A stretch of DNA of 64,000 nt from Gelidibacter mesophilus DSM 14095 (lineage in GTDB: Bacteria > Bacteroidota > Bacteroidia > Flavobacteriales > Flavobacteriaceae), in NCBI RefSeq assembly GCF_000423005.1, contig NZ_AUHD01000001.1, forward strand, positions 682,001 through 746,000. The letters are read 5' to 3'. Positions 1 through 64,000 of this stretch are shown in pieces; position 1 is the first letter of the stretch, and each line of letters starts with the position of its first letter. Under the pieces are notes generated by a model that was given only the letters and a program-made list of their open reading frames with translations, did not search any database and was not told where the DNA came from. The translations under genes were made by a program, and so were the position numbers.

Positions 1-1673
1 AAATGATGCTTGATGTTGATGATGATGGTGCTTTAGATATGGTAAGCTTATTTTTAAAACCATATACGCCAAAGGAGATTGATATTGTGACGCCAACTTT
101 TAGAAGAAATCAAGATGCAGCTTTTGATGAGCTCCTGAGTTTCTCTTGGCAGTCTTATGAAGGCTTTAATGATTTTGAGCGTTATGAAATTTATCGAAGT
201 GCTGGCAGCAGTTGCAGCATGGCCAATGCCGAACTTATCGCCAGCATTAATGACCTCAATACAACTTTGTTTACCGATGTATCGCCTCCTGTTGACCCCT
301 ATTTGTGTTACTTCCTTAAAGTCTATACAAATCGCGGACTTCTGGGCCAGAGCTATGCTCAGAGCATAAATACTGAGAATATTCGGCCCCAATCCGTAAC
401 GCTTTATAAACCTGAAGTTTTAAATAACGTCATTCATTTCAGTTGGCAGGCTAGTACAGATCCTTACTTCTCGCATTATGAATTGGCCTTTTCAAATTAT
501 GGCGCAGGCTACGCTTCAGGACAACAGGAATATTCGGTTGTAACTATCAATGATCGAGAGATGACTACATATTTGGATGAGAATCCGCCGCGTCTTGAAA
601 ATCCATATTATGTGCTGTACGTACACAATATTTTTGGGAACCGCACGGCCTTTTTCAATTCGGAGGTCACTACATTTCAAGAGGTAACTTTTAAACGGCC
701 AGAAATTTTAGGTCTATCTCAGGTAGATTCCTATGCCGTTGATCCTGAAAACACTGTTGTTTATCTCTACGGGAAGGAGGGGAGTTTGCGGAATAATAGT
801 AACATCCACCGTTTTAATTACAGCACCAATCAAATGGAAGCCATTTCTAATTTTACATCAAACTACGGCACAAAAATTCCAATCAAGTACATTAATTCTG
901 GTTATGGTGGAGAAATTATCTTAGAGCAAGGTTCTGATTTGGCAGTTTATGATGCTATGACACTAAAATACAAATACACTTTGGACTTAAAGTTACAGGG
1001 TGTGGATGATTTCTCGTATACGCCCTTAGGCTATTGGATTGTTGTGAATAGGAATAATGTTTACACTTATGTGCGCGATAATGCCAATATAGAACTGGTG
1101 GATACCAAGCCGCATTTTCCAAATCTTCAAAATGGTTACAATTACCAAGCCGTGGTCTTGAAAAACAATAAATTACTGGTGGGCCATTATAACGAGCCTA
1201 CGAGTTATCTCTTAGCATTGGGTGCTAATGGAACTCTTAAACAAGAGCAAATAGTCGCCGTTCCCATTTTGGAAAATTGGTATCATGACTCCCAATATAA
1301 TCCAAATGGAAACTACTTCATCAATTTCTCGGAAAATCGGCTTTATTCAACTGCCAAATTTAAGTTAATGGAAAGTTTTGAATCGCCGTATTTTCCATCG
1401 GGAACGAGCAAGGATGGGGCGCTGATTTTTGGTTCCAATAATGATCCAGAGTGGCAGATTACCCCAGAAAGTATTCATGCAAAGGAAGCGGTGGTTTATA
1501 ATAGAATGACCAAAAAAGCCAATACAGTTACAACCATAGGTTACCCACACGTTATTTTTGAAAATGCTTTTGGGGAAATTATTTCAATTTCCAGCGGATT
1601 GAAAAAGGACAACATCCGCCAAAATATTAATGAAAAATCCGATCTGTTCATAGAGGTCCTTAAACTGCCATAA
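1..1673 (+). CDS. Fibronectin-III / beta-propeller protein, N-terminus cut by window edge
   Basis: The frame is open from the left edge, so the protein very probably starts upstream; the first Met lies at base 3 and no signal peptide follows it. The visible start (LDVDDDGALDMV) resembles a calcium-binding FG-GAP/VCBS-type aspartate motif. Two fibronectin-III-like domains follow: one around residues 30-125 (LSFSWQSYEGFNDFERYEIY) and one around 130-225 (IHFSWQASTDPYFSHYEL). The remaining ~330 residues are rich in short beta strands and aromatic residues, as in a beta-propeller. In this phylum such architectures are usually exported or surface proteins. There is no recognisable T9SS tail at the C-terminus and the catalytic role, if any, is unknown. 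The domain reading is by eye; the family was not identified. Confidence 0.6.
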   Translation, partial: MMLDVDDDGALDMVSLFLKPYTPKEIDIVTPTFRRNQDAAFDELLSFSWQSYEGFNDFERYEIYRSAGSSCSMANAELIASINDLNTTLFTDVSPPVDPYLCYFLKVYTNRGLLGQSYAQSINTENIRPQSVTLYKPEVLNNVIHFSWQASTDPYFSHYELAFSNYGAGYASGQQEYSVVTINDREMTTYLDENPPRLENPYYVLYVHNIFGNRTAFFNSEVTTFQEVTFKRPEILGLSQVDSYAVDPENTVVYLYGKEGSLRNNSNIHRFNYSTNQMEAISNFTSNYGTKIPIKYINSGYGGEIILEQGSDLAVYDAMTLKYKYTLDLKLQGVDDFSYTPLGYWIVVNRNNVYTYVRDNANIELVDTKPHFPNLQNGYNYQAVVLKNNKLLVGHYNEPTSYLLALGANGTLKQEQIVAVPILENWYHDSQYNPNGNYFINFSENRLYSTAKFKLMESFESPYFPSGTSKDGALIFGSNNDPEWQITPESIHAKEAVVYNRMTKKANTVTTIGYPHVIFENAFGEIISISSGLKKDNIRQNINEKSDLFIEVLKLP

Positions 1674-2057
1674 AGCGGAGTAGTTAGAAAATAGCTCATA
1701 TGATTATCGATTCGACAACTTTAGAGAATTATTAGCGCAATTTAAATTTTGTGAACACAGTACCAAAGTAGTCTTGGGACTCAAAAATTTTCGGTACGTA
1801 ATGAAGTCCGATGGAATGGCCCATCTTATTTGAGTAAAGAATTTTTTGATTTTGGACTGCTTACCAAATGGAGTAGGAGTGGTGAGATAGTTTGGGGCCA
1901 GGTATTTCTAATTTAATCGCGAAAGTTCATTAGTTTTAATTTTTAAATTATTAAAAAATTAAGACATGATTGATATAAGTGACCGTATTTTTCTCATATT
2001 GCTTCTTAAAAGAATCACTATAAGTATCGCGCAGAATACTATAATCAAAAAATAATT
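1674..2057. other. Intergenic region, no gene seen
   Basis: AT-rich spacer between two co-directional genes. I see no convincing hairpin terminator, RNA gene or coding frame. Presumably it holds the promoter of the fucosidase gene, but no clear TAnnTTTG element stands out. Confidence 0.5.
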
Positions 2058-3788
2058 ATGGCAGATTTCATTTCGAAAAATCTATGGATCGGATGTGTTT
2101 TTTTATTGATAAGCTCTTGTAAAACTGAAAACTCCAAAACTGAACATATAGCAGATTCTGATGCCCATGTTGTAAATGATAATTGGGATGATCATAAGTT
2201 TTCTATGTTTATCCATTGGGGCATCTACTCAATTCCTGCAGGTGTGTGGAACGGTCAGGAAATAACTGGCTACAGTGAGCAAATTAAAGGACATGCCAAA
2301 ATCGCAACTGAAGATTATAGAAAATTAGCGTCTCAGTTTGATCCAACCCATTGGGATGCAGACAGTGTTGCTCTTTTAGCTAAAGAAGCAGGGATGAAAT
2401 CTATTGTCCTCACGTCTAAGCATCATGACGGCTTTTGTCTGTTCGATTCTAAATACACAACTTTTGATATTGTTGATGCCACGCCGTATAAAAAAGATAT
2501 CGTTAAAGAATTGGCGGAGGCCTCTAAACGCCACAATCTTAAATTTGGGGTGTATTTTTCTCTGATTGATTGGGATTATGAGGGAGCACTGCCTTTTGAA
2601 TCTGTTGATAATTCGGATGCCATCCCAGATTTGCATCACCAATACAACTTGAATCAGATTGAAGAATTATTGACCAATTATGGTGACATCTCTGAAATTT
2701 GGTTTGATATGGGATCTCCAACTTACGATCAAAGTAAAGAAATGGCAGCATTGGTCAAAAAACTACAATCCAACTGCATGATCAGTGGGAGAATTTGGAA
2801 CGACCAGGGCGATTTTGTGGTCATGGGCGACAATAAGCAACCGGATTTTAAAATGGGGGTGCCATGGCAAACACCTGCTTCTATGTTTAATGAAACTTGG
2901 AGTTACCGCTCTTGGCAGGAGCGCGGTAGCGTGGAGGATAAAGTGGCTGAGAAGATTAACGATTTACTCAAAGTTGTCAGTTCTGGAGGAAATTATTTGC
3001 TAAATATTGGACCAAAGGGAGATGGTACAGTAATTCCTTTTGAAAAACAGGTACTTGCTGGAATGGGAGAATGGCTAGAAAAAAATGGTGAATCGATTTA
3101 TGGCTCACGAGGGACAACGATACAAGAGCAAGATTGGGGAGTGATTACCAACAAGCCTGGGAAATTGTATCTTCATGTTATCGAGTTTCCAGAGAACAAT
3201 AAATTAAAAATTAAAGGTTTAGAATTAGAGGTCAAGAGCGCTTATCCACTATCCAACAGCTCTATGTCGTTAGAAAGTGAAATGACGGACACAGGTTATG
3301 AAATTGATTTGACCAATCAACTGACCAAAGATAAATTCGCTACGACCATTGTTCTTGAATATGAAAATGAACTTTTAATTACTCCAGCTCAGGTTATAGA
3401 AGCTAATGAAAACAAGGAGGTCATTCTGACTAAGGACAATGCCGAGAAGTACCACAGCTACAGCGGACATGATTACTATTCGACCAAAGCTACGGTCATT
3501 AAAATGAAATGGTATGTATCAAGTGATTCAAATGCGCCATTTCAAATAAAAGTGATACTTGCTTCTGACAAGAATAAAAAATTTAAACTCACCATAAACG
3601 ATCAAGAGTATACGATTTCTACTTTAGGTTCAGATAACAATCGAGATGAAAACTTATACGAGTTGAAAATCCCTTCTGTAAAACTTAACACCGGAAAGAT
3701 GAATGAAATTGAATTGAGTTTGGAAGATCAAAGCAATCCACATCTAGGACTTGCTCTAGATAGCTTAGAAATGATAATTAAAAAATAG
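2058..3788 (+). CDS. GH29 alpha-L-fucosidase, lipoprotein
   Basis: Exo-acting retaining glycosidase predicted to release L-fucose from glycans in the periplasm or at the cell surface. The N-terminus has a short hydrophobic segment ending in a lipobox (LISSC, Cys21), so it is a probable lipoprotein. The GH29 barrel starts with KFSMFIHWGIYSIPAG and continues with TSKHHDGFCLF and GVYFSLIDW. The nucleophile Asp is expected at D217 in EIWFDMG. About 120 C-terminal residues (from ~450) form an extra beta-rich, CBM-like domain. At 576 residues it has a normal length for a GH29 with an accessory domain. There is no SusCD partner next to it and it stands alone between unrelated genes, so the substrate cannot be refined. 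The family call is firm; the exact linkage specificity is unknown. Confidence 0.9.
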   Translation: MADFISKNLWIGCVFLLISSCKTENSKTEHIADSDAHVVNDNWDDHKFSMFIHWGIYSIPAGVWNGQEITGYSEQIKGHAKIATEDYRKLASQFDPTHWDADSVALLAKEAGMKSIVLTSKHHDGFCLFDSKYTTFDIVDATPYKKDIVKELAEASKRHNLKFGVYFSLIDWDYEGALPFESVDNSDAIPDLHHQYNLNQIEELLTNYGDISEIWFDMGSPTYDQSKEMAALVKKLQSNCMISGRIWNDQGDFVVMGDNKQPDFKMGVPWQTPASMFNETWSYRSWQERGSVEDKVAEKINDLLKVVSSGGNYLLNIGPKGDGTVIPFEKQVLAGMGEWLEKNGESIYGSRGTTIQEQDWGVITNKPGKLYLHVIEFPENNKLKIKGLELEVKSAYPLSNSSMSLESEMTDTGYEIDLTNQLTKDKFATTIVLEYENELLITPAQVIEANENKEVILTKDNAEKYHSYSGHDYYSTKATVIKMKWYVSSDSNAPFQIKVILASDKNKKFKLTINDQEYTISTLGSDNNRDENLYELKIPSVKLNTGKMNEIELSLEDQSNPHLGLALDSLEMIIKK

Positions 3789-3828
3789 ACAGGATGTGTA
3801 GGTTTTAAAAGAGCGTTTGGACCTCGCC

Positions 3829-5535
3829 TCAAATTTCATCAACATACAATTCATTGAACTTACTTCTCATGTCAATGTTCCCGAGCATAATAATTTCAGC
3901 ACCACGAGGTAAGATGGTAGCGGCTGATAACAAGGTTTTTACGTCGGAATTGTCCTTTAAGGCAATAACCGAGAGCCCGGTTTTTGCGCCAATATTAGAT
4001 TCTCCGAGTGTTTTATCTATTAGCGACGGTGGAATTGGAGTGGTGAATAATCGAATACCTTCACCAAGGATGTTCAACTCCTGCCCTTTATGGATGGATA
4101 ACACCGCTTCAGAGCCCAAAGTAGCATAACTCAAAACGAAATTAGCTCCAGCTCTATGGATGATGTCAATATTTCTCGCTTCTGTGATGCGGCTCACGAT
4201 TCGCGCTTCTGTGTTCAATTTGCGGCAATAGGAAGCCAAATGGATATTCATGGCGTCATCATGGGTGGAAAGTAAAACAGAGGGAGCCTCCATAATTCCA
4301 GCTTTTTTTAGCAATTCATAATCCGAACCTTTTCCAACAAAAACCTTATGGCAAAACGGTTGTGCTTTCTTGCTCAACTCGGGATCTAAATCAATTAAAT
4401 TAACTAAAACACCATTTTTGTGCAAGGATTGAGCGGCAGCCAACCCAACTTTTCCGCCTCCAATAATAACGACGGGATTAGGGTTGGGTACATAGTCAAA
4501 AAAGATGTCATCTATGCTGCTAAGCTGCTCTTTGTTTCCAATGATGACCAGCACGCTATCGTCGGTTAATTTTTCGTTTCCTGTGATCGGTTCTAATTTA
4601 CCACGTTTCCATACTCCAATGATACTAATACCATATCTCTGTCGTAATCCCGTTTCACGGATGGTTTTTGTAATCAAAGAAGTATGGTGAATTGGTAACT
4701 CAGCGATCAACAGGTCTTCATATTGCCCAATGGGCTGTGATTTTGCATGTTTTGCATTTATTCTGTTGGCCAATTGTTCTCCTAACCATTTTTTAATAGG
4801 CAATACATGATTGGCACCGCTGAGTTGTTGGACGTCGATGGTTTCGTTATCGTCCGCCAATGCAACAATAGTGACCTCAGGAGCAAGGTTTCGAATGATG
4901 AGGATAATTTTTGTATTGACAATATCATCCCTATTGACCAAAACCAATTTGGCATCCTTGACCTTGGCACGTATAAACGTCTCTTCATTGTCAAATTCTC
5001 CAAAAATTACCGGTACTTCATCATCATAATTTTTAAGTGCTTGTTCTGGATCCTTTTGAATGACATAGTAAGGCGTTTGCTCATGTTTTAACCGTTCAGT
5101 AAAATCTCTTGCTATCACATCATACGAACAAATCAAGATATGATCTTTGGTGGTATTGGGCACACTTCGTGGCACCCTGTTTTTTCTTTTCGACTCTAAA
5201 AGGGGAACATAAAAGTGTCGTATAAAGGCGAACGGCAAAAAAATCAACAACATAAAAATACCAAAGAGCAAGACTAGGATACTGAAAAATCGACCTAGGT
5301 CGGACTCAAAGGTGATGTCGCCAAAACCCAAGGTACTCATGACGGTAAGCGTCCAATAAAAACCAGTTACCCATGAATGGTTTTGACCTTCAAGATTCAT
5401 GATATAATGAAATAGGACGGAGAAAATGATCACCACAATAACCAAAATGCCTAAGTATTTTAATAAGATCTTGGAGTTTCTTTTGAAATCCCTATCGCTC
5501 AAATAAAATGCCAATTGGCTACCAATAAACTTCAT
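3829..5535 (-). CDS. Potassium channel protein with two RCK (TrkA-N/TrkA-C) domains
   Basis: Inner-membrane K+ channel subunit. TM1 lies at about residues 24-46, the pore helix and selectivity filter at TLGFGD (68-73, the canonical TxGxGD signature with Phe in the variable position), and TM2 at about 82-105. The cytoplasmic part carries two regulator-of-K-conductance units: one starts near residue 130 (DHILICSYDVIARDF, an atypical nucleotide-binding loop) and one near 350 with an intact Rossmann motif (VVIIGGGKVG). Each is followed by a TrkA-C-like segment. Two RCK units in one chain mean an octameric gating ring could form from four subunits. It converges on the fucosidase gene from the opposite strand and has no operon partner. 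Confidence 0.88.
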   Translation of the reverse strand: MKFIGSQLAFYLSDRDFKRNSKILLKYLGILVIVVIIFSVLFHYIMNLEGQNHSWVTGFYWTLTVMSTLGFGDITFESDLGRFFSILVLLFGIFMLLIFLPFAFIRHFYVPLLESKRKNRVPRSVPNTTKDHILICSYDVIARDFTERLKHEQTPYYVIQKDPEQALKNYDDEVPVIFGEFDNEETFIRAKVKDAKLVLVNRDDIVNTKIILIIRNLAPEVTIVALADDNETIDVQQLSGANHVLPIKKWLGEQLANRINAKHAKSQPIGQYEDLLIAELPIHHTSLITKTIRETGLRQRYGISIIGVWKRGKLEPITGNEKLTDDSVLVIIGNKEQLSSIDDIFFDYVPNPNPVVIIGGGKVGLAAAQSLHKNGVLVNLIDLDPELSKKAQPFCHKVFVGKGSDYELLKKAGIMEAPSVLLSTHDDAMNIHLASYCRKLNTEARIVSRITEARNIDIIHRAGANFVLSYATLGSEAVLSIHKGQELNILGEGIRLFTTPIPPSLIDKTLGESNIGAKTGLSVIALKDNSDVKTLLSAATILPRGAEIIMLGNIDMRSKFNELYVDEI

Positions 5536-5669
5536 AGTCTCTATTTTCTTATTTAAACTGTTCGTGGAAATTTTTAAAAGTAGGAGTAGGATATGGCAAT
5601 GTGGAAAACAATTGTAGACTTGACATACGTACGGTCTTATGCCAATGACATTTGAATGTTATATAGTAG

Positions 5670-6878
5670 TTATATCCCAAACGGATTGTCAATAGTATGC
5701 GCAGGCTCGGTAAACCATCGTGGACCTTCTTCTGTCATGTAAATATGATCTTCTAAGCGTACACCAAATGTGTTAGGCACCACAATCATTGGTTCAATGC
5801 TAAAGGTCATCCCAGGTTGAAGTTTAATGTCATTACCTCTCAAAATAAACGGATGTTCGTGGATTTCAAGCCCTATGCCATGACCGGTCCTGTGTGGTAA
5901 TCCCGGTAAATCATAATCCGGACCGAGTCCGTCTTTTTCCAATTGTACGCGGACCTGATCATCGATATGTCCACAAGTTTTTCCTATTTGTGCAGCATCA
6001 AAAGCGGCGAGTTGGGCGGCTTTTTCGTTCTCCCAAATTTTATTTTCCTTTTCTGTGGCATCTCCGTAGATATAAGTTCTGGTGATGTCTGAAAGATAAC
6101 CTTCGTATTTACAGCCAGTATCAACTAAAACCATCTCATTTTCCTCTAATGGTTTTGGTGTTCTGACACCATGGGGAAAGCTAGAATCACGCCCAAAAAG
6201 GACAATACAAAAATATGAGCCTGATGCTATGCCCAGCTTTTGATGTGCGCTATGAATAAAGTCTTCTACTTCAGCGGTAGTAATTCTTGGTTTTAAAATA
6301 CGCGCCGTTGCTTGATGGACCTGCATCGTCAAGTTCATCGGATATTGGATGTGTGCAATTTCTGCGTCGCTTTTTAGCATTCTGATATCTCTGATCAAAA
6401 CTTCAGCACTGCTGATTTTAAACTTTTTGTGTTCCTGAAATCGCGAAACAAGTGTAAACGCTGTGCTATCATCAACGGCCAGGCGTGTGCCTTCTGATAG
6501 AACTTCAGCTATTTTTTGTACAGGACATTCATGTTCTTTCCACGGAATAATATCGCCTGGTATTCCGATAAAATCATTAAATGTACCGATCTCAAATTCT
6601 GGAACCACATAATGAAGGCTTCCATCTGCAAAAAGAATTGCACCGACGAGGCGTTCTGAAGGATTCCAACGTGTGTTGGTAAAATAATATAAGTTGGTGC
6701 CCGCATTGATATACAGGGCGTCCAAATTTTTTTCTTTCAAAGCAGCACAGGTTTTGTCAAGTCTGTTTTGGAATTCTTCCGTTTTAATGGGGGTTGGTTT
6801 AATGTTTGGTATATTTAATTTTGAAAGTTCTTCTTCTGGGGTACTTCCACCAATGCCGTAGACTCTGCTGCTATTCAT
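5670..6878 (-). CDS. M24 family Xaa-Pro dipeptidase/aminopeptidase
   Basis: Cytoplasmic di-metal peptidase removing or cleaving at X-Pro bonds. The N-terminal creatinase-like domain (about residues 35-165) precedes the pita-bread catalytic domain. All five expected metal ligands are visible: D253 (VDTG), D264 (LSDITRTY), H333 (RTGHGIGLEIHEHP), E362 (SIEPM) and E376 (VRLEDHIY). No signal peptide. Length (402 aa) fits the family. It is probably transcribed on its own, since the adjacent channel gene is 134 bp downstream. Whether it is a dipeptidase or an aminopeptidase P cannot be settled by eye. Confidence 0.9.
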   Translation of the reverse strand: MNSSRVYGIGGSTPEEELSKLNIPNIKPTPIKTEEFQNRLDKTCAALKEKNLDALYINAGTNLYYFTNTRWNPSERLVGAILFADGSLHYVVPEFEIGTFNDFIGIPGDIIPWKEHECPVQKIAEVLSEGTRLAVDDSTAFTLVSRFQEHKKFKISSAEVLIRDIRMLKSDAEIAHIQYPMNLTMQVHQATARILKPRITTAEVEDFIHSAHQKLGIASGSYFCIVLFGRDSSFPHGVRTPKPLEENEMVLVDTGCKYEGYLSDITRTYIYGDATEKENKIWENEKAAQLAAFDAAQIGKTCGHIDDQVRVQLEKDGLGPDYDLPGLPHRTGHGIGLEIHEHPFILRGNDIKLQPGMTFSIEPMIVVPNTFGVRLEDHIYMTEEGPRWFTEPAHTIDNPFGI

Positions 6879-7393
6879 TTTTCATTTTATTTTATGAAGT
6901 TATCCTTATTTTATTTGAAACGATTAAAAGCTGTCAAGCCTTTTGTATCTGCTGTTTTTATCGCAAATTAATCAGAAAATGCAAGTTCTAAAATTTTTAA
7001 TTCATCTCCTAAAGAGATTCAAGTATATCTGTAAAGATACTGTTTTTAGCAGCTATTTAACTTAAAACTGGCTTCTCTAGATTTTGAATGTCCTATTGAA
7101 GTCATGAAAATTTTATTGGTTATTAAAATAACCTGATTCGAAAGTGTTATTCAATTCTAGTTTCGGTCTATGGCTTCTTTAAAAAAAATAAACTCGTTAA
7201 ATTTCCAAATAGCTTTAAAAGGATTCAAAAACATAGGATAAATTTGATCAAGCTCATCGGTCAATGATGTGGATATGATACGAAAACCTGCAGAATTTCA
7301 TCTAAATTTCTTGCCATAAGACAACTTACAATCGGAATTTTAAAATTAAATTGGACATAAACTTAAAGGTGAAATCTCAAATTAGATCGAGAA
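6879..7393. other. Intergenic region between divergent genes
   Basis: Spacer of about 515 bp between the minus-strand M24 peptidase and the plus-strand DUF899 gene, so it should contain both promoters. Stop codons are frequent in all frames and I see no RNA gene or strong inverted repeat. Confidence 0.5.
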
Positions 7394-8134
7394 ATGAAAA
7401 ATATTCCAGACATCGTATCGAGAGAAGAATGGCTTAAACAAAGAAAAGACTTGCTTCAAGAGGAAAAGGAATTTGCGAAACAACTCGAGAAGATCAATAC
7501 CAAACGTCGTCAATTGCCTATGGTGGAAATAAAAAAGGAATACATTTTTGAAGGACCGAATGGCAAAGAAAGTTTATTGGAGCTATTTAAAGGGTGCCAT
7601 CAATTAATCGTACAACATTTTATGTTCGACCCAGATTGGGACGAAGGATGTAAGGGCTGTTCACTACAAACGGACAATATTGGCCATCTCGCACATTTAC
7701 ACGCTCGTCAGGTTGCATTTGTAATGGTGTCGAGAGCTCCTTTGGAAAAGTTGAACAAATTTAAGAATCGAATGGGGTGGGATTTTCCTTGGTATTCTTC
7801 TTATTACAATGACTTTAATTATGATTTTCAAGTGACAATAGATGCAACAAAAGGTTCTGATGTTTATAATTATGAGAAAATAGAAAAATTAGGAGAAAAA
7901 TGGAAAAATTGGACAGGCGAACAGCCCGGAAATAGTGTCTTTTTCCGAATAGATAAGCGTATTTTCCATACTTATTCCACTTATGAAAGAGGTTGCGAAT
8001 TACTTATTGGAACCTTGAATTATCTTGATCTCACACCATTTGGTAGACAAGAGAAGTGGGAACATCCTGATGGTCGTGGTCATGACCAACCTGGAAGTTG
8101 GTGGCAATTACACGATTCCTACAAAAATAAATGA
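7394..8134 (+). CDS. DUF899 family thioredoxin-like protein
   Basis: Member of the DUF899 family, thioredoxin-fold proteins of unknown biochemical role. The signature region is clear: QHFMFDPDWDEGCKGC, with a CxxC-like CKGC pair, then HLHARQVAFVMVSRAPLEKL and GWDFPWYSSYYNDFNYDF. The C-terminal half contains VFFRIDKRIFHTYSTYERG, typical of the family, and a late PDGRGHDQPGSWWQLHD motif. No signal peptide, hence cytoplasmic. It is monocistronic by position, with unrelated flanking genes. Confidence 0.85.
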   Translation: MKNIPDIVSREEWLKQRKDLLQEEKEFAKQLEKINTKRRQLPMVEIKKEYIFEGPNGKESLLELFKGCHQLIVQHFMFDPDWDEGCKGCSLQTDNIGHLAHLHARQVAFVMVSRAPLEKLNKFKNRMGWDFPWYSSYYNDFNYDFQVTIDATKGSDVYNYEKIEKLGEKWKNWTGEQPGNSVFFRIDKRIFHTYSTYERGCELLIGTLNYLDLTPFGRQEKWEHPDGRGHDQPGSWWQLHDSYKNK

Positions 8135-8355
8135 TTGTTATTTCTTAAGAAAACGCAAAAAAGTAAGTTGCCAAATCGTGATTGTTTGCTGTATCTAAAT
8201 GAAAAATTCTACATATTCTAAAGCGTACCAAGCTCGGTTTTTACAAGTTATTTTTTCACAGTTAAGATTTGACTGAGATACGTGAAAGAGCTAAAATCGT
8301 TAGATTAAATTCAACGGATTGCGTTGATAAATTGAGCTTTCTTTACAACATATAA

Positions 8356-8817
8356 CTATGAATTAAACCCTTTCATTGCTCCAAGAGTGGCCACCCACAC
8401 GAGAACACAAGAAATAAATATACCTATGGTATTAGCCAAAAAGGCTTGCTTACGTTCCAAACCAAAAAGATAGCCAGCAATGGTGCCCGCGTATACCCCA
8501 GTTCCTGGAAGTGGGATCAATACAAAAATCATGAGGCCCCAAAAGCCGTATTTCCTTACATTGTCTCCAGCGCCTACTTTCGCACGTCTGGCTACAAATA
8601 TTGCCGCCTTTTTATAGTAATACCATCTAATCAAATAACTATTGATAACATCCAAAAAAAAGGTCATTATCGGAAATACCATCATATTGGCCATAAAACA
8701 AAAAAGAAAGGCCAAATAGATATTAACACCGTTCAACAGCGCATATGTAATGCCCACTTTCGCTTCTCCCAAAGGTGAAATACTCCAAAGCATTGCAATC
8801 AACAAATCGGAAATCAT
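8356..8817 (-). CDS. Small multidrug export-like membrane protein (Sm_multidrug_ex / COG2426)
   Basis: Small polytopic inner-membrane protein with four hydrophobic segments. The motif ISPLGEAKVGITYAL near the N-terminus and IPLPGTGVYAGTIAGYLFGL in the second half match the COG2426 family, annotated as putative small multidrug export proteins; transport has little experimental support. I place the start at the internal Met of MISDLLIAM rather than at the upstream ATG at 8850, because a perfect Bacteroidota -7 promoter element overlaps codons 2-5 of the longer form. That gives a 153-residue protein. If the promoter reading is wrong, the start is 33 bases further upstream. Confidence 0.75.
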   Translation of the reverse strand: MISDLLIAMLWSISPLGEAKVGITYALLNGVNIYLAFLFCFMANMMVFPIMTFFLDVINSYLIRWYYYKKAAIFVARRAKVGAGDNVRKYGFWGLMIFVLIPLPGTGVYAGTIAGYLFGLERKQAFLANTIGIFISCVLVWVATLGAMKGFNS

Positions 8818-8836
8818 TCTCTCGTAATTAGGTGCG

Positions 8837-8844
8837 CAAAAGTA
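8837..8844 (-). promoter_or_regulatory. Candidate -7 promoter element (TACTTTTG)
   Basis: On the minus strand this reads TACTTTTG followed by C, matching the Bacteroidota consensus TAnnTTTG. It lies 20 bp upstream of the internal ATG at 8817 and would place transcription initiation downstream of the longer reading frame's start codon, supporting the shorter protein. Confidence 0.45.
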
Positions 8845-8850
8845 ACTCAT

Positions 8851-9235
8851 TTTGAGAGTGTAATAATGAAGGCTTGTATTAATATTTAGCCAAAAGAATA
8901 TTTTCCAAATCTGGATATCGGTTTGAAGTCTTACGATTAAAAAATTAGCGAAAATCCGTGAAGTCAGTGGGAAACAAAAACTCGATTAAAATAAATATAT
9001 TATGCTAATTACGCTGATTAACACAGCATCAAAAGAGCTGGTAGCTATTCGTCACTACATAAAAAACGTATGATTAGTTATAACTATATGATGTTGTGAT
9101 CAATCAAGTAATTAAATAAAAAACATCAGGTTAATTTTTTACTTGAACTTTAACCAGTATATCTCCAAATATTGATAGCGATGGATTGAAACGAGATTAG
9201 GATGATCTTTTTTCAACTGTTTTCTTTCGATACTC
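8851..9235. other. Intergenic region, no gene seen
   Basis: AT-rich spacer upstream of the small membrane protein and downstream of the CocE-like hydrolase gene, both on the minus strand. No open frame with coding character, no clear terminator hairpin and no RNA gene recognised. Confidence 0.5.
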
Positions 9236-11122
9236 TTACTTCATAATCATAGGAAGTTTGATCTGTGATGGATAATCCAAAGAATGGTGCACCTTATTGT
9301 GAGCCACAACACCTTCTTTTTCGTCGTAGTTATTCCCGCCAGTATTCAAATTCCGACCAAAACGAGGAAAATTACTGCTCGATATTTCAATCCTGATACG
9401 ATGGCCTTTTTTGAAGTAATTACTGGTGGACATCGGTGTCAAATCTACTTGATAGACCTTATCCTTCTCCATAAATACTTCCTTGTCATATCCATCACGA
9501 TATCTGACGCGCTGTATAGTTTCATCCAAATTATAAGCGCTTCCATCAGGATATACATCAATCAACTTAATGGTAAAATCGGTATCTTTTGCGTCAGAAG
9601 ACACATATAAGGTCGATTCAATAAAACCGGACACTTCAACACCTTCTTTTAAAACCTCTGTGGTGTAAACCAAAATGTCATTTCTGGTTTCCATTTGTTG
9701 TTGATCGAAAGCGCCGCCTTGAACCGCATTTCCTGTACAACAGACATTACCGCCATAAGAAGGAACGGGTGCCATAGGATCATAGGTAAAACTATCAGGA
9801 TAATCAGATTCGGCTTTGGAACTGTTTAATTCGCCTCCTCCAAAAGAACTATTGGCATCACCTTTACTGTTTAAATAAAAGGTTGTTAATTCTGCTGTTT
9901 CCGGAGGCCAGGTTTCAGAGGCTTGCCACTTGTTGCTTCCCATAGTATAATACTGCACTCTTGGCGTTTTCTGCTTAAAATCGTTTTGATCTCCTTTCAG
10001 CCAGAGATCGAACCATGCGTAAATTTGCTCATCGTAGTTAAGTGTTGCATCGCCCACGTTGCGTTCACCAACGATTGTATTTTCAGTAGCTCGGGTATAA
10101 CTGCAATGCAAGGTTGGGGCAATGACCAAATATTGATTATCCCTGATTTTAGGATCTTTGGAATTATTTCTTACATGATTAAATAAAGCAAGATTAGGTG
10201 TTATGGACACGTCGTACCAGGATGCGAACCAAAAACCCGGAACACCAATTTCCATGTTGTCATGATAAAGTCCGCCCTTAAACCAATCCGGATCATTCGG
10301 TTTACGAACGATCATTTTATCGAAAATGTCATGTTTCCCATTTATGTTTTTTAGGATGTCCTGAAGAGGTAAATGCTTAAGCGCCTTAGCCATATCTATT
10401 GGCGGATTTTTAGGATTTAAATCGTAAAACCTCGAAATCCTGATCAAATCTTCCTGAGTGGCCCCGGCCGGAATTCGAGGTTTGAATTTGTCTTGCTCTA
10501 CACCGTATAACCAAGCAATGAACAACATCTGTTCAGCACCACCTCTGAACCAATTGCCTTGCTCGTTTATGTTGCCAACCCTGCCCACTCCGGCACCAAA
10601 TCCTTGTGGGACCATTGCGGCGTATGACGGATGATCTAAGGCCGCAGCTGCCATTTGCCATTCTGCAGTAGAAGAGCAACCTAATGTTCCAATTTTACCG
10701 TTAGACCATGGCTGATCTTTCATCCATGTAAATGCATCGTAACCATCAGTTAAAGGAACTCCCAAAATATCCCATTCACCCTCAGAGAAATAGCGGCCAC
10801 GTTCATTTTGTACCACATAAGCATAACCTTTTTTGACGGCTTCCAAAGCTTTTTTAGCGGTTCCCGTTCGTTGCTCACCATTGACCCAAGAATTAAAATT
10901 ATAAGGTGTGCGCGAAAAAATAATGGGTACTTTTTTATTGGTTTTTGGGCGATAGATATCCGTGGCCAATCGGATGCCATCGCGCATAGGCATCATTATT
11001 TTTTGATCTACAATGGCAATTTCTTCCAGTTCTTGAAAGATGTCTTCTTGTGCTTGAAGATTGAAGCTGTTAACAAAAAAGCATACAAGTACAAAGGTGA
11101 TTAAAATGCTGTGTTTTTTCAT
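9236..11122 (-). CDS. CocE/NonD family hydrolase (X-Pro dipeptidyl-peptidase S15-like), secreted
   Basis: Alpha/beta-hydrolase predicted to cleave acyl or peptide bonds in the periplasm. The reading frame extends 33 codons upstream, but the Met at 11122 begins a good signal peptide ([20 protein letters not shown], then NLQAQ), so I use it as start. The S15 core begins with [16 protein letters not shown]; the nucleophile is the Ser in [11 protein letters not shown], and the C-terminal jelly-roll domain (from about 460 residues) carries [15 protein letters not shown] and [16 protein letters not shown], both typical of CocE-like enzymes. Whether it is an esterase, a beta-lactam acylase or a peptidase is not decidable here. 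It lies 267 bp beyond a damaged GMC oxidoreductase gene on the same strand. Confidence 0.85.
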
Positions 11123-11389
11123 TTTAGAAGTGATTAATTGGTTGGTCATCATTGAGATTAGCGCTCTTAAGTAAGATCCGCTGCCCATCTTGAGCCGATT
11201 CATTAAAAATACAAAACTCATCTGTAAAATCGGTAAAAACTTTCCTGGTCATTAAAAAACTAAATTATCAGGTCTGTTCTTCTATCGCATTGGTTATAAT
11301 AAAGGACTGAAAGATTTTTACAAAAATCCCATGGTTCCTGTGGAGATGGTTATCAGTTTTTTCAGTTTTATGAGAAGTGTACGCTTGGT

Positions 11390-12952
11390 TTAATCATTTT
11401 TGTTTGGAATTTGATCCATGGCGTGTTCCGCAATTGCTGTTATTGATAATGAAGGATTGACCCCAGGATTGGCGGAAATCATCGCACCATCTATAACAAA
11501 CATATTTTGGTACCCAAAGATCTTATTGTTCTTATCAATAACGCCAGTGGTGTGATCTTTTTCCATAACAGCACCGCCTAAGATATGGGCTGTGGATGGT
11601 ATTCCCGCCAAAGTTTCAAGAGCAAAGGAAGTGCTTACACCGTTAATGGCTTTTCGGTAGGCTTTTACGAGTTTAATAGATTCCGGAATAAAAGGTGTAG
11701 GAGCCAAGCCGGCGCTTACCGTTGAGGTCATTTGCCCAAAGGCATTGCGTTTAAATTTTAAAGTGCTGTCCAGTGTTTGCATAAAAAGTAGGACGACCGT
11801 ATTTTTTGCCCAGCCGTTCACAAAATATATTTTAAAATAGTCGACGGGGTTTTTTAGGAATTTAATGAGTATTTTAAACAGACGTGAGATGACATTGGAT
11901 CCAGTAACGTAAGGTCAATGTACCAGTTTCCATGCATTGGAGCCTTCACCATATCTGCAAATTTCGAGATGACTATTTTCATCGGTATCAAGAATACTGC
12001 CGATGGCGACACCTTTTGAGTAGTTTTTGCTTTTGTCGAGTCCAGTAACACTAACCAGGGTTTCATTGTTACTGCGGATATCTTCGCCCAACTTATCCGA
12101 TAAATTGGGTAGTGATGATTTTTTAAGCTTGAGGAGTAATTTAACCGTACCCAAAACGCCACCGGAGAAAATGACGCCTTGCGCTTTTATCTTTTGGTGT
12201 TTTTTAAATAATTTGGTACTGCTTTTTAGGGACACTTCGTATCCCTGAGATCCATCGTTGGCGTTGATAGGTTGTACGTCTATAACTTCATTTTCGGCCA
12301 AAATCTCTGCACCATGTTTCTGAGCAAGGTAGAGGTAGTTTTTATCCAGCGTGTTTTTGGCATTATATCGGCAACCCGTCATACAAGCACCGCAAAAATT
12401 ACATCCAGAGCGCTCTGGACCCTCACCATTAAAATAGGGGTCTTTTTGTGTTTGATTTGGTGTTCCAAAAAAAACGGCGACCCAAGTGGGGTCAAACCTC
12501 TCCGCAATGCCTAAATCTTCCGACACTTTTTTGAGTCCCAAATCGGCATCAAATAATTGTGGATTTTTCGTAGCACCAAGCATCCGTAAGGCTTCTTTAT
12601 AATACGGCTTCAACTCATTTTCCCAATCGTTGAGATCTTTCCAGCTTCCCGATTTGAAAAAAGCAGTTTTCGGGGTAGGCAAGGTGTTGGCATAAACCAA
12701 AGAGCCGCCACCAACGCCAGTGCCTGAAATAATGGCAATATGTTTAAAAACGGAGAGTTTCATGATGCCAAAAAACCGTAAACTGGGCATCCATAACCAT
12801 TTCTTGAAGTTCCAATTGGTTTTGGGGAAATCATTGGCGGCGTACCATTTACCTTTTTCGACTACTAAAACCTTATAGCCTTTTTTGGATAATCTTAAGG
12901 CACTCACCGAACCACCAAAACCACTCCCAACTATAATATAATCGTATGTCAT
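11390..12952 (-). pseudogene. GMC family oxidoreductase interrupted by an in-frame TGA
   Basis: FAD-dependent alcohol/sterol-type oxidoreductase. The first 345 codons encode the dinucleotide-binding motif (DYIIVGSGFGGSVSALRL), GTGVGGGSLVYANTLP, and the cysteine-rich GCNFCGACMTGCRYNAKN segment. Translation meets TGA at 11915-11917 after GSNAWKLVH. Beyond it the same frame stays open for 174 more codons and encodes the rest of the enzyme, including the C-terminal GMC signature (AHILGG, then NMFVIDGAMISANPGVNPSLSITAIAEHAM). The whole, about 520 codons, has normal family length, so the defect is a single nonsense codon, not a frameshift. A GGA-to-TGA change would explain it. It could be a real lesion or a base error; a GTG at 11819-11821 could start a useless C-terminal fragment. 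Confidence 0.8.
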
Positions 12953-13303
12953 ATTATTCTCCCATAACGAATTTGTATTCGAGAGACAATGAGTCTCGAT
13001 GACGAATTTAGTGAAATTAAATTGGCCTTTGGTAAATTATAATTTAACAAATTTTATTTTTTGTACGTTTAAAATCAGATGTCTTGTGAACTCAATTCTT
13101 CGAAAGAAAATATACAGGTTGGAACAAAAACCTCATTTGTCTTGAAAATAATATAGGATTATTGGTATATTTAGCTTGCCTTAAAAAACATAGATCAGTC
13201 TTAAAAAAATAAGGTTTCGTTCAAGCAGAGCTTTAACATAATTCTGAAAGCCTTTGGAAAAAGACCAGGAGGACAAAAAACTATCATCAACTCATTTCAT
13301 TAT
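12953..13303. other. Intergenic region between divergent genes, with a small inverted repeat
   Basis: Spacer of about 350 bp between the GMC oxidoreductase (minus) and the aldo/keto reductase (plus). A perfect 6-bp inverted repeat (TCGAGA ... TCTCGA with a 9-nt loop, near 12982-13002) sits close to the GMC start and could be an operator; nothing else stands out. Confidence 0.35.
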
Positions 13304-14317
13304 ATGACCATTAATCAACAATCAATTTCAGACTACCAAGCGCAACCAAGTCGCTATAAGGACATGCTGTACCGCCGTTGCGGTAAGAGCGGTATCCTAT
13401 TACCAGCGATTTCTCTTGGATTATGGCATAATTTCGGGCACGCCGATGATTTTACAAACGCAAGAAACATAGTTAGGACTTCTTTTGATTGTGGCATTAC
13501 CCATTTTGATTTAGCAAATAATTATGGTCCGCCTTATGGCGCCGCCGAAGAAACCTTCGGGAGAATCTTAAAAAAGGATTTTCAAAAGTATCGCGATGAG
13601 CTTTTGATTTCGAGTAAAGCGGGATGGGATATGTGGGATGGCCCTTATGGCGATTTGGGTTCTAAAAAGTATTTGATGGCGAGTCTCGATCAAAGTTTAA
13701 AGAGAATGGGATTGGACTATGTGGACATCTTTTACCATCACCGGCCAGACCCTGATACGCCATTGGAGGAAACTATGGGAGCATTGCATCAAATGGTACA
13801 ACAAGGAAAAGCACTTTATGTGGGAGTTTCCAGTTATCCAGCCGATTTAACCCGGAAGGCAAGTGACATATTAGAACGGATGGGCACCAAATTATTGATT
13901 CATCAACCACGTTATAATATGATGGATCGTTGGGTTGAAGATGGCTTAATGGATGTGCTTGAATCTCAGGGAATAGGAGGAATAGCCTTTTCACCTTTAA
14001 GCCAAGGCATCTTAACTGACAAATATCTCAACGGAATTCCAGAAGACTCAAGAGCGGGAAGAGACAAAAGATATCTTAAACCAGAACAACTGACTGAAGA
14101 CAGATTGGAGAAAGTGAAGGAGTTGAATAGTATCGCAAAAAAAAGAGATCAAAGTTTGGCGCAAATGGCGATTGCTTGGCTTTTAAAAGATGATCGTATT
14201 ACTTCGGTTTTGGTGGGTGCCAGTAGCCCTGAACAAATGCAAGACAATGTGAAATCAATTGTTAATTTGGATTTTTCAAGAGAAGAGCTAGCGACGATTG
14301 ATGATATCTTAAATTAA
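13304..14317 (+). CDS. Aldo/keto reductase, YghZ-like
   Basis: NADPH-dependent carbonyl reductase of the family that includes E. coli YghZ (L-glyceraldehyde-3-phosphate reductase). The catalytic tetrad is visible: D69 and Y74 in DLANNYG, K105 in SSKAGW, and H146 in DIFYHHRPDP. The LGLWHNFG start, the Y-G-x-A-E-x-x-x-G region and the C-terminal cofactor-binding stretch (VLVGASSPEQMQDN) support this subfamily, which often acts on methylglyoxal or other small aldehydes. 337 residues is the normal length. No signal peptide. It is flanked by unrelated genes; the physiological substrate is not shown by context. Confidence 0.9.
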   Translation: MTINQQSISDYQAQPSRYKDMLYRRCGKSGILLPAISLGLWHNFGHADDFTNARNIVRTSFDCGITHFDLANNYGPPYGAAEETFGRILKKDFQKYRDELLISSKAGWDMWDGPYGDLGSKKYLMASLDQSLKRMGLDYVDIFYHHRPDPDTPLEETMGALHQMVQQGKALYVGVSSYPADLTRKASDILERMGTKLLIHQPRYNMMDRWVEDGLMDVLESQGIGGIAFSPLSQGILTDKYLNGIPEDSRAGRDKRYLKPEQLTEDRLEKVKELNSIAKKRDQSLAQMAIAWLLKDDRITSVLVGASSPEQMQDNVKSIVNLDFSREELATIDDILN

Positions 14318-14434
14318 AAATCAGTACAATGCAGCAGCGTAAAAAATCAGTTTGAAATTCTGTGAATATTATTTTTAAAATAGTCCATGCTTTTAGATGT
14401 TATAGCGCACCAATGATATTAGGTTAGAATTCTT

Positions 14435-14442
14435 TAAATTTG
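14435..14442 (+). promoter_or_regulatory. Candidate -7 promoter element (TAAATTTG)
   Basis: Matches the Bacteroidota TAnnTTTG consensus 58 bp upstream of the GTPase start codon. No clear TTTG box is seen at the expected upstream spacing, so support is partial. Confidence 0.35.
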
Positions 14443-14499
14443 CAGTCTAAACAAGGTCAATACTACTACTTGACCACAATGTAAGCCCTATTCAAAATA

Positions 14500-15609
14500 A
14501 TGAGCAAGAACAAAGAAATTGCAAAACTCGAAAACAAACTTAAAGCCGATCTCAATAAATTTGAGTCTGCTAAAATAAAGTGTGGCATTATTGGGCGAAG
14601 TGGTGTTGGCAAATCATCTTTGATCAATGCCATTGTTGGTGAGCATATTGCCGAAGTAGGCGAAGTAGAAACCACCATGGAAGTTGGGAAGCCCATTGAA
14701 CATCGCGGATTGAACTTTTATGATTTACCGGGTTGCTCCACCATCAATTTTCCGAAGGAGCGCTATCTTGAAGAGTTCAACATCAGCCATTTTGATTGTG
14801 TAATATTAGTGACTGCAGACCGCTTTTATGAAGACGATTTATACTTAATCGATGAGCTTTTAAAACTTAAAATGCCTGTTTTTGCGGTTCGGACAAAAAT
14901 TGATTTTTCAATTGATCGTGGATTAAAACGGGATATATCCGAAGAAGAAACCTATAAAACAGTTTTGAATGATCTCGAAGAAAACCTTAGAGGCTACCGT
15001 CTCAATGGCATTTATTTGACCTCTGCCGATTATCCGCAAGAATATGATTTAGGCCAGCTTTTGGATGATGTTTACTCGAGCTTGGGAAAAATAAAACAAC
15101 AACGGTTTGTTGCGGATATTAACATCACCAGCCAAAAAATATTATCAAAAAAAAAAGAACTCGCAAATAAAATTGTAGGCATTCATGCAGCGCTATCGGC
15201 AGTTAATGGCGTTAATCCTATTCCGGGATTGGACGTAGGTGTGGATATATCCGTATTGACAAGAATGGGAATCCATGTTAGGGATATTTACTGTTTGGGC
15301 GAAGAACAACAGCATTTTATTATGGAATTGTTGGATAAGAGTAACGCCAAGGTATTGACGGCCAAAGCTGTTCAGTTTAGTGTGAAGTACTTAGGGAAGG
15401 ATGCGATTATACTTCTTTTAAAAAGAGCAGGAGCAACCGTTGCGGCAAAATCTGCTTCTAAGTACTTTCCTTTTATCGGTATCGCAATTTCGTCAACGGT
15501 TGGTTTTCTATTGACCTCATCTATCGGCAAAAATATGGTTTCGGATGCGGAAGTGATTGCGACCGAGAATTATAACGCCTTAAAATCACTCAAGATTAAA
15601 AGGGAATAA
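14500..15609 (+). CDS. IRG-like (interferon-inducible GTPase-type) GTPase with hydrophobic C-terminal domain
   Basis: Predicted GTP-binding protein. The N-terminal G domain has the P-loop GRSGVGKS (32-39), a threonine-containing switch I (ETTMEVG), G3 as DLPG (75-78) and G4 as TKID (132-135), the pattern used by IRG/IIGP-type and YcjX/YeeP-like GTPases. The C-terminal half (about 215-365) is helical and hydrophobic, with NPIPGLDVGVDISVLTRMG, as in DUF697/IRG helical domains, and a late glycine-rich hydrophobic stretch (FPFIGIAISSTVGFLLTSSIG) that could insert into or bind membrane. Bacterial relatives are thought to act in membrane remodelling or stress but few are characterised. It is a lone gene. 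The function here is unknown. Confidence 0.75.
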   Translation: MSKNKEIAKLENKLKADLNKFESAKIKCGIIGRSGVGKSSLINAIVGEHIAEVGEVETTMEVGKPIEHRGLNFYDLPGCSTINFPKERYLEEFNISHFDCVILVTADRFYEDDLYLIDELLKLKMPVFAVRTKIDFSIDRGLKRDISEEETYKTVLNDLEENLRGYRLNGIYLTSADYPQEYDLGQLLDDVYSSLGKIKQQRFVADINITSQKILSKKKELANKIVGIHAALSAVNGVNPIPGLDVGVDISVLTRMGIHVRDIYCLGEEQQHFIMELLDKSNAKVLTAKAVQFSVKYLGKDAIILLLKRAGATVAAKSASKYFPFIGIAISSTVGFLLTSSIGKNMVSDAEVIATENYNALKSLKIKRE

Positions 15610-16021
15610 TAACAATTAAGAAGTTGATTCTCTACAAGGTGCCATGTTCAGATTATTCATTACTCTTACGTCAATTTGAAACTCAATCTGCTCGGACGGA
15701 CAGCTAAAAATTAGGTGCATTGAGCCTAGCATCTAAATATCTCCACACAAATTTCACGGATTTCTTTGAATGTCTTCAAGGATAGTTGTGAGAAAACACT
15801 TCGCTATCTATGACATGAATGCGCTGGCCTTTCAGTCCGTTGTAAGGTCGTTGAGCTAAAATTCAATCAAGTTGAAGTCCTTTCACTTCATTTTTTAATG
15901 ACTATCATTGATGATTTCAAACCTAGATCAGATGCCATTTTTTAAAAATCCTATTTTGTAACAAAAATTAGATTTGAACTACTAACACTATTAAACCAAC
16001 AACCTTCTAAACAAAAAAACT
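15610..16021. other. Intergenic region upstream of the ABC transporter genes
   Basis: About 410 bp without a coding frame. A TAGATTTG hexamer-like -7 element lies at 15969-15976, about 45 bp ahead of the ATPase start, but the nearest TTTG upstream is only about 10 bp away, too close for a normal -33 box. No other structure seen. Confidence 0.4.
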
Positions 16022-16897
16022 ATGCTTTCAATCCAAAACCTGAATAAAACCTATCCTAACGGAGCCCAGGCTTTAAATAATGTCAACCTCAAAATTCAAA
16101 AAGGCATGTTCGGACTTTTAGGGCCTAACGGCGCAGGTAAATCAACCTTAATGCGCACCATTGCCACTTTGCAAATTGCCGATTCCGGTACTATTGAGTT
16201 TGATGGCATTGATGTGTTTAAACAGCCTGAGGAACTTAGAAAAGTTTTGGGGTATTTACCTCAGGATTTTGGGGTGTATCCTAAAGTGTCCGCAGAAATG
16301 ATGCTGAACCATATTGCGAAGATCAAAGGAATCCATAGCAGTAATGACCGTAAAGCCTACGTGGCCGATCTTTTAAATCAGGTGAATCTTTACAAATTTA
16401 GAAAACGAAATTTAGGAGATTATTCAGGAGGAATGCGTCAGCGGTTCGGGATTGCTCAGGCCTTGATCGGAAATCCGAAGTTAATTATTGTGGACGAGCC
16501 AACCGCGGGGTTAGATCCATTGGAGCGCAACCGTTTTCATAACTTATTAAGTGAATTGGGAGAAGATGCGGTGGTGATTTTATCGACTCATATTGTGGAT
16601 GATGTTGTTAATTTATGTACCAATATGGCTGTTTTTAATGACGGACAAATTGTGGTGCAAGGCCATCCACAAGAATTATCCAACTCATTGAATGACAAAA
16701 TATACCGCAAACGCATCGAAAAGGAGGAAATTGAGAAATATCAATCGGAATACATGGTGCTTTCTACCTACTTACGAAGTGGAAACATGAATGTTAATAT
16801 CTTTAGTGACGTGCATCCTGGAGACGGTTTTGAAGTGGTCAACAATAATTTGGAAGATTTCTATTTCTATAGTATTAACCAACCTCAAACCGTATAA
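16022..16897 (+). CDS. ABC transporter ATP-binding protein
   Basis: ATPase subunit that should pair with the downstream permease. Walker A is GPNGAGKS (34-41), the signature motif is SGGMRQ (135-140), Walker B is LIIVDE (154-159), the D-loop is GLDP, and the switch His is H190 in STHIVDDV. It resembles the exporter-type ATPases (ABC-2, DRA/CcmA-like) rather than importers. The gene ends 2 bp before the permease start codon, so the two are almost certainly co-transcribed and co-translated. The exported or extracted substrate is unknown. Confidence 0.93.
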   Translation: MLSIQNLNKTYPNGAQALNNVNLKIQKGMFGLLGPNGAGKSTLMRTIATLQIADSGTIEFDGIDVFKQPEELRKVLGYLPQDFGVYPKVSAEMMLNHIAKIKGIHSSNDRKAYVADLLNQVNLYKFRKRNLGDYSGGMRQRFGIAQALIGNPKLIIVDEPTAGLDPLERNRFHNLLSELGEDAVVILSTHIVDDVVNLCTNMAVFNDGQIVVQGHPQELSNSLNDKIYRKRIEKEEIEKYQSEYMVLSTYLRSGNMNVNIFSDVHPGDGFEVVNNNLEDFYFYSINQPQTV

Positions 16898-16899
16898 TC

Positions 16900-19800
16900 A
16901 TGAAGGAGATTTTCTTATTTGAACTGAAATATCGGTTGAGACGGCCAGCTACCTACATCTACATGTTTTTGATGTTCCTAATCCCACTCTTAATGAGTGT
17001 TTTTGAAAGTTCAGTTACGGCTCAATATACCAATAGTCCAAATGCCGTTGTTGGCGTTTTGGGAGGAATGAGTGTCATCAGCCTGTTTTTTTATGCTGCT
17101 ATTATGGGCGTTGCGGTGTATCGGGATGAGGAGCATAAAACAGCGCAAACGTATTTTACCTTTTCTGTTTCGGAAAAAAATTACATTCTCGGACGTTTCC
17201 TTGGCAGTTTTACCATTGTTACGGTAATGAATATTGGAGCAGTGATTGGGGCAATGATTGGCTTCAGTATAGGTGCGTTTTTAGAACGACCGGATTATGG
17301 CGTCTATATGTCTTTTAACTTCACCTCTTATTTGTTGCCATTTATTTACCTATTGACATTTAATGCGTTTTTTATTGGGAGTTTGTTCTTTTGTTTGATG
17401 ACATTTTTCAAACGGATGTCAATTCTATATTTGGGAGGTATTGTCATACTCATTCTGACTATCGCAACCGGACAATTATTATCTGGCTTAGATACCGAAT
17501 GGTTAAGTGTATATGTTGATCCGTTTGGTGAAGCAGCTCACGGATTTTTAACGAAGTATTGGACGGTTGACGAACTCAATCACAACCAATTAACACTTTC
17601 TGGTAAATTTGCAATCAACCGATTATTGTGGTTGGGCATGGCGTTCCTGATTTTCTTTTTCACTTTATTTAGATTTTCATACAAAGGATTTTTGTCCAGT
17701 TCAAAAAGAAAATCAACTAAAGAAAGCAAAGAAGACTATGTTCCTGCTTCTTTTATTCCAAACATCACCCAGGTTTTTAACTCCAAAGCCCGTCGGGAAA
17801 ATCTATTTTCTTTAAGCAAGATTGAATTTCTTTCCATCATTAAAGAGACTGCTTTTGTCATTTTAATGGTGATGGGAGTTATCATGGCTGGATTTATTGC
17901 TTATATGTCCAATCAAACTTATGGAACCCCATCGCTGCCATTGACACGTTATATGGTGACACAGATTTCGGGAGGCATGATCTTGTTTTCTATCATTATT
18001 TTAATTATTTATTCGGGGGAGGCTGTACATAGAACGCGTCAGAATAAAACATTTGAGTTTTATGATGCCTTACCTGTGAGCAATATCACTTTATATCTTT
18101 CTAAAATCATTTCTCTAATTGGAATTTCGGTCGTGTTGACTTTGCTCAATGTGGTCGTAGGTATTTTGTATCAAACGTTCAATGGTTTTTTCAATTATGA
18201 GTTGGGTATGTACTTGACCTATAATTTTTCGAATGTTTTTCCCAATTATGTCATGACCGTTCTTTTAGCGTTTTTCATCCATGTGTTGGTCAATAATAAG
18301 TTTTTAGGACATTTCATTGTGATTCTTATTTATGTCGGGTTGCCAATTTTATTGGGATTGGCACTCAAAACGTCAAATCCGTTGGTGATTTTTGGAGCCA
18401 CACCAGGTGGGTTTTTAAGTGATTTGAATGGCTTTGGACATTACTTGTATGGTAGGTTTTGGTTGAACCTGTATTGGATTTTATTAACCTGTATCTTGAC
18501 AACAATAGGTATTGTTTTTTGGAATCGTGGTTTCTTTTCTTCTGCTAAAGAGCGCTTGCAAATAGCAAAGCAACGTTTTAGTGGGAAAACGCTAAGTTTA
18601 ATGCTCTTTTTTATAGTGGCATTTGTGTCTGTAGGTGCCTACAGTTTTTATAATCTGAAAGTATTAAATCAATTGGAAGATGGTAACTACAGTCAAAAAC
18701 TTAATGCAGATGCTGAAAAGAAGTATGGTAAATTTATTGATCAACCGCATGTTCAAATCACCGACCTCAAAGCGTTTATCGATATATTTCCAGAAGACCG
18801 GCGCGTAGAAGCCAAGGGCGAATTTAAGGTTGTTAATAATTATGAAGTCCCTATTGATACGCTGTTGATGGAAGTGAAATTCCCAATTGCAGATACAAAA
18901 ATCACTAAAGTTGTTTATAATGGTGCTGAATTAAAACCGTTTCTATCGGACGAGGAATATCGACTGTTTCTCTACAAATTACCTATAAGTTTGCAGCCAA
19001 AAGAAACGGCATCTCTGGTGATTGAAACACAGGTGGATACGCACGGATTTTCAATGGATTCTGAAACTGCGATTTTGGAGAATGGAACATTTTTTAATGA
19101 TGCAATCTTTCCTTCCTTTCATTATCAGCGCACCATAGTTGATAATGGCATTCGTAAAAAACATGGATTAGAGAAACTTGATTATTTATTATCGCCGCGA
19201 ACCGATAGTTTGGCACTAAGAAAAAACTTGTTTAATGAGGATGCCGATTATCTAAGCTTTGAAGCCATAGTCAGTACTGCAAAAGGACAAACCGCTGTTG
19301 CTCCAGGAACGCTGACCAAGCAATGGGAAGAAAATGGAAGAAATTATTTTCAGTATAAAATGGAAGAAAAAACCGATTATTTCTTCAGTTTTGTTTCAGC
19401 GGCCTATGATATCGAAAGAGATAGTTGGACGGCCCCGAGCGGCAAAAAAGTAGCGATAGAAATTTATCATTCCCCTAAGCATAAAAGGAATCTGAACTAT
19501 TTTATCAAAGGGGTTAAAATTGCGTTGGATTATAATTCTAAAAACTTCATGGAATATCCGTATTCAGTCATCCGAATAATAGAATTTCCGGCACATACAG
19601 TATTTGCACAGTCCTTTGCAACTTCTATTCCGTATTCTGAAGATTTTGGATTTGCTGCTGATTTTTCAAAAGCAGATAGTTATAATTATGCCTTTAGAGT
19701 GACGTCGCATGAGGTGGCTCACCAATGGTGGGGCCATATTGTGACCCCAAGCAAAACTAGCGGTGGTAATGTCATTTCAGAGACTTTGGCAGAATATGCC

Positions 19801-20505
19801 TCATTAATGACCATGAAACAGGAGTACGGTGAGAATGGAATTAAGTCATTCTTAAAAAACTCTTTGGATACTTATTTAGGGGGGCGTAAATTCAGTTTTA
19901 AGCCGGAGCGCACGTTGATGGACGTAGAAACTGGTAGTTATATTGTGTACGAAAAAGGCTCTATGATTATGTATGATTTACAGGATGTCATGGGCGAAGA
20001 TGTGGTCAATAGAGGGTTAAGGAACTTTTTGGAAGAATTTAAATACAATAAGAAAGGGGTGTACGCAACTTCTGAAGATTTATATCAAGCGCTTTATGCA
20101 GTTACTCCTGACTCATTAAAATACAAAGTTGATGACGGCTTTAAAGAGATTGTGCTGTATGAAAATAGAGTGTTGACTGCCAAAACAAAAGCTTTGGATA
20201 ACGGCAAATGGGAAACTACCTTTAAGGTCAATTCCAAAAAAATCTATTATGATGATAAGGGAAGAGAAGATCGGGTGGATAATAAGAAAAATCTAGTTGA
20301 TATTGGCCTGTTTGGGGAAGATGTTGTGAATGAAGATGGAGTGACGATTAAGGATCCGTTGTATTTAGAATTGAAATGGTTGGCATCTGGGGATAATACC
20401 TTTGCGTTAATAACAGATAAAAAACCTTTGAAAGCGGGAATCGATCCTTATAATAAGTTGATTGACCGGAACTCTGACGATAACCTTAAAACCGTTGAAG
20501 AATAA
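16900..20505 (+). CDS. ABC-2 type permease fused to an M1-family metallopeptidase
   Basis: Large two-part protein. Residues 1 to about 590 contain two sets of six or so transmembrane helices (ABC-2 permease type), separated by a charged linker near 265-310. From about residue 615 a soluble M1-like domain follows, with the zinc motif HEVAH (937-941), a likely third ligand in SETLAEY (E961, one residue further than in classical HExxHx18E enzymes) and the aromatic QWWGH typical of M1. This fusion is known in Bacteroidota as ABC permease/M1 aminopeptidase; the substrate is not established. The topology would place the peptidase in the periplasm if the final helix near 570-590 exits outward. The upstream ATPase gene supplies energy. 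Confidence 0.88.
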   Translation: MKEIFLFELKYRLRRPATYIYMFLMFLIPLLMSVFESSVTAQYTNSPNAVVGVLGGMSVISLFFYAAIMGVAVYRDEEHKTAQTYFTFSVSEKNYILGRFLGSFTIVTVMNIGAVIGAMIGFSIGAFLERPDYGVYMSFNFTSYLLPFIYLLTFNAFFIGSLFFCLMTFFKRMSILYLGGIVILILTIATGQLLSGLDTEWLSVYVDPFGEAAHGFLTKYWTVDELNHNQLTLSGKFAINRLLWLGMAFLIFFFTLFRFSYKGFLSSSKRKSTKESKEDYVPASFIPNITQVFNSKARRENLFSLSKIEFLSIIKETAFVILMVMGVIMAGFIAYMSNQTYGTPSLPLTRYMVTQISGGMILFSIIILIIYSGEAVHRTRQNKTFEFYDALPVSNITLYLSKIISLIGISVVLTLLNVVVGILYQTFNGFFNYELGMYLTYNFSNVFPNYVMTVLLAFFIHVLVNNKFLGHFIVILIYVGLPILLGLALKTSNPLVIFGATPGGFLSDLNGFGHYLYGRFWLNLYWILLTCILTTIGIVFWNRGFFSSAKERLQIAKQRFSGKTLSLMLFFIVAFVSVGAYSFYNLKVLNQLEDGNYSQKLNADAEKKYGKFIDQPHVQITDLKAFIDIFPEDRRVEAKGEFKVVNNYEVPIDTLLMEVKFPIADTKITKVVYNGAELKPFLSDEEYRLFLYKLPISLQPKETASLVIETQVDTHGFSMDSETAILENGTFFNDAIFPSFHYQRTIVDNGIRKKHGLEKLDYLLSPRTDSLALRKNLFNEDADYLSFEAIVSTAKGQTAVAPGTLTKQWEENGRNYFQYKMEEKTDYFFSFVSAAYDIERDSWTAPSGKKVAIEIYHSPKHKRNLNYFIKGVKIALDYNSKNFMEYPYSVIRIIEFPAHTVFAQSFATSIPYSEDFGFAADFSKADSYNYAFRVTSHEVAHQWWGHIVTPSKTSGGNVISETLAEYASLMTMKQEYGENGIKSFLKNSLDTYLGGRKFSFKPERTLMDVETGSYIVYEKGSMIMYDLQDVMGEDVVNRGLRNFLEEFKYNKKGVYATSEDLYQALYAVTPDSLKYKVDDGFKEIVLYENRVLTAKTKALDNGKWETTFKVNSKKIYYDDKGREDRVDNKKNLVDIGLFGEDVVNEDGVTIKDPLYLELKWLASGDNTFALITDKKPLKAGIDPYNKLIDRNSDDNLKTVEE

Positions 20506-20520
20506 ACAAGATAAACATAA

Positions 20521-20557
20521 AAACATAAAAGCGAGGTAAATCCTCGCTTTTATGTTT
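20521..20557. terminator. Bidirectional intrinsic terminator
   Basis: A perfect 16-bp stem (left arm AAACATAAAAGCGAGG, 5-nt loop TAAAT, right arm its exact complement) lies between convergent genes. The arm ends are A/T rich on each side, so each strand's transcript has a U-rich 3' side. Confidence 0.85.
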
Positions 20558-20576
20558 TAGATACTGTGGGTAATAA

Positions 20577-21347
20577 CTAAACGAGGTTTAGTCCCGCGTT
20601 TTTATATGCCTTGAGTTCAGGAGCTTTGGGCTCAAAATCGGTGACCACGGTGCCAATGTCATTGAAACCGCAGACGTCATAATTGAGAATTGAGTTTAAT
20701 TTATTGTAAGTCGCAAGATAGACCGTATGTTGGGAAGCACTAATCATCGCTTTTTTGATCAGTGAAACCTCATATCCTTCATCAGTAATGCCTTGCTCAA
20801 GACTTAAGGCACTCACCCCTATAAAACAGAGATTTGCTCTTAGGTTTGATAAATATTGTATCACATCAATACCCGTCGTCACCATGGAGCTTCTGTGGAT
20901 TTTGCCACCAATAAAGATGGTTTCAATTAAGGGATGCTCCGTTAATTGCATCGCAATAGGTAAACTATAAGTGTAAATGGTTGCTTTTAACTTTTTAGGC
21001 AATAATTTAGCAAGAATTAAATTGGTGGTTCCGCCACTCATTATAATAACCATGCCGTCCTCAAGTAGAGTGATCGCTTTAAGGGCAATTCGGACTTTGT
21101 TTTCTCTGTTGTATATAACGTCTTCATTATAATGATATAATTTTTGGATGGTAGAGATGGCGCCTCCATGCACTTTGGTTAGCAATCCCCGATCATCCAA
21201 TTCTTTTATGTCCCTCCTGATAGTGTCTTCAGATACCTCAAGTTTTTCAGACAAAAAACTGGAATTAACTCTTCTATTGATGCTTACCTCATCAATTATT
21301 TTTTGCTGACGTTCTTTTTTTTTCATGAAAATTTTTTGTTTTTTCAA
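20577..21347 (-). CDS. DeoR family transcriptional regulator
   Basis: Probable repressor of the adjacent amino-sugar locus. The N-terminal winged helix has the DeoR signature (VSEDTIRRDIKELDDRGLLTKVHGGA). The remaining ~190 residues form the phosphosugar-sensing DeoRC domain, with MSGGTTNLILAKLLP at the ligand pocket and FIGVSALSLEQGITDEGYE further on. Two start codons are possible, 21347 and the seventh-codon Met region at 21326; the shorter one begins MKKKERQQKIIDEV, as usual for the family. It is divergent from susC with an 849-bp gap containing repeated TTGCA boxes. DeoR proteins typically bind a sugar phosphate, here plausibly MurNAc-6-P or GlcNAc-6-P (inference). Confidence 0.88.
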   Translation of the reverse strand: MKKQKIFMKKKERQQKIIDEVSINRRVNSSFLSEKLEVSEDTIRRDIKELDDRGLLTKVHGGAISTIQKLYHYNEDVIYNRENKVRIALKAITLLEDGMVIIMSGGTTNLILAKLLPKKLKATIYTYSLPIAMQLTEHPLIETIFIGGKIHRSSMVTTGIDVIQYLSNLRANLCFIGVSALSLEQGITDEGYEVSLIKKAMISASQHTVYLATYNKLNSILNYDVCGFNDIGTVVTDFEPKAPELKAYKNAGLNLV

Positions 21348-22196
21348 ACTAATTTGAAATCATGTGCATAAAGCCTTCTAAATGTATGCAAAATATTGCA
21401 TGTTTTGACATTCAATATTGCAAAATAGGATAAAATAGGATAAAATTTGATGCTGTCTATTTTGAAATTCTGCTAAAATATGAAATTATGAGTAGTTCTT
21501 TAAGGTTAATTTCAATGGATGTGACGATAGTTTTCCCTTGATATTTGTAGTTCTTTTACTTAGAAAGCTCTCGTTACGCGCTAGTATCAATAAAATTTGA
21601 TCTTTTAAATTCTTTTACTCTTGGATAACATTGGATCTTTTTGGGCTTACGCTAAGTTTGGGCTCTATAATTCAATTTTGAATAGAGTCACATAAAAGTT
21701 GTTTCATAGTGACTTACAATAGCATAGAATCTGATTTTATGTTATACGGTTCAAGGCATCTTAATGAGTGTTTCATTACGAAATTGGAAGCTATTGTCTT
21801 GAGTATGGTATTTGATTCATGCTATTTAGAGTGTAATGTGTCCATAAGCATTTGCGTTAAGGTGTATTCTGAAAAAAAGCAAACCTTTGATTTGTATTAC
21901 AGAATATAGAATTGGTCTCAATATTCAAATTTTGGGCTCAGTAAGATTTTGAATTAGAAAGAACATTAGAATTTGATGCTATGCAATTTGGCCGAGTGAG
22001 GCTTGTTCAAAATCATAGAATGATTTGCTGTAAAAAGCCAAATCAATAATTAAAACTGACCCTTTTGAGCAAAATAAATCAAATACCTAGGTAGTATTAT
22101 GCTTAAATTGCAATAAACGTGCATAATTTTGCAAAAAACATGCGTGTTTTAGATTTTTTTACTATTTTTATTAAAAATTAACTAAATCTTAACTTT
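21348..22196. promoter_or_regulatory. Long divergent control region between deoR-type regulator and susC
   Basis: 849 bp without a credible gene; a 66-codon frame at 21709-21909 shows no coding character. TTGCA/TGCAA boxes cluster at both ends: 21387-21422 next to the regulator and 22108-22133 next to susC. Near the regulator they form TGCAAAATATTGCA followed by TGTTTT; near susC the stretch 22130-22150 reads TGCAAAA, then ACATGCGTGTTTT. A 10-bp palindrome TACCTAGGTA sits at 22084-22093. These are candidate operators, not proven. Confidence 0.5.
21422..21451. repeat. Short tandem repeat (10-bp unit)
   Basis: Two exact copies of AAAATAGGAT followed by a diverged third copy AAAATTTGAT, immediately beside the TTGCA boxes upstream of the DeoR gene. 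Possibly part of a regulatory site. Confidence 0.6.
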
Positions 22197-25100
22197 ATGA
22201 AAAATTATTGTTGTCAATTAATTGCCATATTATTTTTGTTTGTTGTGCAAAGTTCTTTTGCGCAATCTGCATCAATATCTGGTGTGGTAACTGAAAAGGG
22301 AAGTGGCATGCCATTAATAGGTGTGAATGTTGTTGTTGAGGGAACGTCAAATGGAGCTGTCACAGATTTTGATGGAAATTATACCATTAAAAGCGCCAAC
22401 GCATTACAGGGTAAAACTCTTGTTTTTAGCTTTGTTGGTTATAAGACCGTTACAATAGGTATTGAGAGTAATACTCAAGTGCTGAATGTTGGCATGGAAG
22501 AAGATGCTACAAGTTTAGATGAAGTCGTTGTAACGGCCTTAGGTATTAAGCGGGAGTCAAAAGCTTTGGGGTATTCATTGACCCAAGTGGATGGTGATGA
22601 GATTTCTCAGGTAAAGACTACGAGTGCGGTCAATTCATTGCAGGGTAGGGTAGCTGGTGTTAATGTTTCTACAAGTAGTGCCGGAGCAGCAGGTTCAAGC
22701 AGGGTTGTTATTAGAGGTGCCAGTTCGTTAACGGGCAACAATCAACCGCTCTATGTAGTTGACGGAATTCCGGTTATTAATAATACCAAAAGCTCTGTTG
22801 TAGGACCAACCAATGATGGAACAGGAGACGGGGGAGATGACATTTCTTCGATCAATCCAGATGATATAGAATCTATTTCTGTTTTAAAAGGAAGTTCTGC
22901 AGCGGCCTTATATGGTTCGTTGGCCTCTAACGGGGTTATCATGATAACTACAAAATCTGGAAAAGGAAAAAATAATCTGGGTATTGAATTTTCGAGTTCT
23001 TATACCTTTGATAAAGTCAACACGGATCTTCAAGATTTTCAAACAACCTATGGGCAAGGTGATAATGGTTTGAGACCTGGCTATGAGTTTGATGCCAATA
23101 ATAATCCTGTTGAAATTGCAAATATGGCGAATGCCATTGATGATTCCTTTGTGAGCACATTACAGTCTTGGGGCGCTAAAATGGATGGCTCTATGGTCTA
23201 TAATTGGGATGGTGTTAGGAGGCCCTATTCTTATAAAGGTAATAATTTGGATAAATTTTATGATACCGGTACGACAGCTGTAAATACACTCGCTTTGTCA
23301 AAGGGTGGTGATGGTTATAACTATCGATTTTCAATGTCAAATTTGGACAATGCTGATATTTTTCCGAATTCTACTTTAAACAGAAAATCTTTATCCTTAA
23401 ATGCTTCTGCCAAGATTAATCCAAGGTTAACCTCTACTGTTAACGCCAAATATGTAATTGAAAAGGTACATAACCGGATCAATATTGGAGATACACCCGG
23501 AAATGCAAATACCGTGGCAAATGTACTGCCTAGTACTTTAGATATTAACGACTTAAAGCCGGGTTCAAATACGGAAGGTACGGAGCTTTTATTTCAGCCT
23601 AGCCAGTTTATTTCCAATCCATATTGGGCAGTAAACGATTTTAATAATGATGATAAAAAGAATCGATTAACAGCGTCTACCGTTCTGCGTTATGACATCA
23701 CGGATTGGTTATATTTAACAGGACGAGCGGGAATAGACACTTATGATTTTGCTAGAAGAGCCGTCACGCCTTATGGAACAGCATACCGTCCAGGTGGAGA
23801 GATGAGTCAATCAAAATCCACGTATACTTCATTTGATGCCGATGTGATGTTGGGAATTGAGAAAGGCATTACCGATAAAATCTCTACGAATTCTATAATT
23901 GGAGCCAATACAAGGTCTTCAACTTTTGAGCAATTGAGCGCCCTTGGGAGAGGCTTTATCGTAATTGGTTTGGAGGACATAAATAATACAACTTTACCAG
24001 AGCCAGATAATGAGTATTTTAAAACAAAAACGAATTCACTTTATGGTTCCTTTGAAGTGGATTATGGAAAATTCTTTTACTTAACTTTTACGGGAAGAAA
24101 TGATTGGTTCTCTACGCTTTCTTATCCTGGCAAAGAAACTCCAAACAATGATTTTTATTGGTCTTTAAGCGGAAGTTTGTTGCTTAGTGAGGCCTTTAAT
24201 TTGCCAAACGCATTTAATTATTTAAAATTGAGAGGGAGTTATGCCCAAGTGGCGGGTGGTGCCCAAAATGCTTATGCGCTCAATTTGGATTATGCGGTTA
24301 CAGGATCATTTCAAGGTCAATCTTTTGGCCAGTTAAATGGCAACTCCATCCCAAACCCTAATTTAGTACCATTCCAGAAAGATGAAGTAGAGGTTGGATT
24401 GGAAGGCCGTTTCTTTAATAACCGTTTGAATTTGGATGTGGCGTATTACCAAAATGAAACCACAAATGACATCGTTCGCGCAGCTGCCTCTCAGTCATCA
24501 GGGTTTACATCCTCCATATTGAACATTGGTGCCCTTCAAAACAAGGGTATTGAATTGTTGATAGGCGGTACTCCAATTCAAACAGATGATTTTTCATGGA
24601 ATACCTCCTTCAACCTAGGATATAACGATAGTGAAATACTTCGTACGGATGAAGAGGATACTCCAATAAATGTTGATGGTAGTCAAACACGTTCTAGAAC
24701 AGCAATCATCTCTCACATTGTTGGTGAACACTACGGGGTCATTTATGGCTCATCCTATAAAAGGGACGAATCAGGAACTATTATGTATGACATTAGTGGT
24801 GGTCTACCAAAACCTATTCAAGGCGAAAATAAGATATTAGGACAGGGAGTAGCACCTTATACGTTAGGATTCTCGAATTCTTTTAGATATAAAAATATAA
24901 CCTTAGGGTTTTTAATCGATGCTAAATATGGTGGTAGTGTACATTCTGGTACTAACCGAGAGCTTTTATTAAGAGGCTTGCATAAAAAGACACTAGAAGG
25001 TCGTGAAAATGGTTTGGTAGTTTCTGGCATTGATGATGCTACAGGTAATCCTTTCACCGCAACTGTGGCTCCAGAAAATTTAAGAACCTATTATGGCGTT

Positions 25101-25388
25101 ATTTTGGAGGAGAGTAGAGGAATTTCAGAAGAGGTTGTCTATAGCACTGATTTTATCAAATTTAGAGAATTAAGTCTTTCTTACAGTCTTCCAAACAAGA
25201 TCTTAAAAGACCTTTTTATTAATGACTTAAGACTTTCATTAATTGCTAGAAACCTGTTCTTTATATCGAAAGATATTGATAACGTCGATCCTGAGGCCGC
25301 GCTGAACAACTTGAATTCCCAAGGAATTGAAAGATTTGGTATTCCATCAACCAAAAGCTATGGATTTTCTGTAAACGTTAAATTTTAA
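22197..25388 (+). CDS. SusC/RagA-type TonB-dependent outer membrane transporter
   Basis: Outer-membrane transporter that with its SusD lid imports glycan fragments. Signal peptide MKNYCCQLIAILFLFVVQSS ends at SFAQ; a carboxypeptidase-regulatory-like domain follows (SISGVVTEKGSGMPLIGVNV, about residues 26-105), then the plug (TALGIKRESKALGYSLTQ through VRISG-like VVIRGASSLTGNNQPLYVVDGIP) and the 22-strand barrel ending in an aromatic residue (VNVKF). It is 1063 residues, normal for SusC. It is first in the operon and 11 bp before susD. Context with NamZ, MurQ and NagZ suggests peptidoglycan-derived glycans as substrate (inference). Confidence 0.93.
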   Translation: MKNYCCQLIAILFLFVVQSSFAQSASISGVVTEKGSGMPLIGVNVVVEGTSNGAVTDFDGNYTIKSANALQGKTLVFSFVGYKTVTIGIESNTQVLNVGMEEDATSLDEVVVTALGIKRESKALGYSLTQVDGDEISQVKTTSAVNSLQGRVAGVNVSTSSAGAAGSSRVVIRGASSLTGNNQPLYVVDGIPVINNTKSSVVGPTNDGTGDGGDDISSINPDDIESISVLKGSSAAALYGSLASNGVIMITTKSGKGKNNLGIEFSSSYTFDKVNTDLQDFQTTYGQGDNGLRPGYEFDANNNPVEIANMANAIDDSFVSTLQSWGAKMDGSMVYNWDGVRRPYSYKGNNLDKFYDTGTTAVNTLALSKGGDGYNYRFSMSNLDNADIFPNSTLNRKSLSLNASAKINPRLTSTVNAKYVIEKVHNRINIGDTPGNANTVANVLPSTLDINDLKPGSNTEGTELLFQPSQFISNPYWAVNDFNNDDKKNRLTASTVLRYDITDWLYLTGRAGIDTYDFARRAVTPYGTAYRPGGEMSQSKSTYTSFDADVMLGIEKGITDKISTNSIIGANTRSSTFEQLSALGRGFIVIGLEDINNTTLPEPDNEYFKTKTNSLYGSFEVDYGKFFYLTFTGRNDWFSTLSYPGKETPNNDFYWSLSGSLLLSEAFNLPNAFNYLKLRGSYAQVAGGAQNAYALNLDYAVTGSFQGQSFGQLNGNSIPNPNLVPFQKDEVEVGLEGRFFNNRLNLDVAYYQNETTNDIVRAAASQSSGFTSSILNIGALQNKGIELLIGGTPIQTDDFSWNTSFNLGYNDSEILRTDEEDTPINVDGSQTRSRTAIISHIVGEHYGVIYGSSYKRDESGTIMYDISGGLPKPIQGENKILGQGVAPYTLGFSNSFRYKNITLGFLIDAKYGGSVHSGTNRELLLRGLHKKTLEGRENGLVVSGIDDATGNPFTATVAPENLRTYYGVILEESRGISEEVVYSTDFIKFRELSLSYSLPNKILKDLFINDLRLSLIARNLFFISKDIDNVDPEAALNNLNSQGIERFGIPSTKSYGFSVNVKF

Positions 25389-25399
25389 AAAAATTGAAA

Positions 25400-26887
25400 A
25401 TGAAAAAAATACTAATATTACTAGCAATAGTTGTCATGTTTGGATCATGTGATGAAGGTTTTGAGGAACTTAACGTCAACCCCACTAAACCTACTCAATT
25501 AGATCCCTCAACTAAGTTGACATTTATCCAATTATATACAGGGGGCAGTAGTTATGTGGCTACGCTATTTTATAACGTGATTCATTTGATGCAAAATGTT
25601 CAGCATCTTAATAATACGTCCTATGTGTCCTTTCTATATAAAGAAGGAAATACCCATCAGTTATTTGAAGAGCAATTTTCAAATACAGTTAAAAATATTG
25701 TGGACTTAGAGGCACAACTGCAAACGAGCACAAGCCCAACTGCGCCAACAGATTTGGCAATTGCAAAAGTTCAAAGGGTCCTTATCTTCAGTAGGCTTAC
25801 TGATGCTTACGGAGATATCCCTTATAATGAAGCAGGTAAAGGCTTTCTGGAAGGCGTCAGGTTTCCAAAATATGACAAACAAAGTGAGATCTATCAAAAT
25901 ATGTTGGAGACCTTAGAAAGTTCTGCAGCAGCACTAGGCAATGGAGCGGTTAGCTCTTATGGCTCAGCCGATTTGTTATTTGCAGGAGATACTGATAAAT
26001 GGAGAAAATTTGCCAACTCTTTGATGTTGCGCCTAGCTATGAGAATGGTAAATGTTGATGAGGCCGCAGCTAAAACTTGGGCAACCAAGGCCATTGCAGG
26101 TGGTGTTATGGAGAGCAACGCGGATATTGCTTTTATACTATATGAAGACTCTGCTAACGATGGTGGTCCTAATGTTAACCCACTTACAAAAAGCTTTACC
26201 TCTAGAACGCCTACACAAATAAAAATATCCAAAACACTTATGGATTATATGAAAGATAGAAATGATCCTAGGGTTTCAGTTCTATTTTCAACGGTGGATG
26301 GAGACACAGACTTTGCGCTTCAATCTGGTCAAGACATCAATGTATCTACAAGAGGTACAGCAAATTCAAAACCAAATATTAATATTTTTGGAGGTTCTGG
26401 AAACATTGTTTACGATGCTCCTTTATTCTTTCAAACTTACGCTGAAGTAGAATTTATGCTTGCCGAGGCGGCGGAACGTTGGGGACTTGCAGGTGGTAAT
26501 GTAGAGACCCACTATAATGCAGGCGTAACTGCAGCTATGCAGTACCTTTCTTTATATGGACATGGCGTAGCCATTACGACGGATCAAATTGATACCTATT
26601 TGGCAGCGAATCCTTTTGTGCCTGCTCAGGCATTGAAAATGATTAACGAGCAATATTGGGTCGCTACTTTTGGAAATGGCTTAGAAACATTTTCAAATTG
26701 GAAAAGATCAGGATATCCTATTCTGGTGCCTGCAAATGTAGCCGATTTACTCACAGATGGTCAAATTCCAAGACGCTTACCGTACCCTGGTTCTGAAAAG
26801 TTAAATAATCCAGAAATGCTAGAGGCAGGAATTCAACAACAAGGAGGCGATGACCTTTTGACAAGAATGTGGTGGGATAAAAATTAA
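25400..26887 (+). CDS. SusD/RagB family surface glycan-binding lipoprotein
   Basis: Lipoprotein lid of the preceding SusC. The ATG here (MKKILILLAIVVMFGSC) gives a lipobox at FGSC; a TTG two codons upstream is a less likely start. The early FEELNVNPTKPTQ motif and the helical TPR-like body (LIFSRLTDAYGDIPYNEA, LMLRLAMRMVNVD) place it in the SusD-like group found in many flavobacterial loci. The C-terminus (RMWWDKN) is typical of the group. It is followed by a strong hairpin before the next gene, which could reduce read-through so that susCD is expressed more strongly than the catabolic genes. Confidence 0.92.
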   Translation: MKKILILLAIVVMFGSCDEGFEELNVNPTKPTQLDPSTKLTFIQLYTGGSSYVATLFYNVIHLMQNVQHLNNTSYVSFLYKEGNTHQLFEEQFSNTVKNIVDLEAQLQTSTSPTAPTDLAIAKVQRVLIFSRLTDAYGDIPYNEAGKGFLEGVRFPKYDKQSEIYQNMLETLESSAAALGNGAVSSYGSADLLFAGDTDKWRKFANSLMLRLAMRMVNVDEAAAKTWATKAIAGGVMESNADIAFILYEDSANDGGPNVNPLTKSFTSRTPTQIKISKTLMDYMKDRNDPRVSVLFSTVDGDTDFALQSGQDINVSTRGTANSKPNINIFGGSGNIVYDAPLFFQTYAEVEFMLAEAAERWGLAGGNVETHYNAGVTAAMQYLSLYGHGVAITTDQIDTYLAANPFVPAQALKMINEQYWVATFGNGLETFSNWKRSGYPILVPANVADLLTDGQIPRRLPYPGSEKLNNPEMLEAGIQQQGGDDLLTRMWWDKN

Positions 26888-26912
26888 ATCAAAATAGATG
26901 GGATGAATAATT

Positions 26913-26957
26913 GAGGTGAGGGAATTAAAATTTCACAACATTTAATGCCCTCACCTC
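26913..26957 (+). terminator. Strong intergenic hairpin after susD
   Basis: A perfect 10-bp stem GAGGTGAGGG / CCCTCACCTC, extended inside by ATTAAA / TTTAAT, followed by a T-rich tail (TTTATTTATT). It looks like an intrinsic terminator or attenuator within the locus. Confidence 0.75.
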
Positions 26958-26996
26958 TTTATTTATTAATGGTATTTAGAAAATGATTTCGATATT

Positions 26997-28184
26997 TTGA
27001 AAAAAGTAAGTTCAGGTCTTGATGTTTTGGTAGCTGATGGCAATCTTCAAAAGAAATTCCGTGGAAATGTTGCCTTATTGGCCCATAATGCCTCAGTTGA
27101 TTCTAGTTTGGTTCATGCTTCTTTGAGATTTAAGGAGTTTTTTGGCTCGAGGTTCGTGAAATTGTTTGGACCTCAGCACGGCTTTGCCACCGATGCTCAG
27201 GACAATATGATTGAAACTGATCATGTTGTCCATCCGTATTTTAATATTCCCGTGTATTCTTTATACTCTGAAATCCGAGTGCCTACAGATAAAATGCTCG
27301 AAGGAATTGACCATCTGTTTGTTGATTTGCAGGATGTTGGCTGCCGGATGTATACTTACATTTATACTCTGACCTTGCTATTGGAAAAATGTAGCAATAG
27401 AACTATTGAAATTATAGTTCTGGATAGACCCAATCCTTTAAACGGTGTGGATTTGGAAGGAAATATATTAGATCTTCATTTTGAATCGTTCATAGGCAGG
27501 CATCCTATTCCTGTACGTCATGGTATGACCATTGGTGAAGTTGCCTTGATGCACCAAAAATATTGGGCTAAAGAGAGCACTAATTTGAAGATCATAAAAA
27601 TGCAGAATTGGGAACGCCAGATGTATTTTGGAGATACTGGGTTGCATTGGCTTTTGCCATCACCAAATTTGGGAAGGCCAGAGAGTGCTCTAACTTTTCC
27701 TGCCATCGTTCTTTTTGAAGGCACGTCCTTAAATGAGGGAAGGGGGACAACGCAAGCCTTAGAAATTTTAGGCCACCCAAAAATTGAATCTTTCTCATTT
27801 TTTAATGATCATTTAGGTGCTAAAATAAAGGCCTCTGCCTTAGAAGGTTTTGTTTTAAGACCAATCACTTTTATTCCTACCTTTCATAAACAGATGGATC
27901 AAGTTTGTGGTGGCTTGCAGCTTCATGTTACTGATCGGTCCAAATACAAACCTTGGCGCACTGGTCAATTCCTGTTAAGAGAAATCTATCATTATTTGGG
28001 TGATCAATTTAAATGGTTACATCCTCCATACGAGTATAATTACACACAACAACCAATTGATATTATTAACGGAACGGATAAATTAAGACATTGGGTCACC
28101 CAAAATGGATCCATAGAAGAATTGGATGATTTTGAGAACTTAAAAAATTATAAGTTACAGCTAGAAGCCATTAAGATCTATTAA
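26997..28184 (+). CDS. DUF1343/NamZ-like exo-beta-N-acetylmuramidase (GH171 family), no signal peptide
   Basis: DUF1343 proteins are exo-muramidases (NamZ) that remove MurNAc from the non-reducing end of MurNAc-GlcNAc. Family motifs visible: KLFGPQHGFATDAQDN (56-70), LFVDLQDVGCRMYTYIYTL, IVLDRPNPLNG, PVRHGMTIGE, PSPNLGRPESAL and FEGTSLNEGRGT. The start is TTG: the upstream ATG at 26983 ends after five codons and no in-frame ATG exists before the conserved region. There is no signal peptide, so a cytoplasmic location is predicted, unlike the second paralogue in this locus. Q60 stands where the second paralogue has Glu (APEHG). Such PQHG forms occur elsewhere in DUF1343, so this may be a distinct subfamily. 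395 residues is the normal length. Confidence 0.85.
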   Translation: MKKVSSGLDVLVADGNLQKKFRGNVALLAHNASVDSSLVHASLRFKEFFGSRFVKLFGPQHGFATDAQDNMIETDHVVHPYFNIPVYSLYSEIRVPTDKMLEGIDHLFVDLQDVGCRMYTYIYTLTLLLEKCSNRTIEIIVLDRPNPLNGVDLEGNILDLHFESFIGRHPIPVRHGMTIGEVALMHQKYWAKESTNLKIIKMQNWERQMYFGDTGLHWLLPSPNLGRPESALTFPAIVLFEGTSLNEGRGTTQALEILGHPKIESFSFFNDHLGAKIKASALEGFVLRPITFIPTFHKQMDQVCGGLQLHVTDRSKYKPWRTGQFLLREIYHYLGDQFKWLHPPYEYNYTQQPIDIINGTDKLRHWVTQNGSIEELDDFENLKNYKLQLEAIKIY

Positions 28185-28288
28185 AGTATTTTTGGCGATT
28201 ATTATTTTTAACGCTTAAAGAGCGCAGACGTTTCCCGAGAATTTAACCAACCAAATTAACCTATCAAAAATATAAACCGAACACACCA

Positions 28289-29758
28289 ATGAGCCCAACT
28301 TTAATTTTAATAATCATAGCCTGCTATTTTGGACTATTGATGTTGATATCCCACATCGTCTCCAAAAATTCAAGCGACGAATCGTATTATACTGGAGATA
28401 GAAAATCACCATGGCAAATTGTTGCGTTTGGGATGATTGGTGCCGTTCTGTCAGGGGTCACTTTTGTGTCGATCCCGGGGATGGTAGGAAATAACTATTT
28501 TTATTATTTGCAGTTTGTCTTTGGGAATGTAGTAGGGTATGTTTTTATCACCTATGTTCTGGTTCCGATTTATTACGATTTGAAATTAGTATCCATATAT
28601 ACGTACTTAGAAACACGTTTTGGGATGAAGACTTATAAGACGGGCTCCATGTTCTTTCTTATTTCACAGTCCTTTGGTGCCGCTCTACGTTTGATGCTTG
28701 CCGCAAAAATTTTACAGTATGCTGTTTTTGATGCCTTTAACATCCCATTTTTTGTTACGGTCATCTTCATATTGGTACTTATCTGGTTATATACCAATAA
28801 ATCCGGAATCAAAACCATCGTTTGGACCGATACTTTACAAACCTTCTTTTTGCTCTTAGCGGTTGGGGTTTCCATTTACGTTGTCAAAACTTCTTTAAAT
28901 ATGACGGTTTCGGAAACTATTACTTCTGTCACAAATCACGACTACTTTAAAGTCTTCGACTGGGATTTCAAATCTGGAAACAATTTTTATAAACAATTTA
29001 TTTCAGGAGTGTTAATTGCTGTGGCCATGGTGGGGCTAGATCAAAATATGATGCAAAAAACATTGACCTGCAAAACCAAAAAGGAAGCACAAAAAAACAT
29101 CCTCACGTTCAGCATATTTTTAGCAGTTACCCAATTTTTATTTTTAGGTCTGGGTGTGCTTTTATATTTATATGCGGACAAATTTGGGATTCAATTGGAA
29201 ATTGAAAACGGAAGTTTTATCAATACGGATAATTTATTCCCGATGCTTTCCTTGAACCATTTTGGGATTATTGCTGGAGTCAGTTTTATTTTAGGAATTA
29301 CAGCGGCTTCTTTTTCTAGTGCTGATTCCGCAATAACCGCGCTGACAACCTCATTCACACATGATTTTTTGAATATCAAAGCGAAGTCTTCAAAGAAAAA
29401 AATTCAACTTAAAAATCGGACGTTATTTGGCTTCTCTGCCTTCATTTTCTTAATCATTATGTTGTTTTCAGAAAGTAAGGGAGACGTCATTTCAACTATC
29501 TTTAAAGTGGCAGGATATACCTATGGTCCATTATTGGGCTTATATTTATTGGGCATTTTTACTAAAGTGAAAGTTTACGATAGTGCTGTGCCCTATATCT
29601 GTATAGCCATGCCATTGGTCACCTATTTTTTAAATTATTTCTTTATCAATTGGTATAACTTTGATTTTGGTTTCATGAACATTTTTGTCAATGCCCTACT
29701 TACTATAATATGCTTGTTACTTGTGAAGAAGCCCTTAAAAACTGAAAATTTATCATAA
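28289..29758 (+). CDS. Sodium:solute symporter (SSS family), candidate MurNAc transporter
   Basis: Inner-membrane symporter with about 13 transmembrane helices. The family signature is visible (GDRKSPWQIVAFGMIGAVLS near the N-terminus; FILGITAASFSSADSAITAL in helix 9). It sits between a NamZ-like gene and murQ. A related arrangement, an SSS-type transporter beside murQ, is known from the Tannerella forsythia MurNAc locus, so transport of MurNAc or a MurNAc-containing sugar is a good inference. The sequence alone gives no substrate. The gene ends 23 bp before murQ. Confidence 0.88.
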   Translation: MSPTLILIIIACYFGLLMLISHIVSKNSSDESYYTGDRKSPWQIVAFGMIGAVLSGVTFVSIPGMVGNNYFYYLQFVFGNVVGYVFITYVLVPIYYDLKLVSIYTYLETRFGMKTYKTGSMFFLISQSFGAALRLMLAAKILQYAVFDAFNIPFFVTVIFILVLIWLYTNKSGIKTIVWTDTLQTFFLLLAVGVSIYVVKTSLNMTVSETITSVTNHDYFKVFDWDFKSGNNFYKQFISGVLIAVAMVGLDQNMMQKTLTCKTKKEAQKNILTFSIFLAVTQFLFLGLGVLLYLYADKFGIQLEIENGSFINTDNLFPMLSLNHFGIIAGVSFILGITAASFSSADSAITALTTSFTHDFLNIKAKSSKKKIQLKNRTLFGFSAFIFLIIMLFSESKGDVISTIFKVAGYTYGPLLGLYLLGIFTKVKVYDSAVPYICIAMPLVTYFLNYFFINWYNFDFGFMNIFVNALLTIICLLLVKKPLKTENLS

Positions 29759-29781
29759 TAGCTAATTAAATTTTAAATCCT

Positions 29782-30603
29782 ATGGAACATAAATTGACCA
29801 CCGAACAAGCGTCGGATTATAATGATTTAGAAAAGATGGACACCTGTGAGTTGCTCCTAAATATGAACACAGAGGACAAAACGGTACCTAAAGCGCTTGA
29901 AAAAGCTATCCCCCAAATACAAAAATTAGTCGATGCTGTGTATTCCAAAATGAAAGATGGCGGACGACTATTTTATATAGGAGCTGGTACCAGTGGCCGT
30001 TTAGGAGTTTTGGATGCCTCAGAATGTCCCCCAACTTATGGCGTTCCCGATACGCTGGTTATCGGCATTATTGCTGGAGGCGATGGTGCGCTTCGGAAAG
30101 CAGTGGAAAATGCCGAAGATAATACCGAGCTTGCTTGGGAGGATCTAAAAAAACACAACATTACCTCAGACGATGTGCTAATTGGGATTGCCGCTTCCGG
30201 CACCACACCCTACGTGATAGGTGGCGTGAAAACGGCGCGTCAGCATGGTATTATTACAGGGTGCATTACCTGTAATGAAAAGTCACCCTTAGCTCTTGAA
30301 GTTGATCATCCCATAGAATTGGTGGTTGGCCCTGAGTTTGTAACGGGAAGCACAAGAATGAAAGCAGGAACTGCTCAAAAACTAGCCTTAAATATGATTT
30401 CTACCACGGTAATGATCAAGCTAGGAAGGGTACGTGGCAACAAAATGGTGGATATGCAACTTTCAAATAAGAAACTGGTTACAAGGGGCGTTCAAATGAT
30501 CATGAATGAAACCCACGTGGATGAAACAACGGCTAAAGCGCTTTTGAACGAACATAAAAGCATCAGAAAAGCTATTGACACTTATAATTCAAATAAAAAA
30601 TGA
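29782..30603 (+). CDS. murQ: N-acetylmuramic acid 6-phosphate etherase (MurQ)
   Basis: Cytoplasmic enzyme that splits the lactyl ether of MurNAc-6-phosphate to GlcNAc-6-phosphate and D-lactate. The SIS-domain signature is complete: GAGTSGRLGVLDASECPPTYG (67-87, E81 the expected catalytic acid/base) and GPEFVTGSTRMKAGTAQKLALNM further on. 273 residues is slightly shorter than E. coli MurQ (about 300). Its last codon overlaps the GH3 start codon as ATGA, so the two are translationally coupled. This gene is the strongest single clue that the locus handles MurNAc. No MurNAc kinase gene is visible nearby. Confidence 0.95.
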   Translation: MEHKLTTEQASDYNDLEKMDTCELLLNMNTEDKTVPKALEKAIPQIQKLVDAVYSKMKDGGRLFYIGAGTSGRLGVLDASECPPTYGVPDTLVIGIIAGGDGALRKAVENAEDNTELAWEDLKKHNITSDDVLIGIAASGTTPYVIGGVKTARQHGIITGCITCNEKSPLALEVDHPIELVVGPEFVTGSTRMKAGTAQKLALNMISTTVMIKLGRVRGNKMVDMQLSNKKLVTRGVQMIMNETHVDETTAKALLNEHKSIRKAIDTYNSNKK

Positions 30604-32291
30604 AAAAGATTTTACCACTAGTTCTTTTGGCAACGTTGACCTTGGCTTCTTGTGCCAAAATCCCTGCCAAACGGACCATTGAAATCGACCATAAAACCCA
30701 ATGGGTAGACAGTGTTTACAATTCCATGTCGCTAAAGGAAAAGGTGGGCCAGTTATTTATGGTCAGTGCCTATTCCAACAGAAGTGAATCTCATACGGAT
30801 TCTATTCAACAATTGATAAATGACTATCATATTGGCGGACTTATATTCTTTCAGGGAGGTCCGATGCGTCAAGCAAAACAAACCAATCATTACCAATCCA
30901 TTTCTAAAGTACCCTTGTTTATAGGAGTTGATGGTGAATGGGGGTTGAATATGCGGTTAGATAGCACCTCAAGATATCCGTATAATATGACTTTGGGTGC
31001 GATTTCCAATAATGACATCGTTAAAAAAATTGGCGAACAAATAGGGAAGGATTGCAACCGAATGGGCATCCACATCAATTTTGCGCCGGTGGTGGATATC
31101 AACACAAATTCAAAAAACCCTGTAATTGGCGTACGCTCTTTTGGTGAGGATAAAGTGAATGTCACTGAAAAAGCATGGGCGTTTACTGATGGTATGCAGA
31201 GCACTGGCGTTCTTGCTTGTGCCAAGCACTTTCCGGGACATGGTGATACCGATACCGATTCGCACAAAACACTCCCAACAGTTTCTTTTTCAAAAGAAAG
31301 GATAAATGAAATAGAGCTTTATCCATATAAAGAATTGTTTAAAAAAGGTATTGCAGGGGTCATGGTCGCCCATTTAAATGTGCCCAGTTTAGAAAGCCAA
31401 GAAGGGTTGCCATCTTCGCTATCCTACAAAATAGTATCGGAGCTGTTAAAGGATCAATTGAATTATGACGGTCTTATTTTTACGGATGCTTTAAATATGA
31501 AAGGTGCAGCCGATTACGGAGAACCTGGAGATATTGATTTGGCCGCATTTAAAGCTGGAAATGATGTGCTACTTTTTACGGTAGACGCTCCCAAAGCTAT
31601 TTTAAAAATTATGGAAGCGCATGATCAAGAAAGTATCTCTGAAGCCCGATTGGCCCATTCTGTAAAAAAAATACTTGGAGCAAAATTTGACGCAGGGTTA
31701 AATAATTATGCACCCATTAAAATGGAAGGTTTGGTAAACGATTTGAATCAAGATATAAATGTTGAATTATATGCTGCCGCCATTGAAAATGCGATAACGC
31801 TTATTAAAAATGAAAATCAGATGTTGCCATTAAAAACGAGCGCAAAAGACACTATCGCCTTCTTAAAGTTGGGAGATGCTTCTGCTGATCAATTTTTGAC
31901 AGAATTAAAATCTAGAGCTCATGTCATTGATATTTCAAGTCTTTCAGCGAAACTAACACTAGAAAAACTTTCAGAATACGACAAAATTTTTATCAGTCAC
32001 CATCGTGAAAATAGCAGAATTACGAGTGCCATTTCCGATGAAGATAGACATCTGATTGAAAGTATTTCAAAAAATCACAAAACCATCTTGACCGTATTTG
32101 CAAGTCAATATAGTTTAAAGGAAACAGATTTAAAAGATGTTGAAAGTGTATTGGTTGCTTACGAAAATTCAGAGGTAGCAAATCGAATTACGGCGGATAT
32201 TATTTTTGGAGCAGCTGATGCGAAAGGGACCTTGCCGGCATCAATAACAAACGATTTTTCAGTTAATACGGGTATCAAAACGTCGAAATAA
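30600..32291 (+). CDS. NagZ-type GH3 beta-N-acetylglucosaminidase, lipoprotein
   Basis: Exo-enzyme removing non-reducing GlcNAc, for example from GlcNAc-MurNAc. The NagZ-specific loop KHFPGHGDTDTDSH (209-222) supplies the Asp-His acid/base dyad (D220, H222); the nucleophile is D296 in IFTDALNMKG. GVDGEWGLNMRL and NFAPVVDIN are also typical. The N-terminus is a lipoprotein signal (LLATLTLASC), so it acts in the periplasm or on the outer membrane, not in the cytoplasm as E. coli NagZ does. About 200 C-terminal residues form a GH3_C-like alpha/beta sandwich. There is no fused beta-lactamase-type domain of the kind some Bacteroidota homologues carry. Confidence 0.9.
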   Translation: MKKILPLVLLATLTLASCAKIPAKRTIEIDHKTQWVDSVYNSMSLKEKVGQLFMVSAYSNRSESHTDSIQQLINDYHIGGLIFFQGGPMRQAKQTNHYQSISKVPLFIGVDGEWGLNMRLDSTSRYPYNMTLGAISNNDIVKKIGEQIGKDCNRMGIHINFAPVVDINTNSKNPVIGVRSFGEDKVNVTEKAWAFTDGMQSTGVLACAKHFPGHGDTDTDSHKTLPTVSFSKERINEIELYPYKELFKKGIAGVMVAHLNVPSLESQEGLPSSLSYKIVSELLKDQLNYDGLIFTDALNMKGAADYGEPGDIDLAAFKAGNDVLLFTVDAPKAILKIMEAHDQESISEARLAHSVKKILGAKFDAGLNNYAPIKMEGLVNDLNQDINVELYAAAIENAITLIKNENQMLPLKTSAKDTIAFLKLGDASADQFLTELKSRAHVIDISSLSAKLTLEKLSEYDKIFISHHRENSRITSAISDEDRHLIESISKNHKTILTVFASQYSLKETDLKDVESVLVAYENSEVANRITADIIFGAADAKGTLPASITNDFSVNTGIKTSK

Positions 32292-32323
32292 CCCAATAGT
32301 AATTCATATTAAAACAGATAACT

Positions 32324-33793
32324 ATGAAAAGAATTCTACACATAAAGATCATCATTTTATTTGTCTTTATGACCATTCAAACCATGCTAGCACAGGAGGT
32401 AATTCTGGAAGGCCCACACCAAATGCAAAAAAAAGAATTTGGTAGGCTTACAGCAGATGTCATACAAGAAGATGCACGCAAAAATGCCGAAAACATCAAT
32501 GGTTTAAATGCTCTAAGAGTACCTACTATGAATAAAAAGGTATTTGGTTTTTTACCGTATTGGGAGCAGAGTTCAGGTGCTCATAGCAATATCCGCTACG
32601 ATTTGTTGACCCATTTGGCATGTTTTGATTTTTTGGTTCAATTGGACGCTTCAATAAAACCACCTGTAGGATGGCCGTGGACAGCAGAAATTAATGCCGC
32701 TCATGCACAAGGCGTTAAGGTAATTATGACGGTCGTAAATTTTGGTGGTTCTGATGGTGCGGATGCTGTTGTGTGGGAATTGATTACAAATCCAACTAAG
32801 AAAGCCCAATTTTTCGCCAATGTCAAGAATTTAATTCAAACCTATAATTTAGATGGGGTGAATATTGATTTTGAAGGAATGGCCTCTGCGCATAGGGGTG
32901 CAGAATTGAATAATTTTTTGGCTGATCTCACTACTTTTATTCATGCCGAACTTCCGGGAAAAGAGGTGTCTTTTGATGGACCGGCCGTGAATTGGGGTGG
33001 ATGGATTATTGAAGATTTGGTGGCTAGTGTTGATTACGTTGTTATTATGGCTTACGACTATACTTCTGCAAACGGAGCCAATTCCGGCCCCATAGCACCC
33101 TTGACACATCATACCTCATGGAAACGTTTTGTTAAACGTACCATAGAAACAGGCACCTATGCCGTGCCAACTGCAAATACTCCTGAAAAATTGATAATGG
33201 CAGTACCTTATTACGGACAGCATTGGAAAACAGCTACTAACGTTTCTGAATCAGCAACCATCTCCCATGTATCTTCAACTCGCTATAGAAATACAGTAAC
33301 GGAAGCAGACAACCACGGTGGTTTTATATGGAATTCAGACTTTGAATATCCTTGGTATCGATGGAATGATGGAACTAACTGGAACCAAGTGTGGACCGAT
33401 AACGAACAGAGTATCTCTAAAAAGTTCGACTTGGCAATTGCCAACAATCTAGGCGGCGTAGGGATGTGGGCATTAAATTATGATGGCGGTCGTCCAGAAC
33501 TTTGGGATTTGATCAATACTAAGTTTGGTGAAACTGCTTCTGTTGGTGATGTGAATTTGATGCAAATTAAAATTCATCCCAATCCTACAGTAGATTATGT
33601 GTTTATATCAAATATTAACGCCGTGAACTTTACTAAAATGGAACTCTTCAATATTTTGGGCGCTTCTGTTTTAATAGTGACCTCTAATTTTGAAAGTATA
33701 AACATGACAAGTTTTGAAAATGGCTTATATTTTTTAGAAATTGAGGATATTAGAGGTGAAAAGGCCACATTTAAAATATTGAAGTCCAATTAA
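32324..33793 (+). CDS. GH18 family glycosidase with T9SS type A tail
   Basis: Secreted beta-1,4-N-acetylglucosaminidase/chitinase-type barrel. Signal peptide MKRILHIKIIILFVFMTIQ ends near MLAQ. The GH18 fold starts at KKVFGFLPYWEQ; the catalytic signature is DGVNIDFEG (177-185, acid E184), and YVVIMAYDYTSANG gives the substrate-binding Tyr. About 75 C-terminal residues (IKIHPNPTVDYVFIS through ENGLYFLEIED) are a T9SS type A sorting domain, so the enzyme is exported across the outer membrane. In this locus it may be an endo-cutter of chitin- or peptidoglycan-like strands; GH18 includes both chitinases and YaaH-type peptidoglycan hydrolases. Specificity is undetermined. Confidence 0.88.
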   Translation: MKRILHIKIIILFVFMTIQTMLAQEVILEGPHQMQKKEFGRLTADVIQEDARKNAENINGLNALRVPTMNKKVFGFLPYWEQSSGAHSNIRYDLLTHLACFDFLVQLDASIKPPVGWPWTAEINAAHAQGVKVIMTVVNFGGSDGADAVVWELITNPTKKAQFFANVKNLIQTYNLDGVNIDFEGMASAHRGAELNNFLADLTTFIHAELPGKEVSFDGPAVNWGGWIIEDLVASVDYVVIMAYDYTSANGANSGPIAPLTHHTSWKRFVKRTIETGTYAVPTANTPEKLIMAVPYYGQHWKTATNVSESATISHVSSTRYRNTVTEADNHGGFIWNSDFEYPWYRWNDGTNWNQVWTDNEQSISKKFDLAIANNLGGVGMWALNYDGGRPELWDLINTKFGETASVGDVNLMQIKIHPNPTVDYVFISNINAVNFTKMELFNILGASVLIVTSNFESINMTSFENGLYFLEIEDIRGEKATFKILKSN

Positions 33794-33805
33794 AAATCGA
33801 AAATT

Positions 33806-35020
33806 ATGAAATATCTATTTTTATCTTTTATTTGCCTATTAGCTTGTAATGATACTACTAAAAAAGATCAAGCTAAAGAGGAGAGCAGAGGCACCCCTGA
33901 TGTGAATAACTCAGCAATCGTAACAGGTGCCAATCAAACAGACGTCTACCTTAAGCTTTTAGAGGGTAAAAATGTGGGTGTTGTTGCCAACCAAACTAGC
34001 GTCATTTTTAAAGATGCCAACAAAGAGCAGCATACTCATCTTGTTGATTCATTATTGGCAATGAATGTTGAGGTGACTAAAGTATTTGCGCCTGAACATG
34101 GATTTAGAGGCGTTGCAGATGCGGGTGAACATATAGAAGACGGTGTTGATGAAAAAACAGGCTTACCTATATTATCACTTTATGGGGATAACAGAAAACC
34201 ACCTGCCGCGTTTTTAAAAGATATTGACGTCATGCTTTTTGATATTCAAGATGTTGGCGTTCGTTTTTACACCTACATCTCAACCTTGCATTATGTGATG
34301 GAGATTTCCGCCGAACTTAACGTGCCAATAATTATTTTAGACCGGCCAAATCCTAACGGACATTATATTGATGGCCCTATTCTGGAAAGTGACGTTAAAA
34401 GTTTTGTGGGTATGCACCCCGTGCCTATTGTATATGGCATGACCATTGGCGAATATGGAAAGATGATTAATGGCGAAAAATGGTTGGAAAATGGTCTGCA
34501 TTGTGATCTTACCGTAGTGCCACTTAAAAATTATAGCTACGCTTCTGAATATGATTTGCCTATAAAACCATCGCCAAACCTTCCAAATGCAACCGCCATT
34601 AATTTATATCCGAGCGTTTGCTTTTTTGAAGGCACAACAGTAAGCTGTGGACGTGGTACCGAAATGCAATTTCAGGTATTTGGAGCGCCATTTTTGCCAG
34701 AAGACACATTCAAATTCAGTTTTACCCCTGAACCAAATTTTGGTGCAAAAACACCAATGCATCAAGGAGAGCTGTGTCACGGGCTAGATTTAAGAAGTGT
34801 TGAACCTCTTAATGAAGTGCGATTGGATTGGGTCATTGAAGCCTACAATGGTTCCGATAAAAAGACCTTTTTTAATGATTTTTTCAAAAAACTTGCGGGC
34901 ACCACAAAGTTGCAACAGCAGATAGAAGAGGGGATGTCTGGGGAGGAAATAAAAGAAACCTGGAAACCTGGATTGGAAGCTTTTAGGAAAACAAGAAGTA
35001 AATACTTAATGTACAATTAA
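33806..35020 (+). CDS. DUF1343/NamZ-like exo-beta-N-acetylmuramidase (GH171 family), lipoprotein
   Basis: Second NamZ-type protein of the locus. N-terminal lipoprotein signal with lipobox LLAC (Cys14), so periplasmic or outer-membrane. Family motifs: KVFAPEHGFRG (E97 is the likely conserved active-site Glu), LFDIQDVGVRFYTYISTL, ILDRPNPNGH, PIVYGMTIGEYGKM, PSPNLPNATAINLYPS and CFFEGTTVSCGRGTEMQF. It is clearly homologous to the first copy but belongs to the PEHGFRG type. 404 residues. It starts 12 bp after the GH18 gene. The expected role is removal of non-reducing MurNAc from fragments, alternating with NagZ. Confidence 0.88.
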   Translation: MKYLFLSFICLLACNDTTKKDQAKEESRGTPDVNNSAIVTGANQTDVYLKLLEGKNVGVVANQTSVIFKDANKEQHTHLVDSLLAMNVEVTKVFAPEHGFRGVADAGEHIEDGVDEKTGLPILSLYGDNRKPPAAFLKDIDVMLFDIQDVGVRFYTYISTLHYVMEISAELNVPIIILDRPNPNGHYIDGPILESDVKSFVGMHPVPIVYGMTIGEYGKMINGEKWLENGLHCDLTVVPLKNYSYASEYDLPIKPSPNLPNATAINLYPSVCFFEGTTVSCGRGTEMQFQVFGAPFLPEDTFKFSFTPEPNFGAKTPMHQGELCHGLDLRSVEPLNEVRLDWVIEAYNGSDKKTFFNDFFKKLAGTTKLQQQIEEGMSGEEIKETWKPGLEAFRKTRSKYLMYN

Positions 35021-35166
35021 TTGGGGGATAGGATTCAGTCCAATGAATTCTTTAAGAACCAAAGTTTTTAAAGGTGAAGATTTATTCGCATTTTGAATGC
35101 TTTTGCTTGAGCAAAATTAGGCTCTATTATAGTTGTCATTTTTTCCAAAACAAAATATAGAAACGG

Positions 35167-37692
35167 ATGAAAAAAGCACTTTTATTTTTTAGTCTTTTAG
35201 TGGTACTCTCAGCTGCCAAGCCCATAGATACGGACTCTAAAGAAAACGCGGTTATTAGGATCAATCAATTGGGCTATACACCAAATTCTATAAAGGTTGC
35301 CGTATTTGGCGCTCTTGAGAAGGCCACGATTGATTCTTTTGCGCTCCATGATGCCGTTACGAACCAGGTGGTATTCAGCTCAAAAACATTAGAAGCAAAA
35401 GGTGCTTATGGTCCATTCCAATCATCATACCGTTTGAACTTTAGTAAATTTAGTGCGCCTGGGAAATACTATATTCTTGCCAAAGGCGTGAAATCTCCCG
35501 AATTCCGAATCAATGCAGATGTTTATGATCATACTGCCGATTTTTTAATGGAATATATGCGGCAGCAGCGTTGTGGCTATAATCCGTATTTAACCGCTTC
35601 CTGTCATTTGGATGATGGCTATATTCTCTATAATCCTGAGAAGAAAGGAGAGCGTATGGATGCGACCGGTGGATGGCACGATGCTTCCGATTATTTGCAA
35701 TATACCGCCACTTCGGCCAATGCGGTTTTTCAATTGCTTTTTGCTTACCGTGATCATCCGGAAGCGTTTGATGATGCTTATGACGCTAAAGGATTGCCAG
35801 GTCCGAATGGCATTCCCGATGTTATAGATGAAGCAAAATTTGGCATGGATTGGCTCAAAAGAATGAATCCTTCCACTACAGAATATTATAACCAGATTGC
35901 TGATGACCGCGATCATTCGGGATACCGATTACCCAATAAGGACTCAGTTGTTTATGATCCAAATCAGAAGGGACGTCCCGTCTATCTGGCAAGTGGTGAA
36001 AAACAAGGGATATTAAAATACAAAAACAGATCTACTGGAGCGGCATCCACAGCAGGGAAATTTGCTTCAGCCTTTGCAATCGGTGCGAAGGTATTGGCCG
36101 AATTTTATCCTGAATATTCTGAAGACCTTACAAAGCGTGCTGAAGATGCCTATAAATATGGCGAACTACATCCCGGAGTAAGTCAGACAGCACCCGGTCG
36201 TTCTCCATATTTCTATGAAGAAGACAATTGGGTTGACGACATGGAGCTGGCGGCGAGCAGTCTTTATAAACTGACAGGAAACGAAGGTTACAGGAAAAGT
36301 GCTTTAAAATATGCTTCTGAAGAGAAGGTTACACCTTGGATTGGGCGAGATACAATTTTACACTATCAGTATTATCCTTTCTTAAATGCGGGCCATCATG
36401 AATTGGCATCAGCCATGCCATCCGAAGAAAAAAGGGAAGTAACTGCTTATTACCAAACAGGATTGGAGCTTCTGCATGAACGTGGCAAGGAAAATCCTTT
36501 TTATATCGGAATTCCTTTTGTTTGGTGTTCAAATAACTTTGTAACCGCTGCGGTCACCCAGAGCAAGTTATATCATAATCTAACTGGTGATGACACGTTT
36601 CTAGAAATGGAAGCGGCACTCCGCGATTGGCTTTTTGGATGTAATATTTGGGGAACCTCCATGATTGTGGGGTTACCTGATTTTGGAGACACCCCAATAG
36701 ATCCACATTCTTCTTTAACACATTTGGAAGGTTATCCCGTAAATGGTGGTTTGATTGATGGACCGGTCTATGGATCAATTGCCAATAGTTTGATAGGGGT
36801 TGAACTTCATAATCCCGATGAATACGCGCGTTTTCAATCGGACTTAGTAGTCTATCAAGATGATGTAGGAAGTTATGCTACAAACGAGCCTACAATGGAC
36901 GGTACCGCGTCATTGGTCTATTACCTGTCTTCTCTTGAAAGTGAAAGTTGGAAAACAGGCCATCAAAAGAAGCGGTATCGCTATGATAATAGTGGCGCGA
37001 TTGTTCGAGGCGACAGCTCGGAAAGGAAAATTAGCCTGTTGTTTTCAGCGCATGAGTATGCCGATGGCGCCTCGGAAATATTGCGTATTCTCGAAAAGCA
37101 CGGAATCAAAGCGTCCTTCTTTCTAACGGGTGATTTTTACAGGAATCAAAATTTTAAATCGTTCGTAGAAAGCGCAAAAAATCAAGGTCATTATTTAGGG
37201 GCCCATTCTGATAAGCATTTGCTTTATAATGATTGGACAAAGGAAAAAAAGCGTTTGGTTTCCCAAGAAGAATTTAAACATGATCTCAACGCCAATTATT
37301 CAGAAATGGAAAAATTTGGCATTCAGAAAGGCGATGCACCCTATTTTTTACCGCCTTACGAATGGCATGACAATATCATTACCCAATGGGCAGATCAAAT
37401 ACAACTTACCACCATCAATTATAGTCCAGGTACCTTGTCCCATGCAGATTATACGATTCCTGAGCTGAAGAACTACAGAAGTGCCGAAGCGATCATGGCG
37501 TCTATTTTGTCATTGGAGGAAACGGAAGGTTTGAATGGATTTATGTTGCTTTCACATTTGGGTACTCATCCCGATCGTACCGATAAGTTCTACTCCAAGT
37601 TGGACAATCTTATTTTAATCTTAAAAGAACGTGGGTATCAATTTGAAAGCTTGAAAGATATTTTGGATTTAAAAGGGCGGGTAACCAACTAA
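35167..37692 (+). CDS. GH9 glycoside hydrolase fused to a NodB-like polysaccharide deacetylase domain
   Basis: Two-domain secreted enzyme with signal peptide (MKKALLFFSLLVVLSAAKP). Residues about 28-120 form a CelD_N/Ig-like domain (IRINQLGYTP). The GH9 barrel carries the conserved acidic pair in GGWHDASDY (D172, D175) and the acid Glu in NEPTMDG (E574). From about 620 there is a CE4/NodB-type domain: the metal-binding HSxxH motif is intact (H680, H684) but the usual TFDDG is replaced by LLFSAHEYADG, so the catalytic and metal Asp pair looks lost or moved. GH9 includes exo-glucosaminidases of amino-sugar loci as well as cellulases, and context favours an amino-sugar substrate (inference). It lies 146 bp after NamZ2. 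Confidence 0.82.
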   Translation: MKKALLFFSLLVVLSAAKPIDTDSKENAVIRINQLGYTPNSIKVAVFGALEKATIDSFALHDAVTNQVVFSSKTLEAKGAYGPFQSSYRLNFSKFSAPGKYYILAKGVKSPEFRINADVYDHTADFLMEYMRQQRCGYNPYLTASCHLDDGYILYNPEKKGERMDATGGWHDASDYLQYTATSANAVFQLLFAYRDHPEAFDDAYDAKGLPGPNGIPDVIDEAKFGMDWLKRMNPSTTEYYNQIADDRDHSGYRLPNKDSVVYDPNQKGRPVYLASGEKQGILKYKNRSTGAASTAGKFASAFAIGAKVLAEFYPEYSEDLTKRAEDAYKYGELHPGVSQTAPGRSPYFYEEDNWVDDMELAASSLYKLTGNEGYRKSALKYASEEKVTPWIGRDTILHYQYYPFLNAGHHELASAMPSEEKREVTAYYQTGLELLHERGKENPFYIGIPFVWCSNNFVTAAVTQSKLYHNLTGDDTFLEMEAALRDWLFGCNIWGTSMIVGLPDFGDTPIDPHSSLTHLEGYPVNGGLIDGPVYGSIANSLIGVELHNPDEYARFQSDLVVYQDDVGSYATNEPTMDGTASLVYYLSSLESESWKTGHQKKRYRYDNSGAIVRGDSSERKISLLFSAHEYADGASEILRILEKHGIKASFFLTGDFYRNQNFKSFVESAKNQGHYLGAHSDKHLLYNDWTKEKKRLVSQEEFKHDLNANYSEMEKFGIQKGDAPYFLPPYEWHDNIITQWADQIQLTTINYSPGTLSHADYTIPELKNYRSAEAIMASILSLEETEGLNGFMLLSHLGTHPDRTDKFYSKLDNLILILKERGYQFESLKDILDLKGRVTN

Positions 37693-37827
37693 CTGAATAA
37701 GGGCTTTTCAGTGTTGGGTGATGATTTTTAGTTCAAAAGCGTGAGGTTTCTGGTAATCCAAAATATTTAATTCCAATATTTTCAAAAGGAAGTATGATGT
37801 CTTATAAATAAATGGACTGCTGGAATG

Positions 37828-38715
37828 CTATAAAGTCATTTGCAATCTTATAATTTCGGAAGGTGCGCCATCATTGTCAGTAACCACAACAAGATTTGTC
37901 TCTGTTTCTGAAATCTGCTTCTCGATGGTAACCGATTCTATTTTTAAAGGAAAGCCAGGGCAGGGGATTTGTTGCGCTGATAGGTAATTGGTAATCTCAC
38001 CGTTTTCAAAGCCTATAACGCCAATAAAACTGCCTAAAATAGGTCCGTCATCATAGGCGTTGGGAGAATCTTCTACCGACGCGGTGAAAATGAGATAGGG
38101 TTGATCCTTAGTTGTGGTTGCGCCTGAGAAACCCGCTTCCAGACCATTTATTTTCGGCAAGGAAACCAGGTTGGTCTTAATAATTGGAAAGTGTGTGCCA
38201 GTAGTGCAATACGTCATAAAATCGTTGTAAGAAAAGCTGAAGATAATATTCCTTCCTCTATTAAAAAGATAGAGCAGGCCGTCCTTAATGGCTAGGGCTT
38301 CAATATTCAGTTCAAAACCTTTCATTAACTCCAATGCTCTCATTTGATCATAGAATGGAGTCATGTTATAGGTGGTATAGGTAGAAGTTTCCCCGATTTT
38401 TAATAACACGCAACTATCGCGTTCTGGCGACTTGGAACCAGATCCAAAGATGAGGATCTCGGTATCGTTAATCATTTCCATGGCCTCAAAATCCGGTTTG
38501 TCAATTTTAGGAATAACGTCTTCCACTGGTTTTTTGGAAGCATATATTGATGTCTTTGAAAGCAGCTCAAAATTGGAATTTAGTTGAAATAAATAGGGGG
38601 AATTATCGCCAACCGCGTAAAACTTTTCGTTCGATATCACAATTCCCGAAGCACTTGGTACGTTATCCAAAACTTGCCAGCTCAATATTTTAATCTCTAG
38701 TTCCGTTCGTTGCAA
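37828..38715 (-). CDS. Predicted beta-propeller protein (DUF6929-like)
   Basis: 295-residue protein without a signal peptide. It has repeated short beta-strand blocks typical of a propeller: GIVISNEKFYAVGDNSPYLF, DFEAMEMINDTEILIFGSGS, NIEALAIKDGLLYLFNRGRN and KIESVTIEKQ. The pattern with 'DFEAME' and 'NIEAL' acids resembles esterase-like phytase/DUF6929 proteins. The function is unknown. It is convergent with the GH9 gene and separated from it by about 135 bp, so it is not part of that locus. Confidence 0.6.
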   Translation of the reverse strand: MQRTELEIKILSWQVLDNVPSASGIVISNEKFYAVGDNSPYLFQLNSNFELLSKTSIYASKKPVEDVIPKIDKPDFEAMEMINDTEILIFGSGSKSPERDSCVLLKIGETSTYTTYNMTPFYDQMRALELMKGFELNIEALAIKDGLLYLFNRGRNIIFSFSYNDFMTYCTTGTHFPIIKTNLVSLPKINGLEAGFSGATTTKDQPYLIFTASVEDSPNAYDDGPILGSFIGVIGFENGEITNYLSAQQIPCPGFPLKIESVTIEKQISETETNLVVVTDNDGAPSEIIRLQMTL

Positions 38716-38894
38716 GACGTTAATTTTTAAATTGTAATTTAAACCTCAAAATTAACGATTAGTTTGGCTATGAAACACTAAATTATGGATGATTTATAAA
38801 CCAATATATATCTGCTTAATTATTATGACCATCATAATGGTTTTCCTTATCAAGAAAATCTGGAGATAAAAAATATTTCCTAATATAATAAAGC

Positions 38895-39731
38895 TTATTC
38901 TATTCGTGGCACCACTAAAAATGGAATAATAGAATGAAATCCTAATTTTCTAATAACCGGCTCCTTAATAAAGTCTTCTAGAAAGCTATGTTCATAATTG
39001 ACCATGGTAACAATGTTAATGGTCTTTTGTTCAATGAAATTGAGGATTGCATGCTCTTTTGTACCCTTATCTGGAACAAAATGGAAACTGTGCGGATGTG
39101 CTTCTAAATAAACTTTCAAAGCCTCTCGATTGGTTTCCTGAATTTCTGAAAGTCCGTCTTTACCAGTAATATGGAGGACTTCAATTTTTGATTTATGCAA
39201 GTCAGCTAATTTTAGGATTGGCAGTAACTCCTCATCATAAATTCTATTCAAATCAGTAGGGAAAGCAATGTGTTGCGGCTTTACAAATTCGAAGGTATTC
39301 GGCACTAATAATATTGGACAAAGCCATATTTTATTAATGACTGAAACGGTATTGCTTCCAAGTAGAAATTCTTTAGCTCCAGTAGCGCCTTTAGTCCCCA
39401 TCACCACCAAATTAATGTGATGCTTTTTAATGGCATATTTTATGGAATCTATTAAAAGCTCATCACTAAATAGGGTTTGAAATTCATGATCAGTATTTAT
39501 AGTTTCCAATTTGGCACGTTCTTGTAGAGCTGTCAACTGCGCTTTTGAATCGTCTTTAAGTTTATCTATATAACTTGGGGAAATATAAGTTCTTGATCCC
39601 GTGTTTACAAAAGTCCAGGCGTGTGAAAAGTAAAATGTAGCGGCCTGATTGGCATAAAGTTTTATGGCGTAAAGTGCAGCGCTCCATGCGTTTTCTGAAA
39701 AATCTGTGGGTATTAAAACGTGATGTCTCAT
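38895..39731 (-). CDS. Universal stress protein, tandem UspA domains (copy 1)
   Basis: Two-domain UspA-type protein. The first domain begins HHVLIPTDFSENAWSAALYA and ends with the ATP-binding signature GTKGATGAKEFLLGSNTVSVINK (G-x2-G-x9-G-S/T pattern); the second starts at HIAFPTDLNRIYDEEL but lacks an obvious glycine-rich signature. Cytoplasmic. It is a paralogue of the next gene at exactly the same length (278 aa) and with strong similarity across the whole chain. A TAGCTTTG element lies about 27 bp upstream. In Bacteroidota such proteins are usually induced in stationary phase or by redox and energy stress. Confidence 0.9.
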   Translation of the reverse strand: MRHHVLIPTDFSENAWSAALYAIKLYANQAATFYFSHAWTFVNTGSRTYISPSYIDKLKDDSKAQLTALQERAKLETINTDHEFQTLFSDELLIDSIKYAIKKHHINLVVMGTKGATGAKEFLLGSNTVSVINKIWLCPILLVPNTFEFVKPQHIAFPTDLNRIYDEELLPILKLADLHKSKIEVLHITGKDGLSEIQETNREALKVYLEAHPHSFHFVPDKGTKEHAILNFIEQKTINIVTMVNYEHSFLEDFIKEPVIRKLGFHSIIPFLVVPRIE

Positions 39732-39757
39732 GTGGTCTTGATTTTAAAGCTCTAAGG

Positions 39758-39765
39758 CAAAGCTA
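39758..39765 (-). promoter_or_regulatory. Candidate -7 promoter element (TAGCTTTG)
   Basis: Minus-strand TAGCTTTG followed by C, matching TAnnTTTG, 27 bp upstream of the first universal stress protein. A similar TAACTTTGC lies ahead of the paralogue, so the two genes probably have separate promoters. Confidence 0.4.
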
Positions 39766-39905
39766 AAGATTTTGAATGAACTCCTAAATGATTTATATCA
39801 GCCTCATGTATTTATTGCTGCTGGATCCAAAATTAATAGGTTTCCACAAGCTTAACACGGGCAGAATATATAATCCAGAACAAAGACGGAATTATTCTAA
39901 TAAAA

Positions 39906-39926
39906 AACCCTGAAGGAATCAGGGTT
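39906..39926 (-). terminator. Intrinsic terminator of the second universal stress gene
   Basis: Hairpin with arms AACCCTGA / TCAGGGTT and a 5-nt loop. On the minus strand it is followed directly by a run of T, so it should stop transcripts of the gene ending at 40057. Confidence 0.8.
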
Positions 39927-40056
39927 AGAATTTTTTCTTATTATGTCACATACTTATTAAAAAAGGAAGTCTTCCGTGACGAGACTTTAATGGTTTTTCG
40001 TTTTTTAGGGAATTAGTTTTCTCTAAAAACAACCTTCAGCTTTAAGTGGATAGCCC

Positions 40057-40893
40057 CTATTCTTTACGAGGAATAACCATAAATGGAATGGAAGACTTAA
40101 AGCCCATTTTTTTAATAACAGGTTCATTGATCATATTTTCAATAAAACTGTGTTCGTAATTAATCATTGTGAGGATATCAATGTTATGCTCCTTTACAAA
40201 GTTGGTGATGGCATCTGCTTTTTTAGGTTGATTTGGCATCCAATTAAATGTATGTGGATAATCTTCCAAATATGTTTTGAGCATCTCCACATTTGAACTT
40301 TGAGTTTCAGAGAGATCATCCTTCCCGTTTATATGAAGAATTTCAATTGTGGAATTGTGTAAATCAGACAATTGTTTTATGTGCGTAAGTTCTTCACCAT
40401 AGAATCTATTAAAGTCAGTTGGAAAAACAATCTGCTTTGGAGTTATATATTCAAAATTATTGGGAATTAACATCAATGGACATTTTCGGATTTTATTAAT
40501 GACCGTTACAGTATTGGACCCCAAAATGAGTTTCTTGGCTCCTGTAGCGCCTTTGGTACCCATAACGATGAGATTTATTTTGTGCTTTTTAAAGGCAATC
40601 TGTATAGAATCAGTCAAAGACCCCTCACTATATATGGATTTGAAGTCATGTTCAGGATTAGTGCTTTCTTTTTTAGCGCGATTTTTCACTTCAGTCAATT
40701 GCTTTTTTGACGCGTCTTTGATCGGGTCTATATAGCTTGGCGAAATGTAGGTTCGAGACCCTGTATTTAAAAACGTCCAGGCATGTGAGAAGTAAAATGT
40801 ACATGGTACATCGGCATACAACTTCAAAGCGTAAAGCGCTGCGCTCCATGCATTATCTGAAAAATCTGTTGGAATTAAAATGTGGTGTCTCAT
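40057..40893 (-). CDS. Universal stress protein, tandem UspA domains (copy 2)
   Basis: Paralogue of the adjacent protein, also 278 residues: HHILIPTDFSDNAWSAALYA at the start, GTKGATGAKKLILGSNTVTVINK as the nucleotide-binding signature, and QIVFPTDFNRFYGEEL opening the second domain. The middle and C-terminal regions have diverged more than the N-terminal third. Differences between the copies are spread evenly, which suggests an old duplication. It has its own terminator and a TAACTTTG element about 54 bp upstream. Confidence 0.9.
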   Translation of the reverse strand: MRHHILIPTDFSDNAWSAALYALKLYADVPCTFYFSHAWTFLNTGSRTYISPSYIDPIKDASKKQLTEVKNRAKKESTNPEHDFKSIYSEGSLTDSIQIAFKKHKINLIVMGTKGATGAKKLILGSNTVTVINKIRKCPLMLIPNNFEYITPKQIVFPTDFNRFYGEELTHIKQLSDLHNSTIEILHINGKDDLSETQSSNVEMLKTYLEDYPHTFNWMPNQPKKADAITNFVKEHNIDILTMINYEHSFIENMINEPVIKKMGFKSSIPFMVIPRKE

Positions 40894-42030
40894 GCTGTTT
40901 TATCATTTATGCCTTAGCAAAAAATTGAGGTTTATAATATAAGGTGCAAAGTTACGGGTTTACTTCATCATATCCCATGATTAATATCAGCAAAAGCACA
41001 GCATTGACCATTAGTGTAATTGTCTGTAAATCTGCCCTAAAATTGCCTTCAATTTATCATTTTATAATTTGGTTTTTCCATTTAATAAGCATCTAAAATA
41101 TAGTTTTTTTTTTTATTTATACTACTTTCATTGATATGCAAGCTGGATTAAAGGAAAATACTTCAGCAAAAGGCCATGTAATTGCTTGTATTTTTAGGTA
41201 AGCCGAAGGAAATATTTCCTAATTTAAGGTCGGAATTTTCTAAAAACGATGTCATTATGAAAATTAATAAAAAATTACTCGCTCTTTTTTCTTCTTTCGG
41301 AATTTTTTAGTGGTGTAAAGTTATTATTCTTCTAGCCCAATTAGCTCACTATAGTTGTGTGCTTCAGACACGATGGGGAAATCTTAAAGTCCTTCTACAA
41401 AACATTTCGAAGGATTGTCTGGACCATCTCATGAAAAGCTACGCCACTTTGCTTGGCGTAAACAATAGTTATTATTATGCTCAAAGTAAGCCAGATCCGT
41501 CAGAAGTAGATTTTGCGAGTGACAAAAAATTGAAAAGACAATTGCAGGTGTCATGATAAAAATGACCAATGAAGTTAATGCCAGCTATTTTCAGCCCCAC
41601 TTTCCCGATGCTAAGCCACATCAGGTTCAAGTGGTCAGTTTCGAGATGTGCCACCTACAGACCGCCAATCCTGAAAAGTATTTATCTAAATATGTGAGAT
41701 GTACAAAACTTATGATCCGGATCAAGATAATAGAAAATAGAAGTTATTGCGAGAAGGTAGAAAATAATTAAAGCTCGTTTCTTATTCGTGAAGTTGTCTT
41801 TCTGATGGTATTTGTTTTTAGTTTATGATGAGTATGTTTTGGTGGTTTTACTCTAACATAAATCCATACATCGTAATTTCTTGATAGTAGGATGCTCAAG
41901 AAAACGGTTTGATTTTCCCAAAGAAATTATAAAAATGATCGTAATAGTTATAAACTAACGTTAAGATGCCCATTTTAATTGGTAGAAAATCTCGTTGGAA
42001 TTAAGTTTGATAAAATTTTAAAAAAATATT
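40894..42030. other. 1.1-kb region with no confident gene; possible gene remnants
   Basis: Contains an 11-T run near 41104 and three short frames on the plus strand. A 17-codon frame at 41257-41310 begins like a signal peptide (MKINKKLLALFSSFGIF) and stops at TAG. Frames of 65 and 72 codons at 41359-41556 and 41553-41771 overlap by ATGA. None resembles a family I know. They could be fragments of a decayed gene or chance frames. Confidence 0.35.
40947..40954 (-). promoter_or_regulatory. Candidate -7 promoter element (TAACTTTG)
   Basis: Minus-strand TAACTTTG followed by C, upstream of the second universal stress protein; parallels the element ahead of the first copy. No clear TTTG box at the normal spacing. 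Confidence 0.4.
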
Positions 42031-42489
42031 ATGTTCAAAATATCAAAAATCAAGAGTTTATTTTTAGTTGCATGTCTTATTGGATCGGTGTCTCTTTTCG
42101 CTCAGGAGAAAGATATTTCCGAAAAGGAATTGGGTCACTTTGCTGATGCCTATTTAAAGGTGCAAATGCAAAATCAAGAAGCCCAAAAGGAAATGATGGC
42201 CATCATAGAAAAAGAAGGTTTGAAAGTGGAACGTTTTAGCGAAATTCAAGAAGCTTCAATGGATGCGAATAAAACGTTGGATGCTACGGAAGATGAAAAG
42301 AGCAAACATGCAAAAGCTATTGCCAAAATGGAAGCAATGCAACCAGCATTGGAGAAAAAGGCCGTTGAGAATATAGAGTCTGCAGGAATTACTATTGAGC
42401 GCTACCAATCCATGTCGGCAAGCATACAAAAAGAAAAAGCGCTGCAACAACGCTTGCAAGCCCTTCTAGTGGAAAGAAGTGGAAATTAA
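42031..42489 (+). CDS. DUF4168 family secreted protein
   Basis: Small exported helical protein. Signal peptide MFKISKIKSLFLVACLIGSV ends at SLFAQ. The mature part (about 125 residues) is nearly all charged helix: ISEKELGHFADAYLKVQMQN and MEAMQPALEKKAVENIESAG, followed by ITIERYQSMSASIQ, the DUF4168 pattern of two similar helical halves. Lys and Glu richness suggests a coiled-coil-like periplasmic protein. Function unknown. It has its own downstream terminator, so it is monocistronic. Confidence 0.8.
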   Translation: MFKISKIKSLFLVACLIGSVSLFAQEKDISEKELGHFADAYLKVQMQNQEAQKEMMAIIEKEGLKVERFSEIQEASMDANKTLDATEDEKSKHAKAIAKMEAMQPALEKKAVENIESAGITIERYQSMSASIQKEKALQQRLQALLVERSGN

Positions 42490-42522
42490 TCTCAAATTTG
42501 AGGATTTAAATGGGATATAAAA

Positions 42523-42549
42523 GGGAGCTGTTTTAGCTTCCTTTTTTTT
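42523..42549 (+). terminator. Intrinsic terminator after the DUF4168 gene
   Basis: Stem GGGAGCT / AGCTTCC (one G-U pair), loop GTTTT, followed by eight T. Confidence 0.8.
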
Positions 42550-42624
42550 GTTTGATGTACTTTTGTAGCTCCATAATTATTCTAATTTGGGGATTATGCA
42601 AAATTTAATTAATAATCGATTGAA

Positions 42625-43421
42625 ATGAATGATTTTTCATTTAATAAGGAAGACTATTAAAACGAATAGCCCTTGATGCGAAAGTTTCTGTTAATTTTGA
42701 ATGTTTGAAGTCAATTCACCGTGCGCAGCACATTTCCATTCCTTTCGAAAACTTTGACATTTGTCTAGGAAGAAGCATCCACCTTGATCCCAAATCCATA
42801 TTTCAGAAATTGATTGGGCATAAACGTGGAGGCTATTGTTTTGAATTAAACGGTTTGCTGTTATTGGCACTTAAAGCCTTCGGATTTGAAGCACGCCCTT
42901 TATTGGGAAGGGTTCACGTCTCTGGAGCGCCAACCGGAAGATCGCATCAAGCGACTTTAGTGACCATTGAAGACAAAAGTTGGTTGGTTGATGTAGGATT
43001 TGGGGCGGAATCACCACGTGTTCCTGTACCACTCGTTTATAACCAACCCGTTACCTTCGAGAATCAAATCTATAGATTGATAGATAGTGAGTTGTTTGGT
43101 TATATGCTTCAAAGTAAGCAAGATGGGCAATGGAAGAACTTATATAGTTTTGATTTAAGTCATGTATTTGAAATTGATATTACATTTGGCAATCATTATA
43201 CGTCATCTCACCCAGATTCTTTTTTTATCAACGCCAGAATAGCAGCGCTTCCGGTAAAAAACGGGATGCTCACTTTATTCAATGAAAAGTTTAAAAAGGT
43301 AATTAATGGAAAAGAAGAAGTAATCCTGCTGAAGGATGATGCCTCTTATCTGTCCTTCGTTGAGAACGAATTTGGGATAAAAATTGATGCAGAATATGGA
43401 GGTTTGAAACCATTGTCATAA
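42625..43421 (+). pseudogene. Arylamine N-acetyltransferase with a one-base deletion near the start
   Basis: Acetyl-CoA-dependent acetyltransferase family. The catalytic triad is visible: Cys in RGGYCFELN, His in GRSHQATLV, Asp in WLVDVGFG. The longest frame starts only at a TTG (42705), inside the conserved LKSIHRAQHISIPFENFDI. Homology-like sequence continues upstream in the same frame (LKRIALDAKVSVNFEC) without a start codon. An ATG at 42625 gives MNDFSFNKEDY and then stops at TAA (42658-42660) in the neighbouring frame. Restoring one T in the TT at 42657-42658 joins both parts as KEDYLKRIALDAK. The repaired protein would have about 265 residues, the normal length. It is a frameshift lesion or a base error in a T run. 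Confidence 0.75.
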
Positions 43422-43663
43422 ACGAACTGGCTGTTATGTAGCAAAACTAATGATAGGTTTGTCGAGGTCTTTCGTTTTTTTCAACTTGCTTTAACATTAT
43501 TAAACCGTAAAACTTACACAATCTAACGCCAATCAGATAGTTTTACAATCGTACCAAAATTAACTTCTAAATTTTTGATGCAATTTATACAAATGCAGCC
43601 CGCTGAAAAGGCTGATTTAAAAAGCTATTGTACTTTGTAGGGTTGGTTAGCTTAGGCCTTATT

Positions 43664-44749
43664 TTAAACTTTAATAAATATTTTTTTGCGGTACATCACA
43701 TAGCCTAAGCCTACATAAAATGAGACCACCACAAGGGCATATAATAAAGATGAGAATTTAGCGCTGAAAAAGTCGTGAATAAAAAGATTTTGATAAAGCC
43801 AGGAATGAATACTATGCTGCTCATCAACTTTTAGGAGAGACATGGTTTTGGAAATAAAGCTTGATAGGAAGTAGATAGTAATAGCATTCATCCCCACATA
43901 CTTAAAGACGTTTCCAAAACGATAGTGTTTGATGTCCTTCAAGTAATAAATAATAGCGAGAATAAGAGTGCCCCAGCCACTGGTGACCAAAACAAAACTA
44001 CTGCTCCAAATAGCCTTGTTCAACGGAAAAACCAAACTGAACATATAGCCTGAAATCAGAAGGCCAAGGGCAGCAAAAAATAAATATTTAACATGCTTGA
44101 GCCCGTCCAAAAGTCTCCCGATTAAGATTCCTGAAATACATGAAATAACAGCTGTTATTGTGCTAAGGACACCTTCAGGATCATAGTCAGGTTGCCACAT
44201 ATGCTTGCCCAAAACCTTCAAATCAATATAGTTTGCCCAATTATTTGGAGCTCTATCAAAAGTTGGCGACATGCCGTTTGGCAAGGGTACAAACCCTAAA
44301 AACAACCAGTAACCAAGCAATGTGACGTGCGAAATAATTGCTAAGTTTTTCCAGTTGAAATTCAAATATAAAAGCGCAGAAATGAAAAAGACAATCCCAA
44401 TTCTTTGAAGGACACCAGGAAATCGTAAGGATTCAAAATCAACAATAAAAGGAAAATAAGGCAAGAACAACCTTAAGAACATTCCTAAACCTATGAGCTT
44501 TAAACTTCGGACGGCAATTTTTTTATAGGTAGCAGAAGCGTTTGGTTTGTTTTTATATGAGAAGTAAATGGAGATGCCCACAATAAACAAAAAGAATGGA
44601 AATATTAAATCGGTAGGGGTGAGGCCATGCCATTGCGCATGAAGTAATGGTGCATAAACGCTCCCCCAGCTGCCGGGAGTGTTTACCAAAATCATGGCGA
44701 TGATAGTAAATCCTCTTAAAATATCAACAGATTCTATTCTTTGTTTCAT
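43664..44749 (-). CDS. NagX-like / heparan-alpha-glucosaminide N-acetyltransferase-type membrane protein
   Basis: Polytopic inner-membrane protein of about ten helices, from the family related to lysosomal HGSNAT and called NagX in bacterial GlcNAc loci. It opens with RIESVDILRGFTIIAMILVN, followed by the conserved loop HAQWHGLTPTDLIFPFFLFIVG, and later GVLQRIGI and DPEGVLSTITAVI. HGSNAT acetylates terminal glucosamine across the membrane; the bacterial members are thought to modify or handle amino sugars but are poorly tested. It lies next to a two-component system and opposite a SusCD-GH20 operon, so an amino-sugar role fits. Confidence 0.85.
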   Translation of the reverse strand: MKQRIESVDILRGFTIIAMILVNTPGSWGSVYAPLLHAQWHGLTPTDLIFPFFLFIVGISIYFSYKNKPNASATYKKIAVRSLKLIGLGMFLRLFLPYFPFIVDFESLRFPGVLQRIGIVFFISALLYLNFNWKNLAIISHVTLLGYWLFLGFVPLPNGMSPTFDRAPNNWANYIDLKVLGKHMWQPDYDPEGVLSTITAVISCISGILIGRLLDGLKHVKYLFFAALGLLISGYMFSLVFPLNKAIWSSSFVLVTSGWGTLILAIIYYLKDIKHYRFGNVFKYVGMNAITIYFLSSFISKTMSLLKVDEQHSIHSWLYQNLFIHDFFSAKFSSLLYALVVVSFYVGLGYVMYRKKIFIKV

Positions 44750-44822
44750 GGTATAATCAGTTTTTCGCTCCTTATTTTTTTATTCTTAGCATTAAATAAT
44801 TCCAAAACTTAGAAAAAGTTTA

Positions 44823-45545
44823 TTAATTATCAGTATCGTCATTAATATTAAAAATACGCTCCTTCGCTTGTTTGGAGTAATTGCGCCCTATAGGTATTTT
44901 TCTATCGGAAATTTCTACGGTATTCCCTTCAAGTGCATTGATTTTATTAATTGAAACGGTATAAGAGCGGTGGATGCGCATAAAATTGGATTGAGGTAAT
45001 TCTTCTGTGATTGCGGAGAGCGATTTGTGAACCACGTAATCACCCAACACTGTGATCACTTTAATATAATCTTTAAGGCTTTCTATATAGAGTATGTCGT
45101 TGAGATTTGTTTTGACCAGTTTTTTATTGACTTTTAAAAAAAGATGTGGTTCTTGCTGAAAACTGGTTTCGGCCTTTGGATTATTGAGATTCATATGTTG
45201 GTAAACCTTATTGATGGTTTTTAAAAACCGATTGAATGGAATAGGCTTGACCAAATAGTCCAAAATATTAAGTTCAAAACTTTTTACCGCGTATTCGCGA
45301 TAGGCAGTCGTGATCACAATTAATGGCTTGTAGCTCAGGTTTTCAATAAATGCAAATCCTGTAAGCTGTGGCATGTTGATGTCCAAGAAAATCAGATCTA
45401 TCTTTTCCTGTTCCAAAATCCGATAGGCATTTAACGGATTGGTAAACGTTTCAACCACTTCAACATGATTAAAATCCTTCAAATGCGTTTCGATCACAGA
45501 GATGGCCAACGGTTCATCGTCAATAATAATACATTTTACTTTCAT
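44823..45545 (-). CDS. LytTR family response regulator
   Basis: Receiver domain with the acidic pocket IIDDEP and phospho-acceptor D55 (FLDINMPQLTG), then K near 105 (YLVKPIPFNRF). The C-terminal LytTR DNA-binding domain spans about 135-235 (LFLKVNKKLVKTNLNDILYI, FMRIHRSYTVSINKI, IPIGRNYSKQAKE). It should pair with the upstream histidine kinase, 81 bp away on the same strand. LytTR regulators in Bacteroidota often control nearby SusCD or surface genes; the divergent SusC is the obvious candidate target (inference). Confidence 0.92.
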   Translation of the reverse strand: MKVKCIIIDDEPLAISVIETHLKDFNHVEVVETFTNPLNAYRILEQEKIDLIFLDINMPQLTGFAFIENLSYKPLIVITTAYREYAVKSFELNILDYLVKPIPFNRFLKTINKVYQHMNLNNPKAETSFQQEPHLFLKVNKKLVKTNLNDILYIESLKDYIKVITVLGDYVVHKSLSAITEELPQSNFMRIHRSYTVSINKINALEGNTVEISDRKIPIGRNYSKQAKERIFNINDDTDN

Positions 45546-45626
45546 GGCTTCTTTCTCGTTTTTATTGGTGTAACGAACTTTTTGAACATTTATCAGTGTG
45601 CATTAGCTATTCTGCTTACATCCTAT

Positions 45627-46751
45627 TTATACAGGGATTTTTAAAAATAAGGTATAAGTGTCATTCTCTACTTTAGATTCCAGAATAAAATTAGTTGAAA
45701 ACAATAAGTTCAAACGTCGTTTCGCATTTTCGAGTCCAATCCCGCTGCTCTCATCTTTGGTTGCGCTTGGATTGAAATTGTTGATGAATATCACTTCCAG
45801 ATACCCTTTACTGGAAACATTAAAACTCATCCTTATCTTTAAACGGTCATTATCCTTCATCCCATGTTTAAAACAATTTTCGGCAAAGGAAAGTAATAAT
45901 AGCGGAGGTACCTCAACATCCTCAATATCTCCGGTAATATCCATTTCAGCATCCACACGGTCCTCAAACCGAAGGCGCTCAATATCAATAAAATTGTTGA
46001 TATGGGTAATTTCTTCCAATAAACTCGCCTTCGAACTTTTGACTTCATAAAGAATATATTGCATCATGTCAGACAATTTGATCACCAATCGGGGCGCGTT
46101 ATCAGATTTGCTTAAGGTAAGGGCATACAGATTATTTAAAGTATTAAAGAAAAAATGGGGTTGTATTTGGGTGCGCAAATATTTGAGCTCCGTACTCATT
46201 TGAAGTTGTGCCAAGTCTTCATTCCTTCTTTTTTCTATAGACCAATCAATAACCAGTTTTATGGCGGTGACAAATGCAATCACGTACAATTCACCAAGAA
46301 CCACCACTATAATGTGGTTTAATTGCATAAACTTACCAGATTCACTTGCCTCTGGCCAGATGTTTTTTGTGACCAAAAAATAGATAAGTCCGGTTCTGAT
46401 GAGATAGATAAAACCCAGCATCACAACCAAAGAAGCAATATAGGTCCAATATTTTTTTCGCAAAATATATTTGGGAATCAGATAATAGATATTGATATAA
46501 ACAGAAATTATGTGGATTGGAAATTCAACTAAATTAGAATGAAGTGAATACCAATAGTCATCAAAATAACTTCCCCATCTTACCATGTTAAAAAGAAAGT
46601 AAACCAACCAGAACATCACGTGATATCGGATGGGAATGGTATCGCCTATGTTTTTTTTGAATAATGAAATGATTCTTGGATTTAGAGTTGTGTTTTTAAG
46701 AAAGCCATATTGTGATGTCGCAATTTTAAGGATATATTCACTAATTAACAA
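45627..46751 (-). CDS. LytS-type sensor histidine kinase
   Basis: Membrane sensor with about four helices (residues 46-170) and a cytoplasmic His_kinase module: the phospho-accepting His is H199 in LRTQIQPHFFFNTLNNLYAL, and the ATPase part has PPLLLLSFAENCFKHGM (N box) and GIGLENAKRRL (G box). The frame opens with a TTG directly after an in-frame stop; an ATG at 46614-46616 (Met46) begins right before the first helix and may be the real start. Partner of the LytTR regulator and divergent from susC, with only about 150 bp between. Confidence 0.88.
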   Translation of the reverse strand: MLISEYILKIATSQYGFLKNTTLNPRIISLFKKNIGDTIPIRYHVMFWLVYFLFNMVRWGSYFDDYWYSLHSNLVEFPIHIISVYINIYYLIPKYILRKKYWTYIASLVVMLGFIYLIRTGLIYFLVTKNIWPEASESGKFMQLNHIIVVVLGELYVIAFVTAIKLVIDWSIEKRRNEDLAQLQMSTELKYLRTQIQPHFFFNTLNNLYALTLSKSDNAPRLVIKLSDMMQYILYEVKSSKASLLEEITHINNFIDIERLRFEDRVDAEMDITGDIEDVEVPPLLLLSFAENCFKHGMKDNDRLKIRMSFNVSSKGYLEVIFINNFNPSATKDESSGIGLENAKRRLNLLFSTNFILESKVENDTYTLFLKIPV

Positions 46752-46899
46752 TTAAATTGCTGAATCTTTATTCTGCAAATTTTCTTGTCGAGTTTTTCAT
46801 GTCGTTGGTGTGTAAATTCGTGTCGTATAGATAAATTCTTTTAAAATCTTCATATAATTAAATAGATTGGCAGAACTAAATAATCGAAATAATCAAATT

Positions 46900-49800
46900 A
46901 TGAAACAAAATTTAAGATCATTTTTCTTGTTTTCTTTTTTATTATTGACTGTGCCAATGGTATTTGCACAGGAAAAAGAAATTAAGGGAACCGTTACATC
47001 CAAAGCAGAAGGGATTCCGCTTCCTGGAGTTAATGTGTCAATTCAGGGCACCGCTACTGGTACCCAAACCAATTTTGATGGTGAGTATATCGTCACTGCA
47101 AAACCTGGCGATGTTTTAAACTTCTCTTATATAGGGATGACGAGTGTACAAATAACAGTTGGAGAATCTTCTACTGTTAATGTACAATTGGCAGAGGATG
47201 CTGAGCAATTGGGCGAAGTGGTCATTACTGCTTTAGGGATTAAAAGAGAAAAGAAAGCCTTGACCTATTCCGCACAGGAAGTGGGTGGTGATGAGCTTAC
47301 CAGAGTAAAACAAACCAACCCTATCAATAGTTTGTCTGGGAAATCTGCCGGAGTTACCATTACCAAGAGTTCATCAGGATTGGGTGGTGCTGCGAAAGTG
47401 GTGCTTAGAGGAAATTCTTCTACCACCAACAATGATCCTTTATACGTAGTGGATGGTATCCCAATGTTAAACAACGGAAATGGGTCTAATGGTAACGAAC
47501 CGGGAACAGATATTTTTGGTAGCCAAACAGGAAACCGTGATGGCGGTGATATTTTATCTTTAATCAATCCGGATGATATTGAAAGCATGACCGTATTGAA
47601 AGGTGCGTCTGCATCAGCATTATATGGTAGCCAAGGTGCTAATGGAGTGATCTTGATCACTACCAAAAAAGGGAAGGATGGTGTTTTGACCGTGAATTTC
47701 AATTCTAGTTTTACGGCAGATAATGTAATTTCATTACCTGAATTACAATCAGAATACCAAAGTCTTTCCGTAGGACAGGCAATTGCTGAAAATGGAAATG
47801 TGGCTGATCCTTATTCATGGGGAGCAAAAACAAGTGGATTGAACAACGATGCCAAGAGCTTTTTTAACACAGGGTTCACGTCTATTAACTCGATGTCTCT
47901 AACGGCAGGAACACAGAAATCACAAACCTATTTTTCTTATGCAAACACAATTGGTGAAGGGGTTATTCCTGATAACCGATTGAACAGAAACAATGTTACC
48001 TTAAGACAAACGGGGAAGTTTTTAAATGATAAAATTGACGTTTCTGCTAGTGTTAATCTTTCTGACCAACGCATCTGGAACCGTCCAACAAATGGACTTT
48101 ATTCCAATCCACTTACAGGCTTGTATTTACATCCTGTAGGAATTGATAGAGCCATTTATCAAAATAAATATGAATATTTTAATATGGCACTCAATCAAAT
48201 GGATCAATATGAAGCTTCTGGATTTTCAGAAAATATTGAGCAAAACCCATATTGGTTAATTAACCGTAGTCCAAGTAAAGATGTGGTACAACGTGCTTAT
48301 GCTAACGTGTCTGTAAAGTATCAAATAACTGAGGCCTTTTCATTGCAATCTAGAGGAAGTTTTGATAAATCTTTCTTTACGTTTGACAAAAGACAGTATG
48401 CGGGAACAGATCCTGTTAACTCTGGTAACAATGGGCGTTACACTTTAGAGAAAACTGAAAACACCCAACAATATGTTGATTTGATTGCAAACTACTCTAA
48501 AGATTTTTCAGAAGATTTTTCTTTTACCGGAATTTTAGGAACGAGCTTAACAAAATACCAATTAGGTGACCAAGTGTTTTTAGATTCTGGTCGTGATGTT
48601 GATGGTCTTATCTATCCGAATGTATTTAATATTGCAAATTTTGAGACAACCAATAATATCAGACAGTCAGTTTCAAATAGAGAAGTACAAGCATTATTTG
48701 CCTCTGTAAATTTCGGCTTTAAAAACAGATTGTTCTTAGATGTGACAGGACGTACTGACTGGTCTTCAACTTTGGTAAACACCAACTCTCAATCGTTCTT
48801 TTATCCATCTGTAGGTTTAACGGGTGTATTATCAGAAATGATAGCAATGCCTGAGTCGATTTCGTTTGCAAAACTGAGAGCATCTTATGCTGAAGTAGGT
48901 AAAGATATCCCTGTTTATGCAACAATTCCTCTTAACGGAATTAATTCAACAAACACAGGAATCGGAACGGCTCCATTTGCACCAATTGAAGGGGAGACCC
49001 TAGAACCAGAACGTCAAAAATCTTTCGAAATAGGAACGGAGTGGCGTTTCTTCGGAAACCGTTTAGGTTTTGATTTCACATACTATGACACCAAAACCGT
49101 GAACCAAATTTTCTACATTCAAGCAGAGCCAAATCCTAATGGATATTCTCAAAACATTGTAAATGCTGGTGAAATCTCAAATAAAGGTTTTGAAATTGTA
49201 TTGAATGCAAAACCAGTGTTAACCGATAAGGTGACTTGGAACACGGCCTTTAATTTTGCACTAAATTCAAACAAAGTGGTTTCAGTACATCCATCTTTGC
49301 AGGATGGTGAAGCCATCATTACGGCACGCGGTGTCAACGGTTATGAGTATTCATTAATTGAAGGTGAAGATTTTGGTAGTATTAAGGCCAGAACTTTGGT
49401 AAGAGATGAAAATGGCACCCCGATGATCAATTCTTCAGGTACTTTGATGGCTACAGGATTTGAAACCGTAGCGCATGCACAACCGGATTTTACTTTAGGA
49501 TGGAACAATACTGTTGCTTTCGGAAACTTTACGGTAAACGTACTGGTTGATGGTAAATTTGGTGGTGATGTTTTAAGTGTAACTGAAGCGATCAACGACA
49601 AATACGGAGTATCACAAAATACTGCAAATGCGAGAAACACTAATGGAGGCATGGTTGATGTGGTTAATGAATCTGGAGTGGCGTCGCAACTGAGCGCGAA
49701 AGAATATTTCAATGCTGTTGGTGGACGTGATGGGATGTTAGGCGAATATGTTTATGATGCCACTAACGTGAGTTTAAGAGAATTGTCTATTGGATATAGA

Positions 49801-49992
49801 ATGGAACTTAAAAACAAATTCATTGACAATGTAAATCTATCGCTTATCGCAAACAATTTATTCTTCTTTTACAAAGATGCACCATTTGACCCGAATGTGG
49901 CCGCAAGTACAGGCTTAGGCTTACAAGGCGTGGATATCTACAACCAACCATCAACAAGAAGTATAGGGTTTAACCTTAACGTAAATTTCTAA
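46900..49992 (+). CDS. SusC/RagA-type TonB-dependent outer membrane transporter (second locus)
   Basis: A TTG-initiated extension of 11 codons exists upstream, but the ATG used here starts a good signal peptide (MKQNLRSFFLFSFLLLTVPM, ending VFAQ). Carboxypeptidase-regulatory domain at EIKGTVTSKAEGIPLPGVNV, plug from TALGIKREKKALTYSAQEV to LYVVDGIPM, then the barrel ending VNF. About 1030 residues. It is moderately similar to the SusC of the MurNAc-type locus but is a different transporter. First gene of a SusC-SusD-GH20 operon, probably for GlcNAc-containing oligosaccharides (inference from GH20 and NagX). Confidence 0.93.
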   Translation: MKQNLRSFFLFSFLLLTVPMVFAQEKEIKGTVTSKAEGIPLPGVNVSIQGTATGTQTNFDGEYIVTAKPGDVLNFSYIGMTSVQITVGESSTVNVQLAEDAEQLGEVVITALGIKREKKALTYSAQEVGGDELTRVKQTNPINSLSGKSAGVTITKSSSGLGGAAKVVLRGNSSTTNNDPLYVVDGIPMLNNGNGSNGNEPGTDIFGSQTGNRDGGDILSLINPDDIESMTVLKGASASALYGSQGANGVILITTKKGKDGVLTVNFNSSFTADNVISLPELQSEYQSLSVGQAIAENGNVADPYSWGAKTSGLNNDAKSFFNTGFTSINSMSLTAGTQKSQTYFSYANTIGEGVIPDNRLNRNNVTLRQTGKFLNDKIDVSASVNLSDQRIWNRPTNGLYSNPLTGLYLHPVGIDRAIYQNKYEYFNMALNQMDQYEASGFSENIEQNPYWLINRSPSKDVVQRAYANVSVKYQITEAFSLQSRGSFDKSFFTFDKRQYAGTDPVNSGNNGRYTLEKTENTQQYVDLIANYSKDFSEDFSFTGILGTSLTKYQLGDQVFLDSGRDVDGLIYPNVFNIANFETTNNIRQSVSNREVQALFASVNFGFKNRLFLDVTGRTDWSSTLVNTNSQSFFYPSVGLTGVLSEMIAMPESISFAKLRASYAEVGKDIPVYATIPLNGINSTNTGIGTAPFAPIEGETLEPERQKSFEIGTEWRFFGNRLGFDFTYYDTKTVNQIFYIQAEPNPNGYSQNIVNAGEISNKGFEIVLNAKPVLTDKVTWNTAFNFALNSNKVVSVHPSLQDGEAIITARGVNGYEYSLIEGEDFGSIKARTLVRDENGTPMINSSGTLMATGFETVAHAQPDFTLGWNNTVAFGNFTVNVLVDGKFGGDVLSVTEAINDKYGVSQNTANARNTNGGMVDVVNESGVASQLSAKEYFNAVGGRDGMLGEYVYDATNVSLRELSIGYRMELKNKFIDNVNLSLIANNLFFFYKDAPFDPNVAASTGLGLQGVDIYNQPSTRSIGFNLNVNF

Positions 49993-49996
49993 GAAA

Positions 49997-51592
49997 ATGA
50001 AGACACATATTTTAAAATATACCATAGCATCTTTAGCGGCTTTAAGCTTGACCAATTGTACTAAAGATTTTGAAGATATCAACACCAATCCCTATGGGAT
50101 TTCCCAAGAAAGTTTGGAGCAACAGAACAACCATATTGGTTCCAGATTTGCACCGCTCTTTTCTAACGTGATCCGGGCGGAACCAGCTTGGAATTATCAG
50201 TTGCAACAAAACCTAAATGCCGACGTTTTTTCAGGATACATGGCTTCTGCAACTCCATTTGCTGGGAACATAAACAATCAAACCTACAGTTTGGTGGACG
50301 GCTGGAATGGCTTTATTTGGGCTGATGCCTATGATGCCAATGACGGTAATGGGGTAATGCCTTACGCTCGGGAAATTTTTCAGCAAGTAGAACTTTCGGG
50401 CGATGAAAATGGTGAAAAGTTTGTGTATTTGGCAAATATTATCCGTGTGAATGCCATGCACCGTATTTCTGATGTATTCGGTCCCATCCGTTACTCAAAA
50501 TACAATAGTTACGATACGACAGGTCAATATGATTCTCAAGAGGAGGCCTACACCGCTTTCTTTGCAGATTTGGACGAAGCCATTGATGGGTTGGAGCCGT
50601 ATATAGGTGATGCGCAATTTGTAGCCTTCGACCAATCTAATTTTGGTGGTGATATTGCAAAATGGCGTACCTATGCCAACTCTTTAAGATTGCGTTTAGC
50701 CATCAGGGTTTCAAAAGTGAACCCTACTTTGGCCAAAACCCAAGGGGAAAAAGCATTGGCAAGTAACGCTGGTTTGCTTGAATCTCAAAACATGACGGTT
50801 GATATGGGCGGATTCGTTCACCCTATTCTTACAATAAGCACAGTTTGGGGAGATATCAGCATGAGTGCCGAAATGGAATCAATTCTAAAAGGGTTTAATG
50901 ATGGTAGAATAGGAGCGTTTTTCAATGCGCCTTCAGACCCTGCACTCGGAGACTATAAAGGCATCCGTCAAGGGATTGAGATCGATTCCAAAGCGCAATA
51001 TGGAAGCCACTCCAGCGTTGGGAAAGTCGTTGAAGGGTCTTCAAAAATATGGATGACTTCAGCAGAAATTTATTTTCTTAAAGCAGAAGCGGCGCTTCGT
51101 GGTTGGACAGGTGCAGGTGATGCGCAGTCCAATTATGAAAACGGTGTAAAAGCATCTTTCGCGCAATTTGGTGTAGGTGGTGTTGAGGCCTATTTGGCTG
51201 ATGGCACGAGTACGCCTAATGATTTTGTGGATGCACTTAACCCAGCAAACAACTATGCTTACCCAAGCAATGTCACTATTGCATTTAACAGTGCGGGTAC
51301 AAACGAAGAGAAATTGGAGCAAATCATCACTCAAAAATGGATTGCCATGTTCCCTGATGGACAAGAAGCTTGGAGTGAATTTAGACGCACAGGCTACCCA
51401 AGAGTGTTCCCAGTGGTGGTTAATAATAGTGGTGGTGCAATTGATACCAATGTTCAAATACGACGTATCAATTTTGTGGATAACGAAAAGAATACCAATG
51501 GCGCTAATGTTACAACTGCTGTAGGTTATTTAAACGGCCCTGATAATGGCGGAACACGACTATGGTGGGACACAGGTGCTGGAAATTTTTAA
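49997..51592 (+). CDS. SusD-like surface glycan-binding lipoprotein (second locus)
   Basis: Partner of the preceding SusC; start codon 5 bp after its stop. Lipoprotein signal with lipobox SLTNC, then DFEDINTNPYGIS, the usual SusD-like opening. The body includes IIRVNAMHRISDVFGPIRYS and RTYANSLRLRLAIRVSKVNP, typical helical TPR elements, and ends RLWWDTGAGNF. 531 residues. It is more distant in sequence from the other SusD of the window, so the two loci are not recent duplicates. Confidence 0.92.
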   Translation: MKTHILKYTIASLAALSLTNCTKDFEDINTNPYGISQESLEQQNNHIGSRFAPLFSNVIRAEPAWNYQLQQNLNADVFSGYMASATPFAGNINNQTYSLVDGWNGFIWADAYDANDGNGVMPYAREIFQQVELSGDENGEKFVYLANIIRVNAMHRISDVFGPIRYSKYNSYDTTGQYDSQEEAYTAFFADLDEAIDGLEPYIGDAQFVAFDQSNFGGDIAKWRTYANSLRLRLAIRVSKVNPTLAKTQGEKALASNAGLLESQNMTVDMGGFVHPILTISTVWGDISMSAEMESILKGFNDGRIGAFFNAPSDPALGDYKGIRQGIEIDSKAQYGSHSSVGKVVEGSSKIWMTSAEIYFLKAEAALRGWTGAGDAQSNYENGVKASFAQFGVGGVEAYLADGTSTPNDFVDALNPANNYAYPSNVTIAFNSAGTNEEKLEQIITQKWIAMFPDGQEAWSEFRRTGYPRVFPVVVNNSGGAIDTNVQIRRINFVDNEKNTNGANVTTAVGYLNGPDNGGTRLWWDTGAGNF

Positions 51593-51622
51593 TCAATGAG
51601 TGTTTAATTTGATGTTTAGTTG

Positions 51623-51654
51623 AGCAAACGGGAAATTCAGTTTTCTCGTTTGCT
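51623..51654 (+). terminator. Hairpin between susD and GH20 gene
   Basis: 13-bp stem (AGCAAACGGGAAA with its complement, one G-U pair), 5-nt loop TTCAG, followed by TTTAATTATT. An intrinsic terminator or attenuator; it repeats the layout of the other locus, where a hairpin also follows susD. Confidence 0.7.
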
Positions 51655-51742
51655 TTAATTATTATGACAGGACCAATTGGGCTCTTATCATCCAAATCTT
51701 GGCCTAAAATCAATCAAAATTGCTTTTCCAAAATTATATCCA

Positions 51743-53794
51743 ATGAACAAAATCATACTATTTCTTTTGCTTTTCGGCATTTCAAATGAACAGATCATTT
51801 CTCAGAGCAAGGTCTCAGAAACATTTAATTTGATGCCTTGGCCAAAAGACATTAAAGAAAATTATGGAAAGTTTGTTATTGATAGCGACATAAGCATTTC
51901 AATTCATCCCGAAACCAACGGACGTGTCCACAATGCAGCAATCAATTTTTTAAGACGGTTAACCACGCGCACAGGCGTATTTTTGAACGAAGGATTTCCT
52001 GTTTCCAACAAGAAAGGATCGATCCAAATTAATTTTCAAAACGTATCCCAGTTGAGCATTGAAACGGACGAATCCTATACTTTGGAGATTAAAGATGCCG
52101 ATATTTCAATTACTGCCAAAACCGATGTTGGGGCGATAAGAGGTTTAGAAACCCTATTGCAACTCACTCAAAACACGTCAAATGACTATTTTTTTCCAGG
52201 GGTAACGATCAATGATGCACCACGGTTTGTATGGCGGGGACTGATGATTGATGTCTCAAGGCATTTTCAACCTGTTGGTGTTTTAAAACGAAATTTAGAA
52301 GCGATGGCTGCCGTAAAAATGAACGTGTTTCATTGGCATTTAACAGATGACCAAGGGTGGCGTGTAGAATCGAATGTGTTTCCTAAACTTCACGAAGAGG
52401 CTTCTGACGGATTATATTATACACAGGAACAAATTAAAGATGTGGTAGCTTATGCCAATAATTTGGGCATCCGGGTGATTCCTGAATTTGATGTTCCTGG
52501 GCATGCTACAGCTATTTTAACCGCTTACCCTGAGTTGGGAAGCAAAGATGGCTATAGGTACAGCATTGAACGCTTTTCTGGTGTCTTCGATCCTACTTTA
52601 AATCCGACAAAAGATATGACTTACGAGTTTTTAGCACGGTTATTTGCTGAAATGACCCCGCTGTTTCCTGATGCGTATTTCCATATTGGAGGCGATGAGA
52701 ACGAAGGCAAGCATTGGGATGAAAACAAAGATATTCAAGCATTCAAAAAACAGCATCACTTAAAAACAAACCACGACTTGCAGACTTATTTTAATATCAA
52801 GCTCGAAAAAATTCTAAATAATTTAGGTAAAAAAATGATGGGTTGGGATGAAATTATGACCCCTAATATGCCCACTACAACCGTCATACATTCCTGGCGA
52901 GGTAAAAATGAGGGTCTTGAAGAAGGTGGGTCTTTGATTGCTGCCGCAAAAAAAGGCTATCAAACGGTATTGTCAAATGGCTATTATATTGACAGAATGG
53001 AGCCGGTTGAAAATCACTATGCTGTAGATCCTATTGGGGATGTGAAATTAACAGAATTAGAACGTGCGCGCATTTTGGGAGGTGAAGCAACCATGTGGAG
53101 TGAATTGGTAACGCCATTGACCATCGACTCCAGAATATGGCCAAGAACTGCCGCCATAGCGGAACGTTTTTGGTCTCCAAAAGCCGTTAAGGATGTGGTC
53201 AACATGAAAAAACGCATGAAACACGTCTCTTTCACTTTAGAAGAATTAGGACTTACCCATATTAAAAATAGAGCTGTTATTCTAAGAAGCATGACCAACA
53301 ATCAGGATATTGCATCCCTGGTTACCTTATCCAAAATTTGTGAGCCTTTAAAAATATATGCGCGCAACGAAGGTGGCGTAGAATATAAAACATTTTCTCC
53401 ATTTACATTATTTGCAGAAGCTTGCGTTGTAGACGCTGAAGATGGCGCTTCTTTTAATTCTGCTGTAAATAATTATATTAAGGATGCAAATAGTGAAACT
53501 ACCAATCTGGTGCTATCCTACCTTAAGACTTGGGCTAAAAATCATGATCGTTTTGAAGCCTTAGAAAAAAATCCAAAAATTAATCCTCTAGAAAAATTAT
53601 CGGAAAATCTCTCTGCAACTGCCGTTTTATTAGAAAGTGCCGTTGAAAACAAATCTTTTTCGAAAGCAGATGCCATTAAAGTAAAAGCGTCACTATATGT
53701 TTTAAGTCAGCCTTTTGTAGATGTAGAAGTTGTGATTCTAGAGGGCTTAAAAGCGTTAACCACTCATTTTGAATCCCTTTATAAATTGAATTAG
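51743..53794 (+). CDS. GH20 beta-N-acetylhexosaminidase, exported
   Basis: Exo-enzyme that removes terminal GlcNAc or GalNAc by substrate-assisted catalysis. I start at the Met of MNKIILFLLLFGISN, a signal peptide, rather than 22 codons earlier. A GH20b domain covers about 35-160; the catalytic barrel starts at RFVWRGLMIDVSRHFQP and contains NVFHWHLTDDQGWR, the catalytic Asp-Glu pair D318-E319 in HIGGDENEG, GWDEIM and ATMWSELV. About 180 C-terminal helical residues follow. It is co-directional with SusCD, and completes a small GlcNAc-glycan locus. Confidence 0.92.
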   Translation: MNKIILFLLLFGISNEQIISQSKVSETFNLMPWPKDIKENYGKFVIDSDISISIHPETNGRVHNAAINFLRRLTTRTGVFLNEGFPVSNKKGSIQINFQNVSQLSIETDESYTLEIKDADISITAKTDVGAIRGLETLLQLTQNTSNDYFFPGVTINDAPRFVWRGLMIDVSRHFQPVGVLKRNLEAMAAVKMNVFHWHLTDDQGWRVESNVFPKLHEEASDGLYYTQEQIKDVVAYANNLGIRVIPEFDVPGHATAILTAYPELGSKDGYRYSIERFSGVFDPTLNPTKDMTYEFLARLFAEMTPLFPDAYFHIGGDENEGKHWDENKDIQAFKKQHHLKTNHDLQTYFNIKLEKILNNLGKKMMGWDEIMTPNMPTTTVIHSWRGKNEGLEEGGSLIAAAKKGYQTVLSNGYYIDRMEPVENHYAVDPIGDVKLTELERARILGGEATMWSELVTPLTIDSRIWPRTAAIAERFWSPKAVKDVVNMKKRMKHVSFTLEELGLTHIKNRAVILRSMTNNQDIASLVTLSKICEPLKIYARNEGGVEYKTFSPFTLFAEACVVDAEDGASFNSAVNNYIKDANSETTNLVLSYLKTWAKNHDRFEALEKNPKINPLEKLSENLSATAVLLESAVENKSFSKADAIKVKASLYVLSQPFVDVEVVILEGLKALTTHFESLYKLN

Positions 53795-53801
53795 TAGCTT
53801 T

Positions 53802-53844
53802 GTCAACGAAATGCCTACAAGTCTTTAGTGTAGGCATCGTTGAC
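53802..53844. terminator. Large hairpin after the GH20 gene
   Basis: Inverted repeat GTCAACG / CGTTGAC joined to ATGCCTACA / TGTAGGCAT (16 bp, 2-nt bulge), loop of 9. No T run follows, so it is a stable 3' end or a partial terminator. Confidence 0.6.
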
Positions 53845-54325
53845 ATTAAATTGTAATTTATGATATTTGTTTTAGGTGGTTCCAAATTCAAATTACCAAG
53901 TACTTCATCGCAATCTTCCTAAGCTTTCACTTTAATAAAACCGGTATTGATCTCCAAGTAAGTGATGTTAATTAGAGGTATATATTCTTTTAAAGTTCGT
54001 TTTTAATTCGCATTGACATAGTAATTAATTGTCTGGTGATCGGGAAACAAATCTATGTTTTCTGTTGTATTACTTCAGTGTCTATAAGTGTTATAGCCAC
54101 GAATACACACTGAATTATGTGTTTTCTGCAATTTTTAATGGTTATTTCATGAATCAGGTGTTCGGTTTAACCGAATCAAACTATGGCATGCCCAACTCAT
54201 AGTGTATTACCTGAAGATTTCCTCGAAATCTAACCCATCTTCCACTAAATGTGAGATTTGACCAAGTCATTTTAAATTTAAAAGAAAAACTATGGATTCT
54301 ATTTAGTCTTGTTCTAAATAAGCCT

Positions 54326-54333
54326 TAAATTTG
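54326..54333 (+). promoter_or_regulatory. Candidate -7 promoter element (TAAATTTG)
   Basis: TAAATTTG followed by C, 26 bp ahead of the lipoprotein start codon, matching TAnnTTTG. Confidence 0.45.
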
Positions 54334-54358
54334 CACCAAATTTTAAAAATCAAATTCT

Positions 54359-54901
54359 ATGAAGAAATTAATTGTATTGAGTGCCCTTATTTTTGGATTG
54401 GTGTTTTATTCTTGTTCTAGTGATGACGATAATGGCGCAGGAGACACTGTCAGCTTAGTAGGCGAATGGCGATTGACCAATGTCGATTTTATTTCCATGA
54501 CCGAAGGCGGAAGACCAGCAAGTGATGCTTGTGTAGTTGAACTGGTTACCGGTTACGAATTCCGTGCAGATTCAAAATTCTATTTTATTTTAGGTGATTC
54601 CGATAGGCCATTGTTTGATCCGTATGCACAGGATTACTGGACTTGGGAAGGTGATGCCGAAGACTTTGAGATTGTACAAACAAATCCGATGAGTCCTCCC
54701 TATAATTTTGGTTTAAACCCTACCAATATCAAAACGCAAAAGGTAGACGGTAATGTCACAATGACCTTTCAATCAAAAATGGGAAATGGGTCTGAAGCCA
54801 ATTTTACGCTTGTAAAAGGAGCTATTGACAAAAGTAAAACACCTGTATTGACCGACGCGAATGGTGCACCATTTTATTGCGGATTTTTTGATCCTAAATA
54901 A
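54359..54901 (+). CDS. Lipocalin-like lipoprotein
   Basis: 180-residue lipoprotein with lipobox FYSC (Cys19) followed by an acidic SSDDDNG linker that is common in Bacteroidota surface or periplasmic lipoproteins. SLVGEWRLTNVDF at the start of the mature part, FRADSKFYFILGD and TFQSKMGNGSEANFTLVK are the usual strands of lipocalin-like domains. Two Cys (DACVVE, FYCGFF) could form a disulphide. No function known. It stands directly before the structured leader of the TonB receptor. Confidence 0.7.
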   Translation: MKKLIVLSALIFGLVFYSCSSDDDNGAGDTVSLVGEWRLTNVDFISMTEGGRPASDACVVELVTGYEFRADSKFYFILGDSDRPLFDPYAQDYWTWEGDAEDFEIVQTNPMSPPYNFGLNPTNIKTQKVDGNVTMTFQSKMGNGSEANFTLVKGAIDKSKTPVLTDANGAPFYCGFFDPK

Positions 54902-54913
54902 ATAATTAATAGC

Positions 54914-55031
54914 AAGCCCAACTTTTGGGTTAAATATCTGTTTGGGTGCATCCTTAAGTCATCTTTGTGATTTTGAGATGAGAGGGATGTGCCTGATGCA
55001 GACCAAATAATTAGGAGCTCTAAAAAGCTCC
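54914..55031 (+). promoter_or_regulatory. Structured leader RNA ahead of the TonB receptor gene
   Basis: Four stems are visible: GCCCAA/TTGGGT (54916-54930), an outer 10-bp stem GGGTGCATCC/GGATGTGCCT (54944-54953 with 54985-54994, several G-U pairs), a nested TCATCT/AGATGA (54959-54964 with 54976-54981), and GGAGCT/AGCTCC (55014-55019 with 55026-55031) close to the start codon. I do not recognise a known riboswitch core. The first stem could belong to the terminator of the preceding gene. Candidate cis-regulatory RNA. Confidence 0.45.
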
Positions 55032-55039
55032 CCCTTTCT

Positions 55040-57430
55040 ATGCTAAGGAATTTTTCAACCTTCTTGTTTTTAGTGTTTTCTCTATGTGCCATGGCGCAAA
55101 CTACAGGGACGCTACGAGGAAAACTAATCAATACACTTGATGACCAAATTGAAAACGTTGAGATTCGTTTGGTTGAAACCAACGCTCGTACGCTAACCAA
55201 TAAAGCAGGAGAATTTAGTTTTATGAATCTTCCTTCAGGTTTCTATAATGTTTATCCAGTATATGATGGTTTTCAGTTTCCGATTGAAAATGTACAGGTC
55301 AATGCAGGGGATATTCAGGAAATAACGCTTCGTATTGAAATGATGACTTATAATCTAGATGAAGTGAAGCTACAAACGCTAAGCATCAGTGAGAAATTAA
55401 AGAGCAGTGCGATTAAGGCAAATATCATTTCAGTGGAAGCCAATACGAGACGTGCTAGTTCTGTGGAGGATTTGGTCGATAAAAGTCCAGGAGTGAAAAT
55501 ACGAAACGTTGGAGGGCTCGGATCAGCGAGCAATATCATTGTTGGCGGGTTTTCCGGGAATGCGGTCAAGTTTTTATATGATGATATCCCAATTGATTAT
55601 TTAGGTTCTAATTTCGGACTTACCAAAGTGCCTACCAATGCCATCAGTCGCGTTGAAATTTACAAGGGTGTCCTGCCTACAAAAATCGGTGTGGATGCTT
55701 TGGGCAGTGCAATCAATATTGTTCCCAAATCCAGTAAAAGGACTTCAGGAACGGTATCTTATGAAACCGGTTCATATAACACGCATATCGCTACAGCCAA
55801 TGCCAATATAAAATTAAATGAGCATGTTTTTCTTGGGGTCAATAGCTTTTACAATTATTCTAAAAACAATTATAAAGTAGATAATTTGCCTTATAAGGAT
55901 CCTAATAGCGGTCAGGTAGCTTACATCAGAGAACGCTTGTTCCATAATGCGTTTAATCAGCATTCCTTAGAGTTTTCCTTAGAAGCGCGACAGTTGTCAT
56001 GGGCAGAATCGATTGAGTTGAAAGTGAATTCGTACGGTTTGAAAAGAGATATTCAAAACGACCCGTTTTCCAGAGCCAGACCTTTTGGAGAGGTCTACAG
56101 GCAGGAACGCGGCAATTTTATTCCTTCCTTAAAATACAAAAACCACTTTTTCGAGAACAAATTGAGCGTCAACCAGTTTTTGGTCTTTAGCAAAATCGAT
56201 TTTGAAATTTTTGACCAAGCGAAGAATGTTTATTATGATTGGAAAGGCGTGGCCCACCCCACAAATTCATCTTCTGAAATGGGTAATATGCTCCTTCAAA
56301 ACGGCTATTTGCATAATAATTTTGAGCAATTCACCTCCCGTACCCATCTTAATTATTTGATCTCTAATTATTTTCAAATAGAAAACAATACCGTTTATAG
56401 TAATTATAACCGAACGTCAAATACGGGAGAACAGGACCTTAATAATACCAATTATAATAAGCTCATCACCAATTTTGCCTTAAATGCCCAGTTTTTTGAT
56501 CGGAAATTGGAATCCAATACACAAATGAAGTATCTCTATGGAAATTTTGCGGGTCGTTATGATGCTTCAGACAATCCCTTAGAGGAAAATATTGTAGATA
56601 AGGAAGTGGTCAATACAGGTTTGAGCTTTTCACAGGCCTTAAAATATAATATCAATGAGAAAAGCTATGTTCGGATATCTTATGAAAACACGTTTAGATT
56701 GCCAGAACAGCAGGAATTATTTGGCGACAACAATTTTATTGTAGCCAATTATGAATTAACGCCCGAGGAGAGTAAAAATCTAAATTTGGGATATACCTAT
56801 GCCGCTACCAAATTCGGTTTTGAAATTAATACCTATTATCGTGATACCCAGAATCTGATTCGTTTAAAGGATTTGAACCAATATCAAGCCATTCATCTCA
56901 ACCTTGATAATGTAAAAGGCTTAGGCGTAGAGCTGCAGGCCAATTATGAACCCGTTGATGACCTACAACTGTCGGGGAATTTAACCTGGAATGATTTTCG
57001 ATTACAATCATCAAAAGATAAATATTTAAACAATCAGCATTTCAAAGATGCCCGAATTGCCAATATGCCGTTTTATTATGGAAATATTAGTGCCTCTTAC
57101 AATGTTAAAGAATTGTTGAAGCTTTCCACTGATTTATCATTTTTTTGGGACTATTCGTATGTGCATCAATATTATCTCGATTATATAGAAAAACAATTTG
57201 AGCCTGATGGTTTCTTAGGCCTCTTCGGAACCTCTAAAATTAATACTAGCCGAGTGATCCCAAACCAACATACCCATAATATTGGGTTTATATATGTTCG
57301 GGACTTTTCAAAACAAAGTGTATCTTTTAGTGCAGAACTTAAAAATGCCTTTGATGAGGATATTTTTAATGAATTCAAGATGCAAAGTCCTGGCAGACAT
57401 TTTAGAATGAAAATAACCTATAGTTTTTAA
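55040..57430 (+). CDS. TonB-dependent receptor (siderophore-type, non-SusC)
   Basis: Outer-membrane receptor of about 796 residues. I start at the Met of MLRNFSTFLFLVFSLCAMAQ, a signal peptide, not the earlier in-frame Met. An N-terminal carboxypeptidase-like domain (TLRGKLINTLDDQIENVEIR) precedes a plug (SSVEDLVDKSPGVKIRNVGG, FLYDDIPIDYLG) and the barrel, ending in RMKITYSF with a C-terminal Phe. It is shorter than SusC proteins and lacks a SusD partner. It is followed after 4 bp by a DUF4374-like lipoprotein, a pairing known for XusA-XusB xenosiderophore uptake in Bacteroides; the substrate here is not proven. Confidence 0.88.
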   Translation: MLRNFSTFLFLVFSLCAMAQTTGTLRGKLINTLDDQIENVEIRLVETNARTLTNKAGEFSFMNLPSGFYNVYPVYDGFQFPIENVQVNAGDIQEITLRIEMMTYNLDEVKLQTLSISEKLKSSAIKANIISVEANTRRASSVEDLVDKSPGVKIRNVGGLGSASNIIVGGFSGNAVKFLYDDIPIDYLGSNFGLTKVPTNAISRVEIYKGVLPTKIGVDALGSAINIVPKSSKRTSGTVSYETGSYNTHIATANANIKLNEHVFLGVNSFYNYSKNNYKVDNLPYKDPNSGQVAYIRERLFHNAFNQHSLEFSLEARQLSWAESIELKVNSYGLKRDIQNDPFSRARPFGEVYRQERGNFIPSLKYKNHFFENKLSVNQFLVFSKIDFEIFDQAKNVYYDWKGVAHPTNSSSEMGNMLLQNGYLHNNFEQFTSRTHLNYLISNYFQIENNTVYSNYNRTSNTGEQDLNNTNYNKLITNFALNAQFFDRKLESNTQMKYLYGNFAGRYDASDNPLEENIVDKEVVNTGLSFSQALKYNINEKSYVRISYENTFRLPEQQELFGDNNFIVANYELTPEESKNLNLGYTYAATKFGFEINTYYRDTQNLIRLKDLNQYQAIHLNLDNVKGLGVELQANYEPVDDLQLSGNLTWNDFRLQSSKDKYLNNQHFKDARIANMPFYYGNISASYNVKELLKLSTDLSFFWDYSYVHQYYLDYIEKQFEPDGFLGLFGTSKINTSRVIPNQHTHNIGFIYVRDFSKQSVSFSAELKNAFDEDIFNEFKMQSPGRHFRMKITYSF

Positions 57431-57434
57431 GTGT

Positions 57435-58763
57435 ATGAAATTTTCAGTTATATGTAAAATTTTTGTTGGTTTATTAGGATTAATATTCTTGGCTTGTGAA
57501 GTGAACAACTTAGATGACGAGAATAAAAATCCGAAGACGGAATATTCCTCATTTAATTATGTGCTAGCCACAGAAGATGCTTCTACGGCGGATATTACTC
57601 GGTTTTTTAGCTTTAATTTGGAAGATTTGGATGCTCAAAAATCTTATGATTTGATTCAAGAAAATCAAACTTTTGTAAATTCAGATCCGTCAACGTCCTC
57701 TGGACATCAGTTTTTTAGAAATTATGTCTTTAGCATGGCTAAGGACAAAAGAGGCTATTCGTCCACACCAGGACTCTTTAGGCTAACGCTCAACACTTCA
57801 GATCAAGTATTTATTGACAGCGAAATCTATATAGGGAAGGGCACTCTTTTTCCATCACGAAAATTGGCTTTGGTAAATGATAATTTGGGTTTTTATTATA
57901 ACGAGGACAACGGCGGTCAGACCATCCAAGCCTTTAATCCGTTAACCATGCAATTGGGAGCCGCATTGGACTTGCGTCCTTATATTAAAGCGTTTCGCCC
58001 CGATGTTGAGTTTGAGGATGCTTATGGGAATAACTTGGTGAGAACGGGATCTTTGGTGTTGGACTTTAAAGAGGATAAACTGTATGTGAGCGTCGTGTTT
58101 TTGGAGGAAGCCAATTTTAACCTAATTTCTGAAGAGGAGGAGAATTTCTATTTGGCCGTTATAGATATTCCGAGTTTTAGTTTTGAAAAAATCATTCAAT
58201 ATCATGGCGCCAAAACGGTGGGCTTTTTTGTGTCAGAAAATAATCCTACGACTAAGGACGAAGCTGGAAATCTTTATTTTTGCTCTTGGGGTTGGAATCA
58301 GTTTAATGAACATAATCCTTCAAAAATATTTAGAATCAAGGCGGGAGAAACCGAATTTGATACTAACTGGGAGATTGATATTGAGTCATTGTTCGGAGAG
58401 GGCAGAATTGCTCAGTCCATCATGTCTTTTAATAATAAATTGTATTTGCACATCTCGGACAATCCTTACTTATTTGAATCTAGTGAGGAGGTCGAAACCA
58501 GAAATGGCTTAAAACTCTCCTATTACGAATTTGATACGGCTACTCCTGAAAGTTATACCAAATTAAACGTACCAACTTCCAATCCTTCTTCACGGATGAA
58601 CGTCTTTAATATTGTGGACGACCGACTTTTTATGGCGGTCCCCAACGCTATTACTCCAAATTCCAACGGGGTTTATTCCATAGATCGGCAAGGTGGTCTT
58701 CAAATGGAAATGACGATCTCTAACAAATATAGACCGACGCGATTTTATAAATTGGAGAAGTAG
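57435..58763 (+). CDS. DUF4374-like beta-propeller lipoprotein, partner of the TonB receptor
   Basis: 442-residue lipoprotein, lipobox LACE with the Cys near residue 21 (IFLACEVNNLDDEN). The mature protein is beta rich: FNYVLATEDASTADITRFFS, LALVNDNLGFYYNEDNGGQT, GSLVLDFKEDKLYVSVV and MSFNNKLYLHISDNPYLF suggest a propeller of the DUF4374 kind. DUF4374 lipoproteins bind siderophores at the cell surface in Bacteroides (XusB) and act with the XusA receptor. The order receptor-lipoprotein is the same here, with a 4-bp gap. No PepSY-type XusC gene follows. The family call is by pattern only. Confidence 0.65.
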   Translation: MKFSVICKIFVGLLGLIFLACEVNNLDDENKNPKTEYSSFNYVLATEDASTADITRFFSFNLEDLDAQKSYDLIQENQTFVNSDPSTSSGHQFFRNYVFSMAKDKRGYSSTPGLFRLTLNTSDQVFIDSEIYIGKGTLFPSRKLALVNDNLGFYYNEDNGGQTIQAFNPLTMQLGAALDLRPYIKAFRPDVEFEDAYGNNLVRTGSLVLDFKEDKLYVSVVFLEEANFNLISEEEENFYLAVIDIPSFSFEKIIQYHGAKTVGFFVSENNPTTKDEAGNLYFCSWGWNQFNEHNPSKIFRIKAGETEFDTNWEIDIESLFGEGRIAQSIMSFNNKLYLHISDNPYLFESSEEVETRNGLKLSYYEFDTATPESYTKLNVPTSNPSSRMNVFNIVDDRLFMAVPNAITPNSNGVYSIDRQGGLQMEMTISNKYRPTRFYKLEK

Positions 58764-59019
58764 AGGGCTCGTCTTGATGATGTACTGAATTATTCCTAAT
58801 GAAAATCAGCTCGGCATTCAAAATCCTGAATTTAGGGTGTTGCCGTTTGAGAATTGGATCAACAATGGATTCCTATTATTAAAATCAAGTGTTAAGTTAT
58901 GACATGACACTTAACTTTCATGTGGAATATATAGACCAGTCACAGTTGTTTTTTAACTTATGCGGATTGCATAGGGCTTAAGCCAAAGGTTCAAAAACAA
59001 TTTCGGTTCATGGGCTACA

Positions 59020-60018
59020 TTAATTTCCTTTAATCCGTGTCCATAAATCGCCCATTAGTTTTTTACCGTCACGTGGACTTTTTTCCTGCTCTACCAATTG
59101 GACCTTGCCATCGGCGTCTGCTAAAATTTCATATTGAAACACAAAATTTTGTGCGCCTTTATTCATACTTAACAAACCAAATCTCAGATCGTTGAAAAGC
59201 AGCTGGTCCTCCGTCTTATGAATAGTATACCATCCTTTCGAAATGGTGACCATTCGTTTTATTTTTTCAGCGTTAGCAAGATCACCTAAAAGATTATGAT
59301 TTTTTTTATAAACATCAAAAGTGATGGGTTGACTATCAAAAAAGGAATAATAACCTAACAAATACGCATCTTCAGTTTCTATGTTCGCACTCCACAAAAT
59401 AGTAGTAAGAGGTGCGGGCCGTGTATCTATTTGCTTGTAAACAATATTTTGATCTTTTAATGCGGATTCAAACTTTGAAAAAGCCATCCATTTTAAAAAC
59501 AGGGTCAGTACTAAATAGGAACTGCTGATAATTAATCCTGTATTATTGAAAAGTCGTCTTTTACGAGAAGTTTTTTCCTGAAACATTGTCAAGATCAGGA
59601 ATATCAAAAATGGAATCGTGTAAAGTGGGTCGATGACAAAAATCGATTTAAACGCAAGTCTTGTATCTAAAGGCCAAAATAACTGTGTGCCCCAAGTTGT
59701 AAAGGCATCTAATAGGGGATGGGTAACAAATCCCCAAAAGAACAACCAAGCCCAGCCTTTAAAATCCTTATAACGTTCATATCGGGATACCAACCAACCG
59801 CAGAGAGGCGCAAAAATCAAAGAAAATAAAATGGAATGCGAAAAGCCTCGATGTATTTCCAATGTAGTAACGGTGTCTGTAAATAAGGCCGCAAAGACAT
59901 CCAAGTCCGGAATAGTACCCGCAATAGCGCCATATAACATCGCTTTATTGCCGACTTTTTTACCTAAGACAGCTTCGCCTACCGCAGCTCCTAATATAAT
60001 TTGTGTGAGTGAATCCAT
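59020..60018 (-). CDS. YdjM-like membrane-bound metal-dependent hydrolase
   Basis: Inner-membrane protein of the YdjM/DUF457 family. Start taken at the Met of MDSLTQIILGAAVGEAVLG; a Met four codons earlier lies between the candidate -7 element (TACTTTTG, minus strand, 60028-60035) and this codon. The putative metal site is made by GTIPDLDVF, HRGFSHSILFSLIFAP and WGFVTHPLLDAFTTWGTQLF. Several transmembrane helices in the N-terminal 180 residues, then a soluble C-terminal domain of about 140 residues. E. coli YdjM is LexA-controlled; no LexA box was recognised here. Function unknown. Confidence 0.85.
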   Translation of the reverse strand: MDSLTQIILGAAVGEAVLGKKVGNKAMLYGAIAGTIPDLDVFAALFTDTVTTLEIHRGFSHSILFSLIFAPLCGWLVSRYERYKDFKGWAWLFFWGFVTHPLLDAFTTWGTQLFWPLDTRLAFKSIFVIDPLYTIPFLIFLILTMFQEKTSRKRRLFNNTGLIISSSYLVLTLFLKWMAFSKFESALKDQNIVYKQIDTRPAPLTTILWSANIETEDAYLLGYYSFFDSQPITFDVYKKNHNLLGDLANAEKIKRMVTISKGWYTIHKTEDQLLFNDLRFGLLSMNKGAQNFVFQYEILADADGKVQLVEQEKSPRDGKKLMGDLWTRIKGN

Positions 60019-60322
60019 AAAGTTGTGCAAAAGTAAGTGAAATAATATATTAAACCATCTCCGTCATGAAGTTGCTGGACAGGTTCTAAAAATTTTGATT
60101 TGAATTTCTGACCTCAAGCAATTTCGTTGAAAAAAACAATTCTTAGAAGTGCCATCTTTATTAGTAGTAACAAGGGTCTGAAATTGAAGTTATCCATATA
60201 AAGAAACTAGGTTTCAATGATTTGTGTCATTTTAGAATTAAATAATGGAAAAAATCGACAAAACGCTTGTTTTTTTCGTTTAATTACATAAATTTGCGTT
60301 AACAACCCCTAAACTAACATTT
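60019..60322. other. Divergent promoter region
   Basis: About 300 bp between the YdjM-like gene (minus) and the small secreted protein gene (plus). Contains candidate promoter elements at both ends and nothing else I can identify. Confidence 0.45.
60267..60296 (+). promoter_or_regulatory. Candidate promoter (TTG ... TAAATTTG)
   Basis: TAAATTTG at 60289-60296 matches the Bacteroidota -7 box; a TTG (of CTTG) lies 19 bp upstream, the expected -33 spacing. The start codon follows 26 bp downstream. The best promoter match in the window. Confidence 0.55.
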
Positions 60323-60769
60323 ATGAAAACTAAACTTACTCTTTTTAGTTTTGTTTTTTTACTAATAACAAGCTTTGGATTTGCACAAAAAGAAGCCCAG
60401 AGTATTATCAGTGGAAAAGTATCCATAGCAAAGTATCATGATCGTGCTGAATTAGATCAATTGCCAAAAGGAGATCTTCTCACCTTATATAACGAACGGA
60501 TTGAAGTTATTGTTAAAATTTTACCGAATATTGCTTTTGCTACAAAACCAGGAGTTACAATGACCTCTTTGGGAATTCCTGATACAAAGGACAACAGAAA
60601 AGCATTAGAAGAAAACATTAAGGCAGCCAATACTTATTTTGAAAGTACCATGTCGTTTCAGGATAAAGTGTTGCCTTATTCGGATAAATCGAATTTAATT
60701 TCTGCGATTTTATTTTATGAAGAGACTTTAAAATCTCTTCATACCTACAGCGAGTTTAATAAATATTAA
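60323..60769 (+). CDS. Small secreted protein of unknown function
   Basis: 148 residues with a signal peptide (MKTKLTLFSFVFLLITSFGF, ending AQ). The mature part is helical and polar: AELDQLPKGDLLTLYNERIE, FATKPGVTMTSLGIPDTKDN and LISAILFYEETLKSLHTYSE. No Cys and no known motif. Conserved hydrophobic spacing suggests a helical bundle. It has its own promoter and terminator and so is monocistronic. I do not recognise the family. Confidence 0.7.
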   Translation: MKTKLTLFSFVFLLITSFGFAQKEAQSIISGKVSIAKYHDRAELDQLPKGDLLTLYNERIEVIVKILPNIAFATKPGVTMTSLGIPDTKDNRKALEENIKAANTYFESTMSFQDKVLPYSDKSNLISAILFYEETLKSLHTYSEFNKY

Positions 60770-61100
60770 GCTGTGCTGCCTTTTAGAAAATAAATGCAAA
60801 TTTAATTTCTGAAACATTATTGTAATCTGCTATTACTAAAATCCCAGGGTCGAGACTGGGATTTTTCATTGATTCACGTTTTCTCAAACACTCTAATTCG
60901 GATGATTTTAAAGGATCTTTTTAAAAGAACCCCGGTAGTTTCATATCAGTGCTTTCCTTATTTTAATTGTATTGTAAGAAATAACTTATAATTTAAAAAA
61001 ATATAATGTATTTCATCGACTTTATTTGTATTTCATAGGATTTAATTCTATGTTTGAGTCAAATTAAGAAATCCTAGATCTATCACTAATTAATCTACCT
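60770..61100. other. Intergenic region with terminator
   Basis: Contains the terminator of the preceding gene and about 230 bp of AT-rich sequence with no further feature seen. Confidence 0.5.
60838..60866 (+). terminator. Intrinsic terminator
   Basis: Stem AAAATCCCAG with its complement CTGGGATTTT, an 8-nt loop and a T run. Confidence 0.85.
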
Positions 61101-62411
61101 ATGAAAACTATTACTCAAACCCTGTGTTTGTTTCTTTTAATTGTTGGCAGCAGTTTTGCACAACAAGAAAAAGGAATAATCGGCAAAAGCAATTGGCTAA
61201 CCAATTGGACTGAATTTAGACCTAACCTTATTGAGCAAGGGGAGCCTACTCAAATCTTGAGCGGCAATATAACGCAAGACACCAAATTGACAAAGAGAGA
61301 TACCTACCTCTTGTTGGGCAGTGTTTTTGTAACGGATAGCACAACACTTACTATTGAGCCAGGCACTGTAATTATTGGTGACTTCAAAACTAACGGCTCT
61401 CTCATTATCACTAAAGGATCTAAAATAATGGCGGAAGGTTTAGAAACAGATCCTATTATATTTACTTCAAACCGTAGTGTTAAGAAGGAAGGCGATTGGG
61501 GAGGCATTTTTCTGCTAGGAGATGCACCCATCAATAAATTTGGTAATGGATCTTCCGTAAACTTAGGATTACGTCCATCTTCATTTGAGAATATCACTTA
61601 TGGTGGAGCAAATGTTGAAAGTAATTCAGGTGTGATGAAGTATGTGAGAATTGAATTTGCAGGAAAACGGACTAAGGAATACGGCTATTTTAGCGCACTC
61701 ACTTTGGCTGGGGTTGGAAACAAAACCGTCATTGAGAATATTATGGTAAGTTATGCTGATGGAAATTCTGTGAATGTTTTGGGAGGGGAAGTTAAATTAG
61801 AAAAAATGGTTTCTTTTAGAACCAAGAGTAATGACTACGAATTCAACTTTGGAACCCAAACCCACATTAGAAATTCCTTAGCAATTAGATCACCTTATGT
61901 CTCTGGGTCAGATGGTTCAAGATGTATGTTCATATCATCGTACGATAAAAAAGAAGAAGTTGATTTTAGTAAGAAATCGACATTTGTGAAAGCAGAAAAC
62001 TTAACGTTGATCAATGTGAGCGATAATCTAGCGTCAGACATTAGTGTTGGTTTGGTGAAGGAAGCCTTATATATTTCTGAAAATGCATCTTTGGATATCA
62101 GTAAGAGTGTGATTTCTGGATTTAACCCAGCTGTGGTGATTGACAATAAAGTGAAGATTAATGCTAAGAACCTAGAAAACATCCTGTTCAGTGATATGTA
62201 CTTCAACAATTGTAAAGGCAATATTTTTACAGAAAACGACAGCAATAATGCTGATTTAGAAAACTGGTATGGCAATCGCGCATTTTTTAATGTGTATTCA
62301 AAAGGTTCTGATGCTGAAACTTTTATCGATGTAAAAAACACCAAACGACCAGACTTTAGACTTCGTATCAACAAAATTATAGCCTCAAATGACCGAGATA
62401 TTGAGGATTAA
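61101..62411 (+). CDS. Secreted right-handed beta-helix-like protein
   Basis: 436 residues with a signal peptide (MKTITQTLCLFLLIVGSSFA). The motif LTIEPGTVIIGDFKTNGSLI, then KIMAEGLETDPIIFTSNRSV and GDWGGIFLLGDAPI, matches the widespread Bacteroidota secreted proteins that look like parallel beta helices with short repeated strands. No sugar-cleaving signature is visible and no T9SS tail is obvious at the C-terminus (ASNDRDIED). It lies directly upstream of a large T9SS type B protein and may be functionally linked, possibly in gliding or adhesion; this is inference. Confidence 0.7.
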   Translation: MKTITQTLCLFLLIVGSSFAQQEKGIIGKSNWLTNWTEFRPNLIEQGEPTQILSGNITQDTKLTKRDTYLLLGSVFVTDSTTLTIEPGTVIIGDFKTNGSLIITKGSKIMAEGLETDPIIFTSNRSVKKEGDWGGIFLLGDAPINKFGNGSSVNLGLRPSSFENITYGGANVESNSGVMKYVRIEFAGKRTKEYGYFSALTLAGVGNKTVIENIMVSYADGNSVNVLGGEVKLEKMVSFRTKSNDYEFNFGTQTHIRNSLAIRSPYVSGSDGSRCMFISSYDKKEEVDFSKKSTFVKAENLTLINVSDNLASDISVGLVKEALYISENASLDISKSVISGFNPAVVIDNKVKINAKNLENILFSDMYFNNCKGNIFTENDSNNADLENWYGNRAFFNVYSKGSDAETFIDVKNTKRPDFRLRINKIIASNDRDIED

Positions 62412-62590
62412 TTAACAAGCTCTTGCAATTAAGGATGGCCCCAAATCTTTACGCGCTTATCATTTTAAAAACTTGTCAGGTTTCTGGCGAGTTTTCCTGA
62501 TAGATTATCGTGGTATTAAATATTAGTAGGCAATCTTTCTGCACAAAGCAATAAGGATCAGTTATATAGACAATTACTAATAAACTTTGA

Positions 62591-64000
62591 ATGCGTAAAA
62601 CTACTACTCTAAAAAAATCTTTTTTTATCCTTGGTGCTTTTATCCTTCTATTATCTGGAGAAATGAGCGCTCAGATTGTCATTGCCAAACCTAATCTAGG
62701 GTTTAGTCGTGCATGCGCGAGTTCTTCTTTTAATAAGTATGATGTCAGTTTTGTATTCTCTCCAGAAACTGAACTTAGCGCAACCAATACCTTTATTATT
62801 GAAATGTCTGATGCTAACGGAAGTTTTTCAGACGCTACCGTTGTGTTTACTTCCCAACCAGGTGAAATTATGACATCTCCTGCCACTCTGAGTTTTGCTT
62901 TGCCTGAAACCACTGCAGGAGAAGGGTATAAGCTGAGAGTGAAAAGTACCGCTCCAGCGGCAAAAAGTTCAGACTCTAATAAGTTTGCCGCCTACTATAA
63001 ACTTCAGGACAGCGGATTTACCATCAATAATTTTGTGCCTACCGGTGCCTATTGTGCTGGGGGCAGTTATTTATTGACTATAGATAATCCAGGAAACGGA
63101 TCTAATGATTCGCCTTTAAAATATCCGTCACTTACTTTCAAATGGTATAAGCAAACCAGTCCTACCACCTCAGTGTTTGTAGGAATAGGATCAAGTTTAT
63201 CTGTAAGTCAACCAGGCATTTATTTTGTAAAAACAGATTATGGGACCTGTACTTCAGGTTCGTTTTCAAATCGCGTTACGATAAGTGAGGTATCATCTGG
63301 AGGAGCCGATGCGACTATTGTGTCCAGTTTAGGAAGCCCATTTTGTCCCGCAGATGGACAAACCACGTTAAGTACAATTGCCGGTGTGAGTTACCAATGG
63401 TACAAAGATGGAACTGCCATTGAAAATGCTACAGGACAACAGTATCAAACGGATGAATCAGGAACCTTTTCGGTTCAGGTGGATTTAGGAGGTTGTACGA
63501 CCTCAGGCTCTATAGATATAGAAAGCAAAGGTTTTGAAAGTAGTATAAACGTTGATGAAGAGAATATGATGGCATCGGACGAAACCTTAGAGGTTATTGT
63601 GACTACCAATGCCGTCAATCCTGAATTTCAATGGTATTTAAATGAAGCTCTTATTTCTGACGCCCAAAGTGCCTCCTATCAGGCAACGGCATTTGGTGAT
63701 TATAAGGTGATTGTGACTCAACCACTAGGTTGTGTCGTTTCTCAGGAATTTATTTTTTCAATTAGCGAAACCTTCGATCCCTTTCCAGATGTTGCCAAAA
63801 TCCCAAACCTCATTAGTCCAAACGGCGATGGCATCAATGATACTTGGGTCATTCCTACAAAATATGTGAGTGGCACTAATACCGAAGTGATCATCATGAC
63901 CAATCAAGGGAAGGTAGTTTTACAAACTAAAGATTATCTCAACAATTGGCCCGAACATCAGTTGGAACTACATAGTATCAATCAAGTGTTTTATTACATT
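62591..64000 (+). CDS. T9SS type B surface protein, SprC-like, cut by window edge
   Basis: The frame runs open to the right edge (470 codons visible). After a signal peptide (KKSFFILGAFILLLSGEMSAQ) comes an IVIAKPNLGFSRACASSSF region, then repeated Ig-like domains with the FxWY(K/L) pattern (TFKWYKQTS, VSYQWYKDGT, PEFQWYLNEA). Near the end IPNLISPNGDGINDTWVIP is the gliding-motility-associated C-terminal domain (T9SS type B) motif. SprC of Flavobacterium johnsoniae, encoded ahead of sprD-sprB-sprF, has this overall plan, but that assignment needs the downstream genes. Surface adhesin or motility role expected. Confidence 0.8.
   Translation, partial: MRKTTTLKKSFFILGAFILLLSGEMSAQIVIAKPNLGFSRACASSSFNKYDVSFVFSPETELSATNTFIIEMSDANGSFSDATVVFTSQPGEIMTSPATLSFALPETTAGEGYKLRVKSTAPAAKSSDSNKFAAYYKLQDSGFTINNFVPTGAYCAGGSYLLTIDNPGNGSNDSPLKYPSLTFKWYKQTSPTTSVFVGIGSSLSVSQPGIYFVKTDYGTCTSGSFSNRVTISEVSSGGADATIVSSLGSPFCPADGQTTLSTIAGVSYQWYKDGTAIENATGQQYQTDESGTFSVQVDLGGCTTSGSIDIESKGFESSINVDEENMMASDETLEVIVTTNAVNPEFQWYLNEALISDAQSASYQATAFGDYKVIVTQPLGCVVSQEFIFSISETFDPFPDVAKIPNLISPNGDGINDTWVIPTKYVSGTNTEVIIMTNQGKVVLQTKDYLNNWPEHQLELHSINQVFYYI

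Follow-up and report, generated by a model that had tools for sequence, protein, structure and literature searches.

The window analysed here, a stretch of 64,000 nucleotides from Gelidibacter mesophilus DSM 14095, contains a block of nine genes on the forward strand and a divergent regulatory gene (Table 1). The ten genes named in the original prediction, between positions 20577 and 37692, were all present where they had been placed, and each had a family match. The gaps between the nine forward genes were, in order, 5, 109, 104, 23, −4, 32, 12, and 146 bases, and the first of these lies between adjacent SusC and SusD genes, the arrangement of a SusCD polysaccharide-utilisation locus (PUL). 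In addition, the CAZymes linked to the SusCD pair (two NamZ proteins, GH3, GH18, GH9, and CE4) and the DeoR regulator are as in such a locus.

Table 1. Features of the gene block and its surroundings (positions in the window)
Feature	Position	Strand	Family match or remark
DeoR-family regulator	20577..21347	-	PF00455 3e-37, PF08220 3.7e-14; divergent from operon
Predicted DeoR operator, ATGCA-N6-TGCAT palindrome	21386..21401	.	divergent gap
SusC-type TonB-dependent transporter	22197..25388	+	TIGR04056 7.9e-188
SusD-type lipoprotein (SusD-like_2)	25394..26887	+	PF12771 9.1e-83
Stem-loop directly 3′ of susD, then T-rich stretch	26913..26957	+	z-score -5.2
NamZ1, DUF1343/NamZ family	26997..28184	+	PF07075 1.1e-71, PF20732 6.7e-36
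SSS sodium:solute symporter, putative MurNAc importer (MurT-like role)	28289..29758	+	PF00474 3.6e-19
MurQ, MurNAc-6-phosphate etherase	29782..30603	+	TIGR00274 339.8 bits, cut-off 302
NagZ-type GH3 lipoprotein, predicted beta-N-acetylglucosaminidase	30600..32291	+	PF00933 1.6e-79
GH18 with T9SS sorting tail	32324..33793	+	PF00704 8.2e-33, TIGR04183 8.4e-9 to 9.3e-9
NamZ2 lipoprotein, predicted exo-N-acetylmuramidase	33806..35020	+	PF07075 2e-78
GH9 – CE4-like deacetylase fusion	35167..37692	+	GH9 PF00759 4.4e-65, CelD_N 5.9e-20, polysaccharide deacetylase PF01522 3.5e-12
NagX/HGSNAT-type membrane acetyltransferase	43664..44749	-	PF07786 2.5e-13; 6 kb downstream of block

The DeoR gene adjoins the locus in all nine Gelidibacter loci compared. 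In addition, the palindrome was present, with one mismatch at most, in the gap that separates deoR from the first gene of the forward strand in all 10 loci checked, a count made with no shuffle control. We infer that this palindrome is bound by DeoR, which would control the block, probably by sensing a sugar phosphate. As for the stem-loop after susD, none of 200 shuffles was as stable. Similar stems fold in seven of nine stretches downstream of susD, and the remaining two (L078 and L079) stop inside the repeat. This structure is possibly an attenuator or a hairpin that protects the mRNA.

The original prediction counted two DUF1343/NamZ copies in the block (YbbC is presumably the Bacillus subtilis name of NamZ). 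Both proteins match NamZ_N, and the family assignment holds for both. NamZ2 includes NamZ_N and NamZ_C with the PEHG motif, whose glutamate we take to be catalytic; the motif was found in 17/17 rows, and the closest solved relative is 4jja (1.2e-111). However, NamZ1, whose TTG start is uncertain, has no signal peptide, and it has PQHG in place of the PEHG of NamZ2 and both solved relatives. PQHG was found in all seven rows of the NamZ1 subgroup (six genomes, the window included). Thus, the two NamZ genes may not represent two exo-muramidases. Meanwhile, the GH3 protein carries KHFPGHGDTDTDSH, and the KHFPGHG-x4-DSH motif, which we take to mark NagZ-type GH3 proteins, was present in all 28 aligned GH3 rows, the window included. 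Its closest solved proteins are the GH3 beta-N-acetylglucosaminidase 6k5j and YbbD/NagZ.

MurQ scored above the cut-off of its family model, as is expected for the etherase of a murTKQ-type operon, and it is the only strong MurQ match in this genome. The SSS gene lies directly upstream of murQ, also as in such an operon, and adjoins murQ across Gelidibacter. The SSS protein was above the cut-off of PF00474 and reached 138.9 bits with TIGR00813, below the cut-off of 184. The SSS subfamily is not specific to MurQ, which counts against a MurNAc locus: its members occur in 327 of the 395 class genomes, and MurQ was within 1.5 kb in two of the best 30 loci of the subfamily, one being this window. 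No MurNAc kinase was found among the block proteins using Pfam profiles, and MurK of the murTKQ-type operon thus has no counterpart there. A BadF-type kinase is encoded elsewhere in this genome; it is below the Pfam cut-off and matches the solved "MurNAc kinase" 8ow9 (2.6e-44) and the solved "N-acetylglucosamine kinase" 8oqk (1.4e-39). AnmK is also encoded elsewhere in this genome, and the presence of these two genes favours a MurNAc locus. The block contains no amidase; this and the missing kinase count against it.

The GH18 protein is predicted to be a secreted peptidoglycan endo-N-acetylglucosaminidase. Its closest solved protein is YdhD (1.6e-19), followed by a cortical-lytic enzyme (6.3e-12) and a chitinase (3.9e-11); the chitinase is almost as near as the cortical-lytic enzyme, which counts against a MurNAc-containing substrate. 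The motif DGVNIDFE was found in all eight rows (six genomes), with an asparagine at the middle aspartate of the chitinase motif DxxDxDxE, and the aligned chitinase keeps the aspartate. The asparagine and the closeness to YdhD favour a MurNAc-containing substrate.

GH9 matches were found in 21 class genomes, fused to CE4 in nine (this genome included), with a separate CE4 gene nearby in another nine, and without a nearby CE4 in three. MurQ was present in the stretch read for three of these 21 genomes, again including this one. GH9–CE4 is thus mostly not linked to MurQ, and the nearest solved relatives of GH9 are cellulases; both results count against a role in MurNAc use. PHHR, which we take to be a GH9 signature and which the solved 3x17 has, was found in 0/38 rows, and PHSS or PHSA in 32/38. 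CE4 motif 1 is atypical as well: TFDDG, as we presume this motif to read, occurred in none of 35 rows, and H-S-x-x-H was conserved in all 35. In most congeners, nagX lies within the block. It is missing there in this genome, whose single match is the NagX-type protein outside the block, with 46% identity to the in-block NagX of a congener. The NagX-like proteins of L033 and L094 had no Pfam family match at 0.001, which counts against the MurNAc reading of the block. According to PMC9007349, the role of NagX comes from mutant fitness data, and the family is often found in chitin operons.

To follow the locus, SusD alone was used as a query across 397 genomes of the family, and at least 65% identity defined the close tier. 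Thirteen genomes had such a SusD, and SSS, MurQ, GH3, and NamZ were beside it in 11 of them. In one of the other two the contig is cut off, and the other (G794) is a true exception, with the SusD orthologue but without MurQ and SSS, which counts against the MurNAc reading. In the next tier (46–52% identity), MurQ was found in none of the 12 loci examined, and some of these loci carry aminosugar genes (SSS and NagB in L279, NagB in L276, and a MurK-like kinase and NagB in L283), which also counts against it. The original prediction depended on the conservation of murQ and DUF1343 beside SusCD; this was mostly kept in the close tier, as opposed to the second. Since the close SusD tier tracks these genes, the reading as a MurNAc/peptidoglycan PUL was supported and strengthened. 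Within the genus, the SusCD pair is optional (present in five and absent in four of nine Gelidibacter loci), which counts against the reading; MurQ was found in all nine loci, NamZ2 in eight, GH9–CE4 in six, and GH18 in five.

Related, differently ordered loci were found in Pontibacter, Flavobacterium weaverense, and other genera, with an amidase, a GHL10 hydrolase, AnmK, or an FAD-linked oxidase as extra genes, partners that favour the MurNAc reading. Using seed HMMs, we found SusD, GHL10, MurQ, SSS, FAD-linked oxidase, DeoR, NagX-like, and GH3 genes each in nine of nine Pontibacter loci, an Amidase_2 protein in eight, and GH9 and CE4 in seven; for two of the loci, ten proteins were also compared with Pfam. 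NamZ was found in none of the nine within the 20 kb read, which counts against the MurNAc reading. The F. weaverense locus includes SusC, SusD, NamZ, MurQ, SSS, GH3, AnmK, DUF5009/NagX-like, and GHL10, and a locus in another genome (G031) includes MurQ, GH3, GH9, CE4, GHL10, MFS, AnmK, FAD-linked oxidase, and a BadF-type kinase. The FAD-linked oxidase may be a D-lactate dehydrogenase, which would fit the release of D-lactate by MurQ. In addition, a DUF6259 protein, with no function assigned, was found in several sister loci.

On the basis of these comparisons, we propose that the block is probably a PUL for the MurNAc-containing glycan of bacterial cell walls, and the sequence data support viewing it as a version of the known MurNAc salvage operon of Bacteroidota that is linked to SusCD. 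The T9SS-secreted GH18 would cut GlcNAc-MurNAc bonds of peptidoglycan glycan strands outside the cell, and SusD and SusC would bind and import the oligosaccharides, as the linkage of the SusD clade with the locus suggests. The NamZ2 and NagZ-type GH3 lipoproteins, whose family functions are established and whose location is presumably the periplasm, would alternately peel MurNAc and GlcNAc off the non-reducing ends. The SSS symporter would then import MurNAc, the BadF-type kinase coded elsewhere would phosphorylate it, and MurQ, by its established family function, would convert MurNAc-6-phosphate to GlcNAc-6-phosphate and D-lactate. The weakest part is the tentative suggestion that GH9–CE4 acts on GlcNAc/GlcN ends as a deacetylase and an exo-cleaving enzyme, and that NagX re-acetylates the glucosamine. 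A broader and rather doubtful idea is that SusCD loci devoted to the peptidoglycan glycan of other bacteria were assembled repeatedly in Bacteroidota, with the GlcNAc half removed in two parallel ways, either by NagZ hydrolysis or by atypical-CE4 deacetylation and a GH9 exo-glucosaminidase, with NagX re-acetylating glucosamine.

The block could also be a PUL for chitin or chito-oligosaccharides, with MurQ and NamZ carried along as passengers. GH18, GH3, deacetylase, and NagX-like genes are present, a chitinase ranks third among the solved proteins related to GH18, and the NagX family has the association with chitin operons mentioned above. However, YdhD is the closest to GH18, no GH20 match was found among the ten block proteins, and the supposed passengers MurQ and NamZ2 are more constant in the genus than GH18 and GH9–CE4. 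Furthermore, related loci carry the amidase, AnmK, and GHL10, and we regard a chitin PUL as quite improbable. It also seems unlikely that the block recycles the cell's own wall, with shed fragments taken back up through SusCD and no feeding on other bacteria, although the single strong MurQ match of this genome lies in the block (G003, G005, G007, and G008 keep a second MurQ at 61–62%) and AnmK and the BadF-type kinase are present in the genome. The T9SS-tailed GH18 and the SusCD pair point outward. In addition, recycling needs no such block, since 348 of the 395 class genomes have a MurQ relative and MurQ was the sole seed family found in 40 of the 80 loci compared. A further possibility is that SusCD takes up a different aminosugar glycan whose ends are similar (e.g., a capsule polymer), MurQ serving a side product only. 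This would agree with the position of GH9–CE4 mostly away from MurQ and with the DUF6259 protein of the sister loci, but it is highly improbable, as MurQ, GH3, and NamZ go along with the SusD clade.

If the block does serve a MurNAc-containing wall glycan, muramic-acid glycan would join the menu of SusCD systems, and the locus would mark the genomes of bacteria whose food is dead bacteria. In addition, NamZ1, the atypical CE4, and GH9 could each be tested as a single gene. Since related blocks exist in other members of the phylum, the proposed function is directly testable. Much carbon and nitrogen is stored in bacterial walls, yet searches of open-licence PMC papers (titles, abstract openings, and some passages) gave no recognisable description of a SusCD locus dedicated to this material.

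As here, MurQ is accompanied by members of the NamZ and NagZ families in the murein-recovery set of Bacillus subtilis. However, the Gelidibacter block differs from it in outer-membrane SusCD import and T9SS, and SSS replaces the PTS. Like canonical Bacteroidota SusCD PULs, the block has adjacent SusC and SusD genes, CAZymes, a divergent regulator, and an inner-membrane importer. The usual regulators of canonical PULs are SusR, HTCS, or ECF sigma, whereas the regulator here is DeoR, and a cytoplasmic MurNAc-6-phosphate enzyme is included. Related loci share GH18, GH3, and NagX-type parts with NagX chitin operons (PMC9007349); in contrast, MurQ and NamZ, plus the amidase, AnmK, and GHL10 of related loci, point to a muramic-acid glycan. 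The Tannerella MurNAc locus had been called small in the original prediction. This was not borne out: in the operon description of PMC5388701, Tannerella forsythia Tanf_08345–08385, with ampG, ybbC, and murTKQ, is one transcript, and "SusC" is absent from the main text of that paper. Its SSS-type MurNAc transporter goes with MurQ, as in the Gelidibacter block, and Tannerella scavenges foreign MurNAc, according to PMC5388701 and PMC5790795. In Tannerella, the transcript includes MurK and AmpG and is activated by GppX, whereas the Gelidibacter block has no kinase and adds SusC/SusD, the NagZ-type GH3, the T9SS GH18, GH9–CE4, and DeoR.

All ten genes named in the original prediction were found at the positions assigned to them, each with matches to a named family: a divergent deoR, followed by susC, susD, namZ1, the gene of an SSS symporter, murQ, GH3, GH18, namZ2 and GH9-CE4. 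The gaps between the nine forward genes are 5, 109, 104, 23, -4, 32, 12 and 146 bases, the next gene-sized ORF listed downstream is on the opposite strand, and deoR is divergent. Thus, the nine genes are fairly read as one co-directional block, and they would presumably be co-transcribed. Gene content, motifs and conserved linkage are established here, and the reading of the block as a SusCD-type utilisation locus for peptidoglycan or MurNAc is supported. There was no kinase and no amidase among the block genes. Scanning the window for tRNAs and, at the gathering threshold, for Rfam families gave 0 matches, and the promoter scan (71 sites, 57.4 expected) and terminator scan (17 sites, 13.2 expected) were not informative.

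Features in and downstream of the block in the window
Feature	Position	Strand	Remark
Block of ten genes	20577-37692		
Tandem pair of similar proteins	38895-39731 and 40057-40893	-	universal stress protein (PF00582) as first member
Acetyltransf_2 protein, arylamine N-acetyltransferase type	42705-43421	+	PF00797, 2.2e-64
HGSNAT_cat/NagX-type gene	43664-44749	-	6 kb past the block

Because the substrate of SusCD was the weakest inference, SusD alone was used as a query against 397 genomes of the family. There were 59 matches at 1e-60, including 13 with 65-100% identity (own genome included); the remaining full-length matches had at most 52% identity, and a partial match in G556, outside the fetched set, had 54%. 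The expectation that murQ and DUF1343 (NamZ) are conserved beside SusCD held in 11 of these 13 genomes, which carry SSS, MurQ, GH3 and NamZ within the stretch read. These genomes are mutually related, so the cases do not count as independent events. In another of the 13 (G631), the locus ends at a contig edge. However, the linkage has one exception, G794, whose locus includes DeoR, SusC, SusD, a second SusC/SusD and GH3, with no MurQ and no SSS in 19.9 kb. MurQ was found in none of the 12 fetched loci of the next tier (46-52% identity). An ORF of 1,112-1,117 residues adjoins SusD in the three next-tier loci with ORFs listed, and single aminosugar genes occur in L279 (SSS and NagB), L276 (NagB) and L283 (MurK-like and NagB).

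Nine Gelidibacter loci were compared, namely the window and eight congeners (G001-G008); a tenth, L074, was omitted (contig end). DeoR, SSS, MurQ and GH3 are present in all nine, the SSS of G. algens (G002) being split over two reading frames. NamZ2 is present in eight (absent from G008), GH9-CE4 in six (window, G001, G003, G005, G006 and G007) and GH18 in five (window, G003, G005, G006 and G007). SusCD is dispensable within Gelidibacter: SusC and SusD of the block's type were found in five of the nine loci (window, G001, G004, G006 and G007). The G008 block, without SusCD of this type, is adjoined by a second DeoR-SusC-SusD set (L037 716-6672) with SusD of the SusD_RagB-like seed type. The SusC and DeoR of this set are equal in length to those of the F. 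weaverense locus (L151). Relatives of the tandem pair also lie just past the block in several congeners. In addition, a DUF6259 protein lies between SSS and MurQ in the sister locus L080 (7700-9988) and likewise in L078, L079, L265, L266, L268 and L270; no such protein was seen in the loci of Gelidibacter.

A NagX-like gene follows DeoR in seven of the nine loci and is missing from the window and G007. A genome search found the NagX-type gene past the block to be the sole relative, in the window's own genome, of the congeners' in-block NagX. G007 retains a broken nagX (L036 1330-2416, E = 1.35e-10, several pieces with stops), and in G. algens two NamZ1 pieces lie between nagX and SSS (L032, about 8190-8390), which suggests that SusC-SusD-NamZ1 were lost there. 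Judged from these sequence remains, gene loss has occurred at the locus. A candidate nagX relic in the deoR-susC gap of the window was rejected (12-residue match, E = 0.65, not significant). A role of NagX in glucosamine use is backed by mutant fitness data obtained elsewhere, and the authors of that study propose that NagX acetylates periplasmic glucosamine (PMC9007349).

Candidate regulatory signals were also shared. The palindrome ATGCA-N6-TGCAT (at most one mismatch), counted without shuffles, occurs in the divergent gap of 10/10 loci, those of G021 and the nine Gelidibacter genomes. The copy in G002 adjoins the NagX start codon, for which the script had taken the most upstream candidate. 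There were four other N6 copies, summed over all ten stretches, and other spacings gave more, scattered matches. A hairpin directly after susD in the window is far more stable than shuffles. A similar stem folds after susD in seven of nine loci, counted without a shuffle control, and two stretches end inside the stem.

The family functions of MurQ, NagZ and NamZ are established. MurQ of the block scores above the curated cut-off and is the sole strong MurQ match in its genome. The GH3 protein contains KHFPGHGDTDTDSH and, among solved structures, is closest to a GH3 beta-N-acetylglucosaminidase and to YbbD/NagZ. By eye, the N-terminus of NamZ2 is lipoprotein-like, and solved 4jja was matched at 1.2e-111. 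NamZ1, judged in the same way, has no signal peptide, and its frame has a stop codon 30 bases upstream of the TTG taken as start. Some genomes enter twice (L073/L032, L075/L035, L076/L033, L077/L036 and L270/L080), so motif row counts exceed the number of independent sequences. PQHG replaces PEHG in 7/7 rows of the NamZ1 subgroup (six genomes, window included); since the lost glutamate is the one we take to be catalytic, NamZ1 may be an inactive, an altered or a cytoplasmic protein. The family roles of MurT, MurK and MurQ are described in PMC5790795.

In the GH9 part of the GH9-CE4 fusion, HDA(S/G/T)D and NEPT are conserved in 37/38 rows, and the profile matches of this part are topped by endoglucanases (3x17, 5e-59). 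However, where 3x17 has PHHR, the rows have PHSS or PHSA (32/38) and never PHHR (0/38), and the reading as a cellulase was downgraded. Matches to 3h7l, 6gdt and 5dgq, which we take to be relatives of exo-glucosaminidases, are much weaker (1.8e-17 to 7.4e-16). Because the closest relatives are endoglucanases, the idea of an exo-glucosaminidase is based on context and the absent PHHR. The CE4 part lacks TFDDG and keeps H-S-x-x-H in 35/35 rows, and the solved proteins that match it best are 2j13 and PdaA; the AlphaFold model of the fusion has a mean pLDDT of 55.8. As proof of a peptidoglycan substrate the fusion was also downgraded: with about 9 kb read each side, MurQ was nearby in only 3/21 GH9-bearing genomes (G000, the window's own, and G077 and G293, which belong to one genus). 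Neighbours of the GH9 loci L183-L201 had no peptidoglycan theme in a Pfam tally (92/160 ORFs and 25/143 families viewed; GH9 and CE4 ORFs, L192, L196 and some outer ORFs omitted), the most frequent being Ferritin_2 (4), beta-lactamase (3), DUF2911 (3) and DUF5009 (3). E. coli SddA, of a different family (PF04748), is described in PMC12440217 as a GlcNAc deacetylase on denuded strands; by this analogy, it is chemically plausible that stripped strands are deacetylated, but the precedent is not evidence for GH9-CE4, whose role in the block is a putative one.

Within the peptidoglycan reading, GH18 would be the outer endo-enzyme. Its nearest solved relative is YdhD (1.6e-19), with a cortical-lytic enzyme second (6.3e-12) and a chitinase third (3.9e-11). 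In the DxxDxDxE motif, the middle Asp of aligned chitinases is replaced by Asn in this protein. The SSS symporter was rejected as a MurNAc-specific marker: relatives that reach at least 1e-100 occur in 327/395 genomes of the class, and MurQ lies within the 1.5 kb flank in 2/30 best SSS loci (window and G293) and one gene further in G352. We infer the cargo of SSS, the cargo of SusCD and the ligand of DeoR.

Loci in other lineages were located through a MurQ scan. The scan kept the loci of 80 of 273 MurQ relatives, a set with shorter loci and repeated genomes. MurQ was the sole seed family found in 40 of these 80; SSS was present in 23 and SusD in 20, and 17 loci had the two together. The seed HMMs were built from loci that they later found, and the Pfam check was on a sample. 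In Pontibacter, they found SusD, GHL10, a phosphoesterase/PQQ protein, MurQ, SSS, DeoR, a NagX-like protein, GH3 and an FAD-linked oxidase with Fe-S motifs in 9/9 loci, Amidase_2 in 8/9, GH9 and CE4 in 7/9, and NamZ in 0/9 of the stretches read. SusC was found in 2/9; in the other loci the stretch read begins at about SusD. The Pfam check here covered nine proteins of L094, whose NagX-like protein had no match, and one of L084. The F. weaverense locus includes NagB-like, DeoR, SusC, SusD, NamZ, MurQ and SSS, and then GH3-beta-lactamase, AnmK, DUF5009/NagX-like and GHL10 (six of the eleven Pfam-confirmed). G077 and G293 share SusC, SusD, GH9, CE4, MurQ and SSS; G077 has GHL10 in addition, and G293 has NamZ. 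At the G031 locus there were GH3, MurQ, GHL10, an MFS protein, AnmK, an FAD-linked oxidase, GH9, CE4 and a BadF-type kinase below the Pfam cut-off; no SusCD was seen. Muricauda L081 was set aside as a SusCD locus: the SusD-like ORF had no Pfam match, and its SusC and SusD, assigned by eye, had themselves served as seeds. Its AnmK was Pfam-confirmed. SusD is of the PF12771 type in the window and Pontibacter, and SusD_RagB is best in G293 and F. weaverense; given these differing types, there was probably more than one recruitment of SusCD.

NagZ-type GH3 proteins fused to a beta-lactamase-family domain were seen in L084 (17928-20783) and L151 (12456-15473), and a beta-lactamase-type domain is also described for RmNag3 of Rhodothermus in PMC6987092. 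The FAD-linked oxidase would suit the D-lactate from MurQ if it is a D-lactate dehydrogenase; the window's genome has a homologue elsewhere (63%). GHL10 is the family of which we take DigH to be a member. DigH is reported to cleave denuded strands in E. coli (PMC12288456).
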